The position numbers and the translations under genes were made by a program. This document shows, in pieces, positions 1 to 64,000 of a stretch of DNA of 64,000 nucleotides. The notes below the pieces were generated by a model, which saw nothing but the letters and a program-made list of their open reading frames with translations, had not been told where the DNA came from and ran no database searches. Location: the NCBI RefSeq assembly GCF_026151205.1, contig NC_087072.1:18708103-18772102 (forward strand). Direction: 5' to 3'. Position 1 is the stretch's first letter. Each line of letters starts with the position of its first letter. The DNA comes from Bolinopsis microptera (lineage: Eukaryota > Ctenophora > Tentaculata > Lobata > Bolinopsidae).

Positions 1-2339
1 AAATTGTCTAGCCGATACCTCGGAGCTCTATATACGGGGCTGTTTTACTGATAGCTTTGTTTTACTGAGTGGTGGTTATTCAAAATATGAGATTTTAATT
101 TTGGTACCTTAAAGCGCTAAAAACAGAACAATGAACTATTTACTCAGAGAAGAGAAGCAAGAGGGTGCTCCAAAATTCTTTAAATTATACACATTATCTG
201 GAAGAGATGTATCAGTAATTGCATAACTTAACATGTATGATCATTAGCAGCGTTTAAATACGTTCTGTCTAGATATTACAATTCCTAGATTGAAGAAAAG
301 AATTACTCATTTTAAACATGTACGATGTTTATTTTTGTTTTCAAAACATTTAAATTTATTCTGAAATCTGACTGGATCGGCACTTGCATGTCAATTTCGA
401 AGTGCGGTCTCATACGTCAGTTGACGTCAAAGCAAGTAGCCTACATATTTTAAAATTGCCTTATTTGACAATATAGTATGGAATCTTAATGGCGTCAAAT
501 ATTGGTAACGTTGAAGATAATGTGAATGACGAAGGCGTTTGGTAGTTCCGATTTGACATCAGTTCAGCCTTTTAGCACGTTTAGTACAAGTTACAGCCTG
601 CCGGGAATTATTCTGAGATCTAGCAGGAATTTCGGCGGCTCCACATTTCTATCACAAGTACATAGTACATCTGTCATCTAGAGGCAATATAATATGTGCT
701 TTGGATATTAATCGTGAAATGTTGGCTAAATTCGTGAATTTTACGATTTTACTCTTCGAAGACCGTCAGTACTTTTCAAAGTAAGACAACACACGTTGCT
801 CTAGTGCACAGTAAGCTTGATTAATAGTACGTGTAATGAATGGCTTGAGTCACACGCAGTAATGTAATTTATAAAATGAAGAGAAATTCAGTAAACCAGT
901 AAAACACGTTAATGATCACAAAATATTTCATTAGACGAACAATGCGTTAGAAACAGAACAGTACTGTTTTCTAATATATCTAGTTCATTTCTTATTCTTA
1001 TTCTTCTTAAACTCAGCCACTGCCAAGATGCATCTCTCTAAGTATTACCCAATAGCTTATAACATTATGAGTATAGAATGAATATAGTATGGGAAGTTCA
1101 TATTTAACAAGACCTTTCATAGTTTCATCAAATATTAACAACTTAATTTCAGATCATCAAACTACACATAAACTGCAACTGAATGGTTTCATCATTAAAT
1201 CAGCTACTGGGAACGATGAAGTATTTTCAAACCCTGAAAGCCCTGTTTCGAATACTAGCGATATTTTAAAATTAAAATAAACTTGTTCACATGTGGGAAA
1301 GCAGTTTTGACTAGGTAATCATATCATCACAGAGTACAAAACTATTTAGTTCAACTAGTTAATATAAATTATAACCGATCGATTACAGTAACAGCTTGTA
1401 TCATTATTATTGTTTATAAAGCAAAAATTGGCCCAAATGGGTAACCCAAAAACCAACGAATCAATAACAGCATTCCATTATTTACTCTCAATATCTCATC
1501 ATCTGTGTTAATAAATATTCCAACTTTCACGGACTAGTCTGGTGCACACAGAATGGATGTACAGCTGGAATGTCGGTTTTTGTAACTCTGCATTGCACCC
1601 ATGGTAACACCGGAATGTTTTTACAAAGTTTACTACATGTGCTCAACTGGCCAGCCTTATTCATAATTTAAAATTTTGACCCGAACGCTTTTAACAAGAT
1701 AAGCTTAGCATGAGCGGGAATGTGCTCGTATCTTAGAGACATTTCGAGGAGGTCACCCCAAACGCTAGAACGCAAAACTTTAAACTCTATCAGCTATGAT
1801 CTAGAACTTGAACGTTTAAGAGCAACTGTATGAAACATTCTGCACTTATTCAGATCAAAAATGGTTGATGTAATTGTAGATGGAAAGTTAATGTGAACAT
1901 CTCAAACGTCTTGACATATTTTTACTTAAGTTCACTCCAGTGAGCAAACCGACTAGTTCCTTTTACTCCGAACTGTACGTTTTTTGTATCATTGCAGCGA
2001 AATCACTACATGAGTACTTACTGTAAACGCCATCTGAGTAAAGTCACAGGTACACCTTTCATGTTCACATGAACAATACAAATTCGATCACAAATTCATA
2101 GAATTTCATTTGAGCTCTGACACTTAATTAATCGGAATTATCATCTTGAACGGGGATAGCACAAATCACTTTAAATTCACTGTCTCTTGGTCAACCCACT
2201 ATTGTATATCGGCAACGAACATGGGCTCACAGCTACCATTGTAATATGATACAAACCAACGTCTTTAATTGAACTAAAATAAGCAACTTAAAACCGATTC
2301 AAATGTTGTTCTCCACGACGAGAGTCTAGTGGGTACAGG
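1..2339. other. AT-rich intergenic DNA, no gene recognised
   Basis: No open frame in this stretch resembles a known protein and no repeat structure was recognised. The longest ATG frame (1089-1280, 63 codons) has no identifiable domain. The part nearest 2339 should contain the 3' untranslated region of the minus-strand kinase gene: an ATTAAA-type polyadenylation hexamer lies on the minus strand at about 2263-2268, some 75 bases after the stop codon. Confidence 0.6.
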
Positions 2340-3518
2340 TTAAGGACCGTTGGAGATGATGGTGCTGAAGTGCGATGGTATCAAGGTGGCGCGCAGCTGG
2401 GGCTTATCCCTCAGTTCCTGTTCGCTGAAGTTGAACAGAGGAGGAAGTTCACGGCTAGATGGAGGGGGCGTCCTTGCACCTTCGATTCTGAGCTCGTTAA
2501 AGAACTCGTGAGCCAGAGCATCTAACGGATGCAGCCGACTTTTAGGAGTGTATTCTAAGAGTCTACAAGTAAGTTCAATCGCATCTTCCGGTGTTTGGGG
2601 TCGGAAAACTTTTTTCCAGGGGTGTGGTTTTATGTGAGGGAATCTGAATTCAGTGTAACTCTGGTTCATCTCTGCTATCTGTTCTCTTGTAGGTGAACCA
2701 AGAACTTTGATAATTTCGACAAGCTGGTCCACCCCACTGTCCCCAGGAAAGATGGGAGAACCAAGAAGAAGTTCCGCTAACACACATCCAGCAGACCAGA
2801 TATCGATGGCACAGGTGTAATTCGTTGCACCGAAAATAAGTTCAGGTGCCCGGTAATACCTGGAGCAGATGTAAGCAACGTTCACTTCCCCTTCAACCAA
2901 GATTTTAGCGCTACCAAAATCGATGAGTTTCAGAACTACAGAGTCGGGGTGTAGAAGCAAATTCTGCGGCTTTATGTCCCTATGACATATTCCAAATGAG
3001 TGAATGTAGGCTAGCGCTCGTAGCAACTGATACATGTACAGTTTCACATACAAGATGGGGATCATTTGTTTCTGCCTGCTGTACTGTCTAGCTACCTGAT
3101 ACACGGTTGTTGGAAAGTAATCAAGAATTAAATTTAGGTAAACTTCCTCCCTTTTTTCACCATTGGAATAAAAGAAGTATCGTAATCTAATCACATTGCA
3201 GTGATCCAACTTTCTCATAACTTCAAGTTCGCGATTTTTAAAACGTTTATCTTGGAGGACCTTCTTTATAGCAACAACTTCGTTGCTTTCGACCAGTTTT
3301 ACTCGATAAACATATCCAAATGAACCATATCCAATCATTTTCATGTCCGTAAAAGAAACATCACACCCTCGGTCAGGTTTTGAGCCAGTAGTGGCTAGCA
3401 CAGTAGTCACTCGAGCACCACATGCATCCCGAGACAACTTGGTGCTTCCTCCAGACGGAGCTTTGTTGCCATCACCACGAGATCCTTCACTCCCTGAAAC
3501 CCTTTTCTGGTTGCTCAT
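2340..3518 (-). CDS. GSK3: glycogen synthase kinase 3 (GSK3), single coding exon
   Basis: Ser/Thr kinase of the Wnt/beta-catenin and insulin pathways, 392 residues (human GSK3B 420). From residue 60 on, the numbering matches human GSK3B exactly: glycine loop G63-G68, Lys85, Arg96/Arg180/Lys205 (pocket for primed phosphosubstrates), HRDIKPQN at 179-186, DFGSAK at 200-205, Tyr216 in the activation loop and the [12 protein letters not shown] segment. The C-terminal helix region that binds Axin/FRAT is well conserved. The start is the first ATG of the frame and aligns with the human start. The coding region is one uninterrupted exon. The N-terminus lacks the Akt-type motif around Ser9; it has Lys5-Arg6-Val7-Ser8 instead. 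Position 64 in the glycine loop is Tyr rather than Asn. No poly(A) tract or target duplication marks it as a recent retrocopy, but an intronless paralogue cannot be excluded. Confidence 0.95.
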
Positions 3519-3573
3519 GCTACGGGCGAATAGTTTTCGGTGGTTTTTGACTCCGTTTTAACTCTTTGTCCCT

Positions 3574-3592
3574 TCAATTCATGGTGGCATCC
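3574..3592 (-). promoter_or_regulatory. GSK3 5' leader: probable splice acceptor followed by minimal upstream ORF
   Basis: On the minus strand, a pyrimidine-rich tract ends in CAG just before position 3592, so the 5' untranslated region is probably spliced although the coding exon is not. Directly after it, at 3582-3574, is ATG-AAT-TGA in a strong start context (gccaccATG). This is a two-codon upstream ORF about 55 bases before the kinase start. If it is in the mature leader, it would be expected to dampen translation. Seen: sequence and context. Inferred: use. Confidence 0.45.
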
Positions 3593-3690
3593 TGAGAGAA
3601 GTTAAGTTGGAGTTAGACTAAACAAATACGAATTTCAGTAGAGCAGGCACAAACAATATACCAGTCAGAGAATTTCACAACAGAACTTTT

Positions 3691-3707
3691 GGGGGGGGGG
3701 GGGGGGG
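3691..3707. repeat. poly-G tract (17 nt)
   Basis: Uninterrupted run of G on the plus strand. Runs of this kind recur at 55067, 62476 and 62563. They could be genuine mononucleotide repeats or assembly joins. Confidence 0.9.
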
Positions 3708-3823
3708 CATAAGTCACCAAGCATTTTTATATATTGCAATAGAACATACAAAACAGAGTTAAAATGAAAGCAGAGTTCAGAGCAGAATTGAAGCGGAAAG
3801 CCGACTAACACCTCTCAGGAAAG

Positions 3824-4247
3824 TTCAACCTGATGAACTGCTTCTTTCACCTTTGTCAGAGTGTTCAGAAGCGCATCTTCAAAACATTCAAGGTCCAATA
3901 CTGCAGTGACAAGGAATTTGCTCAAGCCTCTATAGGCTTTTCTGGCATTTGTGCCATTGTCCAGTATTGATGATGCGTTTGAGGATCTGTCCATTCACAT
4001 TGCCAGTACTTATCCTTTGCTCCTGGATGTGGTACACTACTTTGAGCGTAGTTATCTTGGTTTGGCTTGCTTGAGTGGTTCTAGAACCACCCCCAAGTAT
4101 CTGACCGAGTTATGGAACCACTTCTCAATCATTATGGTGGATCCTGAATATCCCCAGACCAGGTTTCCTTCCACCATGTTACTGGCCATTGCTAAGTGCT
4201 TTGGACACGATCTTGCTGATGATGAACTGATCAAGATGACTTTGTGA
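3824..4247 (+). pseudogene. MULE-type transposase relic, frameshifted
   Basis: Translation from 3824 reads through Asn-Cys-Phe-Phe-His-Leu-Cys-Gln-Ser-Val and then a basic stretch ending Asp-Lys-Glu-Phe-Ala-Gln-Ala. This resembles the region after the catalytic core of Mutator-like transposases. The match continues in another frame (shift near 3930-3938) as LAFVPLSSIDDAFEDL and then HYFERSYLG ... ELWNHF, which are the familiar LAFVP..DV..AFE and YFE..YIG ... LWN motifs of MULE proteins. There is a stop in the second frame at 3933, so the copy is dead. No terminal repeats were found around it. Confidence 0.7.
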
Positions 4248-4500
4248 GATTTTGAGAAAAGACAATTTTTTGAGTAATAATTATTATAATATATTACAAA
4301 TACCTATTCAAATTTACATCAATGAAATATTGTCTCTGTTCGTTCTGCCTTATAGCAGTAGAAACCAAGCAGCAGCTAAACTAGAGCAGTGGTATTTGGA
4401 AACCTGTTTATCTGTTAGTTATTTCTAGTGACGATTGGGTTCAGTTGTCGTTTCAAAGTTAATTAGGTAGACTGATTATTTTCCCAAGCTACCCTGTCTA
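4248..4500. other. intergenic, left flank of element A
   Basis: AT-rich sequence with no recognisable gene. The last four bases (TCTA, 4497-4500) form the left target-site copy of the element that follows. Confidence 0.6.
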
Positions 4501-6720
4501 GGACACGTTTTTTTTAAGTGTGGTGAAAATGACTTTGAGTGCCATGACACTTTTGACAGTGAAAGTGAAATGACTAGTAACTAGAAAGTGTTGCACAGAT
4601 ATACCTTCAATCTTAACTGCCCCTGTAAGGAAAATCCATTACTTAGTTAATATGTCATAATATCGTACCAAGGCAGTGCCAGTTTTCAGCATTTTGGACT
4701 ATAATGTTGAAAACGCCCATAAAAAACTGAATTTTGCAACTTTTCTGTTCAAAATTCAGATTATGTCTCAGAATTATTCAAAGAATATTTGGATTTTGGT
4801 AGGAATACTTGAACTGTGCTCAAAATAAGCAAACAGTCATTTGTTTGGTAAAATTTCTAGTTTGGTTAAAGTGGTTGAACAAGGCCCATACTTTTGATCA
4901 GCTTGTGAATGAACTGTAACAACTTTCAAGAAACGTTGGTATGTAATAATGTAACCTAGGAAAAACCTATTGTGTGCCTGTATTCAGTAAAAATTCACTC
5001 ACAAAATTACAATTGATTTTTTAACATTGCAGTAGCTAGACAGCAACAAATTAGAACGTTTTTCAATCATACTGTCGAGAATAAGTTTGCTCAACAGCAT
5101 TCTGTTCGAAAATCAAATTAAGAGTGTGTCAGTTTTCAGTAAAAAGTCATTTTTAGGTCAAATTCATCACGATTAAAAATTCAAAAGAAATGACTCTTTG
5201 CTGAATATTGGCACTATACAATTGATGTCTGACAGCATAGGCAGGTTCATCAAGATGATTCTTTACAAAATCTAACGATATTGTGGGTTCTAATTCAGCA
5301 AAAAGTCATTTTATAAATAATATTTTTAGCTTAAAATCTTCATAGAAATGACTTTTTGCTGATTATTGGCACGATAAAGTAGATTTCTGACAACAATATT
5401 ATGTTCATCATGGAAATTTGGCAAATACTATTGATGTTTGAAGTTCATTGTGCCAGTTTTAAGTTAGTTATAGCAGGTTATCACAACACTGCTTACAAAG
5501 CAAACATTTTATGTGATTTACCATTGGTATATGCCTAAAAAAGAAGTCATTTTAAGCTGAATAATGGCACACAGTGCAACAAAATTGTGCCACATTAAAC
5601 AAAAAAGGCACACCGCTCCCTCAAACAATATTTTGAACTAAGAAGAGTGCCATTTAGCAGTAAGAATGACTATTTCTGTCAAATAAGTCACTTTTTACTG
5701 ATTTTCAGGACACATACGCTGTTCAAATTATCAGGATATAACTAAACTAAGATTCGTATCTGAAACATAAACAATTCGGTGGTTTGAGATGATAGTGCTG
5801 ATATTGACTTACAATAGTTGGTAATTCCCACGTTGGCTGCAGCAGTCACTACAGCTGATTAGTGGCACTCTAATATTATTATCTGTTTTTGACCTCTTTA
5901 TGAACACATTACTTTTCGAAATAGATGCTTAAACTAACACTAGTACACCCATGGATCAAGAAATAGACAATTTTTGTCTTTTTACATCATTTATCTATAT
6001 GACTGATATGCTGAATTTGGGCACTCGGGACATAATTGAGTGTAAGCAGTACAGAGTTCAAGCCTTCTTTTAACTGATTAATGGCACCTTCAATCTAAAA
6101 GTCAATATGGTGACTGAACAAGAGAACTGAAATTTCGATACTTATTTCATCAATTAGAAAAAATTAAATTTCAAGCTGATACATGTGTGACTTTTTGCTG
6201 ATGGCTGGCACATAGACATGTAGGAATTAGTTTAAAGACACAACCAAACATTATATTATCCAGAAAAAAACACAGTTATGCCTTGATGTTTTTAATATTT
6301 TGACAAGAACCATTAATAGAGCAGTCGTATTCAGATATTAAAATGACTTATGACTGAATTCTGTCACTTACTGGAATTTTTAATAATGACTAAAATGCTG
6401 AAAACAGTTACTCACTCCAATCTACTAGTGTAATGTGAACAATATTTGAGCAAAATATGGCGAAATCAATGGAATTAGTCAATTGGAGGTTAAAATGGTT
6501 TGCTGATTTTTGGCACTCAGTTTAATTGCTCATAAGTCATATTCTGCTTGAGCCTGGCACTTCGTTTTTTCGAATCACAACTGCTGAATATTTCCTCTTC
6601 ATCTTATGTACAAATTTATGGTTGCACTTTAAAAACATTGCGACTTTTTCCTCATTTTGTGCACTCTACTTTGAAAAAGGTGAAATCAGCAACTCACCAC
6701 ACTTAAAAAAAAACGTGTCC
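4501..6720. mobile_element. Element A: 2.2 kb non-coding TIR transposon packed with a repeated GCTGA..GGCAC motif
   Basis: Both ends carry the same inverted repeat, GGACACG, then eight or nine T, then AAGTGTGGTGA (left 4501-4526, right 6694-6720). The four bases TCTA flank both ends (4497-4500 and 6721-6724), so this looks like an intact insertion with a 4-bp target duplication. There is no transposase; the small frame at 6526 has no domain. The interior is scattered with variants of a 20-bp motif, TTTTTGCTGAWTATTGGCAC, often preceded by AAATGAC. Clear copies lie near 5195, 5355, 5550, 5690, 6010, 6070, 6190 and 6495; inverted ones lie near 4675, 5105 and 5290. The superfamily was not identified. 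The design matches element B at 17595. Confidence 0.75.
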
Positions 6721-7200
6721 TCTAGGAAAAGTCAAAATTGGGTTCAGTAGTCAAGTAGCCTTTTGTTTACCTCATTAGCAAAATTGACTAGGTAATCATT
6801 TGATTGTGTGATACTGCACACATCTCATAGTGTGGATATAGTGTCAACCCAATCACCTGATCCCACATAATGAACAAACAGTCTTACCAGGACAATTTGA
6901 ACTGCCAAACTCAATTCATTACTATTCGACTTGAAGAAATGTCAAACAGTATATATATACAATAAATTAAATCAAGTGATGCAATTGGAAGAGCACAATC
7001 GTAAATCCTGAGCAATAGATATCATCTATCCCTCGTAGCTCTTCTCCTCAGGTATCAGGTTGAAGGAGACATTGGATATAGGGGCAGTCCATGCCTTCTT
7101 TGCCTTTCCACGTACACCTCTAACTGCTACTAGCACACTCCTCATTATATCCATGCTCAGGCGTGTCCTGATGTTACACATCACCTGGCTGTAGTCCTCC

Positions 7201-7220
7201 TTGTATGTATGTATGTATGT
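7201..7220. repeat. (TGTA)n microsatellite, retroposon tail
   Basis: About five copies of the 4-mer, lying exactly at the end of the 2.1 kb retroposon next to its target duplication. Confidence 0.85.
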
Positions 7221-9345
7221 ATTTTGACACAGGGCAGCGCTAGACCCCATGTAGTGCCCTCAACCTACTTTTAGATTTGAAGGTCATAAAGGCGACAACA
7301 ATGCCAAGAGGACAGCGCAAGCCGGTGAGCTGTACACTGGGCACGCGCGCGTAATAATAGAGCTCAAACAGGTAATAGACCCCGCGAGCATGTAGAATCA
7401 GGATTTTACAGGATGTGGGCAGCCGGCCCTGTGAAGGTGATGGATGCGTGCAAATCTGAGGTGTGAGGGCTTGAAGCGAGTGTATTGTGGTGCTAGCGTA
7501 CTCTGATAAGTGAAGTAGCCCGAACCAGGTAGCTCACCTGCTCCGCATCGCGGGGGGCCGCTCCAGTTTACAGATGTACATGCGGAGATATGTCGACGCT
7601 TGTGAGTGAATGGGGAATAGCTGATTTGTGCGAAGGTAATGTGTGGGTTAAGATGGTGCTGTTACTTTATAAGTTCTAAGCTTGTAGAATGTGTTGCAAA
7701 AACCATCCTAATTGAGGTTTATTGGTTGGCGTATGTAGTGAACTAGTGGGGACTGACGATGAAAGAGCGCTAGGATAATTTTGGGAATGTAGTATTGGCA
7801 GTGATAGATTCAAGGTTGATGGAGATAATTAAAACAACGAATATAACTGCAATTGTAGAAAGTAATAGCAAATATTTGTAAGTGAATCTCGATTGTTTGT
7901 GAATCCTCTTTATCGACACTAGGCAGAGTATGATGCTGAGGCGAAGTTCGGGACTGATCTGGTATCATCTTCCTTGAGTTTACTAATCAGATCAACCTGG
8001 AGTGATGGAACGGTTCAATTATGTGAATTAGTCGTAATCTCATGGATTAGTCGTAAGCTCGCGCGCGCGCAGGCTCGCGCGCGCACTAAATTTTCTGTTA
8101 GAAAAATGACGACTATTAGGTTGCTACATCCTTGAGTTGTATGGCGTTCGCGCGTTACGTTTAATGCGGGAAATTTGAAGGACGGATTTAACCGGTTTGA
8201 GTAACTGGATTTGATTGAAGTTGTGTTTGGTGGAGCAAGGCGGTAGGTTCGTTTTTTAGGGGTGATTAGTGGGAGTGTTCTAACCTGGTGGTGGTGGAGG
8301 AACTGCTAATACCGGATGAAGGGGTACCCTGGAGGCAGTGATTGGATCTCTACTGGTTTGGAGAGTGGGAGTCCCTTATTTAGGTTGTCTGCTGAATATC
8401 TGTGTCAAGTCGTCAATCTGGAATAACTCTAGTTTTAGTAATTTATAAAGTGGGCTGTAACATTGCGTTCCAGCCCTGAGGAGAAAATAAACTAGTAAGA
8501 AGATGTAATTATTGGAAAATTGATGCAGATTACATTTATTGACTGATCAGAACAAGGAATAATGTTATGTGGAGTCCAACTTGCAGTTATTCATCACATG
8601 TGATGGTTTATCGAAGATTTCTGGATCGGAGTAGTATGATGCAGATATCAGATTTCGTAGTGCTGATCCATTGTGTTGATGTACTGCTGCTTAAACTGGT
8701 TTCCACGTATGTATGTCACAAGGGTAGCCGGGGTACTCGAATCCTAATTAGATCTCTAGCTTTGTGTTCGCTGTAGAGTGGAGAGTGGATATCCATAGTG
8801 CTGTGTTCCTGTGTAGGGTTGAAATTCCAAGGTTGCTGAAATGGTGATGGTGTTAGAGAAAGACGCAAGGTGTAACATGCGTTACACCGTGGTAAGAAAG
8901 GCATTATGGTAGCAGAGAATGCATTATGACAGGAGAATGAGCGAAAGTAATGCAAATGAAAAAAAAGGACCGAATTGCTGAGGTGATTGAGTGAGTGAGA
9001 TGCTGCATTGCTACTGGCTGACTCGCCAGCAACAATGCAAGTCCAAGAAGAAAGAAGGAGAGACACTGTCCGTTATCTGGGTGAGCCACCACCGACAGTG
9101 CTCCCACTTATGTGGGGCTGAGGGTGTTGGCTCCAAGAACCAGCCGTGAGCGAACAGCGCCTGTCCCCCTCTATGGTTAACTTGAGAGTAACAGGACTAT
9201 GCCATTCTCCAGGCCAATCCGTTCAGTAACCAGCTGACCCAGCACCACCTCTGATGGAAGATGTGGTTCGGATTGGACTTCGCTGGGATTTGTCAGTTTT
9301 TCTGTAGACACTAATGCTCCCTCGAGGAAAGACATGAGCCCCGGC
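7203..9345 (-). mobile_element. 2.1 kb unclassified retroposon with 11-bp target duplication
   Basis: The sequence TAGTCCTCCTT occurs at 7192-7202 and again at 9346-9356 and brackets the insert. The insert ends, on the minus strand, with a short (ATAC)n tail (7203-7220), preceded by a GC-rich end containing GGGGTCTAGCGCTGCCCTG. A variable 11-bp duplication and a simple-repeat tail indicate target-primed reverse transcription. No reverse transcriptase was seen. Several frames (for example 8716-9066 minus) are open but have no recognised domain. It could be a large SINE-like element or an internally deleted LINE. Confidence 0.65.
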
Positions 9346-9599
9346 TAGTCCTCCTTTGTCTTGGTGGCTATCAACACAGCAAGTCTGTTTATGAAACGCT
9401 TGGCCTCCGGTGCCATTCCTCCTGTAGTGGTAAATACAAGGGGGACGAATGACCCTTTCTCCAATTGTAGCACTCGGTTCATGTACTGGTTCTTTTTCTC
9501 ATTCTCGTGCAGAGTGTAGACCTGTGGCATGGTCTTTCCTTGATGTGTAGGCGATTTAGGATTGAAAATGCGCACATCGACTTGATCCAATCACTCGTA

Positions 9600-10037
9600 G
9601 GATCTAATAAATTTGAAGTAAAGTAAAGTAAAATAAGATCCATTGTTTGCACAGTTACTTATATATGCTCCCCAGTGCCCTGTATATTCTCTTTAGGCTG
9701 TGACATAAAGTCAGAAATTATTTTAATGTCATAGCTTTCAGGGTGTCAGGAGATGTTGTTGCTGTTAAGGAAAATCATGTTCCAATGACCATTTCCATTA
9801 CATGTCTCGTTCTACTGTCTTCTGCCAATTGCTCCACATGATTCGAATAAATGTTAGCATTCGGGGTAATGCTCCAATACAAATTTTCTAAATGGTGTCT
9901 TATTTGTGCCTGTCTTGTTTCAAATGGTTCCACAACGCCAACGGCTGCGAAATAGCATTTGAATTTCCATGAATTGTCACTTTCAACTATCCTGATTGTA
10001 GTCTATAGTAAAAAAATTGTATAGCCTTGGGTATCCA
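9600..10037. other. unannotated spacer between two LINE relics
   Basis: No coding pattern recognised. It may contain further eroded sequence of the relic that starts at 10038. Confidence 0.4.
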
Positions 10038-10560
10038 TGCCCATGATCAGTGATTGTAAGTTGCGTGGATATGTTTCCATGCGCCACAATGCCATAGGAG
10101 ACACTGCAGCTTTCTTCCTTCAAGAAGCTATGTGTAAGGATTTAATGATAGAACCCGCACTCCTGCCTGTCCAACCAACTAAATTCTCCTAGAAGACCAA
10201 CACTCAGGATGAAGCCCATCTTGATGTAGCAGCTGTTGAACTTTATGCACCCTTCGAAAGAGCATTGCTTAACATCAGGGTCACACCTTCGAATTGAAAC
10301 TCAAAAACGTTTAAACCACTAGATAAAATCTAGAGTGAGCATGAGAAAGATAAGAAAGATCTCTATGATGAGAGAATACTTCAGTCCTAGCGAAAGGGTA
10401 CTTGGTCCCACTGGTCTTCACAACATCTGGAGGTATGGGACCGCTCTGCACTGTGTTCGTATATGGTATCTCAGAGATGATATCTGATCACAAAAAAGGA
10501 GCCAACATCAGGTCAAAAATCACTCATACCACGATTTAGGTTTGATCTACTACAAAGTAC
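10038..10560 (+). pseudogene. second LINE C-terminal domain relic, decayed
   Basis: The plus-strand frame from 10038 reads KLRGYVSMRHNAIGDTAAFF, then EPALLPVQP, a stop at about 10189, then TNTQDEAHLDVAAVELYAPF followed by ERALLNIRV. After frameshifts it continues EHEKDKKDLYDERI, then LVPLVFTTSGGMGP. These are the same blocks, in the same order, as in the relic at 7026-9595 (G..MRHN.IRD / EP.L.P / AR.D..A.GFW / HE..KK..Y..R / F.PLVFT..GGMG). This copy covers the more upstream part. It is from the same retroelement group but in opposite orientation. Confidence 0.6.
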
Positions 10561-12180
10561 ATCCATCACACTCAATGGAATCAGATGACGGCAAACAGCC
10601 CAGCATCTTGGACTGAATTACGTATCCTTCAACCTCATCCCTCAGAAGACGAGCTTTAAGGTATCCTACATTTGTTTATGTAAATTTTATAAATCATTTA
10701 TTGCAGTTTTGGTATTGTGTAAAACTTTACGGACGAAATGATCACAGGGATGACTCCTAACCCACCGCTTCGGCGGTTAGTTGATGAACCTTTCACAAAA
10801 AAGAGCCAATTAGGTGCTGTGAGGTGTCTCAATTAGCAGGTTTCAAAAATGCTTTAACTTTAACAAGCTCTATTTCTTTATAACCAACACCGAAAGAGTC
10901 CTCCATATCAAGATTCTTGAATAGTGATTCGCTAACATGTATACATTTTCAATTCCTTCTTATCATTAACTTAGCCGATGCTGTGAATGTTAATTTCTAC
11001 TTATGTGAAACAGGTCTTTGTAGACATATCAAAAATGTTTAACATTTTATTTATATTGATAATCTTTTCTTATTCATCTACATTTCGAAAAAGTTGAGGG
11101 TTCGGAGGGACTAATACTTTAAATGAATTAAAATTCACCAACCAAAAATTGATCTTTTTGATAAAATATTTCGATTTTTTCAGAAAATATTTTTATGAAA
11201 CTTTAGTAAAAAACACTAAATTGAAACTTTTTCGCACAGCACGTTTTTCACGTTAGGTAATCTGTGAGAAACGCAAGCAAGAAAACAACAATTTCAAGAA
11301 AACAAGCAATATACTATACTAGCAAACTAGTTAAATTAAATTTGTACGCACTCGTGAGATCTAGATCTAGATCTGACAATGAATAAACGCAAACGATTCA
11401 GGCTAAACTGAATTTTTTAAAAGTTGGTCCGCTAAGCTTTAAGTTTTAGTTTATGTTCGCTTGCGCGGCTCCAAATTTGCGTTAATTATAAAAATCCGTT
11501 TATTGATCTGTGTCAAAATTTTGCAGCACTACTTGAACCCTTTAAAACGCGCTAGTAGTCGCGTTTATGCGATTGTACAGTCAAATAATCAGATGTTACA
11601 ATCTAACTCAGCGCGCGGCTCTTGTAGCGCATACCCCACTTCTTTCCAATTGGTAGTTGGCATGCACGTGATATTTTGCGTGGCTGTAATTGGTTCTATC
11701 TGAACGATCACGTGAATGCTAGTCACGTGCGCTCTAACATCCAATGAGCATTTGCACTTTTTTCAGGGCGATGGAGGTCGTAATTCACTCAGCCCGAATA
11801 AAGATTCGGCGGAATGACAGGCTGAGCGCCGCCCAGTAACATACCACATAGGTGTAGCGCAATGCGTTACTGGATTGACCATTGTTAATGGTCTGGCCCG
11901 GCGCGCGCTACTTCGTAGCAGTAAAATTTCGAGAAGAAAGTGGCGCGCGCTACTTCGAAAAAATTTAGACGAGTAACATCCGTCAAGTTACTGGGCTGCG
12001 CCGCGCACTCAATTATGCTTCTCGCAACCTCTTCGTTTGATCGGCTAGATGCCTTACTGGGCATCGCCGAGCTTGGCCCCCTGCTTCCTACACCCCTGTG
12101 ACCAGAACCTTCCTCCCAATTAGGCCACACTCAGTGACAAAGGAACATTCCACTGATATGATATGAAGATGTTCCTCCAC
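10561..12180. other. intergenic; CpG-rich patch at 11760-12130
   Basis: No gene recognised. The patch 11760-12130 is richer in CpG than its surroundings. It holds a 16-bp direct repeat GGCGCGCGCTACTTCG (about 11899 and 11942) and a CCAGTAAC...GTTACTGG hairpin near 11835. A small stable hairpin with a TTCG loop (CCGC-TTCG-GCGG) lies near 10770. None could be tied to a function. Confidence 0.4.
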
Positions 12181-12289
12181 AAATATAAATACAGGAACTT
12201 AAATTTCTGGAACTCACATCAGATGGCTAACATGTAACATGGTTGCTGTCAGGATATTAGGTCACAGCCCACTAGTTTACTTTTAGAAC

Positions 12290-12520
12290 GTGGCAAACAA
12301 CGTTAACTTCGAAACAAAAGATTGTGAACACTTTTCAGGAGAAGCAGAAACATCCCAGCACTTCCTCTGCAAGTGCATCCAGATCATGAAGCTCAGAATG
12401 AGGATAATTGGTAAACCGTACGGAAGATTATTTATAACAGTAAACTACAACCATATCTTCAAATTTGTGGAACAGTCGATAAGACTGGATAGTATATATA
12501 GGGAAAACCCGTTTGGGTAA
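12290..12520 (+). pseudogene. short LINE C-terminal relic (RNase H-type element)
   Basis: The frame contains CEHFSGEAETSQHFLCKC followed by a basic stretch and IGKPYG. This resembles the C..C....ET..H.LC.CP......R.R.LG motif after the RNase H domain of I/Jockey-type LINEs. The upstream 100 bases (near 12220) have a weak match to the LTG...GH..L segment that usually precedes it. It is a fragment only. Confidence 0.4.
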
Positions 12521-12712
12521 CCTCCTTGGATTACTCACCAGGAACTTTTACCAAATCCCACACTAGGAACTCAACCTAGGCCCATCTCCGCATAGAGACA
12601 TATCTCCCAGGCTTTGACCTTGCTGGGAAGTCCCTTGTCTGCCCGCAGAAGTACTACAACGGAAGTGGGTTTGCTCTGAGCCAGGTAGCGACAGCTTCAA
12701 GACTCCAGGGCC

Positions 12713-12963
<251 letters not shown>

Positions 12964-13114
12964 CTGTTTCCCTATTTAATTATTTCAGCTATTGTTATTA
13001 TTCAGTTTTTAAAAAAATCTATTAACTTATTACACATTTGTGCTCTGCTTTAGCATCACTTGACTATTTAATAAAATTGTTTGTTCAGGCCATGACCTTA
13101 TAGTCAGCCAATTG

Positions 13115-13160
13115 GCCATTGCTATATTGCTATATTGCTATATTGCTATATTGCTATATT
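13115..13160. repeat. (GCTATATT)n short tandem repeat
   Basis: Five copies of an 8-mer immediately before the first recognisable codons of the Penelope-like element. It may mark its 5'-truncation junction. Confidence 0.85.
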
Positions 13161-13497
13161 GCAGAGCCCTTGCTCTGGTTCAACAGATTGCAGACCAAGA
13201 TCCGGACAAAAAGTTGAAGTGGGAGGTCGACTTTCCAGAACAACAGGACGATTTTATCCCCTTCCTAAACACTGAGGTCCGGATCGAGCCAAACGGTAAA
13301 TTAACCAGCAGATTGTACCGCAAGCCGCAACAAAAGGATATTACCCTGCACTAGGAACCGACCGGAAATCCGGCTGAATCCGGTGATCCGGCCGGATATC
13401 CGGCTTCAAAATCCGGTTCCGGTTCCGGCTCCGGCTGGAAAAAAATTTGCCGGATTTTTGCCGGATTTCAGTTTTTTTTACCGAAAAAAAAATCAAA

Positions 13498-15560
13498 AAA
13501 ATATTTTCGGCTAATAAGGAACAGGGTAGCCTGAATCGTGGAAAAAAAGTGGTTTTGAGAAAAACTTTTTAAAAATTTTGACTTAGAAGTTTTTCGGTCC
13601 GAGTCGTTCTCGAGACGTACCTACCTCCTGTATCGAGAGCTCCCGCTTCCGAGCTCGTGTTGCAAAGGGGAGGCCTGCCTTCCAAGATCACATTACCGGA
13701 GGAAACCTCGAGTCCAGAATTGTGTATCGATGGGTAGGTGCGGACTTCGAAAAACCAAAAAAATATTTTCGGCTAATAATGAACAGGGTAGCTTGAATCG
13801 TGGAAAAAAGTGGTTTTCAGAAAAACTTTGAAAAATTTTGACTTAAAAGTTTTTCGGTCCGAGTCGTTCTCGAGACGTACCTACCTCCTGTATCGAGAGC
13901 TCCCGCTTCCGAGCTCGTGTTGCAAAGGGGAGGCCTGCCTTCCAAGATCACATTACCGGAGGAAACCTCGAGTCCAGAATTGTGTATCGATGGGTAGGTG
14001 CGGACTTCGAAAAACCAAAAAAATATTTTCGGCTAATAATGAACAGGGTAGCTTGAATCGTGGAAAAAAGTGGTTTTCAGAAAAACTTTGAAAAATTTTG
14101 ACTTAAAAGTTTTTCGGTCCGAGTCGTTCTCGAGACGTACCTCCTGTATCGAGAGCTACCGCTTCCGAGCTCGTGTTGCAAAGGGGAGGCCTGCCTTTCG
14201 AGATCACATTACCAGGGGAAACCTCGAGTCCAGAATTGTGTATCGATGGGTAGGTGCGGACTTCGAAAAACCGAAAAAATATTTTCGGCTAATAATGAAC
14301 AGGGTAGCCTGAATCGTGGAAAAAAGTGGTTTTCAGAAAAACTTTGAAAAATTTTGACTTAGAAGTTTTTCGGTCCGAGTCGTTCTCGAGACGTACCTCC
14401 TGTATCAAGAGCTCCAGCTTCCGAGCTCGTATTGCAAAGGGGAGGCCTGCCTTCCAAGATCACATTACCGGAGGAAACCTCGAGTCCAGAATTGTGTATC
14501 GATGGGTAGGTGCGGACTTCGAAAAACCAAAAAAATATTTTCGGCTAATAATGAACAGGGTAGCTTGAATCGTGGAAAAAAGTGGTTTTCAGAAAAACTT
14601 TGAAAAATTTTGACTTAAAAGTTTTTCGGTCCGAGTCGTTCTCGAGACGTACCTCCTGTATCGAGAGCTACCGCTTCCGAGCTCGTGTTGCAAAGGGGAG
14701 GCCTGCCTTTCGAGATCACATTACCAGGGGAAACCTCGAGTCCAGAATTGTGTATCGATGGGTAGGTGCGGACTTCGAAAAACCGAAAAAATATTTTCGG
14801 CTAATAATGAACAGGGTAGCCTGAATCGTGGAAAAAAGTGGTTTTCAGAAAAACTTCGAAAAATTTTAACTTAAAAGTTTTCGGTCCGAGTCGTTCTCGA
14901 GACGTACCTCCTGTATCAAGAGCTCCAGCTTCCGAGCTCGTATTGCAAAGGGGAGGCCTGCCTTTCGAGATCACATTACCAGGGGAAACCTCGAGTCCAG
15001 AATTGTGTATCGAGGGGTAGGTGGGGACTTCGAAAAACCGAAAAAATATTTTCGGCTAATAATGAACAGGGTAGCCTGAATCGTGGAAAAAAGTGGTTTT
15101 CAGAAAAACTTCGAAAAATTTTAACTTAAAAGTTTTCGGTCCGAGTCGTTCTCGAGACGTACAGCTCCTGTATCGAGAGCTCGTGTTGCAAAGGGGAGGC
15201 CTGCCTTCCGTGATCACATTACCAGGGGAAACCTCAAGTCCAGAATTGTGTATCGAGGGGTAGGTGGGGACTTCGAAAAACCGAAAAAATATTTTCGGCT
15301 AATAATGAACAGGGTAGCCTGAATCGTGGAAAAAAGTAGTTTTCAGAAAAACTTCGAAAAATTTGAACTTAAAAGTTTTCGGTCGGAGTCGTTCTCGAGA
15401 CGTACCTCCTGTATCGAGAGCTCCCGCTTCCGAGCTCGTGTTGCAAAGGGGAGGCCAGCCTTCCGAGATCGCATTACCGGGGGAAACCTTGAGTCCAGAA
15501 TACAGAATAGTGTATCGAGGGGTAGGTGCGGACTTAGAAAAAACCGGAAAATATTTTGGG
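13498..15560 (+). repeat. tandem satellite, about 8 units of 256-260 bp, within hAT 1
   Basis: The phrase ATATTTTCGGCTAATAATGA recurs at about 13506, 13766, 14026, 14282, 14538, 14794, 15046 and 15288. Each unit is open in one frame for about 80 codons beginning MVFRKTLKNF, but this follows from the repeat and is not a known protein. Units 3 and 5 are nearly identical and unit 4 differs, so part of the array expanded as a two-unit (512 bp) block. The last unit decays into unique sequence at about 15560. Confidence 0.9.
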
Positions 15561-16048
15561 CCACCTCCCTGGGCTAGCCCCCGGCTTCAATCGCAAAATT
15601 GGCAGTATTTAATCTTCTGATTATGAAATACGAATTATGAAGGTCACGTGTTCAGGGTCTGGGTAGCTACTTAATTAGCTCATTACTGCAATCATGTGAC
15701 TCAGCTCTAGACGCCAGACGGTGATTAGTACTGTACTAGACAGTGACTGCGTACGAACAACCTTATTAAGCACCTCTGGTTGTAAGTCACGTGACCCAAT
15801 GATACACAGACTTGCATGAAAAAAAGGGAATTCGCACAAACGCGCTCAATCAGGGGTCTGGCAGCATATGCCAATTAGATATCATTTCTGATTATTACTC
15901 GTCTAGTGTCGTGACTCGTGTTACATTGTGTCTGCTACGTACTGCTTGTTTAAGCAATGTCTAGTAGTAGATAGGAAGATTTGTAAAAAAACTATATCTG
16001 TTCGGACGTTGAAGCCGCCCTAAGTCGAGTCGAGTAGTAGTAAATCTA

Positions 16049-16140
16049 AAACATCGTCTGTCTGGTTGTTCTACTCAGAAGAAAATGGGATCCCTTATGC
16101 AAGCTGCAAGAAGTGCTCGATGAAGATTAGGCGTGGAAAG
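16049..16140 (+). pseudogene. BED-type zinc-finger remnant of hAT transposase
   Basis: The frame reads SSVWLFYSEENGIPYASCKK followed by CSMKIRRGKEGHF. It has the VW..F ... A.C..C pattern of BED fingers at the N-terminus of hAT transposases. It then runs straight into the right subterminal CCGGCAAAAT repeats, so the rest of the transposase has been deleted. Confidence 0.6.
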
Positions 16141-16453
16141 GAAGGACATTTTCCGGCAACATCCGGCAAAAACCGGCAAAATCCGGCAAAATCCGGCTGC
16201 CTTTTATTTCACTCTGAAACCACCGGTTCCGGTCCGGCAAAATCCGGCTTGCCGGATTTGAGATCCAAATCCGGCTGAATCCGGTCCGGCAGCCAAAACC
16301 CCAATCCGGTCGGTTCCTACCCTGCACAACAACTCTTGCCATCCTGAGTCTGTTAAGATTAATACAGTGAAGAACCTATATAGCGAGGCTTGCCGTATCT
16401 CATCTGGCCCAGCGGAAAAGGAGCACTCTCTCAGACTCCTTGATGATCTATTA

Positions 16454-16668
16454 CAATGAAACAAGAAATTTCAATGAAACAAGAAATTTAATTTTAGCAC
16501 ATTTTTACAGAATAAAAAGATGTAAAACAATTCATAAAATATAATGCCCATTTGGTGTATGACTTTTTGTCCTGACTGCTAGTTTGGTTTATGAAGGTTT
16601 ACGCAAGGAATGCGCGTGCCTGGAAGCTTTTGCACACACCGAAACGCTAGTTCAGTTAAGTTTTTAGA
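16454..16668 (-). mobile_element. short retroposon fragment in the Penelope element
   Basis: About 215 bp separate the Penelope codons for LLDDLL and DKAQKNGY. On the minus strand the insert ends with two copies of AAATTTCTTGTTTCATTG. This resembles the doubled tail CTTTTCGTTTCATTGAA that ends the large LINE at 23730. It is therefore probably a 5'-truncated copy of a related LINE or its SINE, inserted in the opposite orientation. No clear target duplication was seen. Confidence 0.45.
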
Positions 16669-16830
16669 GACAAGGCACAGAAAAACGGTTACCAGAACCC
16701 AAGACGTTATTGTAACAGTAGTAATTCTAACAGGCGTCAGAGTGTTGAGGATGATTCCAGGACAGTTCTTAATTTAGATTTTATTTCGGACAGTACCAGC
16801 AATAAGATTAGAAATTATGTTAAGCATGTA

Positions 16831-17563
16831 CCAGATGACTAGGCATAGTCAAGACTTCTTCAAACACACCATCAAAGAAGAAGATGATGATTCTGTCTCT
16901 GATGGCATTCGCTTCAGCCTTACATTCAGGGCCATCCATTGGTCAAACTTCAACTCAACTATTCTCGTAGGGGATTCTAACTTTGGGCCTATAACATTCG
17001 GAAGCGGCAAAGGTAAACTTGGAGAGTCGACCCCTGGCCTCAGATCTTGGGCTCCTACAATAGACTCGATAGACCCACTATCATGCACATCATACCGTAA
17101 TGTTGTGCTAATGGTGGGCACTAATGACCTCAAGAACAAAGTCACCGACCAAAAGGTCAAAGAACTTTATAAGCAATATAAAACAAAACTTAGTCTGATA
17201 AGGAAGTACAACCCTAAATGTAAAATATTCATATGTCCAGTACTTCCCACAAAATCACACGACAAGAACCGTAGAATTTTTATGTTTAATAGATTTATTG
17301 CTGAAGATTTATGCCAGTGTGACCTTAAAGTTATCCTAGTTGAAGGTTTTATCAAGTTCCTAGACAAGCGAACAAATCTTTTAGATTATGATCTTGCAAA
17401 GACTGATGTTGGAGATGAACTCCATCTCAATAGAAAAGGCACCAGCATCCTTGTTGTCCTATTAAAACGCTGCATCTTTCAATTTAAATCTAGTAAAACT
17501 AAATTATCAAGCAGTAGGTTATATTCTAACGCACTCAGAGGTGGCCCACCAAACCCTGTATAG
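16831..17563 (+). CDS. LINE ORF1, SGNH-hydrolase-like domain (5' truncated)
   Basis: About 244 residues remain. Blocks of an SGNH/GDSL esterase are visible: GDSN near 16973 (nucleophile Ser), VGTNDL near 17110 (oxyanion Asn) and DELHLN near 17415 (His). The last few codons end in a stop at 17561-17563, four bases before the ORF2 start. Esterase-like ORF1 proteins are known in CR1/L2 elements and are thought to bind membranes or RNP particles. The first in-frame ATG (16817) lies in the Penelope host, so the true N-terminus is lost. Confidence 0.8.
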
Positions 17564-17567
17564 ATAA

Positions 17568-20500
17568 ATGACTCCATCAATCAAACGAGAAATAGGGCAC
17601 TTTCAAAAACTATGTTAACGAATCTGTCACGGGAAAAATTTCAACTTTTAGAAGCTCTCATTTGGTGGATAAACTCAATATTTTGATTAAACTTTTTTCA
17701 GCATAGGATTTGCGATAGTTCAACTTTTACAAAAAGAATAAAATGTCTACTATGTCTATGAGCAGAGATACACTCATTTAAATCAGGGCTAATAATGGTG
17801 GATATACTTTTCAGAGGGGTTTGGTGGATATATCATTTGTTGGCCTGTAACTTTACGTGTGATTAATTTATGGTGATTATTTAAAGATAGAATTGTAGCA
17901 AATCGATATGCCTCTATGATAAAAGGCGAAAATAAAGAAAGATTTCAATTTTAAGGCTAGATATGGTGGATAATAAAACGATGAAATAAAATTCAATACC
18001 GAAAATTTTCAACTGAAAAAATTATATTGGTCAACAAGTTCACCAGCTTTACTCATTGAACGGATCAGGTTGGAAATCGTTTCAAGTTTATGATAGCATA
18101 TATAGAAGATTTAATTTTTAGGCCATTTTTGGTGGATATATTGGAGCTTCAAGATTGATTTAATTTTAAGTCAATTTCTGAGTCAATAATGCAGGTTATC
18201 CATTGTTAGACCCCAATTATCTCGTCTAGAATCTGAAAATGTATACAATTATTGCTCTAGGGCCATAATGAATGGATATAGTTTCATACGAACTTAACAA
18301 ACTGTTTCCTTTCAGCCTTTAGAGCTGTTTTTGGTGGATAAAAGTACTAAAACGGGAAAATTTGCTTTTGTATCCACTATTTTTGGCCCTAGATGTGTTC
18401 TATCATGAAACTACAACTGTTTCTAGATAGAAAATCCCCTTTGCTGAGTCAGTTCAAAAGAATTTTCAGTCCAAGACGACTTTTAAGGTTAAAATTGGTG
18501 GATATTAAATGTGAATAACCTACCTCAGTGATTGAAATAACGATTTCTTGACTGATAACGTATGTGATCCACTTTCAACGCCCAATAATTATATCTTAAG
18601 GTCGAAAGAGCTGAAAATCATTGCTCTGAGGTCGAAAAGAAGGGCTATAGTTTCAAGTAAACGTTCCAAACATTCTCCATTTAGGGCCGTTTTTGGTGGA
18701 TAAATGCCTAAGAAATTAGCTTAAAAACGGTTAAATTTGCTTTTTTATCCACTATTTCTGGCCTTAGATTTGCTCGATTATGAAATCATACACTGATATT
18801 GGTTTGTTTAGACCTTTTTCTTGTTCAGCACAAAATGTGATAAGCTCAAGCCGACTTTTAAGGCCAAAATTGATGGATATCAAAATATCCAGGTCGATAT
18901 TTTAAGTATTTTTGAGTTAATTATCCACCAAATTGGCCCTGAATGCTTAAAATGCCATAGTACCTTATGCATTTAAATGTTCAACATCTTATATTTCATC
19001 TTTTTCAACTGTTTCTAATCATGATGATGTCTTATTTATTGATATTTTGGTAACATTTACGTGTTTAACTAATTAATATTGACTTATATCCACCAAAAAT
19101 AGCCTTTTAACTTGAATCTTGTACTTCATAGTTGATGCCATAGATTTAACATTGCCTTTGCATCATTTTAAGACCAGTAAATTGATGTTAGCTAACAAAT
19201 AACAGTCTTAAGAAAGAGGTAAAAAAATATATCCACCAAATTTGGCCCTTAAGAAAAATCCCGGCCCTACTTATGAAATTATGAAGTTATAACGATTATT
19301 GTTAAGTCTCAATCATATTTTAGGAGTTTAGATGGAATTAAATATTTTAAAAGGCCACCTGCAGTGGATTGGTCTGTTTCACTTTTATCCACCAGATTTA
19401 GCCCTAAATCGAAACAAAAAGTGGCAGATAGTAAAGGTTAGGGTATAGCACACCATATCCTGGAGTTTCATCCCGTTCCAAAAATTATCCACCAAATTAT
19501 GCCACAAAAACTGATTTTTGGCAAATTTTAACATTTTTTCCGTGACAGATGTTTTTGAAAGTGCCCAATATGCGACTGCTGCAACAAAAACGTCCTTATT
19601 GGTCAAGGATACTTGGAATGTCAAAATTGTCCCAAAATAATACACAAATTATGCTTCAAAAATTCAAAATTTAGCCAAGGAGGCTCTGGACACTTATGTA
19701 CCAACTGCTATAGTATTAGTGTCATGATCTACAATCCCTTTAAGGAACTCATAGGACTTGAAAAAGAGTCTGATGATAAGTTCTACTCAGAAGACTTCCT
19801 GGAGTCTTTTGACTGTATTAACCAAGCATCCACAATTTTGGAAAACTGTAAGAGTTACAAACTTAAATCAGTCCATGAAAAGGTCCCTAATAACTCTGAT
19901 TTTAGCACAATGTTCTACAATATAGATGGAAATCTATCCAACTTTGACTCCTTTTCTGCAGAAATGAGCATGCAAAAACTTACCTACTCAGCTATTGCTC
20001 TTGCTGAAACAAATGTTAATCAAAACAAAGGTTATCTGTACAAATTAAGCAACTGCTCGCATTTCTATAATGATAAAATTCCAAATAAAACAAAAGGAAC
20101 AGGTGTCTGTTTATATATCCACTGTTCCTTCAATGCAACCATAAACGACAAGCTTATCAGTACAACTAAAAACCTTGAATCACTCTTTGTTACTGTCAAT
20201 AAAGGGAGTGAAAAAGTTAATGTTGGTGTGGTTTATAGATCACCCAATGGGGACTCGAAAGAGTTTCTCAATGAGTTGACACACCTGAAGTCACTCTTCC
20301 CCAAAGACATAAAATCTATAATTTTGGGAGACTACAACTTTGACCTTCTAAAGAGAACAAATCCCACAACTCAAAAATTTGAAAATTTGTTTCTTTCATT
20401 GGGATTCTTTCCGCTCATCTCATTACCAACTCATTCCACAAACATTCACCAACATTCCTGCATAGACAATATACTCACCAACGACATTGAACACGTCACG

Positions 20501-22954
20501 ATGTCTGGGGTAATTGATGATATGAATTCCCACCACAAACCAATCATAGCCATGTTCAACCTTTGCATGCCCATGAACGAAACTTCTTCAGACCAAAAGC
20601 TACTCCAACACTACAGCTTCTCCAAGAAAAATGTTGATACTTTAATTACAGACCTTGAATCCAAAGAAGATATCATGGCAAACAGTACCAACTTTGAAAC
20701 CTTCTTTAACATCTTCACACATACAATTGACTCTAACTGCAAACTAGATAAACCCAAAGTCTCCAAAAGAAATCCAGTTAACAATCCTTGGATGACAGAT
20801 GGAATTTCAGAAGCTATTTCAACTAAAGAGGAGCTGTATGATGACTGGATAGCCTCGAAAACGTCAAAAGAATTTAGTCCAGATGGAAATATTGATCTCC
20901 ACACAAAATTTTCAAACTATCGTCGATGTCTTAAAGGTGTAATAAAAAGTCAAAAAAAGAAATATTACTGTACTAAGATTATGGATCATCAAGGAGACAG
21001 CAAAAAGACTTGGGAAGTTATCAATGAATTAAGAGGAAAATGCAAAAAAACCATAAAGCCTCAATTCTGTGTCGACGGAGTACGCATCACAGAACGTAGA
21101 CTCATAGCCAACAAATTTAATGAGTACTTTGCCTCAATAGCGTCGAAATTGAATGAACAAGTTGATGGGGAAATGAAAATTGAGCCACTTCCTTCATTTG
21201 TTGAATTTTTACCAAAAACTAACCCAAATTCGATGTACTTAACAGACTGCACTGAGAGTGAAATATCTCATATCATTTCTGAGCTACAAAATGGCAAAGC
21301 TAGTGATTTCCCCATCAGTGTTATTAAAAAGGCCTCACACATTCTCAGCCCAGTGCTTTCCATACAATACAACAACCTTATGTCAACAGGATGCTTTCCC
21401 GCCATCCTTAAGATAGGTAAAATTAGCCCCATCTACAAAAAAGATAACGAAGAACACTTACAAAATTATCGTCCAATTTCCACTCTCCCAATTTTCGGTA
21501 AAATTTTTGAAAAGGTTATCTACTCACGGCTTTATGGTTTTCTCTCGAGTCAGGGAATACTGCACGATAGCCAGTTTGGGTTCCGAAAGGGTCATTCAAC
21601 ATCACATGCACTCAACTACTCTATTCACCACATTCAGCAGTCACTCAAAGCCGGTAATCATGTTTTAGGAATCTTTATCGACCTAAGTAAAGCATTTGAT
21701 ACAATAGATCACTCAATACTTCTCAAAAAATTAAACACATACGGGATCAGAGGACGGGCACACAAACTCCTGGAAAGTTATCTTTCCGACCGTAAACAAT
21801 ATGTTGGTGTGCTCAATGAAATATCTGATACTCTACCTGTGCTTTTTGGAGTGCCACAAGGGAGCTGCTTAGGGCCCCTTCTGTTCTTAATTTACATAAA
21901 CGATCTTACAAACTCTGAAAAGAACTCTAAATTTGTTCTATTTGCTGATGACACAAATATCTTCATCGCTGCAAAAAGTAAAAACCTAGCATACAAAAAA
22001 GCCAATGAAGTCCTAAATTCCGTACACCGCTACATGCTTGCCAATAAACTTCACATAAACACTGGCAAGAGCTGTTACCTTGAATTCTCAAACTCTCGAT
22101 CCAACAAAGATGAAGATACACCCTCTGATCAAGAAATCAATATCAATGGCATACCCTTGGAGAGAGTACATGAAACTAAATTCTTAGGTGTAACAATCGA
22201 TGAAGACCTAAACTGGAACGCACATAGAAGGAAATTAGCAAAAAAACTAGCCAGCTGCTGTGGCATGCTAAATAGAATTAAAGATAACATTCCCACATCA
22301 CTCCATAAAGATCTATATCACACTCTGTTTGAAAGCTATCTTGCATATGGTATAACTGTCTGGGGAGGGGCATCTAACAAAAAACTTGAACCTCTGTTCA
22401 AAGCACAGAAAATGTGTGCCCGCATAATGTTTGGAGATAAAGAAGCATACTTGGATAAATTTAAAACTAGTGCACGATGCAGACCCTACGGGGAGCAAAT
22501 CTTGGGCAAGGAATTCTACAGAAAGGAGCATACAAAACCCCTCTTCAACACTCATGAAATCATGAATGTGCATAATCTGTACTTCTACCATTGTATTAAT
22601 GACATCTTCAAGGTCTTGAAATATAGAACCCCTATATCACTATACTCCCTCTTTGAAACATCTGGCAGACTTGGCAAAGAGACCCTCATTCTCACACCTA
22701 AACCATCAGACAGCTACATATACAGAGCAGGGACAATATGGAATACAGTACGACAAAATCTCATGCTAACTACATTCACCTGTTATAAGCCCAATCACCT
22801 CAAATCATCCATAAGAATCACCATCACTCACACTCAAAAGGAAGGAGAACCAAATGACTGGAACTTAGCCTTAAACAGCGTTCGACAAAATTCAAAAACT
22901 TTAAAATTGACCTTGCCTAGATTACTTAAGCTTGAAAAAGCGGTAATATCTTAG
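17568..22954 (+). CDS. LINE ORF2 (zinc finger, endonuclease, reverse transcriptase), interrupted by element B
   Basis: ORF2 begins with the ATG at 17568, runs nine codons, and is broken by element B. It resumes in frame at 19571, giving 1,136 residues in total. Residues 10-46 form a PHD-like Cys/His finger (CDCCNK ... CQNCPKIIHKLC ... CTNC). An APE-type endonuclease follows, with AET, YRSPNG and LGDYNFDLL blocks. Its usual Ser-Asp-His block reads Ser-His-His (20528-20536, about residue 328-330). The RT spans roughly residues 590-860, with YRPISTLP, DLSKAFDTIDH, GVPQGSCLGPLLF and FADDTN (about 800). Apart from the insertion and the changed endonuclease block there are no stops, so the copy is young. 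Confidence 0.85.
17595..19566. mobile_element. Element B: 2 kb non-coding TIR transposon packed with TTGGTGGATA motifs
   Basis: Ends are GGGCACTTTCAAAAAC and its exact complement, with a second matching block CTGTCACGG-AAAAA a few bases further in (12-bp spacer on the left, 2-bp on the right). The target duplication AATA lies at 17591-17594 and 19567-19570. Removing the element with one AATA restores LINE ORF2 precisely. The interior has no ORF. It holds at least 15 copies of TTTGGTGGATA, forward in the left half (for example 17650, 17820, 18127, 18333, 18690) and inverted as TATCCACCAAA in the right half (for example 18917, 19231, 19388, 19488). Neighbouring GGCC/GGCCCT words are common. Confidence 0.85.
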
Positions 22955-23730
22955 CAAAATATAACTTGCAGCAGCCCCATACTTTGTCATGAACATAATA
23001 TCGAAACTACCTCTGTGATCACATCTTTCTCTGGGTGCAAAATGAATATATATATAATAGGTTTATTAGTTTTATAGAAATTTAAAAGTTCTATTTACGT
23101 CTTCAGTTTACAAATCAGTGAAACACAAACATACTATGCGGGGGGACTACAGACCCCCTCAAAGTCCTTTACAACGTTACTGCCAGGTTACATAGCACTC
23201 AAATTATTTGTTATATAGTAGTGTTGAAAGTATTAAAACTTTCTTATTAAAAATAAGAAATTTATTATATAAGGACTATAAACATTTTGTTTGTGTGTTT
23301 TGTGTTATGCATTTTTATACCTATTTTAGAAGAGATTTTTATAGAATGTTACAAGTGCAGTAGGGTCAGTTTCAGACGAATTAAGCATAAATGACATCAT
23401 TGCCATGTCTGAAGTGGTTTGTAAATGGGCCATTGTTAGCCCCAAGCGTTTTGGTCCCTCATTCCTGCCACTCAGCATTGCCTACTGTAAAGTAGAAATT
23501 TTTCTAAGATAATAGAGAAACTGACCTTGTCTCACTAAATTCAACCACTTACCATAATTAAAATACTAACAACCAAATAAAGTTTTTAAATAATTATATA
23601 CAATCACCAAAAATATTTCCTCAAGTTTACTTCTAGCTAACTAATTCGTGGTTTAAGCTCTTATTTTATTTATGATTAAAGGAATGTAAAATAAAACTTT
23701 TCGTTTCATTGAAAACTTTTCGTTTCATTG

Positions 23731-24102
23731 AATTTACCTATTAAAGTAAACTTTAAACCTACTTCGAAATTGAGAAATATTTTATGTAGTAACAGACCGT
23801 ATGATAAACGTGTGTGCAGTATTAATTCATGTCAAATTTGTCCTTTGATAGTTTGTAATAAAGATTGTGAAGTGAAGAATGTTGTATATAAGATTAAGTG
23901 TAAATTATGTGACCAGCTGTACGTTGGAGAAACCAGTAGGAAAGTACATGCTCGTGTAGGAGAACACTTACGTTACGCTACCTACCCTGCTACCCCTTCT
24001 AATGTTAGTCAAGCTTTTGCCATACATTATTCGAGCTGTCATGAGGGGTTAAATCCCAGTTTAGAGGTAGATATTTTAAGAATTGAACCCAATACTGTCA
24101 GA
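23731..24102 (+). CDS. Penelope GIY-YIG endonuclease segment
   Basis: This segment encodes KVNFKPTSKLRNILCSNRPY, a Cys cluster (CSINSCQICP ... C), then VVYKIKCKLCDQLYVGETSR and GEHLRYATYP. The VVY ... YVG pair plus Arg and the GEH glutamate are the GIY-YIG nuclease signature of Penelope-like elements, which cuts target DNA for retroposition. The frame breaks after NTVR at the MITE (24103) and resumes with RKIFEAMF at 24590. A doubled 3'-type tail just upstream (23697-23730) belongs to the LINE, not to this gene. Confidence 0.85.
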
Positions 24103-24581
24103 GGGGGGGGTCCAAGGGGAACTTTGGGAAACTTTGGGAAAGTCCCCCAAGATTTCTGAAGTTCCCCAAAAAAAAGTTCCCCAAAACTCCCCAAAGTTCC
24201 CCAAAATTCCCCAAAATTATTCAAAATTATTTAAAATTATTCAAAATTATTCAAAATTATTCAAAATTTCTCTAATATACATTAATACCCATTAATGTTA
24301 ACATGTATGTTATTATAAGGTATAATCTTAACTTACTTGTTGATACTTGCAGCATGATAATTTGTTTGGCATTATAATTTTTTTGGGGAACTTTGGGGAA
24401 CTTTGGGGAATTTTGGGGAACTTTCTGAAGTTCCCCAAAAAAAAGTTCCCCAAAATTCCCCAAAATTATTTGTTTCATTGATAATTTTTTGGGGAACTTT
24501 GGGAAAGTCCCCCAGGTTTCCTGAAGTTCCCCAAAAAAAGTTCCCCAAAACTCCCCAAAGTTCCCCTTGGACCCCCCCCCC
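24103..24581. mobile_element. 479-bp MITE with poly-G/C ends and 8-bp target duplication
   Basis: Ends are GGGGGGGGTCCAAGGGGAAC and its complement. CTGTCAGA flanks the element on both sides (24095-24102 and 24582-24589; the first C is ambiguous because of the C run). The interior is almost entirely built from GGGGAACTTTGGG and TTCCCCAAA words in both orientations around an AT-rich centre, so it can fold into several alternative hairpins. An 8-bp duplication suggests a hAT-like transposase, but the ends are unusual. The host Penelope frame is restored exactly by its removal. Confidence 0.8.
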
Positions 24582-24700
24582 CTGTCAGAAGAAAGATTTT
24601 CGAAGCGATGTTTATTATTAATCTGAACCCTACAATTAACAAGAGAGAAGAACTGGATACTATTAAACGTTTTATCATAGCTAGTACTGAAGAATTTTAG
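24582..24700 (+). CDS. Penelope element C-terminus
   Basis: Reads VRRKIFEAMFIINLNPTINK then REELDTIKRFIIAS and ends with a stop at 24698. This is the usual end of the GIY-YIG domain in Penelope proteins (L.P.LN.REEL). Confidence 0.75.
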
Positions 24701-25677
24701 ATATTTTAGTTTCATTCCCTTTTTATTGCATACAGTTTAAGTTTTCTAGCAGTAGTAAGTTTTAATGGTTTTTCACATCTCGCTCACAATCAGTAACCAC
24801 TCACTATATTTTCACTCACATTGTGTATACACCATCTCACATGTATTGTATCTTTTACCTTATCATCTGTTATCACTTACATCTTATCATCTGTTGTCAC
24901 TGTACATGTCATTCCATCACACGATCACAATCACGTACTTGCTGTTTAGTGGATGTTTTAAGTTTATTGAATAGCAGATCGAGTAGTGTTGTATATATAT
25001 AGATTTTGATTCTAATTTTAGTCGAGTATTTGAACAATTTGTTGTCGTTTAGCCATTTTTGATTAATAAATTTTATGAGACAGTTTTCTCACATATTTAC
25101 CAATTTTGTCAGCATGAATAAGAAGTTGTTACTTTGAAACGTCGTTTATCCTAACAGTGCAATATCATTTGTCGCAAATCAGAATAATCAGAAACTATTT
25201 GGAAAGCCCAAAAACTGTCTATTATGTGTATATTGTTTGAATATTCTTTTCATTGTTATTATTATTTTACCTATAAGTTCCCTATTATTTCCCTATTATA
25301 TCACTGATCACCCACTGTTTTAAATATTTTGTTTGCTTGTTTGGCATTAAGAAAAGACATTAATGAGTTAAAAATAAAATTTTTGTCTCATTAGAATTTC
25401 TTGTTTCGTTGATTGAACTGTCTTGCAACTCGCATGATCTCGTTTTCTAAATCTGTGTGTGATTGCTTTGTTATATGCTTTTATTTGGACAATTGATTAC
25501 TTTGAATTAAGCAGGAGGACATACAAATAAAGTAACAATTGAAAAACATGTATTAAGAACCTTGAAAACAGGGAAATGTTCATCGTAGGAAATAAATTTG
25601 CTGATTATACAATGCTTAAAAACTTTTAATATACACACAACATAACCTTTAATTTAACACGATTTTATTAAAGTTGA

Positions 25678-25830
25678 CAGCGAAGCCCCAATTTACTTCA
25701 TTTCTTCCCCCGAATACGACGTACACATTCTTCATGTGAACAATCAAAACTATGATTTACAGTTACCCAAACACTGATTTACCACGGCTTTTTCAATTCC
25801 CCCAAACTCTGGTAAATCAGGGTTTTCCTG
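25678..25830. mobile_element. decayed pogo/Tigger-like MITE
   Basis: Starts CAGCGAAGCCCCAATTTAC and ends GGTAAATCAGGGTTTTCCTG. It resembles the better-kept copy at 61076-61243 (CAGTAAAACCCCGATTTACC). Several substitutions and no clear TA duplication point to an old copy. Confidence 0.45.
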
Positions 25831-26008
25831 TGACATAATATTGTACACGAATATTTAACTAAAATTTAAGCAAGAAATTACCCATGATGATTTCACCGTG
25901 TGTACTTGTGCAACCAGTCTCTGAGAAGTGACAAAGCTCTATATTGTAGACCTTAAAATTGCTACTTTAATACAAAATTTACATTATTCAAGCTAGCTAG
26001 CAACTCTT

Positions 26009-28934
26009 CTAAATATGGTGAGCTGTTTGGTTCACATCTATCGAGTTTACTTGGTTTTCAGTCTTGGGTTCATATTCACTGAGTGGTATATCATTACTGT
26101 TTGGTGGTACTGAGGGGGAATCTTTCCCATCTATCAAAGACTTGCCTTTAGTTTCTATTTGGAGAAAAATTGTTGCTACACTTGAAATTATGAGAACCAC
26201 CACCAAGACCGTGATGCTATGACTGATCTTCACTGAGTCCAAGTATTCTGTGAGAAATGTTCCAAATGCTGCCCCAACTTTGCTGAACCCATTGTGTGCT
26301 CCTGTTGCAGACGACCTGAGTTAAAATTGAATATTATTTGCTTGAATTTCATTTTTGACAGATTATATAAACGTATCTTTCAATCATAAGCTATGTATTT
26401 ATTGTATATTTGAGTGGTAAAGCAATATGTCTACCTCAAGTAAGTAGGGTAGTTCTCAGGAACATATAACCAAAGTGTTGCCACAGAGATTCCATAGAAA
26501 TTAATCACCAAGAACAAGTTGATGTATATTACAACAGGGTGTATACATATCAAAAGCATTATACTTGTAGCAAGTCCACCCCAGAATGAGTACCATAAGG
26601 TTGGTCTTCTTCCCCAATATTCTGAATTGGTCAATTGTATATTATCATTAGCCTAGATATTAAAATTTTATTCTGTAGAGACAACGTGTTGGTCACATGG
26701 CGCATCATTTGCATAACATCAAATAGCAGAACTGGACTAACATGAAGAAATACCTGCTGTTATTGGAGAGATAACGTAGCCAGGGAGATAAAGCAGATTT
26801 ACAACAATCAAGAAGATATACTCTGTAGTTGTGTATATCAAACACCCTTCTGAATTTCTATGAGTAACTTGGAACCATTCTGATAAATGACAATATCCAT
26901 CTGCCATCATGTCTGGTAACAGGTACATGAATGCATAGAATACCCAAACTGAGGCACTAAAACAGACCATAAGTAGTAGCGTTCTCCTGATAAAAATAAT
27001 AAATAATATGGTTACTTGATACTGTATTCAAGGCTCCCTCAATACTCAATAATAGATACTGTATATCTAATAAATCATACTGTATTATGTATTTTATGTA
27101 TGTGCTAAATACATTGATCTTTGTTAGTGTTGAAATCATCCAATCAAATTTACTCATAATCAGCAGTCTGTATATTACCAAATTATGTAATTATAAAATG
27201 ATGAACAGTTTTAACAGTGAATAAAAATGTTCTTCACCTCAGGAATGGCTGTTTGAACATATCTGCATTGAAAGGCTTAGATGAATTTTTTGCAGTCGAA
27301 CAAAATATTTCACCTGCAACTTTATCTGTACTGTTTTGAGCTGCTATTTTATCACAAATTTCTTTGGCTTCACCAAGTCTGCCTGAAATGATTAATTTCT
27401 TCAACATAAGGCAATATCAGAGTATGCCCAGGATCAATTAACTGGGTTTTACCAGCCCTGATTCCCCGTTCAAAGTTTTACCACAGATGTATCATACCTC
27501 TTACAGCAAGAAATCTGACGGACTCGTCACAGATGTGAAGCAAAGGAATCGTTACCAAGCAAGGTAGTGCTGCTAGTAGAATGAGATATCGCCAACCCCA
27601 TTGGTAAGGCATCACGAAAATGGCACAAAAGCATATGTAGACCCCTCCTGTGGAAAATGTATGTTTTTGTGTTCATCTCAAATTGGGCAAGGAAATCAAC
27701 TGGGTAGATACTATGATCCGATGGTGAATAATCTCCTCAATAATGAAAAACCGACAGTGTTGTGTCAAGGAGTCAAGGTGATGTGTTTAAATCAAAACAT
27801 TACCTGCACACCAGAGAAGGTCTAACATCAAAAGGTTAAACGCTCGTTTGGTAATGGGTACCATCTCAGCTGAGTAGCATATGGAAACACCGTAGTTGGC
27901 ACCAATGCAAAAACCTGAGGTTCACAGAAACAATTATAAACTAAAATGTGTTATCACTATAAAAACATTATTGATTTGAGAGAAGTTATACCTGCAACTC
28001 CTCTGAGAATGAGAAATACTGGATAGCTCCAAGCAAAAGCTGAAGCAGTTGCTGCAAGAGTGAACATGTAGTAAACTATGAGCATAATCTTTCTTCTACC
28101 ATAGATGTCAGCTAACACTCCTGAAAATTCTAAAGTTACAACTTTTCAAGTAGAATTACCCACATTTTGGTAAATTTTTAGTTCTAGCATATAAGCAAGG
28201 AATTGACAATGAACACTACTCAACAATTGTAATTTTCCTTAGATGCCTAATAGTAAGATGCACGGCGATGAAGTGTATTATAGAATACACATTACTATAC
28301 ACCAATATACTGCACTTACCTGAAAGCCAACTTCCAATGGACATGCAAAGGAAGACAAGACCTGGTACAGCTGCTTTTTGAGCAGGGGATATGTCCCACT
28401 CACACTTCAGATTAACTGTAACGAGACTTTATGTTAGTTACCACGACAACATTACTTAAATCAGTGTAAAAATTCAATAGCAATTATCAAATTAGTTTAC
28501 CATAAAACTAACTTGATATAAGGTAAATCATAAATCTTACGTGAAATAAGGCCAATAATCCAGATTTCAGCGCTGTCAGCAGCAGACATCATTCCCATTG
28601 TGGCGACTACTTTCCAATGGTATCTACCGTATCCAATCAGTTCAATACACTCTGAGACTGTGTACCTGACCGTTAAATCGTGTTAAAAACCACGTGCATG
28701 ATTTAGTGCCCACCATCAAGCCATAAATAAGAAATTAGTTTAAAGAATGGAACCCCAATCCATTTAAAATTTTGGAATTTGTAGAAAATTGGTGGAACAG
28801 AAATAAATGATCAACCTTTTTGGTTGAATCTCGGCGGGTGAGTGTGGTGTTTCATCTTCGGTCAATACAATGTCTTCGTGGTCGACTCCTTCTTCTTCTG
28901 GTAGTTCCTCATTTATAATCAACTCGTCTTCCAT
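26009..28934 (-). CDS. SVOP/SV2-like 12-TM transporter, 10 exons
   Basis: Exons (minus strand, in order): 28934-28816, 28665-28541, 28415-28320, 28120-27992, 27914-27804, 27647-27498, 27382-27238, 26986-26754, 26621-26435, 26315-26009. All introns are GT-AG and the sum is 1,602 bases, giving 533 residues. The acidic N-terminus is followed by YTVSECIELIGYGRYHWKVV, the SVOP signature before TM1. Other blocks are CEWDISPAQKAA, DIYGRRK (loop 2-3 MFS motif), a long extracellular loop with Cys before TM8, YWGRRPTLWYSFWG (loop 8-9), YVPENYPTYLR (the YTPEVYPT..R motif after TM10) and FLQIETKGKSL at the end. The related synaptic vesicle 2-related proteins are vesicular or plasma-membrane transporters with largely unknown substrates. 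It is divergently arranged with NME5 about 1 kb away. Confidence 0.9.
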
Positions 28935-29985
28935 CTCGAGCTGAAACTGGTAAGCTACTAATCAGGATACAATAATACTTAAACTAGAAAACGTTCAATA
29001 ACTCGGGTGAAGAAACGAGAGCTACTAATATTTATAAATTACTAAATATCAGTAACGGCTTTTAGTTGTATAAAATAAAGCTTCTCAACTCAATTAACTG
29101 CACTAGATAGATATATACAGTATACTACGGAACTACACAAGTATACAAGTATACAAGGTAACTGAACAGGAGCGGGCAATATACGATATAATGAGCTCTC
29201 ACATTTCCCCTCTATATAAGCTCTGTAGCATGTATATACAATATGTAAATGTATGGTGTATACACTAATCGATTATCTGATAAAGAATGTTGAAACTGAT
29301 AGAAGTTGTTTATTGTATGTACTAAATGTGTCAACGACCTCATAGCAATATGCATAATCTACGACGAACTGTTTCAAAGAAACGGGACGTAAACTAAATA
29401 AGGAAACTCTAATAAGTAGTAAATAATAGAAGTGGGTAGAAGTGCACATTAATCATTATATATTATGGGCATTGGGAAATTTGGGCATTGTGTAGAGAGT
29501 GAACTAACGTTACGAAACAGCAGAGGGGGGCTGCCTGCAAGGATTGTCTGGTTACACGACTCATGAGCCAGCTCCACTATTCAGAGGGGGCTGCTGATTA
29601 GAAATCACGACCGCTGCTGAATATATCAAAATTTAAAGAGAGCATCTGGCAGAGAACTAACAAATGAAAATTGGACATTTGTGGTTACTTTTTCCATTTG
29701 AAGTATAATATTATGTGTACTTGCTCTCTCAATCAGAGTTGTCATTTCTTATGATATTTAGTATTAACATTAGGTTGGTAACACTCCTAAGAAACTTAGT
29801 AGGCTGCTAGAATCTAGATCATTCGTCTGTTTTCAATTTATGTCAATACGCTGTGATGACTGATGTTAGTGGGGAGGCAGGGGGATGATAACGTTTATTC
29901 TATACATGGTATAAATATTAAATATTCGCTATCATTAGTTCACTTTTAATAGTATGATATTTTAGTTTAGCAAGGTCGAAGGAAA

Positions 29986-30913
29986 ATGGAAGCTCCTGCA
30001 ACATTTATGGAACAGCCTGCGATTTTCGTAGAGCGAACTTTGGCAATCATCAAACCAGATGCTATTGATCAGAGTGCTGCCATATTGCGGTTTATCGAGG
30101 ACCATGGGTTCGCTATTCTTCAGGTTTGTTAAGCGACGAAAAAAACTTTAAATTGAGTACCGGAATACTTGGATTGCTACAATGGGTCCATTCCTAGTTA
30201 CAAGCTCTGTATTTCATTTGTCATCACTTTTACATTACTTTTACAATTAATGTTAATTGTAAATAAACGAACAAACTGTAAGCTATGGCCGGGGTATCGC
30301 GTTTCCATATAAACGTGAACTTTTACAGCAAAGAAGACTCCACATGACGCCCGAACAGTGCAGTGATTTCTACGCAGAACATTACGGTAAAATGTTCTTC
30401 CCGTCCCTGGTCTCCTTTATGAGCAGGTGAACTATGATTGGAGCGCTATATTAACTCATCTTTACGTATTAAACATATGTTCATTGTTCAACACGTGCGT
30501 TATGATAACAATTTTATCTGCAATGTAATTTACTGAGCTCTAAATATTTCAGCGGCTCGATCATAGCAATGGTATTGGCCAAGGAGAACTGTATTTTGGA
30601 GTGGAGAGATCTGTTGGGGCCCACATCTTCTCACAGAGCTAGAGAAACTCACCCGGACAGGTTCTTATCTGTTCTTTAATATCATCTTACGCACATAATA
30701 TCTGAATATCTGAATATCTGAATAACACTGTTTTGCTGTGCCCTGTATGCAAAGGACAATAGGCTGTATAGGCACATTTCATTCTCGAAGCAAATAAAAG
30801 TTTTTCGATCAGTCTACGAGCAATTTACGGTACAGACGACCAGAGAAACGCAGTTCACGGGTCCGACTCTCAGAAGGGAGCAGAGAGGGAAATACGGTTC
30901 TACTTCCCAGACG
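29986..30913 (+). CDS. NME5: NME5 (nucleoside diphosphate kinase homologue 5), exons 1-4
   Basis: Exons 29986-30123, 30329-30426, 30553-30660 and 30813-30913, all GT-AG. The product starts MEAPATFMEQPAIFVERTLA then IIKPD. It continues YGKMFFPSLVSFMSSGSIIA, LLGPTS, ETHPDSLRAIYGTDDQRNAV and HGSDSQKGAEREIRFYFPD. The NDK core includes the His of the HGSDS motif. NME5 belongs to the non-classical NDK group found in axonemes (radial spoke RSP23 type). The fourth exon ends in phase 1 with GTAAGT. The missing C-terminus is encoded 27.3 kb downstream at 58243-58545, whose phase and residues fit exactly. Together there are 636 bases, 211 residues, against 212 in human NME5. Confidence 0.92.
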
Positions 30914-32784
30914 GTAAGTTGAATAACACCTTGTATTGGTATAAACATGCCTTAACAAGACGTCTGACAACTAAATTTCCGGTTTTTGTGAGAGCTAACA
31001 TAACATATTAAATAATGCCTCTCTGGGCATCTCAACAAGACATTCACAGAAAATGAACAATTTACTAGAAAAGAACTTCGGATAGAAGCTACAAAAAATA
31101 ACTCTGCAGAATGTTCACAAACATATCAAATCGTTGGAGAAATTACTCTGTAATAACCATAGCAACGACGAAACAATAATTTATAATTTTTTGCTCATTT
31201 CTACATTTGTCGCTGTGCCATCGAGTATATTGTACACTTTACATTGTACATTATAAAGTAGATTGAGTAATTTAAACTATCATGTACAGAGAGGCTAATG
31301 ATACCATAACCACTGACGAGACTGCATACAAAAGTGTAACTAATGTTTTAATATTATGTGAAATTAAATCAATGAATTCACTTTTTATCTTCAGTAAATA
31401 TTTACTAAAATTTCAAGTTCAAAATAGATGAAACGAAAGCAAGAACACACCTAGTAACTTAGTAAGTTAGTAATACAGTAAAATACTGATAACTGAATAC
31501 TGACTAGAAGAAAACGCACGAAATGAGCTAGACTACACAACTACACACTAACAAATCTTCAGTGCAAGACATTTACTTCCGTATCGCTACACGATATTAT
31601 TATGATAGATATTAAAGTTAGGGTAATGAGTAGGTAATGAGTTTGGTAGGAGTTGCTGTTGGAGATCGTGGACTTTATTCTCCTGAGTAATACCTACCTA
31701 CATACAGAGACTACTACTATCAGTATTGTTACAGTATGTTGACAATGATAGGCCCACACACAGTACGAAATAAATACTTGTATTAACTGCGGAGGTGATT
31801 TTGTGTGAGGTGCAAAGTTCACTGTCATTGTTGAAAGTTCAACAATAACAGTGCACTGTGCACATCAGTTCTCAGCATTGAACATATTCTGTGTTATACA
31901 ATTTAACACACGATATACGACTCGTATATATCGTATAATACGAGCCAATCAGTAAAATTAATCTATCTACTCACTAAAAACTGCACGTTAGCTGAAGAAA
32001 TAAGGAATTTAATAATTGCATTACATCAGCACAGTATTACAAGGAACAGAAAATAACAATTTAAAAGACGGAAATAAGTGATTACCATCAGATCACCAGG
32101 TACACACAATTAAAAGACATGATTCAAAACAACTATTTAACTTAACGTGCATCACCACACTAGGCAAGCATTTTAGTGAACTTATCATGAATGATAAGCA
32201 ACAGCGCTATCTTTAATTCAACAATTTGCTATGATATTTACTAGCATAATAATGTATGTACACATTAGCTGCATAAGATTACATACTTCTTGTTAAATAA
32301 GACTGCATTCCCCCTCTGCGTGATAATTCATAATTGTCCTAAGACACCATTTAAGTGCTCATAACACATAGTGTGTCGTGTTTTGATCATTGAGATTTTA
32401 TTAACTCCAGCTCTGGTGTCTGGTAAGATAGTTACCATGGTTACACTCTTTATTTTTATTTTTCTATGAAATCAATACTTCCAGACAATGAGGAGAGATA
32501 TCACAATATTAGGAATAAAATCCCCCGTTTTAAGAGCAAATATCACTTTAATAACACATTTTTATAATCATGTGGCAGCTGGCAACGTATGTAATATTGA
32601 GGATTAGATGGAACCTTTAACCTATTTGAGTATTTCACTGTCTCAATCTGATAAGCATATTAACCAATAAGGAGTAGTCAAATTTATCAGTTATCTGATT
32701 TTATATTGCACCTGAAACCTGCAACTTGCAACCTGCAACCTGCGACTTGCAACCTGCAAACTGCAGCCTGCAACACGTATCGAA
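30914..32784. other. proximal part of the 27 kb NME5 intron
   Basis: AT-rich sequence after the exon 4 donor, with no ORF of interest and no recognised transposon. The last part should contain the 3' untranslated region of LDLa-GPCR gene 1. Confidence 0.6.
32710..32775. repeat. short minisatellite (CCTGCAACTTGCAA type)
   Basis: Five or so imperfect copies of a 14-15-mer lie just 3' of the stop codon of LDLa-GPCR gene 1. A similar word (CTGCAAACTGCAAGTTGC, near 32882) lies inside its last codons, so the C-terminal tail of this receptor may have been altered by repeat spread. Confidence 0.7.
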
Positions 32785-35700
32785 TTATTCAGTAACTGAC
32801 AATTTGAATTGACTGGCTTGTTCTCGTTCCCGTGTCCGTCGTCTTTCCATTCTGGTCTTGTGTCTTTGTGTCTTTGTAGGCTGCAAACTGCAAGTTGCTG
32901 ACCTTTGGACCTTATTAACCGGCTCAATCGCATCTTCTTTACTTGATTCCAGTCGAGTAGACCCTAAATTGGCTCTCAGAGTTACCACACTTGTAGATGA
33001 CCGCCTTGTTATTGTATCCACACCTGAGCAAGTAATTACCGTACTGGTTTCAAATCTGAGCATTCTCATAGATGAGGTCCAGACCTTCCGTATCAGAGTT
33101 GTTAGATAGGAGCAGTAGAGCAAGGGGTTAATGACAGAGTTAATTGGGAGGATGACTATGGAGAATGTAGCGTACCAAGGAGAGGCATCCACTACATTGC
33201 AGTAATGCAGCGCAGACATTGTGATAAAAGGCACCCAAGAGAAAAAATCAGTCAAAATAATCATTGTCAGTTTTCGTTGCATGGCCAAATTTTTACCTCC
33301 ATTTCTTTTTCCTTTCAACTGTCGTGTTGATGATAGTGATACGCTGTAAATCAATGCGTAGGAAACTACAATGATTATAAAGCAGAGTAAGTTCAAGAAA
33401 AGGACTGTAATGGAGTAGAAAGCTTGAGGATCTTCTGGAATTACAAAGAACTTAAAGAGACAGACCCCATCATTTCCGTAAAAGTGCAGCTTCACACCAT
33501 TGACTCCACCGTAGTCCTGAGAAAACATGTTCCTGACTAGACGACTCACGGTAAACCACGGGAGATTTGGGTTTCCTCTGAACTTTGAATAGTATTTCTC
33601 AAGAATTGCGATGTGTTTTTGCTTTGTCGGGGCTCCTATGAATAATTTAATTTTAGAATCGTAGTACACACCGTTCACAAAGATGTCTTCAAGATAATCT
33701 ACTATTGGTAGATATGATATCAAGAAGGTAAGAGCGAACATGAATACAATGAGGCCGCCAATAATGAGTTTGTTTTTTACTGGCAAATGATCAACCGGAG
33801 CTGAGAAAATGGTGACTGATTTAAGTCGTGCTAAACTTAACACTACCATAGCAAACAGGGATATTTGCGACCCGATGAAGCTGACAACACCCATAGCAGC
33901 ACAGTAACCACTTGTTAGCCAGAGAAATCTTTCTTTGCAGTATTTGTCTTTAAGGAGAATATTCACAATAGATAAGACTATAAGATAAAGTCCAACCATA
34001 AGATCTCCAAGAGAAATCATTGCTATCATTAACCTGTTCAATAGTTTGAAAGAACATTTTATTCCTTTGATATGGTGATTTGATCTCAGTAGTACCACCA
34101 TGTTGAACGATACTGCTAGAATCCCGACCACCCATGATGAAATGGTCAAGAAATATCCTTCTATTATCTTGGTTGAATGAACACATTCGTCAGAGAAATC
34201 ACCACAATCATATTCACCATCATTAACGCTGCTAAATGGTATCATCTCTCCACTTTCTTTACATTGGAAATGATTGAGACAGTTGACTTCATCCGAGCCA
34301 TCCCCACAATCGTCAACTAGATTGCATACTTTATCATAAGTTATACAGTAACCGTTGTTACAGGAAAATAGGTTACTTACATATTCACCCTTTATCTTTG
34401 TGGCTATTGTCAAATAGTTCTCCTCACTCAAAGTATATACCCTACGATCCTTAATGTTATGACAAGAATCGTGTTTAACAGGGGTCAAAATACATGGAAC
34501 TTCATTACAGTATCCGGAACAAGTTAGATAAACATAAAGTTCTCCGTAAACGTAACTGCATTCATTGTTCGAAGAGGATGATATTGCGATATTCATCTTT
34601 CTTGGTTGAATCCCAAATGGGTGATCAGGTGCAACAAAATCAATACTTGAATGCAGATTAAGAGATCGGCTCTTTTCGAGATCTTCAAGTCCTGGCAGAT
34701 AATACCCAATATAGAGTTTTCCTTCGTGGCTTACCATTGCTCGACTTTGTATCCTTGGTAGATTTCTTGAGACTTCACAAATCTCGGTTTCTTTTTTGCT
34801 AGCACTAGATCTGTCACAAATCTTGCCATATTCTTTAAAGCATTTGGAAATGTTGGAGCAGAAAAAAACTTCAGAACAGGGAGTTACAGAGTCCAGATAC
34901 CTTTTAGTCCATCCTTCCCCACATACCTTCCAAGAGTCTTTATCTTCATCTTTCCCATTCAAACAATCCTCTTCTCCATCTACAACCCAGCTAAGAGGTA
35001 TCAGCTGTTCTGTTCTCGGTGTACTGCTGGAGAATTTTCTTTCACAAGTCTGTTTTGTCAAGGATTTACAAATATAGTTGTCTTCGTCTTTGCCTTCTGG
35101 ACAATCTTTGTGTCCATCACAAAATTGATGCTTGTGAATCACACACCCACCCTCTGCGGCATCACAATTCCTATCAAGTCCATTGTCACACAAACTGGTT
35201 TCTTTGCACAGTGCATATCGTGAAACATTTGTCATATAGCCATCAACTTTGCAGAGTAGTGGGGACTCTAAAACATGAGAACAGTTCAATTGATCTCTGT
35301 AATCCTGGCAAACAAGATAAAGCTCGTTGGGAACTGTGCATCTGTTACTTTGAATGAGGGTCAAGGTTTGTGATCCGAGATTTTCAGTGCTTGTGCAGGT
35401 TTCAGTTCCGATACAGTTGGCTTCATCTGAACCATCTAGACAGTCCTGATAACCGTCGCATAGGACTGCAGGGGGCACATAATCCGTACTCCAGGTATTG
35501 AATCCTATTCTTAGATGGAAGGTGTTTTTGCAGAATGTTCCAAAGTTATGATAGTCTTTGTTGCATCCAACTTCGTCCTGGCAAAGATAGCATCGGCATT
35601 TACCGTCACACTTTTGAGTCCTGTTAACCTGAAATTAATTTTCTTACTCAATTGTCTTAACAATTTGCATTATTTCAGCCCAGTTAGTTTTAGTTAATTT

Positions 35701-37336
35701 AAAACAGAGCTGGCAATAGTCTATGGAGCTTCAAGATACTCACGTATTCTTCGTTGTTGCAGACAAACATTTCATCTTCACAGAACTGTTCGTCAACGTT
35801 AGTGTTGGTACAGGAGCTCTGTCCATCGCATTGAAAGAAGTACGTCATCTCGTTTCCCCCTTAGTAAATTGTAATAAAACCTTGATGTAGAAATGATGCG
35901 AATGATGCCCTACAGTTGCATTGATCAGTCTTCCATACAATAAATTCAGATTTAAATTCATTGGCCAAAACATGTGTTGTTATATATGTAATTTTTACCT
36001 TGGCTGACATATTTGGGATTATACTTCTGCCACCATTCTCCCTTTTCGTTCAGATACCACGTATTTTCAAGGTAGTAATTACATATGAAGGAGCCACAGA
36101 GCATGGGACCATCCGTCTGATACTGGTACTGTGGACATGTCACGTGACCACAAACTTGATAGAATCCGGGATCATTCTCACAGATTGCTGTGTGTTCCTG
36201 CAATGAGAATGATTAAGTCTAATCGATCTGCTCGATGGAAATCATAGACAAATTTTTGATTAAGTTGAAAAGTACCCTCAAATAAGGACAACTCACCTGA
36301 AAATCACAGAGTTCGATAGGTACTTGGTAGTAGATATCAGAATGGGTACATTTGTAGTAAGATGTTCCGTTTATATTGCACTGCAACTTCAGGTAGTCTC
36401 TCACTTCCACTATTTTACATTCCCCATCTTTTATATCTGGGGTAATAAACATTTATAATGAATATTCAGTACAACGAAAACATTATGATCAACAGTAATC
36501 AGTAATGTTATCGTGGAGGTTTTATTAAGAGGGCAGGGGGGTCTTTATGAAATTTCTCTCGAAATTGATGTTATAGTTGTTTCTAATAGAGGGGAGTGAT
36601 ATCTATTTGCTACTTTCGGTCCCATGGAAAAATATTGTTCCTAGACGAAATTATTGCCCGTCAAAGGTCAGCGCTGATGAGTAATTGTATTTCGCGAGCG
36701 ATTTTCAATCGCGCGCCCTGAAAATCGAGTCTAAAAATCTATCTTCTCCTACATTTTTTGAGCAATCACCTTGAAACTTTTAGGATATGTTCTAAGGACC
36801 ATAATTTAGAAGATGTCACTCTTTTTAGAATTTCGAGATAGGCCTTTAAACATTTTTTATTCCATTTTGAAAATCTTGGACCTGGAAAAAAAGAGGTCCA
36901 AGATTTTCAAAATGGAATAAAAATGTTTAAAGGCCTATCTCGAAATTCTAAAAAGAGCGAAATCTTCTAAATGGTCCTTAGAACATATCCTGAAAGTTTC
37001 AAGGTGATTGCTCAAAAAATGTAGGAGAAGATAGATTGAAAATCGCTCGCGCAATACAATTACACATTAGCGCTGACCTTTGACCGGCAATAATTTCGTC
37101 TAGGAACAATATTTTTCCATGGGACCAAAAGTAGCAGATAGATATCACTCCCCTCCATTAGAAACAACTATAAAATCAATTTCGAGAGAAATTTCATAAA
37201 GACCCCCCTGCCTCCTTAATCAGTTTCGTTTTGCTGATGATCTGATTCGAAACATACCTGTTATATTGCGATAAGCAACAGTAATTTCAAACAGCAACAT
37301 CATCATAGTCAGCATCGCAGCGATCGAGATGTTCAT
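32785..37336 (-). CDS. LDLa-repeat GPCR, paralogue 1 (GRL101/relaxin-receptor-like 7TM)
   Basis: Exons 37336-37258, 36436-36297, 36197-35999, 35859-35744 and 35628-32785, all GT-AG, sum 3,378 bases, 1,125 residues. Exon 1 encodes a signal peptide. Exons 2-4 are Cys-rich ectodomain. Exon 5 holds LDLa-type modules at about residues 229-250 (CDGYQDCLDGSDEANC), 344-361, 391-408, 609-628 and 644-660, then a rhodopsin-family 7TM from about 668. The 7TM has LISLGDLMVG-like TM2, NDGVCLF before TM5, MIILTDF..WVPF in TM6 and ILPINSVINPLLY in TM7. No leucine-rich repeats are present. The TM3 DRY box is Ala-Arg-Leu. The second extracellular loop is about 95 residues. Ligand unknown. It lies inside NME5 intron 4 on the opposite strand. 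Confidence 0.9.
36529..37215. mobile_element. 687-bp foldback MITE with TTAA target site, in intron 1 of GPCR 1
   Basis: The element is a nearly perfect palindrome: the left arm (36529-36885) is repeated inverted in the right arm (36900-37215), meeting at an A-rich centre. Ends are GAGGGCAGGGGGGTC and the complement of GGAGGCAGGGGGGTC. TTAA flanks both sides (36525-36528 and 37216-37219), which fits piggyBac, Kolobok or Sola3-type transposases. It sits between exons 1 and 2, about 40 bases from the exon 1 donor. A second, right-arm-deleted copy lies at the equivalent place in GPCR 3. Confidence 0.88.
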
Positions 37337-38079
37337 AATCGGTATTTTGATTGTTGGATCGTCCTCCGAGTTCGACTTGAAGTTGCAGCACAAATTCTAA
37401 TCCATAACCGAAAGGCAATATTGTTATACAGGCTCTTTAATTTTAACAGGAGAACTTTATTGCTTATGCTGGTTGAGCGACATGGCATGAGTACAATTTA
37501 ATGACATGAGCATTGAGCGCGAAAAATGTATTATGATGTAATGAAATCTATACAGAAAGGGCCTTGACCATTCCACAAAGCAAAAGGAGATAAGTTCCTC
37601 AATCTCTAGCTTACTAGAATCACCTCATTGATTCATGCATTCATTCACTATTATGCTCAAGGTAGGAATAAATCAGGGAAATATTAAATATCCAAAGCCT
37701 CAAATAAATATCAAAGGTCAGCTCCAACACAATATGCAGCGGCATCAAAGGGTGAGCAGCATTCATATATTCTTATTGGGGTAAACAACAAGAATTATAG
37801 GCAATCTGAGAAGCAATCGATAATTAAATAGCCTAAAGAAAACGGTTAACACGTGTAATGAATCCAAATGGAAAACATACCATGGCCTGGATCCATAATA
37901 CCAAGGACTTGTTATAGTTATAAATGAAAAGCTCGAATATGATCTTGGCAAATCCCAGATCCAAAATAAAGTTACCTCGCGGTTTTATTATTATTTTATA
38001 TACGTGTTCTAATGAGCCATTGATAAGTAGTTGTAGTCGACACAGCCTTGATGAGCTTCGAATAAAGAATGAATGTCAG

Positions 38080-38164
38080 ACATAAGACAAAGAAACGTTT
38101 AACAATAGAGAGAGTTGAACTACTATCTCTATTGGTCAACGTTTCTTTATTTAATGTCTTATGT
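38080..38164. repeat. 85-bp hairpin
   Basis: Arms ACATAAGACA-AAGAAACGTT-TAACAATAGAGA and the matching TCTCTATTG-AACGTTTCTTT-TGTCTTATGT pair around a loop of about 14 bases. The stem is long and nearly perfect. It could be a small foldback MITE or a transcribed hairpin (it lies inside the NME5 intron). No target duplication was identified. Confidence 0.55.
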
Positions 38165-39129
38165 TCCACCGAAAAAAAGAGACAGAGAAGTATGGACAGT
38201 GTAACGCCTAAATTGTCGTTTAGATAGTGACAAGTTTTAATGCGTTTTTTTGCACACAAAACTTTATTCAGATGACAAACGAGGCTCCGTGTTCTATGAT
38301 ATACACATAACTATACGGTTTACACATAACATAATGTCCAGCTGATAATAGTGACTAAACTGTAGCTGGACAGTGGACAGCTGCCTCTGTATTCTTAGCT
38401 CCCGTCTATTATTCATGAGCGCACTGTAGTAGTACTAAAGATCAGAGCCCTAGTGGCTAGCACACCAAGACACAGGGAGGACAAGTGCCACTCAACTCCA
38501 CATACTCATTATTATTCTGTTTTTATTTGTTAAATATTTATTAGGGCACATGAGTTTAACAAGTAGACAAGGTGCTAGACACTAAACACATGAGGAAATG
38601 CGTTTCATACGTCAGACAAATAAGGCCTCCAACAAAAATTGTTCTGATCGCTTTTTTGAAAGTGACTCAGGCCCCAGTGGATACCAAGCATAAAACATAA
38701 TGCTTGACTAAATTCCGCCAGCAACGGCTTGAAAACAAGGGAAATGGGCCAAAATAGCTTTCTCATAATTAGATGTCTCAAATGGTTGACTGTAGAGTTT
38801 TCTAACAATATTGGTGTAATGAACCTCAGGTCATTACATTTTATACTCTGTTAGTCAGTGGAAAAAGCGAACAACCGATCAAATTCTCGGTGTTGTTTGG
38901 GAACAGTTAAATTTAAGTTTATCATTTCAGCATTTCTTTTTGTTTGTAACTTGAAGGAGACAATTTCATCTAAAATTTTCATATATATACATAAAATGAA
39001 TAACATAGTATTGCCTATTGATCCGTATTAACAAGTGAGGTTTGACAACCCAGCCTTGTTTTAGACGTTGTTACATATATTCACTTTATAAATTCAATCG
39101 AATTTATAAAGTTATCAGTTCAAAACAAT

Positions 39130-42100
39130 TCAAAGAGTGTTAACTCTTACATTTTCACGTGATGATTCTTCACTGGCAATAACTGATCCCCTTGTGTCCG
39201 GACTAATTGTATTTTCCTGCATCTCAACAGCACCTTCTAAGGGATTGTCGTCAGAATGCGAGGCACGGCGCCTGGCACAAGTCCATATGTTTGATTTTCG
39301 TATACGAGTACACACTTCTCCTATGTATGAATTGTAGAGCAGCGGGTTGATTACGGAGTTGATTGGAAGAATCAAGACAGAAAGAATTGCATACCATGGC
39401 GAAGCATCAAAAACGTGCATGTAATGCAGGACAGATACAAGTATGAATGGGATCCAACATAAAAAGTCAGTTAAAATCATCATCGCAAGTTTTCGTTGCA
39501 TGGCTAATTCCCTTCTTCTAGATCTACTTCCTGCGTTATTACCAAGTCTTCTTGAAGAAGAAGTAGATTTTAGGTGAATGAAGGTATATGAAAATGTAAT
39601 GATCAAAAAGGAAAGGAAATTGATCAACAGAACAGACAAGGAGTAAGAAGCCTGAGGGTCATCTGGGGTGACAAAGTATTTGAACAAACAGACCCCATCA
39701 TTTCCGTAAAAGTGCAGCTTCACACCATTGACTCCACCGTAGTCCTGAGAAAACATGTTTCTGACTAGACGCCTCACGGTAGACCACGGCAGATTTGGGT
39801 TTCCTCTGAACTTTGAGTAGTACTTTTCCAGGATCGCAATATGTTTCTGCTTAGATGGTGCACCGATAAATAGTTTGATCTTGGGATTATAGAATAGACC
39901 ATTTACGAAGAAATCTTCGAATTTGTTCATTAATGGAATATACGAGATCGTAATCGAAATGGTGAGCACTGTAAGTGCAATAGTGATCATGGCAACAAAC
40001 TGTTTCAGAGGCATGGATCTGTTTCTATTGGATGGCATGCTTGTTCGACTCACCATTTTCATCCTGCTTACACCTAAAACTACCATAGCAAACAGTGATA
40101 TCTGCGAACCAGTGGAACTCACGACTCCCATACCAGCACAGTATCCACTTGTTAGCCAGGTGAATCTCTCTTTGCAGTATGTGTCTTTGAGAAGAATATT
40201 CACAACTGACAAGACGATTAGATAAAGTCCGACCATTAGATCCCCGAGTGATATCAACAGAATCATTAACTGATTTAGGAGTTTATAAGGGCAATTCATG
40301 GCTTTCAACTGAGGGAGTGACTTAACAAATGTTACTGCATTCAAGATAAATGCAAGGATTCCAATAACCCATGAAACAACCGTCAGGAAAAGTCCATCAA
40401 TGATCTGTTCAGTGTTCGAACATTCGTCAGAGAAATCACCACAATCATATTCACCATCATTAACGCTGCTAATTGGTATCATCTCTCCACTTTCTTTACA
40501 TTGGAAATGATTGAGACAGTTGATTTCATCCGAGCCATCCCCACAATCGTCAACTAGATTGCATACTTTATCATACGTTATACAGTAACCGTTGTTACAG
40601 GAAAATAAGTTGCTTACATATTCACCCTTTATCTTTGTGGCTATTGTCAAATAGTATTTCTCACTCAAAGTAAATACCCGATGATCCTTAATGTTATGAC
40701 AAGAATCGTGTTTAACAGGGGTCAAAATACATGGAACTTCATTACAGTATCCGGAACAAGTTAGATAGACATAAAGTTCTCCGTAAACGAAACTGCATTC
40801 ATTGTTCGAAGGAGATGATATTGCGATATTCAACTTTCTTGGTTGAACCCCGAATGGGTGATCAGGTGCAACAAAATCAATACTCGAACGATTTTTAAGA
40901 GAAAAATCCTTCTCGAGGTTTTCAAGTCCTGGTAAATAGTGACCAATGAAAAGACATCCTCGATATCTAACCATTGCTTGACTTTGTATCCATGGGAGAT
41001 TTCTTGAGACTTCACAAATCTCGGTTTCTTTATCACTAGTGCCGGCTCTGTCACAAAGGTTACCGTATTCTTCAAAGTTATAGGAAATGTTGGAGCTGAG
41101 AAAAACATCAGAACAGGGAGTTCTAGAGTCCAGATACCTTTTAGTCCATCCTTCCCCACAGACCTTCCAAGAGTCTTTATCTTCATCTTTCCCATTCAAA
41201 CAATCCTCTACTCCATCTACAACCCAGCTAAGAGGTATCAGCTGTTCTGTTCTCGGTGTACTGCTGGAGAATTTTCTTTCACAAGTCTGTTTTGTCGAAG
41301 ATTTACAAATGGAGTTGTCTTCGTCTTTGCCTTCTGGACAATCTTTGTGTCCATCACAAAACTGATGCTTGTGAATCACACACCCACCCTCTGCAGCATC
41401 ACAATTCCTATCAAGTCCATTGTCACATAAGCTGGTTTCTTTGCACAGTGCATATCGTGAAACAGTTGTCATAAAGCCATCAACTTTGCAGAGTAGTGGG
41501 GACTCTAAAACATGAGAACAGTTCAATTGATCTCTGTAATCCTGGCAAACAAGATAAAGCTCGTTGGGAACTGTGCATCTGTTACTTTGAATGAGGGTCA
41601 AGGTTTGTGATCCGAGATTCTCAGTGCTTGTGCAGGTTTCAGTTCCGATACAGTTGGTTTCATCTGAACCATCTAGACAGTCCTGATAACCGTCGCATAG
41701 GACTGCAGGGGGCACATAGTCCGTACTCCAGGTATTGAATCCTATTCTTAGATGGAAGGTGTTTTTGCAGAATGTTCCAAAGTTATGATAGTCTTTGTTG
41801 CATCCAACTTCGTCCTGGCAAAGATAGCATTGGCATTTTCCGTCACACTTTTGAGTCATGTTAACCTGAAATTAATTTTCTTACTCAATTGTCTTAACAA
41901 TTTGCATTATTTCAGCCCAGTTAGTTTTAGTTAATTTAAAACAGAGCTGGAAATAGTCCAAGGAGCTTCAAGATACTCACGTATTCTTCGTTGTTGCAGA
42001 CAAACATTTCATCTTCACAGAACTGTTCGTCAACGTTAGTGTTGGTACAGGAGCTCTGTCCATCGCATTGAAAGAAGTACGTCATCTCGTTTCCACCTTA

Positions 42101-42985
42101 GTAAATTGTAATACAAAATTATATGTAGAAAATTCGTAATGTCTGTCTTTGATGCCCTACAGTTGATCATCGGTCTTCCATCTGACAAATTTAGATGTAA
42201 CTTCTGTAGTACTATTGGCCAAAACATGTGATATTAAGCGCATTTTTACCTTGGCTGACATATTTGGGATTATACTTCTGCCACCATTCTTCCTTTTCGT
42301 TCAGATACCACGTATTTTCAAGGTAGTAATTACACATGAAGGAGCCACAGAGCATGGGACCATCCATCTGATACTGGTACTGTGGACATGTCACGTGACC
42401 ACAAACTTGATAGAATCCGGGATCATTCTCACAGATTGCTGTGTGTTCCTGCAATAATAATGATTAAGTCTAATCAATCAGCTAGATAAAAGTCATAAAC
42501 ATTTTTTGATTAAAAAGTTGAATATGACCCTCAAATAAAGACAGCTTAATACCTGAAAATCACAGAGTTTGATAGGTACTTGATAGTAGATATCAGAATG
42601 AGTACATTTGTAATAGGTCGTCCCATTTACGTCACACTCCTGTTTCAAGTACGACATTACCTCCACAATCCGACAGTTCTTAGAAATTTCTGAGGATACA
42701 AATCATTTCATTGTATTGACACACTGTTTTGGAGTTGGGCTGCAAGTGTTGATTTTCGATTGACTTTTAAATGAGAAAATATTCAATTCTGAAAGTTCAA
42801 CTAACCGTTCGCGTAGGTGATTCTTCAAAAATATACGTATAAGGGAGAAAATAACTAAATACTTAATATAATAATGTATGTTATTAAACCTTACCTGTGG
42901 CACTAGAAATATCATTTGCACATTGTGTGGGTTCCACGAACACAGAAATAAGGACTGCAGCTACTGTCACAAATATATTATTCAT
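39130..42985 (-). CDS. LDLa-repeat GPCR, paralogue 2
   Basis: Exons 42985-42895, 42689-42553, 42448-42250, 42096-41981 and 41865-39130, all GT-AG, sum 3,279 bases, 1,092 residues. Same plan as paralogue 1: signal peptide (MNNIFVTVAAVLISVFVEPT), Cys-rich exons 2-4, then a large exon with LDLa-type modules and the 7TM. The G-protein motif after TM3 is Ser-Arg-Met; TM7 has NPLLYNSYI. Exon 5 is nearly identical to paralogues 1 and 3 over the LDLa region and the long second extracellular loop. It differs in TM1, TM4, intracellular loop 3 and the tail. A hAT element (43140-45445) lies only 155 bases upstream of the start codon and may have replaced or supplied promoter sequence. Confidence 0.9.
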
Positions 42986-43750
42986 AATCTGAACCAATGT
43001 CTGAATATTCCTAAAGCAGAATTTATTTCGATAAATAAAATTATTGATTTATGTGTCACTGGTCTGGCCCCAATTTAAAATCACAAAAATCTTGACGTTG
43101 TCAAAAAATATTTGTTCGCCTTTCCGCAATCATACAAATTAGGAACCGACCGGTCTAGGGTTTGGCTGCCGGACCGGAATTGAAACGACCAGATATCAAT
43201 CTATTTTCCGGTTTGCCGGATTTTTCCTGGCCGGAACCGGGTAATAAAAAGAGGAAATTTGAGGCTGCCGGAAATTGCCGGAAAATAAAATTAATCCTTG
43301 ATTGTGGGTTTTTATCAATTATAATATTAAAAGCCATGTGGACACAATAAAAAACTTACAGTCCGACTATAAAATGTGTTCATGCCCTATCGGCTATCTC
43401 AAATTTCAACCAATGGTTGATATGTTGTGCGAGCAGTGCAGAGGTCACTGATTGATCTATTGTATGAGCAGAGCTAGAGCCTAGAAGGAGAAACGGGTTG
43501 GAATAAAATCAAAACGCACATTTCAAGAATTCACAACATTTTGCGTAGCACAAATGAAGAAATTGTTTTAGAAGTAAAACCCAAAATTCAGCATGTTCGT
43601 GGTGTCTTTATAACCGAGGATAATATCCATAGTTTTTTAATAGCATAATGGCCTTTATTTCCAAGCCTTGGTATAAGGGGAGTTAGTAACGGGTTTGCTT
43701 GCCACAAAAAAGAAGGAACCCTCTGCTAACTGCTTGCAATGTTCATGAAT

Positions 43751-45128
43751 AAAGCATTATTTTTGTCATTGGTCTTGGACTTTGCAGATGATATAGCACT
43801 TATATATCCGAGGACATGGACAAGGCTAACGAGTTTCTGCTCCGAGTAGTATCGGCGGCAGCGAGCGTGGGGCTACACATACACGAAGGCAAAACCAGGG
43901 TTATGACATTGAATATGGAGGATCGATATAGCGACCTCCAAAGCTGATCTTGTAAAGCCATAGAAAATGTGGATGATTTCATCTAGTTTAGGCTCCTGGA
44001 TTGAGAGCACAGATAGGGAGATAAGGGTTAGAAAGGGAAAAGCATGGGGTGCCCTACATAGACTGAAGGATATCTGGAGATCCAAACTCTCAAAGAGCCT
44101 TAAGACTAGATTGTTCATAGCGGCTTGTGAGTCAGTACTGCTCTACGGATTAGAAACCTGGACACGGACAAAGGCTCAAGAGAAAAGTTTGGACGGGACA
44201 TACACAAAGATGCTGCGCATGGTGCTGGGTATCTCATGGAAGGGCAAGGTCAGACGGTCAGCAATATAAATTTGTATGGTTGCCTACCAAGGCTGTCAAA
44301 CAAGTTACGAAGCATGAGATTAAAAATGGCGGGACACTGCATCAGACATCCTGAGCTACTTGCCAGTGATTTAGTCTTATGGGAACCTATGCATAGTAAA
44401 GCACAGCAAGGCCGACCAAGACAAAGTTCGAGGCTGGGCCAAGATGGCCCACGAAAGCATAGCATTGGGATGTTCTGCCTACATCTGGGGTGTGGCAACC
44501 CTGTGAAAGGTTGCCGGTGAAATCAGAGTGACTGGTGGAGGATGGTGTATAGAGTGACATGATTCAAAATAATACGCTTATTTGCCAGCTGGGTTTGGAA
44601 GAGTAGTAAGAGACGAGACAGCAAATGAGTTAATACTCTAAGTCACCCCAGTCTGATCCAGCTCTTCCGGCACATTTAGGCGTTTGGTGCGGTTAGCGAA
44701 ATTGATAATCGTGGTGATGTGTTGGTTGTCGAATATGTCATTGACAGAGAGGTAGTAGTCTTGGAAATATTGGCCTCTAATTTGGGCAATAGCCGGACAC
44801 TGTCCAAGGAAGCGTGAGACAGTTTCCTCTCCGTCGCCGCACATAGGGCAAGCAATGGTGTTTGATTTGCTAATAGTGTGAAGGTGTTTGTTTAGGCCGC
44901 AGTGACCCGTGATGAGGTGAACTGCAGTTCTGTAATCTTGTCTGTTGTTGCTGAGTGTAGTGTTGAGGTTTTTGATGATGTTGGCGTGTTTATGGCCAAG
45001 TGTCAGTTTGGTGTGTACAAAGTTACTTGTCTATGTTACTGAAGGAAGTTGGGACAAACTCTAAAGAGGAACTGCGAACACTGATGCGGGACAGGGATAT
45101 ATGGAGGGGCTTATCTGGCGTAGATCGG
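43751..45128 (+). pseudogene. LINE reverse-transcriptase C-terminal fragment inside hAT 2
   Basis: Reads DFADDIALI, then (frameshift) ANEFLLRVVSAAASVGLHIH. Later blocks are GSWIESTDREIRVRKGKAWG, LHRLKDIWRSKLSKSLKTRL, ESVLLYGLETWT, SLDGTYTKMLRMVL, NLYGCLPRLSNKLR and MAGHCIRHPE. The end (EELRTLMRDRDIWRGL at about 45070-45115) lies beyond an antisense insertion. This is the thumb and C-terminal part of a common animal LINE; several frameshifts and stops make it dead. Confidence 0.75.
44638..45010 (-). pseudogene. second LINE C-terminal fragment, antisense, nested in the first
   Basis: The minus-strand frame reads DYRTAVHLITGHCGLNKHLH, then ACPMCGDGEETVSRFLGQCP and continues to a stop at 44638. 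The TGH..L..HL and C..CG..EET..H.L..CP blocks identify the C-terminus of an I/Jockey-type LINE. It interrupts the plus-strand LINE fragment. Confidence 0.7.
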
Positions 45129-45453
45129 AATTATTTCCAACATAGTAGTAGTAGTAGTGGTCTTGGTAGCTACTTCGACTCTTTTTGATACACAAAATCT
45201 GACATGAACGGGTCTATAACATTCGCTGACAGATAACAAGCTACAGTGAACTCACTGGTCACTGAGAGCACTGACTGGATGTCCATTAGCAATAATTCAG
45301 ACAAAAATATGCATGTCAGGAACATTTAAAAAAGAAATTTCCAGTTGAATATCCGGTCAAATTCTTGAAAACCGGACCGGAACCGGATACAAAAGCCGGA
45401 TATCCGGCCGGAACCATATTCTGCCGGATATCCGGTTAGTTCCTAATACAAAT

Positions 45454-48372
45454 GATAACCTTGTAGTTCGGTATTAGTTAGAGATAGAAATTTAAAATTC
45501 AGGCAACATGGATTTGATGCTAAAAGTGGTTTCCAAGGAAACGGACGAGGTTCCAAGTAGAGGTGAATATTCCCTCAATAGCTTCGAGAACAATGTTTCA
45601 GAAACAAAATTAAAGGGTACGGCAATGAAAACCATGGCCATTTGTCACTACATCTGACATCATTTGACATTTACCTATGGATTTATCAGTAAAGCAGTAA
45701 GGCTTACAAATTCATTAAAAATTCTTTGTGTCATCACGGTCTGAAGGATAAATGAATAATGTTTTTCTTTCAGTCACTATTACTCTATTATCACAGATTG
45801 TCCACAGACGTAGTGAGCTACGGCAATAATGAAAACTGAGTCATCTGTTCAAAAGAACAGATGTCCTGAAGCTAATGTCTCATACTCATGACCAAATGAC
45901 CACAATTAATACAATAAAGTAGACATATTGTGTGTATGGTATAATAACAACTTGATGCAATAATAGCAATATGATACAATAATGCATCTTATCTAGTCCA
46001 TTCATTTATGGACATTGGGTAGGTCCCTGCAAATTTCAGATACTCCTGAAACTTTGAACAGACATGAGGACCTCCCTAATGGTACTAGGATTTTTACAAG
46101 GATTACAAGGATTACAAATTAGAAGCTATATTACAATCCTAATACTAAATTTAGTCAAAGCAATATAATATTCGTATATATATATATATATGTATATAGT
46201 AATAATAAGTTCAGTAAGATTCGTCAATGTCATATAATGTTAAGTAGTTTTCGAGCGAAAGCTGTTCAGTTTCATATCTAGAAGTCTAGAGGAGTAGAAA
46301 AAGTGTAAAACATGGGGCCTTGTATGATCCGTTAAACAGTTTAGATTTTCTACTTCAAGCTTGGTTTTTTATTTAAAAGATTGTTTGACAAGAAGTGTCG
46401 GCTTAAGGCTTATATTTTGCGTTACTTGCGTTATATTACTGGAATGATGATGATGGTTGGTATGATTGAACGATTTCCAGTTGGATCCCCCTTTTTACCA
46501 TGGGTAGCGGCCCAGGAGGGCCACGATTATATTGAGCTTAGACGAAATTGACCCTTTGCTTCTGAAGGTCGTAAAGATTTCGGAATGGGCTTAAACAAAG
46601 CCGCATATGCATGTTTATTATACAAGTTATATAGAAGTTATTGATAATAATGTAGCCTAAAATCCCTAATTTTGGAGAAATTCGCCAAAAACCATTTTGG
46701 GTGTGACGCTGAGCCTGTTATACTAAGTTTTGATAGGGATCGGACAAGTAAAGATAGAGTTTTCAGATAAGCTGCACAAGAACCGCAATTATATCTATAA
46801 TAATGGTCACAGGGAAGAAGTTGAAACTATACTTTGATATTCAGTTTTTATCGCATCAAAAATCCATCCTTATCCTTAACGAATATAATACATAATGCTG
46901 CCGATTTCGATGTAAAACAATAAACACAACGTAATGACAACAAACCGATCATAATGTCGTTCCAATAATGTTCAAGTACTTGCACGTGAGCGTAACAACC
47001 CTCGCTACTACGCAACTTCCTATTTATCGTCTAATTTGCACGTGGGCGGTAGTACAGACAGAGAGAATCTTTCGAATTATACATATATTTATAATATAGT
47101 CATATCCTGTCCAAGAAGAATTCGTTGTAACTAAGTAGATACAAATTACGAAGAAACGTATTATACCTTAAAATGCTTACTTTTTGAGTTATTGGAGGAA
47201 AACTGATTTTCGGTTCCAGAAATAGCCATTTCTGCTTCCCGTTTTTGCCAATAACTCGAAAAGTATTTGCACTTTTGGTCATACGTTGCTTCATGAAATG
47301 TAGATAAACATGGCTATTGCAAACAATCTGCACTAAGTAAAGAGTGGGACGATAAAATCATAACTTACGGTTGGGAGAGCTGAGCTCATGATACACGGCA
47401 CTTTGTTTAGCCAATACAATACGACAATACAACACGACCTTGCAGATTAAGGAAGAGAGGCCCACTGTGCACAATTTCCAGGATATTGCGTGTCGCTTGA
47501 TGGCATCATTTTAAACGAGTCTCTATGGTGGTTACAGTAAACTCACAATTTAATTTAATTCCGTTGCCAAGGATGCTTAATGCTTATTGCTTAGTATGCT
47601 AAGTATAACCGACGGGCAATCTACGAACAGCTATTTTTCGATCAATAACGAAAGATAGCGCAAGGAATTTCGATTGAGGATCACCAAAAGATTTAAAAAC
47701 TTAATAAAGGAATTCACAAGAAGCTAGAGCTCAAGACAATGACGTGCCCTAACCCTTAGAATGGGCACTAACTAGGAGCCGAGCTACAATCCCTTGTCTT
47801 ACCATACGGCGGGCTACCCCCACGTTAGAAGAAGTAGCAATAATCCCGTACACATTACACAAGGTGCAGTGGGGAGAATAAAGGTTTATATACTTTAAAT
47901 AATAAGTGTTATCATGTATGTTGTACGGTATTACTGCAATATGTTACTGAAATATAGCGCTTTTTACCTCATGAAAAAAAGGCGATCCATTCAAAGGTAT
48001 GGTTGGTAATAAATGCATTATTTTAATGCGTAGGCAGTCCCCTGACAGTGGCCAATTTTTTAACGCTTTCCCCTCCACGAATTTATATGGGTTAGTTTTA
48101 GAATTTGGCGGATACCTGGCACAAACTAGAATTGTATTTTATATTTTGAGTAATGCATAAATTAGGGATGCTGTTATTGCTGACAATTTAGAAAACTCGA
48201 TTTTGTCAAAGTTAAAAGAGTATGTACTACTAATTACTATACAGTATACAGTATAAATGGAACATGGAAAATCTACATGCACGATAAAATAAAATTATGA
48301 CCGTTCATAAAATGGGACGATTATATAGGTTAATTTAACTCCTCACAGAATACACATTCGGCAAATGTAGTT
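45454..48372. other. intergenic spacer between GPCR 2/hAT 2 and GPCR 3
   Basis: No gene recognised; a short (AT)n run lies near 46170-46195. The final part should include the 3' untranslated region of GPCR 3. All of it lies inside the long NME5 intron. Confidence 0.55.
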
Positions 48373-51300
48373 TTAAGCATCCGTCTCAGGTATTGCACAT
48401 ATCTCCTTTGTATTCGGGACCTCGTCTGATGCATTAACCATGGTTGATGCAGTTATCCGTCTCTTCATCCGAAGAGCATGGCGCTCAGCTCTGGGGAGCA
48501 GAGGTGGAGGAGATAGTATGGAAATCCTAGAAACCCTCTCATTCTTTATGGGAAAGGTGGTATTTTCTGGCAGAGAGACCTCGCGACTATTAATTTCTTT
48601 TTGTGTTATTGTGTTTTTGTCTACGGTTTCTTCAATAAATTGTGAACTGTGAATTTTTACCAGCTTCTTTGAGGATACCCAAAGTTTTTCTAATAGTGTA
48701 CTAAGGTAGGGATCGTAAAGTAAAGGATTGATGACGGAGTTGATAGGCAGGATCAATATAGAGAATGTTGCATACCAGGATGTTGCATCTACAATTAGAA
48801 AGTAATGTAATGTAGAAACAACGATAAATGGAACCCAACAGAAAAAATCTGTCAAAATGATCATTGTTAATTTCCGTTGCAATGAAGAACTTCGGTTTCG
48901 AACAGCTCCTTCGGGCATTGAGAATTCCCCCAAGTATCTTAAAGAAGATATGGACACGATGTTAATTAAGACGTACGAAGAGGTTATTATGAAAAAGCAT
49001 GCAAAGTTTATTACAAGAATCGTCAAAGTGTAGAAGGCTTGAGGATCTTCTGGAGTTACAAAGAACTTAAACAGACAGACCCCGTCATTTCCGTAAAAGT
49101 GCAGCTTCACACCATTGACTCCACCGTAGTCCTGAGAAAACATGTTCCTGACTAGACGCCTCACGGTAGACCACGGGAGATTTGGGTTTCCTCTGAATTT
49201 TGAGTAGTACTTTTCCAAGATTGCAATATGTTTTTGCTTTGAAGGAGCACCTATAAAAAGTTTAATGCGCTTGTCGTAGTAAAGTCCATTAACAAAAACG
49301 TCCTCCAGTCTATCTAAGAGTGGCAAGTATGATATCAAGAAAGATGCGAGTAACACGACCACCACCAGTACTATTGCAATACATTTATATCTTTTGCTTC
49401 CATTTCCGCCTGGTCCCACTCTTCCTACTGTCATAAACCTACCCAAGCTTAACACTACCATAGCAAACAGTGATATCTGCGACCCAGTGGAACTCACGAT
49501 CCCCATAGCAGCACAGTACCCACTCGTTAGCCAGAGAAATCTCTCTTTGCAGTATGTGTCTTTGAGGAAAATGTTTACAATAGATAAGACGATTAGATAA
49601 AGTCCGACCATCAGATCTCCGAGTGAGATTAGGAGAATCATCAATCTGTTTAGGAATTTTGATGGACATACATAATCCCCCAACTGAGTAATTGATCTCA
49701 TGAAAATTATGACATTGAACAGAGTGGCGAGAACGCCAATAATCCACGAAATTACTGAAAGATACGGTTGATCAATAATAGATTTAGTGTATGAGCATTC
49801 ATCTGAAAAATCCTCACAATCATACTGGCCATCATCAACGCTGTTCAGTGGTATAATTTCTCCAGTTTCTTTACATTTAAAATGATTCAAGCAGTTGATT
49901 TCATCTGATCCATCTCCACAGTTGTCAACGAGATCACAAACCTTATCGTATGTAACACAATAACCATTATTACAGGGAAAAAGGTTGCTAACATAGTTTC
50001 CTTTCTTCTTTGAAGCAACTGTCAGATAGTTTTTACCGCTTAATGTGAACACCCTATTGTCCTTGATATTGTGACAAGAGTCAAATTTAACGGGCTTCAA
50101 AATGCAAGAGGCTTTGGAGCAAAATCCACTGCAACTAAGGTACACGTAAAGCTCTCCATAAGCAAAACGACAGTCAGAGTGAAATGTAGATGGCATTGCA
50201 ATTGTTATAAGCTGTTGTGGTACTCCAAATGGTTCATCTGGTGAAGTGTACTGTGTGGTTAAGTGTTTGTCGAGATTAGGATTCAACTCCAGATTCTCTA
50301 ATCCTGGTATATGGTGACCTATAAACATCTGTCCTTCATGTCTCACTATCACCTGATTTGGTATCTTTGGGAGATTTCTTGAGACTTCACAAATGTCAGT
50401 TTCTTTATCGCAAGTACCTGTTCTGTCACAAAGATAACCATATTCTTCGAAGGCTTCGGAAATGTTGGAGCAAAGGAAAACGTCAGAACAAGAAGTTCTA
50501 GAATCAACGTATCTTTTACTCCATCCTCGTCCACAGACCTTCCAAGAGTCTTTATCTTCATCTTTCCCATTCAAACAATCCTCTACTCCATCTGCAACCC
50601 AGCTAAGAGGTATCAGCTGTTCTGTTCTCGGTGTACTGCTGGAGAATTTTCTTTCACAAGTCTGTTTTGTCAAAGATTTACAAATGGAGTTGTCTTCGTC
50701 TTTGCCTTCTGGACAATCTTTGTGTCCATCACAAAATTGATGCTTGTGAATCACACACCCACCCTCTGCGGCATCACAATTCCTATCAAGTCCATTGTCA
50801 CACAAACTGGTTTCTTGGCACAGTGCATATCGTGAAACAGTTGTCATAAAGCCATTAACTTTGCAGAGTAGTGGGGACTCTAAAACATGAGAACAGTTCA
50901 ATTGATCTCTGTAATCCTGGCAAACAAGATAAAGCTCGTTGGGAACTGCGCATCTGTTTCTTTGAATGAGGGTCAAGGTCTGTGATCCGAGATTTTCAGT
51001 GCTTGTGCAGGTTTCAGTTCCGATACAGTTGGCTTCATCTGAACCATCTAAACAGTCCTGATAACCGTCGCATAGGACAGCAGGGGGCACATAGGGGGCG
51101 TACCAAATTATAAAACCAATCCTCATGTTAAAAGTATTCTTGCAGAGAATCCCATAATTCTGATACTCTTTACTGCATGCAACTTCGTCTTCACATAAAT
51201 AGCATTTGCATTCTTTATTACATACTTCCCTTGCGTCAACCTGTGGAATGAAACCATTACAATTATTGGTAATATTTTCGCAGTTAAAAAATAAGCATAA

Positions 51301-52539
51301 TTTCAAAATGTCGTGTATGACCATGATATCCTCAACCTTTCCGACAGATTCTCTAATTTAAAGGCTTTGATATCTTTACTTACATATTCTTCCTCCTCTT
51401 TTTCATTACACACGAACTTTTCCTCGGGACAGTCTTGTTCATCCACTTGTGTGTTGCTGCAAGAAGGTTTACCATCGCAGTGGAAATTATACGTCATCTC
51501 GTTTCCTCCTGAACATATTGCTATTTGGTGCGGAGACATGGGGCCATATATAGGTTTGGAGTTTTCAACTATGTTTTGAACGATCCTGTCACGAAATCAC
51601 ATCATTAATATTATTTACCTTGACTGACGTTTCTAGGGTAACCAGGTCTCTGCCACCATTCCCCATATTCATTCTGATACCACGTGAGCTCCTGGTAGTA
51701 GTGGCACATGAAGGAGCCACAGAGCATGGGACCATCCATCTGATACTGGTACTGTGGACATGTCACGTGACCACAAACTTGATAGAATCCCGGATCATTC
51801 TCACAGATTGCTGTGTGCTCCTGTAATTGGAATAATTTTATACAAATTAAATGCGGAATAAGCATCTAGAAATTTCCTTGATGAAGTTGAAAAACCCTTA
51901 ATTTCGACAGCTCACCTGAAAATCACAGAGTTCAATAGGTACTTGGTAGTAGATATCAGAATGGGTACATTTGTAGTAAGATGTTCCGTTTATATTGCAC
52001 TGCAGCTTCAGGTAGTCTCTCACTTCCACTATTTCACAGTTTTCTGGAGTTTCTGCAGATTAAAGGGGGCAGGGGGGAACTTTATAAAATTTCTCTCGAA
52101 ATTGATTTTATAGTTGTTTCCGATAGAGGAGAGTGATATCTATCAGTGCTTTTGGTCCCATGGAAAAATATTGTTCCTAGCCGAAGTTATCGCCGGTCAA
52201 AAGTCAGCACTCATGTGCAAAATGGCGCGCGATTTTCAATCGCGCGCCCTGATAATCGAGTCTAAGCAATCACCTTGAAACTTTCAGGATATGTTCTAAG
52301 GACCATTTAAGAGATTCTTAGAAGATAGGCCTTAGAAACATTTTTATTCGATTTTGAAAATCTTGGACCTCGTTTTTTGACGATTTTTCCAGGTTCAAGA
52401 TTTTCAAAATCGAATAAAAATGTTTATTAAAAAGTTTAGTAACCATATAATTTTGTACAGAAGTTCTCCTACCTTCCAATTCTATTGACGTAGTTGCAAC
52501 GATGATAGTGTAAAACAGCCCCCATAATAAGATAGACAT
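48373..52539 (-). CDS. LDLa-repeat GPCR, paralogue 3
   Basis: Exons 52539-52473, 52052-51916, 51820-51619, 51508-51384 and 51240-48373, all GT-AG, sum 3,399 bases, 1,132 residues. Signal peptide MSILLWGLFYTIIVATTSIE; Cys-rich exons; LDLa modules; 7TM with ISLGDLMVG, Gly-Arg-Phe in place of DRY, and NPLLYDPYL in TM7. The cytoplasmic tail is the longest of the three (basic, with PERA-type stretches, ending IPETDA). It is the most diverged paralogue in the middle of the ectodomain (CILKPVKFDSC region) but is nearly identical to the others at residues encoding the second extracellular loop. The ATG at 52539 is preferred because the upstream open frame has no ATG and because it gives a good signal peptide. 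Confidence 0.9.
52064..52426. mobile_element. right-arm-deleted copy of the TTAA foldback MITE, intron 1 of GPCR 3
   Basis: The left arm matches 36529 onward (GGGCAGGGGGG, CTCTCGAAATTGATTTTATAG, CCCATGGAAAAATATTGTTC). Only about 37 bases of the right arm remain (52390-52426). TTAA is present at 52060-52063 and 52427-52430. The element end lies 12 bases from the exon 2 start, so on the minus strand its C/T-rich terminus (CCCCTGCCCCCTTTAATCTG before CAG) forms the polypyrimidine tract of the acceptor. Confidence 0.75.
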
Positions 52540-55066
52540 AATCACTGTCAACTCTGAACACTTCCGATTAGTCACAACTTATATAGTTGATAAGTGAAAT
52601 AGTCAGAGGTTAAAACTTGAAATGTTGAGAAGCTCAAATATTTAAATACGAACTCGTTTACTGTTTGCACCGAGCCAGAAAGATCAGATAGCGTACGTGA
52701 CCTATCTAAAACTAGGGAACCAAGGAGCTATGCAGTTATAAATAAACAATAAACAACAACGACAATCTGTGGAAAAAAGGAAATTTTTCAGTACTAATTG
52801 TGGGAGAATTAGTGGTTTAAAGCTGCTGAATGATTCCTACTGTGGTGAATAAAGTTCGACAAAACCACAAAACATCATGGATTATATTCAAAGAGATGTA
52901 GTGTGTGATTCCATGCAGCACTTAGAGGAGGAAGCACAGACTTAACTGTTCAAACTGCCCGAGTTTGATAAATGAGTGTATACTGTTTAATGGGCGCTAT
53001 GTACCGCCCATCTGAGTGAGAGCAACTTCAGATGGTTCTCTCTATTTCTCTCTGAGAACGCCAGCTGCTGCTTGTTAATGCAACATTTCGTGAGTCAGTC
53101 AATAGAATTGAAGAAAAGGTAACTTCTTGAAAAACATATGTTCCTAGTTGATACGACTTTATTCAAATATCAGACAATTTTGAGTTTGTCAGAAGTGACA
53201 CTGACACGATAATAAAACTGTAGCTAGTATATATATAGCTATAGTATATATACTATAGCATTATATATAATGTATAGCTACTGCTCTCAATAAATGGTGC
53301 GAACTGATTCAAACATTTGCCCAGTGTTATCCGCAAATTACAATTGCCGCTCATTATACACAACTTGTTACTTAGGGTCCTATAATACTGTGAAAATGTG
53401 TGATTGCACTGCCAAAAGAGTTGTTATCTCAAGCGCGGGAGAGCTAGAAACATTTGAGCCTACCAGAGAAATTTAAGATATTTGCTAGTCGTACATTTAC
53501 TCATTAGTAAGGCAAAAATACATTAACGTAAGCCTGATGACTGACGGACAACTGAGATCCAATCCATCCTAAAATATTACCTTATCTTAATATATTATAA
53601 CATTACTAAATACAACAAAATATTCAATCAAGCTAATGCCCAGAACACTTAGCATGAATTTGCTCAGCAGCAGCTCCATAAGCTCTTTAAAAAATTCAAT
53701 CAGTGCCTATCTGACAGAAAAACAAATGAGCCAAATGAACAGGTTCCTGGTAGAGGAGAGGTCTAACTTGGTTGCCTTTTTCTTTGGGACACCCCTGTAT
53801 GGTGAATATGTGTAACTGAATTATTGAGAAGGGATGCCAGAGGCTCGAACCCTCTGCGTAGTAAATATTTCAAGTTTTTAGTCATTGTTTTCTGAAATAA
53901 AGAAATACACTGTCTTTACACTGAACATTACAATATTGAACACTTGAACGATAAAAAGGTTTCAGTTTGTGTAACTTAGTCTAGTATTTGGAAGATGGTA
54001 TAATGTTATGTCCAGGGAGGCTTCTGACGGCTTCGACTTTGTCACGTGACAGCGTTTATCTAAAGTATACGGTACTATATAGTCTAACTAGAGAACGTGA
54101 ATATTTAGATAATAACCATTGCATTAAGATTGTTAATCCTTTAATCACATTCGACACATACAAAACTTAAATTCAGTCACGAGATATTAAAAACAATTAT
54201 CAATATCGCAAAAGATTCTCCATTGCATCAACTTGTAGACCATTAATAAGAAGTTCCCCGATGAACTACTACTACGGGAGAGCTAAGATTTATATTGTAT
54301 AAGTTATTTCGGCAACGAATACACTGCTAGGGTTATTGAGCAACATCTGTTTATTGTTCATAGACCAATTAATAGTTGCACTGTTGAATATTTAATAAAA
54401 CCTCAAGAAGGCAAAATAAAGTTCTTTAATCTTTTAATGGTCGATTGGTAAGAGTCTACAAAACCATTTCAATTCAGTTGTACCGGTTATGGGACAACAT
54501 TTACCCGAGCAAGAAGACAAGAAAACAGAACAACTTCTTACTAGGTCAGGCTCCTTCTGTTGCGTAATATTCACAGAATACTGTCACACAGATTATAAGG
54601 CTATAGTTATAAGAGTCAATAAACAAAGCACGTCAGGATATGATATTTGATAAGCAGGCGCGAACTGTGTCATGGCTAATCTATTACTGGGGTTAGGGTC
54701 CCCGGCCTTCTTAAACCTATTAAGCTATTAGCATTTATATTTTAGCAGCCAGTGCGTAGGTTGCTGCTCGTTACCAAAATATGGCAACCATTTCGTCAGA
54801 ATTATAAGATTATGAGTTAAATGGGTTGAAAAGTGGTTGTCATTTAACAAATGCAGCTTGAAGCGGAATCATGTCTAGATAACTAAAATAGTCCAGTCTG
54901 GTGTAAGGTAATCAGCTCTCAAGGAGAGCTCCGTCTTGTAAAGGTGCCAGCGATCTTCAAGTCGCGCATCCATATATTCAAACCGCTCTAAGACCACAGC
55001 ACTTGATGTGCTATCATTGTCCCCGGCCGTTTACATAATGAGTCATTATCACGTACGTCCTAAATT
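52540..55066. other. NME5 intron, upstream of GPCR 3, no gene recognised
   Basis: Contains AT-rich palindromic sequence (TATATATAGC region, 53226-53280) and small open frames without domains. Confidence 0.5.
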
Positions 55067-55093
55067 GGGGGGGGGGGGGGGGGGGGGGGGGGG
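55067..55093. repeat. poly-G tract (about 27 nt) followed by G-rich stretch
   Basis: Uninterrupted G run, then GTGGGCCGGGGGTGGGGTGGG to about 55114. It could form G-quadruplexes or mark a difficult assembly position. Confidence 0.9.
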
Positions 55094-55439
55094 TGGGCCG
55101 GGGGTGGGGTGGGTTTTGATAATACATACAGGCAAAGTAGAGACTAAACGATAAGTTGGTTCGCACGAAATATGCTTAATATTCCCCAACGAATATCCGA
55201 GTAGAACCCTGCAACTTGAGTTGGACATCTGAAATATGAAAATAGAAAATAGCAACTACTATAGTACCTCATTTGATACAAGTATAAATCTACTGTTAAA
55301 AGGGATCTAGTTACTTCAGACTAAGTGAAATATTGCTACATAATCTAGGTTATTCTGCCGAATGAACCACTTTAGTTAACACATGAATCCCAGGCAACTG
55401 TTGGTTCAGCAGTATCATCTTTCTAGCCCAAATGTGGCA

Positions 55440-56285
55440 AGTACAGTAAGCGACCAGTAAGTGACCAGTACAGTACGTGACCAGTACAGTAAGCGACCAG
55501 TAAGTGACCATTACAGTACGTGACCAGTACAGTGCGTGACCAGTGCGTGACCAGTACGTGACCAGTACTGTACGTGACCAGTAAGTGACCAGTACAGTAA
55601 GCGACCAGAACAGTACGTGACCAGTACAGTAAGTGACCAGTGACCAGTACAGTGCGTGACCAGTGCGTGACCAGTACGTGACCAGTAAGTGACCAGTACA
55701 GTAAGCGACCAGAACAGTACGTGACCAGTACAGTAAGTGACCAGTGACCAGTACAGTGCGTGACCAGTGCGTGACCAGTACGTGATCAGTACAGTGCGTG
55801 ACCAGTACAGTGCGTGACCAGTACAGTAAGCGGCCAGTAAGTGACCAGTAAAGTGCGTGACCAGTACAGTGCGTGACCAGTGCGTGACCAGTACGTGACC
55901 AGTACTGTACGTGACCAGTGCGTGACCAGTACAGTAAGCGACCAGAACAGTACGTGACCAGTACAGTAAGTGACCAGTGACCAGTACAGTGCGTGACCAG
56001 TGCGTGACCAGTACGTGACCAGTACTGTACGTGACCAGTAAGTGACCAGTACAGTAAGCGACCAGAACAGTTCGTGACCAGTACAGTAAGTGGCCAGTGA
56101 CCAGTACAGTGCGTGACCAGTACGTGACCAGTACGTGACCAGTACAGTGCGTGACCAGTGCGTGACCAGTACGTGACCAGTACTGTACGTGACCAGTACA
56201 GTAAGTGACCAGTGTCCAGTACAGTAAGTGACAATTCCAGTACGTGACCGGTACAGTACGTGACCAGTAAGTGGCCAGTACAGTG
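55440..56285. repeat. minisatellite of GTGACCAGTAC/AGTGC units, about 845 bp
   Basis: Mosaic of 10-16-bp words: CGTGACCAGTACAGT, GCGACCAGTAA, CGTGACCAGTG. Higher-order blocks of about 100-170 bp are repeated (for example 55560-55660, 55660-55770, 55900-56010, 56010-56100). The minus strand is open across the array for 331 codons (Trp-Ser-Arg-Thr-Gly-His repeats) because the repeat lacks stops; this is not treated as a gene. Confidence 0.92.
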
Positions 56286-56289
56286 TATC

Positions 56290-58242
56290 ACGTACATAAC
56301 ATTAACAAGAGGTGCTGAGAGGCAGTGGATTTTAAGCTCCCCCACCCCAAGCTAAATTATAGTTTGAAAAGTGTAAACCAGTGCCAGAATCTAATGTGGG
56401 GTTCAGTGAGATACAGCACAAGTTGCACAGTTGCAGTTTACATCACAGATACAGTTTTGCGAAGTCATAAAGGACCTGGTAAAATCTATATACAGAAAAC
56501 ACAAGGCAATACCCACCTATTTAAGCTCTATAACTGGGCACGTAATTAGAGAGAAATATAAGCAAGAAGGTAGAACAAAGAGATTTGAATCTTCTAGAAC
56601 CTTAATAGTTTGAATCGGTATTATTTAATATGATATCAACAAGTATATGTCGATAATTATACATTCAGAACGTTTAAAAAGATAATTATACACAATGGTC
56701 GAACGGGGCCACTATTTTGGCCGGGACCGGGATTAAGACCGGGACAGGGATTTTCTGGCTATAAAAATAGAATCTAAGTACTGTATTATTATGCCATATT
56801 AGAGGTTGAAATGCAAATCAGTTGAAAAATAAACACCACATTGACTATGTATTCTCTACATATAATAACAGGTGATTGCCAAAGAAATTGGTAGTCATCA
56901 AAATAAATTTGAGGTACTTAGAGAAAATTGACCACGTGGTAATAATTCTGGCCTAAGTGACATAATTGGCGAGAGAGGAAATGCAATGTGTGTTTGGGTG
57001 AGCTACAATTCTACAGTACGGGACCAAATTTAAATTGTTTTGTAATAGCCGGCACCTGCAGCTCTGCAGTACAATTTATCTTATCATATAAGCATATAGT
57101 ACTTACAGGGTAGCTGAGATGACAAGTGGAGAAATTTGCAATTTAACTGATCCAAATCGACCAACAAACTAATGCCCGTGACCAAATCGTCGTTTGAATG
57201 GGGGACAATTTTGGGGCGCCATCCTGCAGCGTTACGCCACTGCATGTATAAGTTTTATATGATCAATTGGGCATGATAGGTTAAGCGTAAACAAATTTAA
57301 GATAAAAGAGAGAAATTCTTCACTTTAACATTGTTGGATGAGTGTGATAAGCTCAGATAAATAAATGTGTAATGAGCTGGGATCTCAGCTTAGGTTCACC
57401 ATTCTTTGTTTGATATGTATATTAAATATTAAATGAAGGGGGACTGAACAATAAACAGAAAGGATCTCTGATCACAATAGGCAGCCACTATCACACCATT
57501 GCTTTGGTCGTGTAAATTTTAATGACATATCACATCTACCATACTAAATTTATAGGTGGCTAGTGGCTACCACTCACGGTCTCAACAGTTAATAAACACT
57601 ATTTATTATCTGAAATCTAAGTTTCTAAAATGTCCTCAAATTTTCTTGATCAGTTTCATACCAAAAGATTGTTTTGCCAGAAAAAGTTAGTGAATTTGAT
57701 ATTAGTGGTCGTGTGCCCGACTACAACTATTCCGAACACGTCCGAAACCGAATTGTGCGAACCAGACTCCTACCTAGTGACACCCCACTACACACACTTG
57801 AATGCCATGCATGCAACTGAACAAAGAGGAGAGAGGTCGAATTTGGGGGAGACAGAGTTGACGATTACTGTCGAACAAGGGGGTAGAGCGACAGGGTATC
57901 TGTCATAGAGTCATTAAGTTTAGTGAATAACATTAAACCACAATTATTTGGTAGATCATTCTGTGTAACACGCTGTGATGTATACTAGAGACTTGGGCTG
58001 TGAGCATGAGGGTCAGGAATGAAGGATAGAGCTGTTTATGAATATGCAGATCATAGTGGACCTATTTTGAGTTGGTTTCTTGCTAGATAAGTGGGAGAAG
58101 GAGTAATGAGGAGGAGTTTTGACATTTAAATGATAATTCAATTATGCGAGCACTTAAATTTAGTGCACCACTTTTTAAAGTAATTTTTAAACAGGTGACC
58201 TGCGAAAAAACGTACTATCATCATGACCAAAATTTGTTTCAG
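56290..58242. other. distal part of the NME5 intron
   Basis: No gene recognised. A small CCGGGACCGGGATT-type repeat lies near 56715-56755. The open frame 57630-57908 (92 codons) has no known domain. Confidence 0.5.
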
Positions 58243-58545
58243 CTATTGTTGAGCCGATATCATCCGGAGACCAAGCAACTGATTATCTTGTAAAGAACGT
58301 GATGCCAGTCTTGACTAACGGATTTGTTGAACTATGCAAAGTGAAACCAGAGGATCCCCTGGTGGGTTTGATATTTACATTATCAGTTCAATTAAAAAGT
58401 TATTTTTATGAAACAGAATTTGTATCTAAATTAGCCATGTGTACTTCTAGACCTCTAATATTAACTTTTTCAGAGCTGGATCGCAGATTGGCTCATGGCG
58501 AACAACCCTAACAAGCCTCAAGTGCTAGAACCTACAGTGGCTTAA
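58243..58545 (+). CDS. NME5: NME5, exons 5-6 (Dpy-30-like C-terminus)
   Basis: Exon 5 is 58243-58361 and exon 6 is 58474-58545, with acceptors tttcag/CTATTG and tttttcag/AGCTGG. With the phase-1 G of exon 4 they read AIVEPISSGDQATDYLVKNV then MPVLTNGFVELCKVKPEDPL, and SWIADWLMANNPNKPQ, ending in a stop at 58543. This corresponds to the IVEPI..GQ..KDYL..HIMP.L...L.ELCK..P.DPL.WLADWLL.NNPNKP tail of NME5, a Dpy-30-type dimerisation motif. Nothing between 30914 and 58242 encodes this tail, so the exons must be joined over one very long intron, unless the gene is broken. Confidence 0.88.
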
Positions 58546-59075
58546 AGACAAGTTTCCCTCTCTGCATGTTCACTCTTTTCCTTACCCTTACGGACAGTGT
58601 TGCTGAATTTTTACGAACAATTCATCCAGTTTTTGGTCAACGGACGGCAAATGAAAACAAATAGCTACTTCAAAACGCATAAGGAGCGCGCCGTGTCTCG
58701 TTTCTATGGGTTGTCATGGCAACGCCGGAAATTAATATGTAAAGTCTATTTTTCAGCATTATAAACTAGCAATGGAATGCGCGCGTGTCATAACTATTTT
58801 CTGGTCATAATTTTGTTTAAAAACTTGTTTCGAAACTATTGTCTTTTTAAATGGTCCTGCTAGACAGTCTCTTATGTTTCATTTTATTCATTCACTTTGT
58901 ATATTTGTTATAAATGCTGTTTTCGAATGAAACTGTACAATATTTGATGTATAAAGTGTGCAAGTAGACTTACAAAACAATTGAGTCCTCTCTTTTGAAT
59001 TATACAATTATCGATTATCAATAAAAACAAATAAGCGAAATACACAAACAATTAATTAACAACATATAAATACAG

Positions 59076-62000
59076 TTATTGAACGCTCTCCTTTGGTTGA
59101 GCAGGAATCTCAGGTTCTGCTGCCTGGGCTGTTAGTACTGGAACAGTCCGCTCTTCTGGCGCTACAGAAGATGTCGGCCGTTCTATTGCTACATTCGTCA
59201 CTTCGATAATCTCAGACGGCATCGGTTGTTTTCCGACGTTGTCCCCTTCTAGCTCTTCGTAGTTATCTACGAACAGACGGTGTATGATTATTTCGACAAT
59301 TGAATTGTATGACGGAAAATAGCAAAGTGTTGTTATTAAACCTAATAAGATACTTACCTATTTCGGGTAGCAAAGTATCTGCGGTGACGTATAGAGCTCC
59401 TATACCCAGAATAAAAGTAGCATAAATCCACCAGGCGGCTTTAAAACCAGCGTGAGTGATGAATTCTCCCGCTAGAATGGCACTCAGGAAGTGTCCAAGT
59501 TGAAAATGTAGGCCACCAAGCAGACCAAGTGTAGTTGCCTGAAAAATTAAAATGAGTTTCTAAAAATTTTCTGTACAAGTGTATCATATATATGCTTATG
59601 TCTTTCAAAATGCAGAATTCAAGCCAGGAAGATGTAAAATACAACTGTCTAGAGCCCTGTCTGTCAAACCTGATGTTTCTGCGGAGTTACTTGACAAACG
59701 TAGCTAGCAGCTGCTGACCACATCAGAGCTAATGTAACTCCATTTCCAATCTCTAACGGAACTATCAACCACGGTTTTGATATGATCGAATAGGACAAGA
59801 ACCTGTTGATAGATTAAGTACCTTACTCGGGATTATTATGACCGGGATAAAGTGGCGGGTTTAGGGTAATTTCGCCATATTTTTCCCGAACCACATTTTC
59901 ACCGGTCGTTAATAAACCCGCCGACTCAGCTTTTAGGGTTCCCAAGGGGTATGGGTGCTCATATTTTAATGGTTGTCTTATATTCACTAAAGAAGACTAT
60001 TGGGACACTTGTTGTAGGTTTTTCGACTTCATTTGGCTAAAATTGCAAAAAATTCACCTTTTTGCCCAATTCTTGTCATATATCCTTATTGTCAAAGTTG
60101 ATTTAAATAGGCCAATTTTTAATTTCTTAGGTATTGAATATCTCTACATAATGAAATAGGACTCAAAGTAAAAGTAACAGTTAAATTAAAACTCGAATTA
60201 ATTAAAACGGTCAATAACATGAATCAGTTTCATCAGTCATTTATTCATAATTCTAAACAATGTGAACGATGCATTCTTTCGAAGATTTTCTACAAATTGA
60301 GTCATAATGGTTATTTGATACACGTAAACATGTAATGCTAATTCAAAACAACGAATTTGCTAGAGTCTACTTTCAACAATTATTGATAATTCGACTTGTT
60401 TCACAAGTTTTAGCAATGCGAAAATTTCTGAACCTGCTTATCTCTAATAAGGAAATTTACATCTGAGACAAAATTTTCGAATCTAAAATTGAAAGGTTGG
60501 ACACCGGTAAAATGGCGACCGGGAAAATGTGGTGGGTTTTGAGCAATTTCGCCATATTTTTCCCGAACCATATTTTAACCGGTCGTTAATAAACCCGTCG
60601 TAATAATCCCGAGTAAGGTAAGCAAAAATAATTCAAACTCTATTTTATCAGATTACGCGTTTCCTACTATACCAGTGCAACACCATTTTGACTTTAACAA
60701 TCAACATATGATAAATACAAATGATATAATAATAAAAGTACCGTTTACCTAAAAGCATAGACAATACAAGCGCTGGCAATCAGTCGAGTGTGACCGAATG
60801 TCTTGATCGCGTATTCTCCAAAGAAGAAGAATGGAATTTCACTGAGATGTTCAGTTAGGACAACTATACCCATACAGATGTGGGATCCGTCTATATCTTC
60901 TATATACCTGAACAAGACTCATGAGTCATAAACAGATAAACGTATAAACGCACGCCAACAGTGTATCCAGTATCATAATGTTATCATACATAGCATAGTT
61001 ATTTTTTTCCCACGTGATCAACCAGATATGTTATGTAGTATTATTAAGCATTTATAAAAATGATATTTCATACTACAGTAAAACCCCGATTTACCGTGCC
61101 CCGATTTACCGCGGCAATTTCCTTCCCCAAAATAGGGCTTAACATGCACAGCCACAATGTATACCAACAAAACCCCGATTTACCACAAACCCCGATTGAC
61201 CGCGGCTGTTTCCTTTCCCTCAAACTAAATCGGGGTTTTACTATATTTAGAAAGATGTTATACCATAGAAGGAAGTTCTGTATCATGTTGTGGCACATTC
61301 CCAGACAGAAAACGGTCCCCAGCAGTGTCAGCAGCCTCTTGTTCTTTAGTATCGGTATCTTGGGAGGTGAGGGGATAAGCGGACTGCCTTCCTCCTCCAT
61401 CTGGATGAAGAGAACAGCCACCACACTCACCAGAGAGGAAGCTATGGTGAAGTAAAATGAGGGTCGGTAGTCAGGGGTCAAGATAACGTCTGATTTAGTG
61501 AGGATGTAGTCCTTTACGAACACTCCCACTATTAGTGCAGCTATACCGTACCTAGTGCAGTGAGATGGTATATGAACAATGAACATGTCCATGTAAAATG
61601 TAAATTTACAGAGCTGAGCAAAGAAAACAAATGCTCGTAATATTCCGATATTCATTGTAGTTTTACTGACGACCTAAGTTTTGAAAGTATCTTTAAATTG
61701 GGCAAATATCTTACCCTAAGCTGCCAACACTTCTGAATCGCCCATAAGTATTGTGATCTCTAGGAATGATCCTAAAGACAATGTCGTCTAGTAGAGGAGC
61801 TGAAGCACTCCCAAAAAAGGACCAAACTGACACCGTAACCAGAGACAGAGCAAATGTCTGCATTGTCGTTCCACCCGTAGGTTCAATTATCTGAGCTACT
61901 TCTGCTTTCGTCCCGTTGTCGCCTAAAGAACATTCGGTTGCAGCACTAGCTGTTAGTTAATAGTTTGGTTGTTTTTTGTAGCTTTGACTAAATTTGACTA

Positions 62001-63912
62001 AAACCCATAATCATGGGTAGAGTGGCCCGCTGCCAGTGTCTCTCTTTCCCAAACAAAAGGAAATGATATTAATTTGAATAACCGTCCGCAAATGCAAAAT
62101 GATACTGAGAATGAAATCGGTCGCTCGCTTTTCTCAAAATTTCAGATCTCTAACTCAATTTTAACATGGTTTTTAAAGCATATGAATATGGCGATTTTGA
62201 ATTTTTTACCGGTAATAAAAAATTCCTTTTTTACCCTCTAGAATAATAACATTAACAATTTGACAATATTTTAATTCAAATTCCACTCAATTTCACTCTG
62301 ATAGTGTGTAGTGATAAAATTTAGAAATTGATCGAATATCCGGCTATAATAGTAAGTAGTTTAGAAGGTGCTTGGCCGTATATCATAACAATGATTTCGG
62401 CTCTTCATGATTTATTGATAGCATGATTAGGGTAGCATTAAACGTAGAGAAAAGTGTATTCTAGGGAAAAAGCCTAGGGGGGGGGGGTGGGGGGTCAGGC
62501 CATGATTACGTAATATCGCTGTCAGGAGAGGGGGTTGTGTCTTGATTACGGTTGTTTACGGAGGGGGGGGGGGGGGGGGGATTGCTTAAATTTGGATTAC
62601 GTAATACGAGAACGACCCCTAATAGTAATATCGTATAACAGTGCTGGCGCGTATTTTGCGCAAATTCCTGAAAAACCTCCACATAACTATTTATTATTCC
62701 TGTAATCTTTGACATTGAATTAGAATTGTTTGAACTTAAAATATGCCTGCTGAACTACTTTCGGTGGGTCTTAATGCCTGAAAAACAGTAAAGGGGGTAT
62801 ACTAGTATAACTATAGGGGGTAAATAGTATAGTGAGTATAATGGCGACGATCGTGGTTGCCAGCATTGTGATAAAAATTAAGAAAGTAAAAAATGAATAA
62901 ATCTCAAATCACGATGTGGCACAACTCAACTTGACGATTGTGACCAATGAAATGTTTTGGTAGATCAGCTTAATTTTAATTCCCATACCAATTGGTCCAG
63001 TAAGAGAAGCGTATCCTTTAGCACTATTCTTACTACACTCCCCCATCTTGCCGATACCTGTATCCTCCCCTTCGTAACACTTGGCTGTCCCATTCAGGAT
63101 GTCCACTACGTTTCCTGCTTGATCAGTCACCTGGGAATTGTTCATTGATTCTGTCCACAAAATAATATTTACAAATTATGTTAAGATTATATCAGTGTAA
63201 AATGGATTCAGTGAGTTATAAAGAGTTTCATCAGCACTGGCAATGATAATCACGTTTTTTATCCATACCTTGACTAAACTGGTGACCTCCATGCTCTTGA
63301 AGACAGCGTTCGGTGGGATGATAGTCATGCACGCAGCAAATAGGGTCCATGACAAGATGGAGAGGATGAACACTGCTTTCCTTTTCTGAACAGACACAAA
63401 ATATTAAAATTATACACATCTATCTAACTTTCGTGGCTATGTTACGAACAGTGAACAGTTCAAAATCGTCGGAACTTCTAATATTAATCCAAAAAAGCAG
63501 TCATGAACAAACCTGGAATTTATCAGCAAAAGCGCCCCAGAATATACAACTAACTCCACCGATGAGACTTTTCAGGGCGATTACAAATCCGGTCTGCTCA
63601 GCTGATAGTCCTATACTTCTGTAAAACACTGGCAGGTACGGCAGTAGCGAACCTGGGAGATTGGATCGTGATAACTTTCTTCTCGACCTAATATATACGT
63701 ACAGATTGTGAGAATCGAAAAAGGGAAAAGAAAAGATGTTTGGGTGGAAGGTGGATAAATTACTGTTTAAGAAAACTCAACTAACCAATTGTGGACCAAA
63801 CGGTGAAGTTAAGAATAAGACACAGACATAGCTCCCGATTGTTGATGTGTAATCTGTTGTTAGAGTACCATCCAGTTACCGCTCCTAACCTGCGGTAGCG
63901 TGGTTTCAGTAT
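59076..63912 (-). CDS. MFSD6-like transporter (MFS_1_like family), 10 exons found, 5' end uncertain
   Basis: Exons: (63912)-63786 tentative, 63652-63513, 63385-63269, 63130-62989, 61922-61715, 61551-61264, 60907-60749, 59802-59670, 59538-59358, 59266-59076. All junctions are GT-AG with matching phases; the nine firm exons give 519 residues. The start reads GSLLPYLPVFYRSIGLSAEQ then TGFV ... WGAFADKFQ (TM1-2 of MFSD6). A Cys/Asn-rich luminal loop follows. Later blocks are FFGSASAPLLDDIVFRII, GSLGYGIAALIVGVFV, YIEDIDGSHICMGIVVLTEH (YLEELGGS..LMGL pattern), EIPFFFFGEYAIKTFGHTRL, KPWLIVPLEIGNGVTLALMW and the QATTLGLLGGLHFQLGHFLS signature. The cytoplasmic tail is Pro/Glu-rich. Substrate unknown. 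Two MITEs lie in its introns. A start codon was not found; it may lie beyond the window. Confidence 0.85.
59821..60618. mobile_element. 798-bp MITE, TA target site, in MFSD6-like intron
   Basis: Ends CCTTACTCGGGATTATTA and its perfect complement; TA on both sides (59819-59820, 60619-60620) fits a Tc1/mariner-type element. Inside each end lies the same 55-60-bp block in direct orientation (ATTTCGCCATATTTTTCCCG ... ACCGGTCGTTAATAAACCCG, near 59871 and 60549). It begins 18 bases upstream of the acceptor of the 59802 exon. Confidence 0.8.
61076..61243. mobile_element. 168-bp pogo/Tigger-like MITE in MFSD6-like intron
   Basis: Starts CAGTAAAACCCCGATTTACC and ends with AAATCGGGGTTTTACTA, flanked by TA (61074-61075 and 61244-61245). 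The CAG start and TA duplication fit the pogo/Tigger group. Internal repeats of CCCCGATTTACC are present. Its antisense frame extends the neighbouring exon artificially. Confidence 0.75.
61923..62988. other. long intron of the MFSD6-like gene
   Basis: No exon recognised between 61922 and 62989. Contains poly-G tracts at about 62476-62487 and 62563-62580, each near an ATTACGTAAT-type palindrome. Confidence 0.55.
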
Positions 63913-64000
63913 CTACAGTATCATCAAAATAAATGTTTGAGTTTCAAGTACTAGAAGTTGCTTGCACTGCTAGGAGTTACATTTTGCTTCTGTGAAGCTT

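Follow-up and report, generated by a model that had tools for sequence, protein, structure and literature searches.

The NME5 gene of the ctenophore Bolinopsis microptera is a single-copy gene, and its reading frame is intact on both sides of a 27.3-kb intron that holds three receptor genes on the opposite strand. We consider it likely that this is one working NME5 gene whose intron grew as receptor genes settled and duplicated inside it, and that the guests are independent genes that still exchange DNA with one another. We base this reading on features observed directly: the gene structures, the reading frames, the single-copy host, the coding constraint on the receptors, their sequence mosaic, and the tree position of dispersed copies. 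The window we analyzed is a stretch of 64,000 nucleotides of contig NC_087072.1 (positions 18,708,103 to 18,772,102 of the forward strand, assembly GCF_026151205.1), and coordinates given without a contig or locus are positions within it. Most matches in our genome searches lie on contigs C1 to C13, with exceptions on C92 and C14, and eleven of these contigs measure 15 to 26 Mb. One ionotropic glutamate receptor ORF of the genome has the Mnemiopsis iGluR ML032222a as its top PDB match, in keeping with a ctenophore.

NME5 is a single-copy gene with an intact reading frame across a long intron

29986 to 30123, plus strand: NME5 exon 1, coding part (translation, splice sites, NDK domain)
30329 to 30426, plus strand: NME5 exon 2 (translation, splice sites)
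30553 to 30660, plus strand: NME5 exon 3 (translation, splice sites)
30813 to 30913, plus strand: NME5 exon 4 (phase 1 end, donor GTAAGT)
30914 to 58242, plus strand: NME5 intron 4, the host intron, 27,329 bp, GT-AG (splice sites; exceeds 100 of 100 sampled intron gaps)
58243 to 58361, plus strand: NME5 exon 5, Dpy-30 region (translation, splice sites, Pfam, phmmer)
58474 to 58545, plus strand: NME5 exon 6 with stop codon (translation, splice sites)

By translation and splice sites, the six exons join to 636 nt, or 211 residues, with the stop codon included in exon 6. The introns measure 205, 126, 152, 27,329, and 112 bp; all five have GT-AG ends, and the long one interrupts the frame in phase 1. 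Pfam placed an NDK domain (3.8e-44) ahead of a Dpy-30 domain (2.3e-16), the domain order of an NME5 orthologue. In a phmmer search confined to the PDB, the top three sequences were all NME5 entries, the best of them scoring 268.7 bits over residues 8 to 206. The alignment of these residues with NME5 chain 8j07_X is ungapped at the exon 4/5 junction, and both displayed PDB alignments cross this junction without a gap.

A search of the whole genome (264.65 Mb in 232 contigs) with NME5 returned 14 matches, comprising the six exons described here and eight relatives at 31 to 48% identity; exons 5 and 6 each turned up just once. Two NDK matches (L005 and L004), one at C8:6499390 and the other on C92, a small contig, had equal score and profile range, and the latter contig is perhaps a leftover haplotype. 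Exons 5 and 6 have no other visible partner and appear to be still under selection, so splicing from 30913 to 58243 over the long intron would be the simple reading.

The initial annotation had proposed that exons 1 to 4 and 5 to 6, matching in phase, complete an NME5 of 211 codons whose other introns are 100 to 210 bases long. Frame, splice sites, and PDB alignment agree with this structure, and the other four introns fall in that range. The same annotation had named a complete NME5 elsewhere as evidence that would count against it, and the genome-wide search found none. Its central proposal, a single NME5 gene extending over the intron with a tandem array of receptors inside, is well supported from the sequence. 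In other animals, NME5 is reported to have a role in motile cilia.

Three receptor genes lie inside the intron on the opposite strand

32788 to 37336, minus strand: receptor A, five exons, 1,125 open codons (Ldl_recept_a)
37336-37258 (candidate signal-peptide exon), 36436-36297, 36197-35999, 35859-35744, 35628-32788, minus strand: exons of receptor A
39133 to 42985, minus strand: receptor B, five exons, 1,092 open codons (Ldl_recept_a and 7tm_1)
42985-42895 (candidate signal-peptide exon), 42689-42553, 42448-42250, 42096-41981, 41865-39133, minus strand: exons of receptor B
48376 to 52539, minus strand: receptor C, five exons, 1,132 open codons (Ldl_recept_a and 7tm_1)
52539-52473 (candidate signal-peptide exon), 52052-51916, 51820-51619, 51508-51384, 51240-48376, minus strand: exons of receptor C
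36524 to 37220, unstranded: foldback (palindromic) element, intron 1 of receptor A
52058 to 52426, unstranded: related shorter foldback, intron 1 of receptor C
about 55444 to 56281, unstranded: minisatellite (Tandem Repeats Finder)
43964 to 44517, plus strand: remnants of a mobile element, probably a LINE 3' end (DUF6451 below the cut-off)

Receptors A, B, and C each have a large intact last exon and three exons upstream of it in the same order, with no internal stop. LDLa repeats were found in all three last-exon open reading frames (ORFs), and two of the three (B and C) passed the 7tm_1 cut-off; receptor A received no Pfam 7TM call, yet it is 79% identical to B over its length. Pairwise dN/dS was 0.29 for A and B, 0.20 for A and C, and 0.20 for B and C (897 to 929 codons). 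The receptors are protein-coding genes under selection.

The first exons are candidates, and the promoters are presumed. We located the former by a rule that called for a signal-peptide exon with a phase-1 donor, applied in a strict and a relaxed version. Under the strict rule there was one such place upstream of A, two upstream of B, and none upstream of C. The relaxed rule gave the C first exon and a second C place, further places upstream of A and B, and one place outside the host intron (61655-61610); it gave none in one 8.2-kb control stretch. We chose the candidates nearest exon 2, and in all three receptors GATT stands before the chosen candidate start codon. All 15 modelled exons, the three candidates included, fall within 32788-52539, so each receptor model stays within the host intron.

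These three parallel five-exon models confirm, with their first exons as candidates, the three complete opposite-strand LDLa-GPCR genes of the initial annotation, and the foldback elements and minisatellite that it reported were recovered at 36524-37220 and at about 55444-56281, respectively. The foldbacks of A and C are related and occupy the same place, intron 1, and B has none. A hAT element, also reported in the intron, was not confirmed in a partial test. Pfam recognized no transposase among the 9 of 152 ORF pieces (at least 40 aa, outside the receptors) that were scanned, and three pieces from another intron, which we ourselves read as hAT-like, had no tblastn match in the window. The debris at 43.9-44.3 kb had a single Pfam match, to DUF6451 at 43964-44266 with an E-value of 1.1e-4 that lies below the family cut-off, and its 44131-44517 piece matched no Pfam family.

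Elsewhere in the window, an uninterrupted LINE-like reverse transcriptase ORF of 1,131 codons lies upstream of NME5 (19559-22951; RVT_1, 7.9e-36) and is perhaps a recent insertion. A perfect GA dinucleotide repeat of ~121 units (12716-12958) adjoins a 256-bp tandem repeat array (13488-15561).

The trio is part of a very large LDLa-7TM family

PDB sequences that match part of the 7TM region of receptor B include 8w1z, thyrotropin receptor and relaxin receptor 1 (7tmw); in phmmer searches, parts of it matched TSHR, FSHR, LHCGR, and relaxin receptor 1, and also somatostatin and motilin receptors. We considered an assignment of the receptors to the LGRs (types A, B, and C, including RXFP and GRL101) and rejected it, having sought leucine-rich repeats and not found them. 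Pfam detected no LRR family in the last exons of A to C or the N-terminal portions of receptors B and C (E<=0.05), nor in six paralogues (E<=0.01). PMC4079206 places comb-jelly LGRs among types A and B and describes cnidarian receptors with multiple LDLa domains. LDLa modules and a rhodopsin-type 7TM region are common to our trio and to the LDLa-bearing LGRs covered there (relaxin receptors and GRL101-type), but the trio differs from these in having no detected leucine-rich repeats.

With the second extracellular loop as the query, all 150 scored loci, from 345 candidates, were matches (E <=2.3e-16 in every case) on contigs C1 to C14, and the matched loop piece was free of stops in 149 of them. 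The LDLa-7TM family is thus very large, with at least 150 loci in the genome, and it may be one of the animal's chief families of sensory or recognition receptors. Since the family is so large, a few members within introns need no special cause, and nesting by chance would be unsurprising. Its loci cluster locally, for example at C7:10.05-10.36 Mb, C7:16.92-17.08 Mb, and C11:18.4-20.5 Mb. We found no description of this expansion in the ctenophore literature at the level of titles and abstract openings, which, given thin coverage of subscription journals, is weak evidence of absence. In our view, a family of this size may matter more than the nesting itself, as little is known of ctenophore sensory receptors.

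The nearest relatives of the trio lie on chromosomes 5 and 8 (contigs C5 and C8), outside NME5, with 67% and 68% identity to receptor B, respectively; the chromosome-8 match is interrupted by a stop. In a tree of the 7TM region (27 rows; L015, L018, and L037 were excluded for their short length), the chromosome-5 copy is sister to C (100/99), and in a tree of the ectodomain (30 rows) the chromosome-5 and -8 copies are sister to C (99/97). The trio and the dispersed copies together form a clade in both (100/98 in the 7TM tree, 100/100 in the ectodomain tree). Because the dispersed copies branch inside the trio, which is not a clade by itself, a single founding insertion followed by a single exit is preferred by parsimony only. 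The best reading, with its direction set by that parsimony, is that the dispersed copies left the nest for other chromosomes. By eye, we recognized no host exons in the ORF list beside the chromosome-5 relative, whose flanks of just 4.5 and 5 kb (L049 and L050) are too short to judge nesting, and the one ORF piece from them that was scanned with Pfam had no match. A very long trinucleotide-like tract adjoins this copy (L049, about 2980-3450) and produces one-letter runs in the translated frames.

The receptors appear to exchange outer-domain sequence

The three copies form a mosaic (35999-32788 in A, 42250-39133 in B, and 51619-48376 in C), in which the ectodomain is near-identical in parts and the 7TM region and tail have diverged. 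Receptors A and B are identical at 196/199 positions of exon 3, 115/116 of exon 4, 112/115 of intron 4 (97%), and 925/1000 of the opening stretch of exon 5, and then at 665/982 of the 7TM coding sequence (68%). Identity in the 7TM region is 68-71% among all three copies. The lower identity of A and B in introns 2 and 3 (only 79/99 and 106/134) suggests more than one short tract, rather than exchange in a single clean tract. In exon 2, by comparison, A is closer to C (126/137) than to B (100/137).

Synonymous divergence follows the same pattern. Between A and B, dS in 100-codon windows was 0.05-0.11 over alignment codons 0-300 and 400-500, 0.45 over 300-400, and 1.1-2.8 over 500-900, with several windows saturated and yielding no value; between A and C and between B and C it was low only at alignment codons 100-300 (0.03-0.17). 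We also compared the longest shared run over 600 variable third positions with 5000 shuffles. The longest runs were 35 sites for A and B, 18 for A and C, and 16 for B and C, each equaled in 0/5000 shuffles, whereas the longest runs of A and B with the chromosome-5 copy were reached in 1881/5000 and 2337/5000 shuffles, respectively. Receptor C shares a run of 13 sites with the chromosome-5 copy (1/5000 shuffles), so exchange or shared recent ancestry also involves a dispersed copy.

The non-coding intron 4 is more similar between A and B than is the coding sequence outside the tract, a pattern that points to exchange of DNA rather than to selection on the protein. These observations suggest that gene conversion produced the mosaic. 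By the A-B mosaic, the trio would be an instance of concerted evolution among nested guests, whose receptors appear to swap outer-domain sequence.

A model for the locus and its relation to NME5 expression

We propose that a receptor gene of this family settled in intron 4 of NME5 and was then probably duplicated in tandem, in situ, to three copies, which together with mobile-element debris and the minisatellite would have stretched the intron to 27.3 kb. The NME5 primary transcript would cross the entire intron before being spliced. The receptors would be separate transcription units on the opposite strand, each possessing a promoter, a signal-peptide exon, and introns of its own, and they may be expressed in their own cells, with no tie to NME5. 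Gene conversion would keep exchanging ectodomain-coding DNA between the copies while the 7TM parts and tails diverge, with the exchange between A and B clearest from exon 4 through intron 4 and roughly halfway into exon 5. A C-like copy would later have been duplicated to chromosomes 5 and 8.

A bolder reading, which we regard as rather unlikely, is that the intron has served as a long-lived receptor nursery, in which recurrent conversion maintains a shared ectodomain, the 7TM and cytoplasmic parts diverge, and copies seed other chromosomes, with the trio forming a sense linked to ciliated cells. If this were true, one sensor could serve several signaling outputs, and it would be the place within a gene of locomotor cilia that makes the trio a ciliated-cell-linked sense.

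It is also conceivable, but in our estimation improbable, that selection keeps this layout for functional coupling, with NME5 transcription setting or limiting the output of the receptors through interference or antisense pairing, or with enhancers of ciliated cells shared between host and guests. If our splicing model holds, transcription of NME5 has to pass through all three opposite-strand receptors, and in human cells nested genes can lead to retained introns, exonization, and cryptic polyadenylation (PMC3192792). On the other hand, at least 150 loci of the family are spread genome-wide, its nearest relatives to the trio sit outside NME5, and the guests of a comparable insect array, the TipE cluster, are co-regulated, with expression that correlates among themselves and with that of their channel but poorly with that of their host (PMC3240667). 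The initial annotation took the layout to mean transcriptional interference or coordinated control. That conclusion does not follow, although co-regulation of NME5 and the receptors, or interference between them, is possible. The NME5 nest offers a clean test of whether host transcription acts on nested genes, in a species whose swimming relies on large cilia.

The host intron is exceptionally long and its flanking exons are conserved

We estimated intron sizes from the gaps between neighboring profile matches in 100 pairs, 39 from myosin heads and 61 from kinesins. Myosin-head gaps had a median of 333 bp and a maximum of 18,971 bp, with 3 over 5 kb, in a sample that omits 23 neighbor pairs skipping or repeating profile positions (longest omitted gap, 13,325 bp). 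Kinesin gaps had a median of 251 bp and a maximum of 3,552 bp, with 0 over 5 kb; this sample used 107/109 matches, with two one-exon genes omitted, omits 20 pairs as well, and includes some near-duplicate genes. NME5 intron 4 is longer than 100/100 of these long-tailed gaps, just 3/100 of which exceed 5 kb, and it is therefore not typical of the genome but sits far out in the tail. The 19-kb myosin intron (L047, L048) contains a LINE-like ORF pair and simple repeats, which shows that long introns here can grow through insertions; by eye, no receptor gene was seen among its ORFs of >=75 aa.

An intron that exceeds every sampled gap could also mark a host that was split by the receptor expansion, leaving a short protein that ends within the intron and exons 5 and 6 as relics. 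Reading past exon 4 into the intron stays open for 32 more codons before a stop, so a short NME5 isoform ending there is conceivable, though the extension contains no Dpy-30 domain. However, the part of the protein encoded by exons 5 and 6 is as similar to 8j07_X (34/57) as that encoded by exons 1 to 4 (84/141), and the distal exons thus look to be still under selection. They also keep phase, splice sites, and stop, and they are the sole copy found in the genome, which makes a broken host very unlikely. Although a large receptor family with some near-identical members can mislead assembly, wrong placement of the receptor block into NME5 is scarcely credible, as the window contains no N, the block sits in a 26.2-Mb contig, and the trio, at 68-71% identity in the 7TM part, differ well enough not to be collapsed repeats.

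Comparison with known nested genes

The intron of human NF1 holds three opposite-strand genes, OMG, EVI2A, and EVI2B, which are not a tandem family, unlike the NME5 trio. Nested genes make up ~6% of Drosophila genes and frequently lie on the opposite strand (PMC3786989). In that source, tim2-2mit is likewise an opposite-strand protein-coding gene in a host intron, but it is one guest and not an array. PMC3240667 describes two gene families within single host introns in insects. One, a GMC oxidoreductase cluster in a large flotillin-2 intron, differs from our case in encoding enzymes and in its host. The other is the TipE channel-subunit cluster, housed in the final intron of CG18675, the insect orthologue of human C21orf59; Teh2 and Teh3 lie opposite to TipE, and the nesting is conserved over most insects examined (PMC3240667). 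Like the NME5 trio, these are related membrane-protein genes in one intron of a conserved, single-copy motile-cilia gene. All three NME5 guests, in contrast, lie opposite to the host strand, and they carry a conversion mosaic. C21orf59 is the older name of CFAP298. CFAP298 is required for ciliary motility.

The initial annotation called a ciliary host for a tandem receptor array unusual. The TipE cluster and the frequency of nested genes in Drosophila weaken this, while the array in NME5 itself stands. At the level of titles and abstract openings, a literature search found no matching account of nested arrays with gene conversion. The NME5-receptor layout is of a known kind, that of intron-nested genes, with a close parallel in the TipE cluster, and it is long in size. 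To these systems it adds a well-bounded case of receptors in tandem array inside a motile-cilium gene of a ctenophore, and what is new beyond the precedents is an array of three receptors that appear to converge by exchange.
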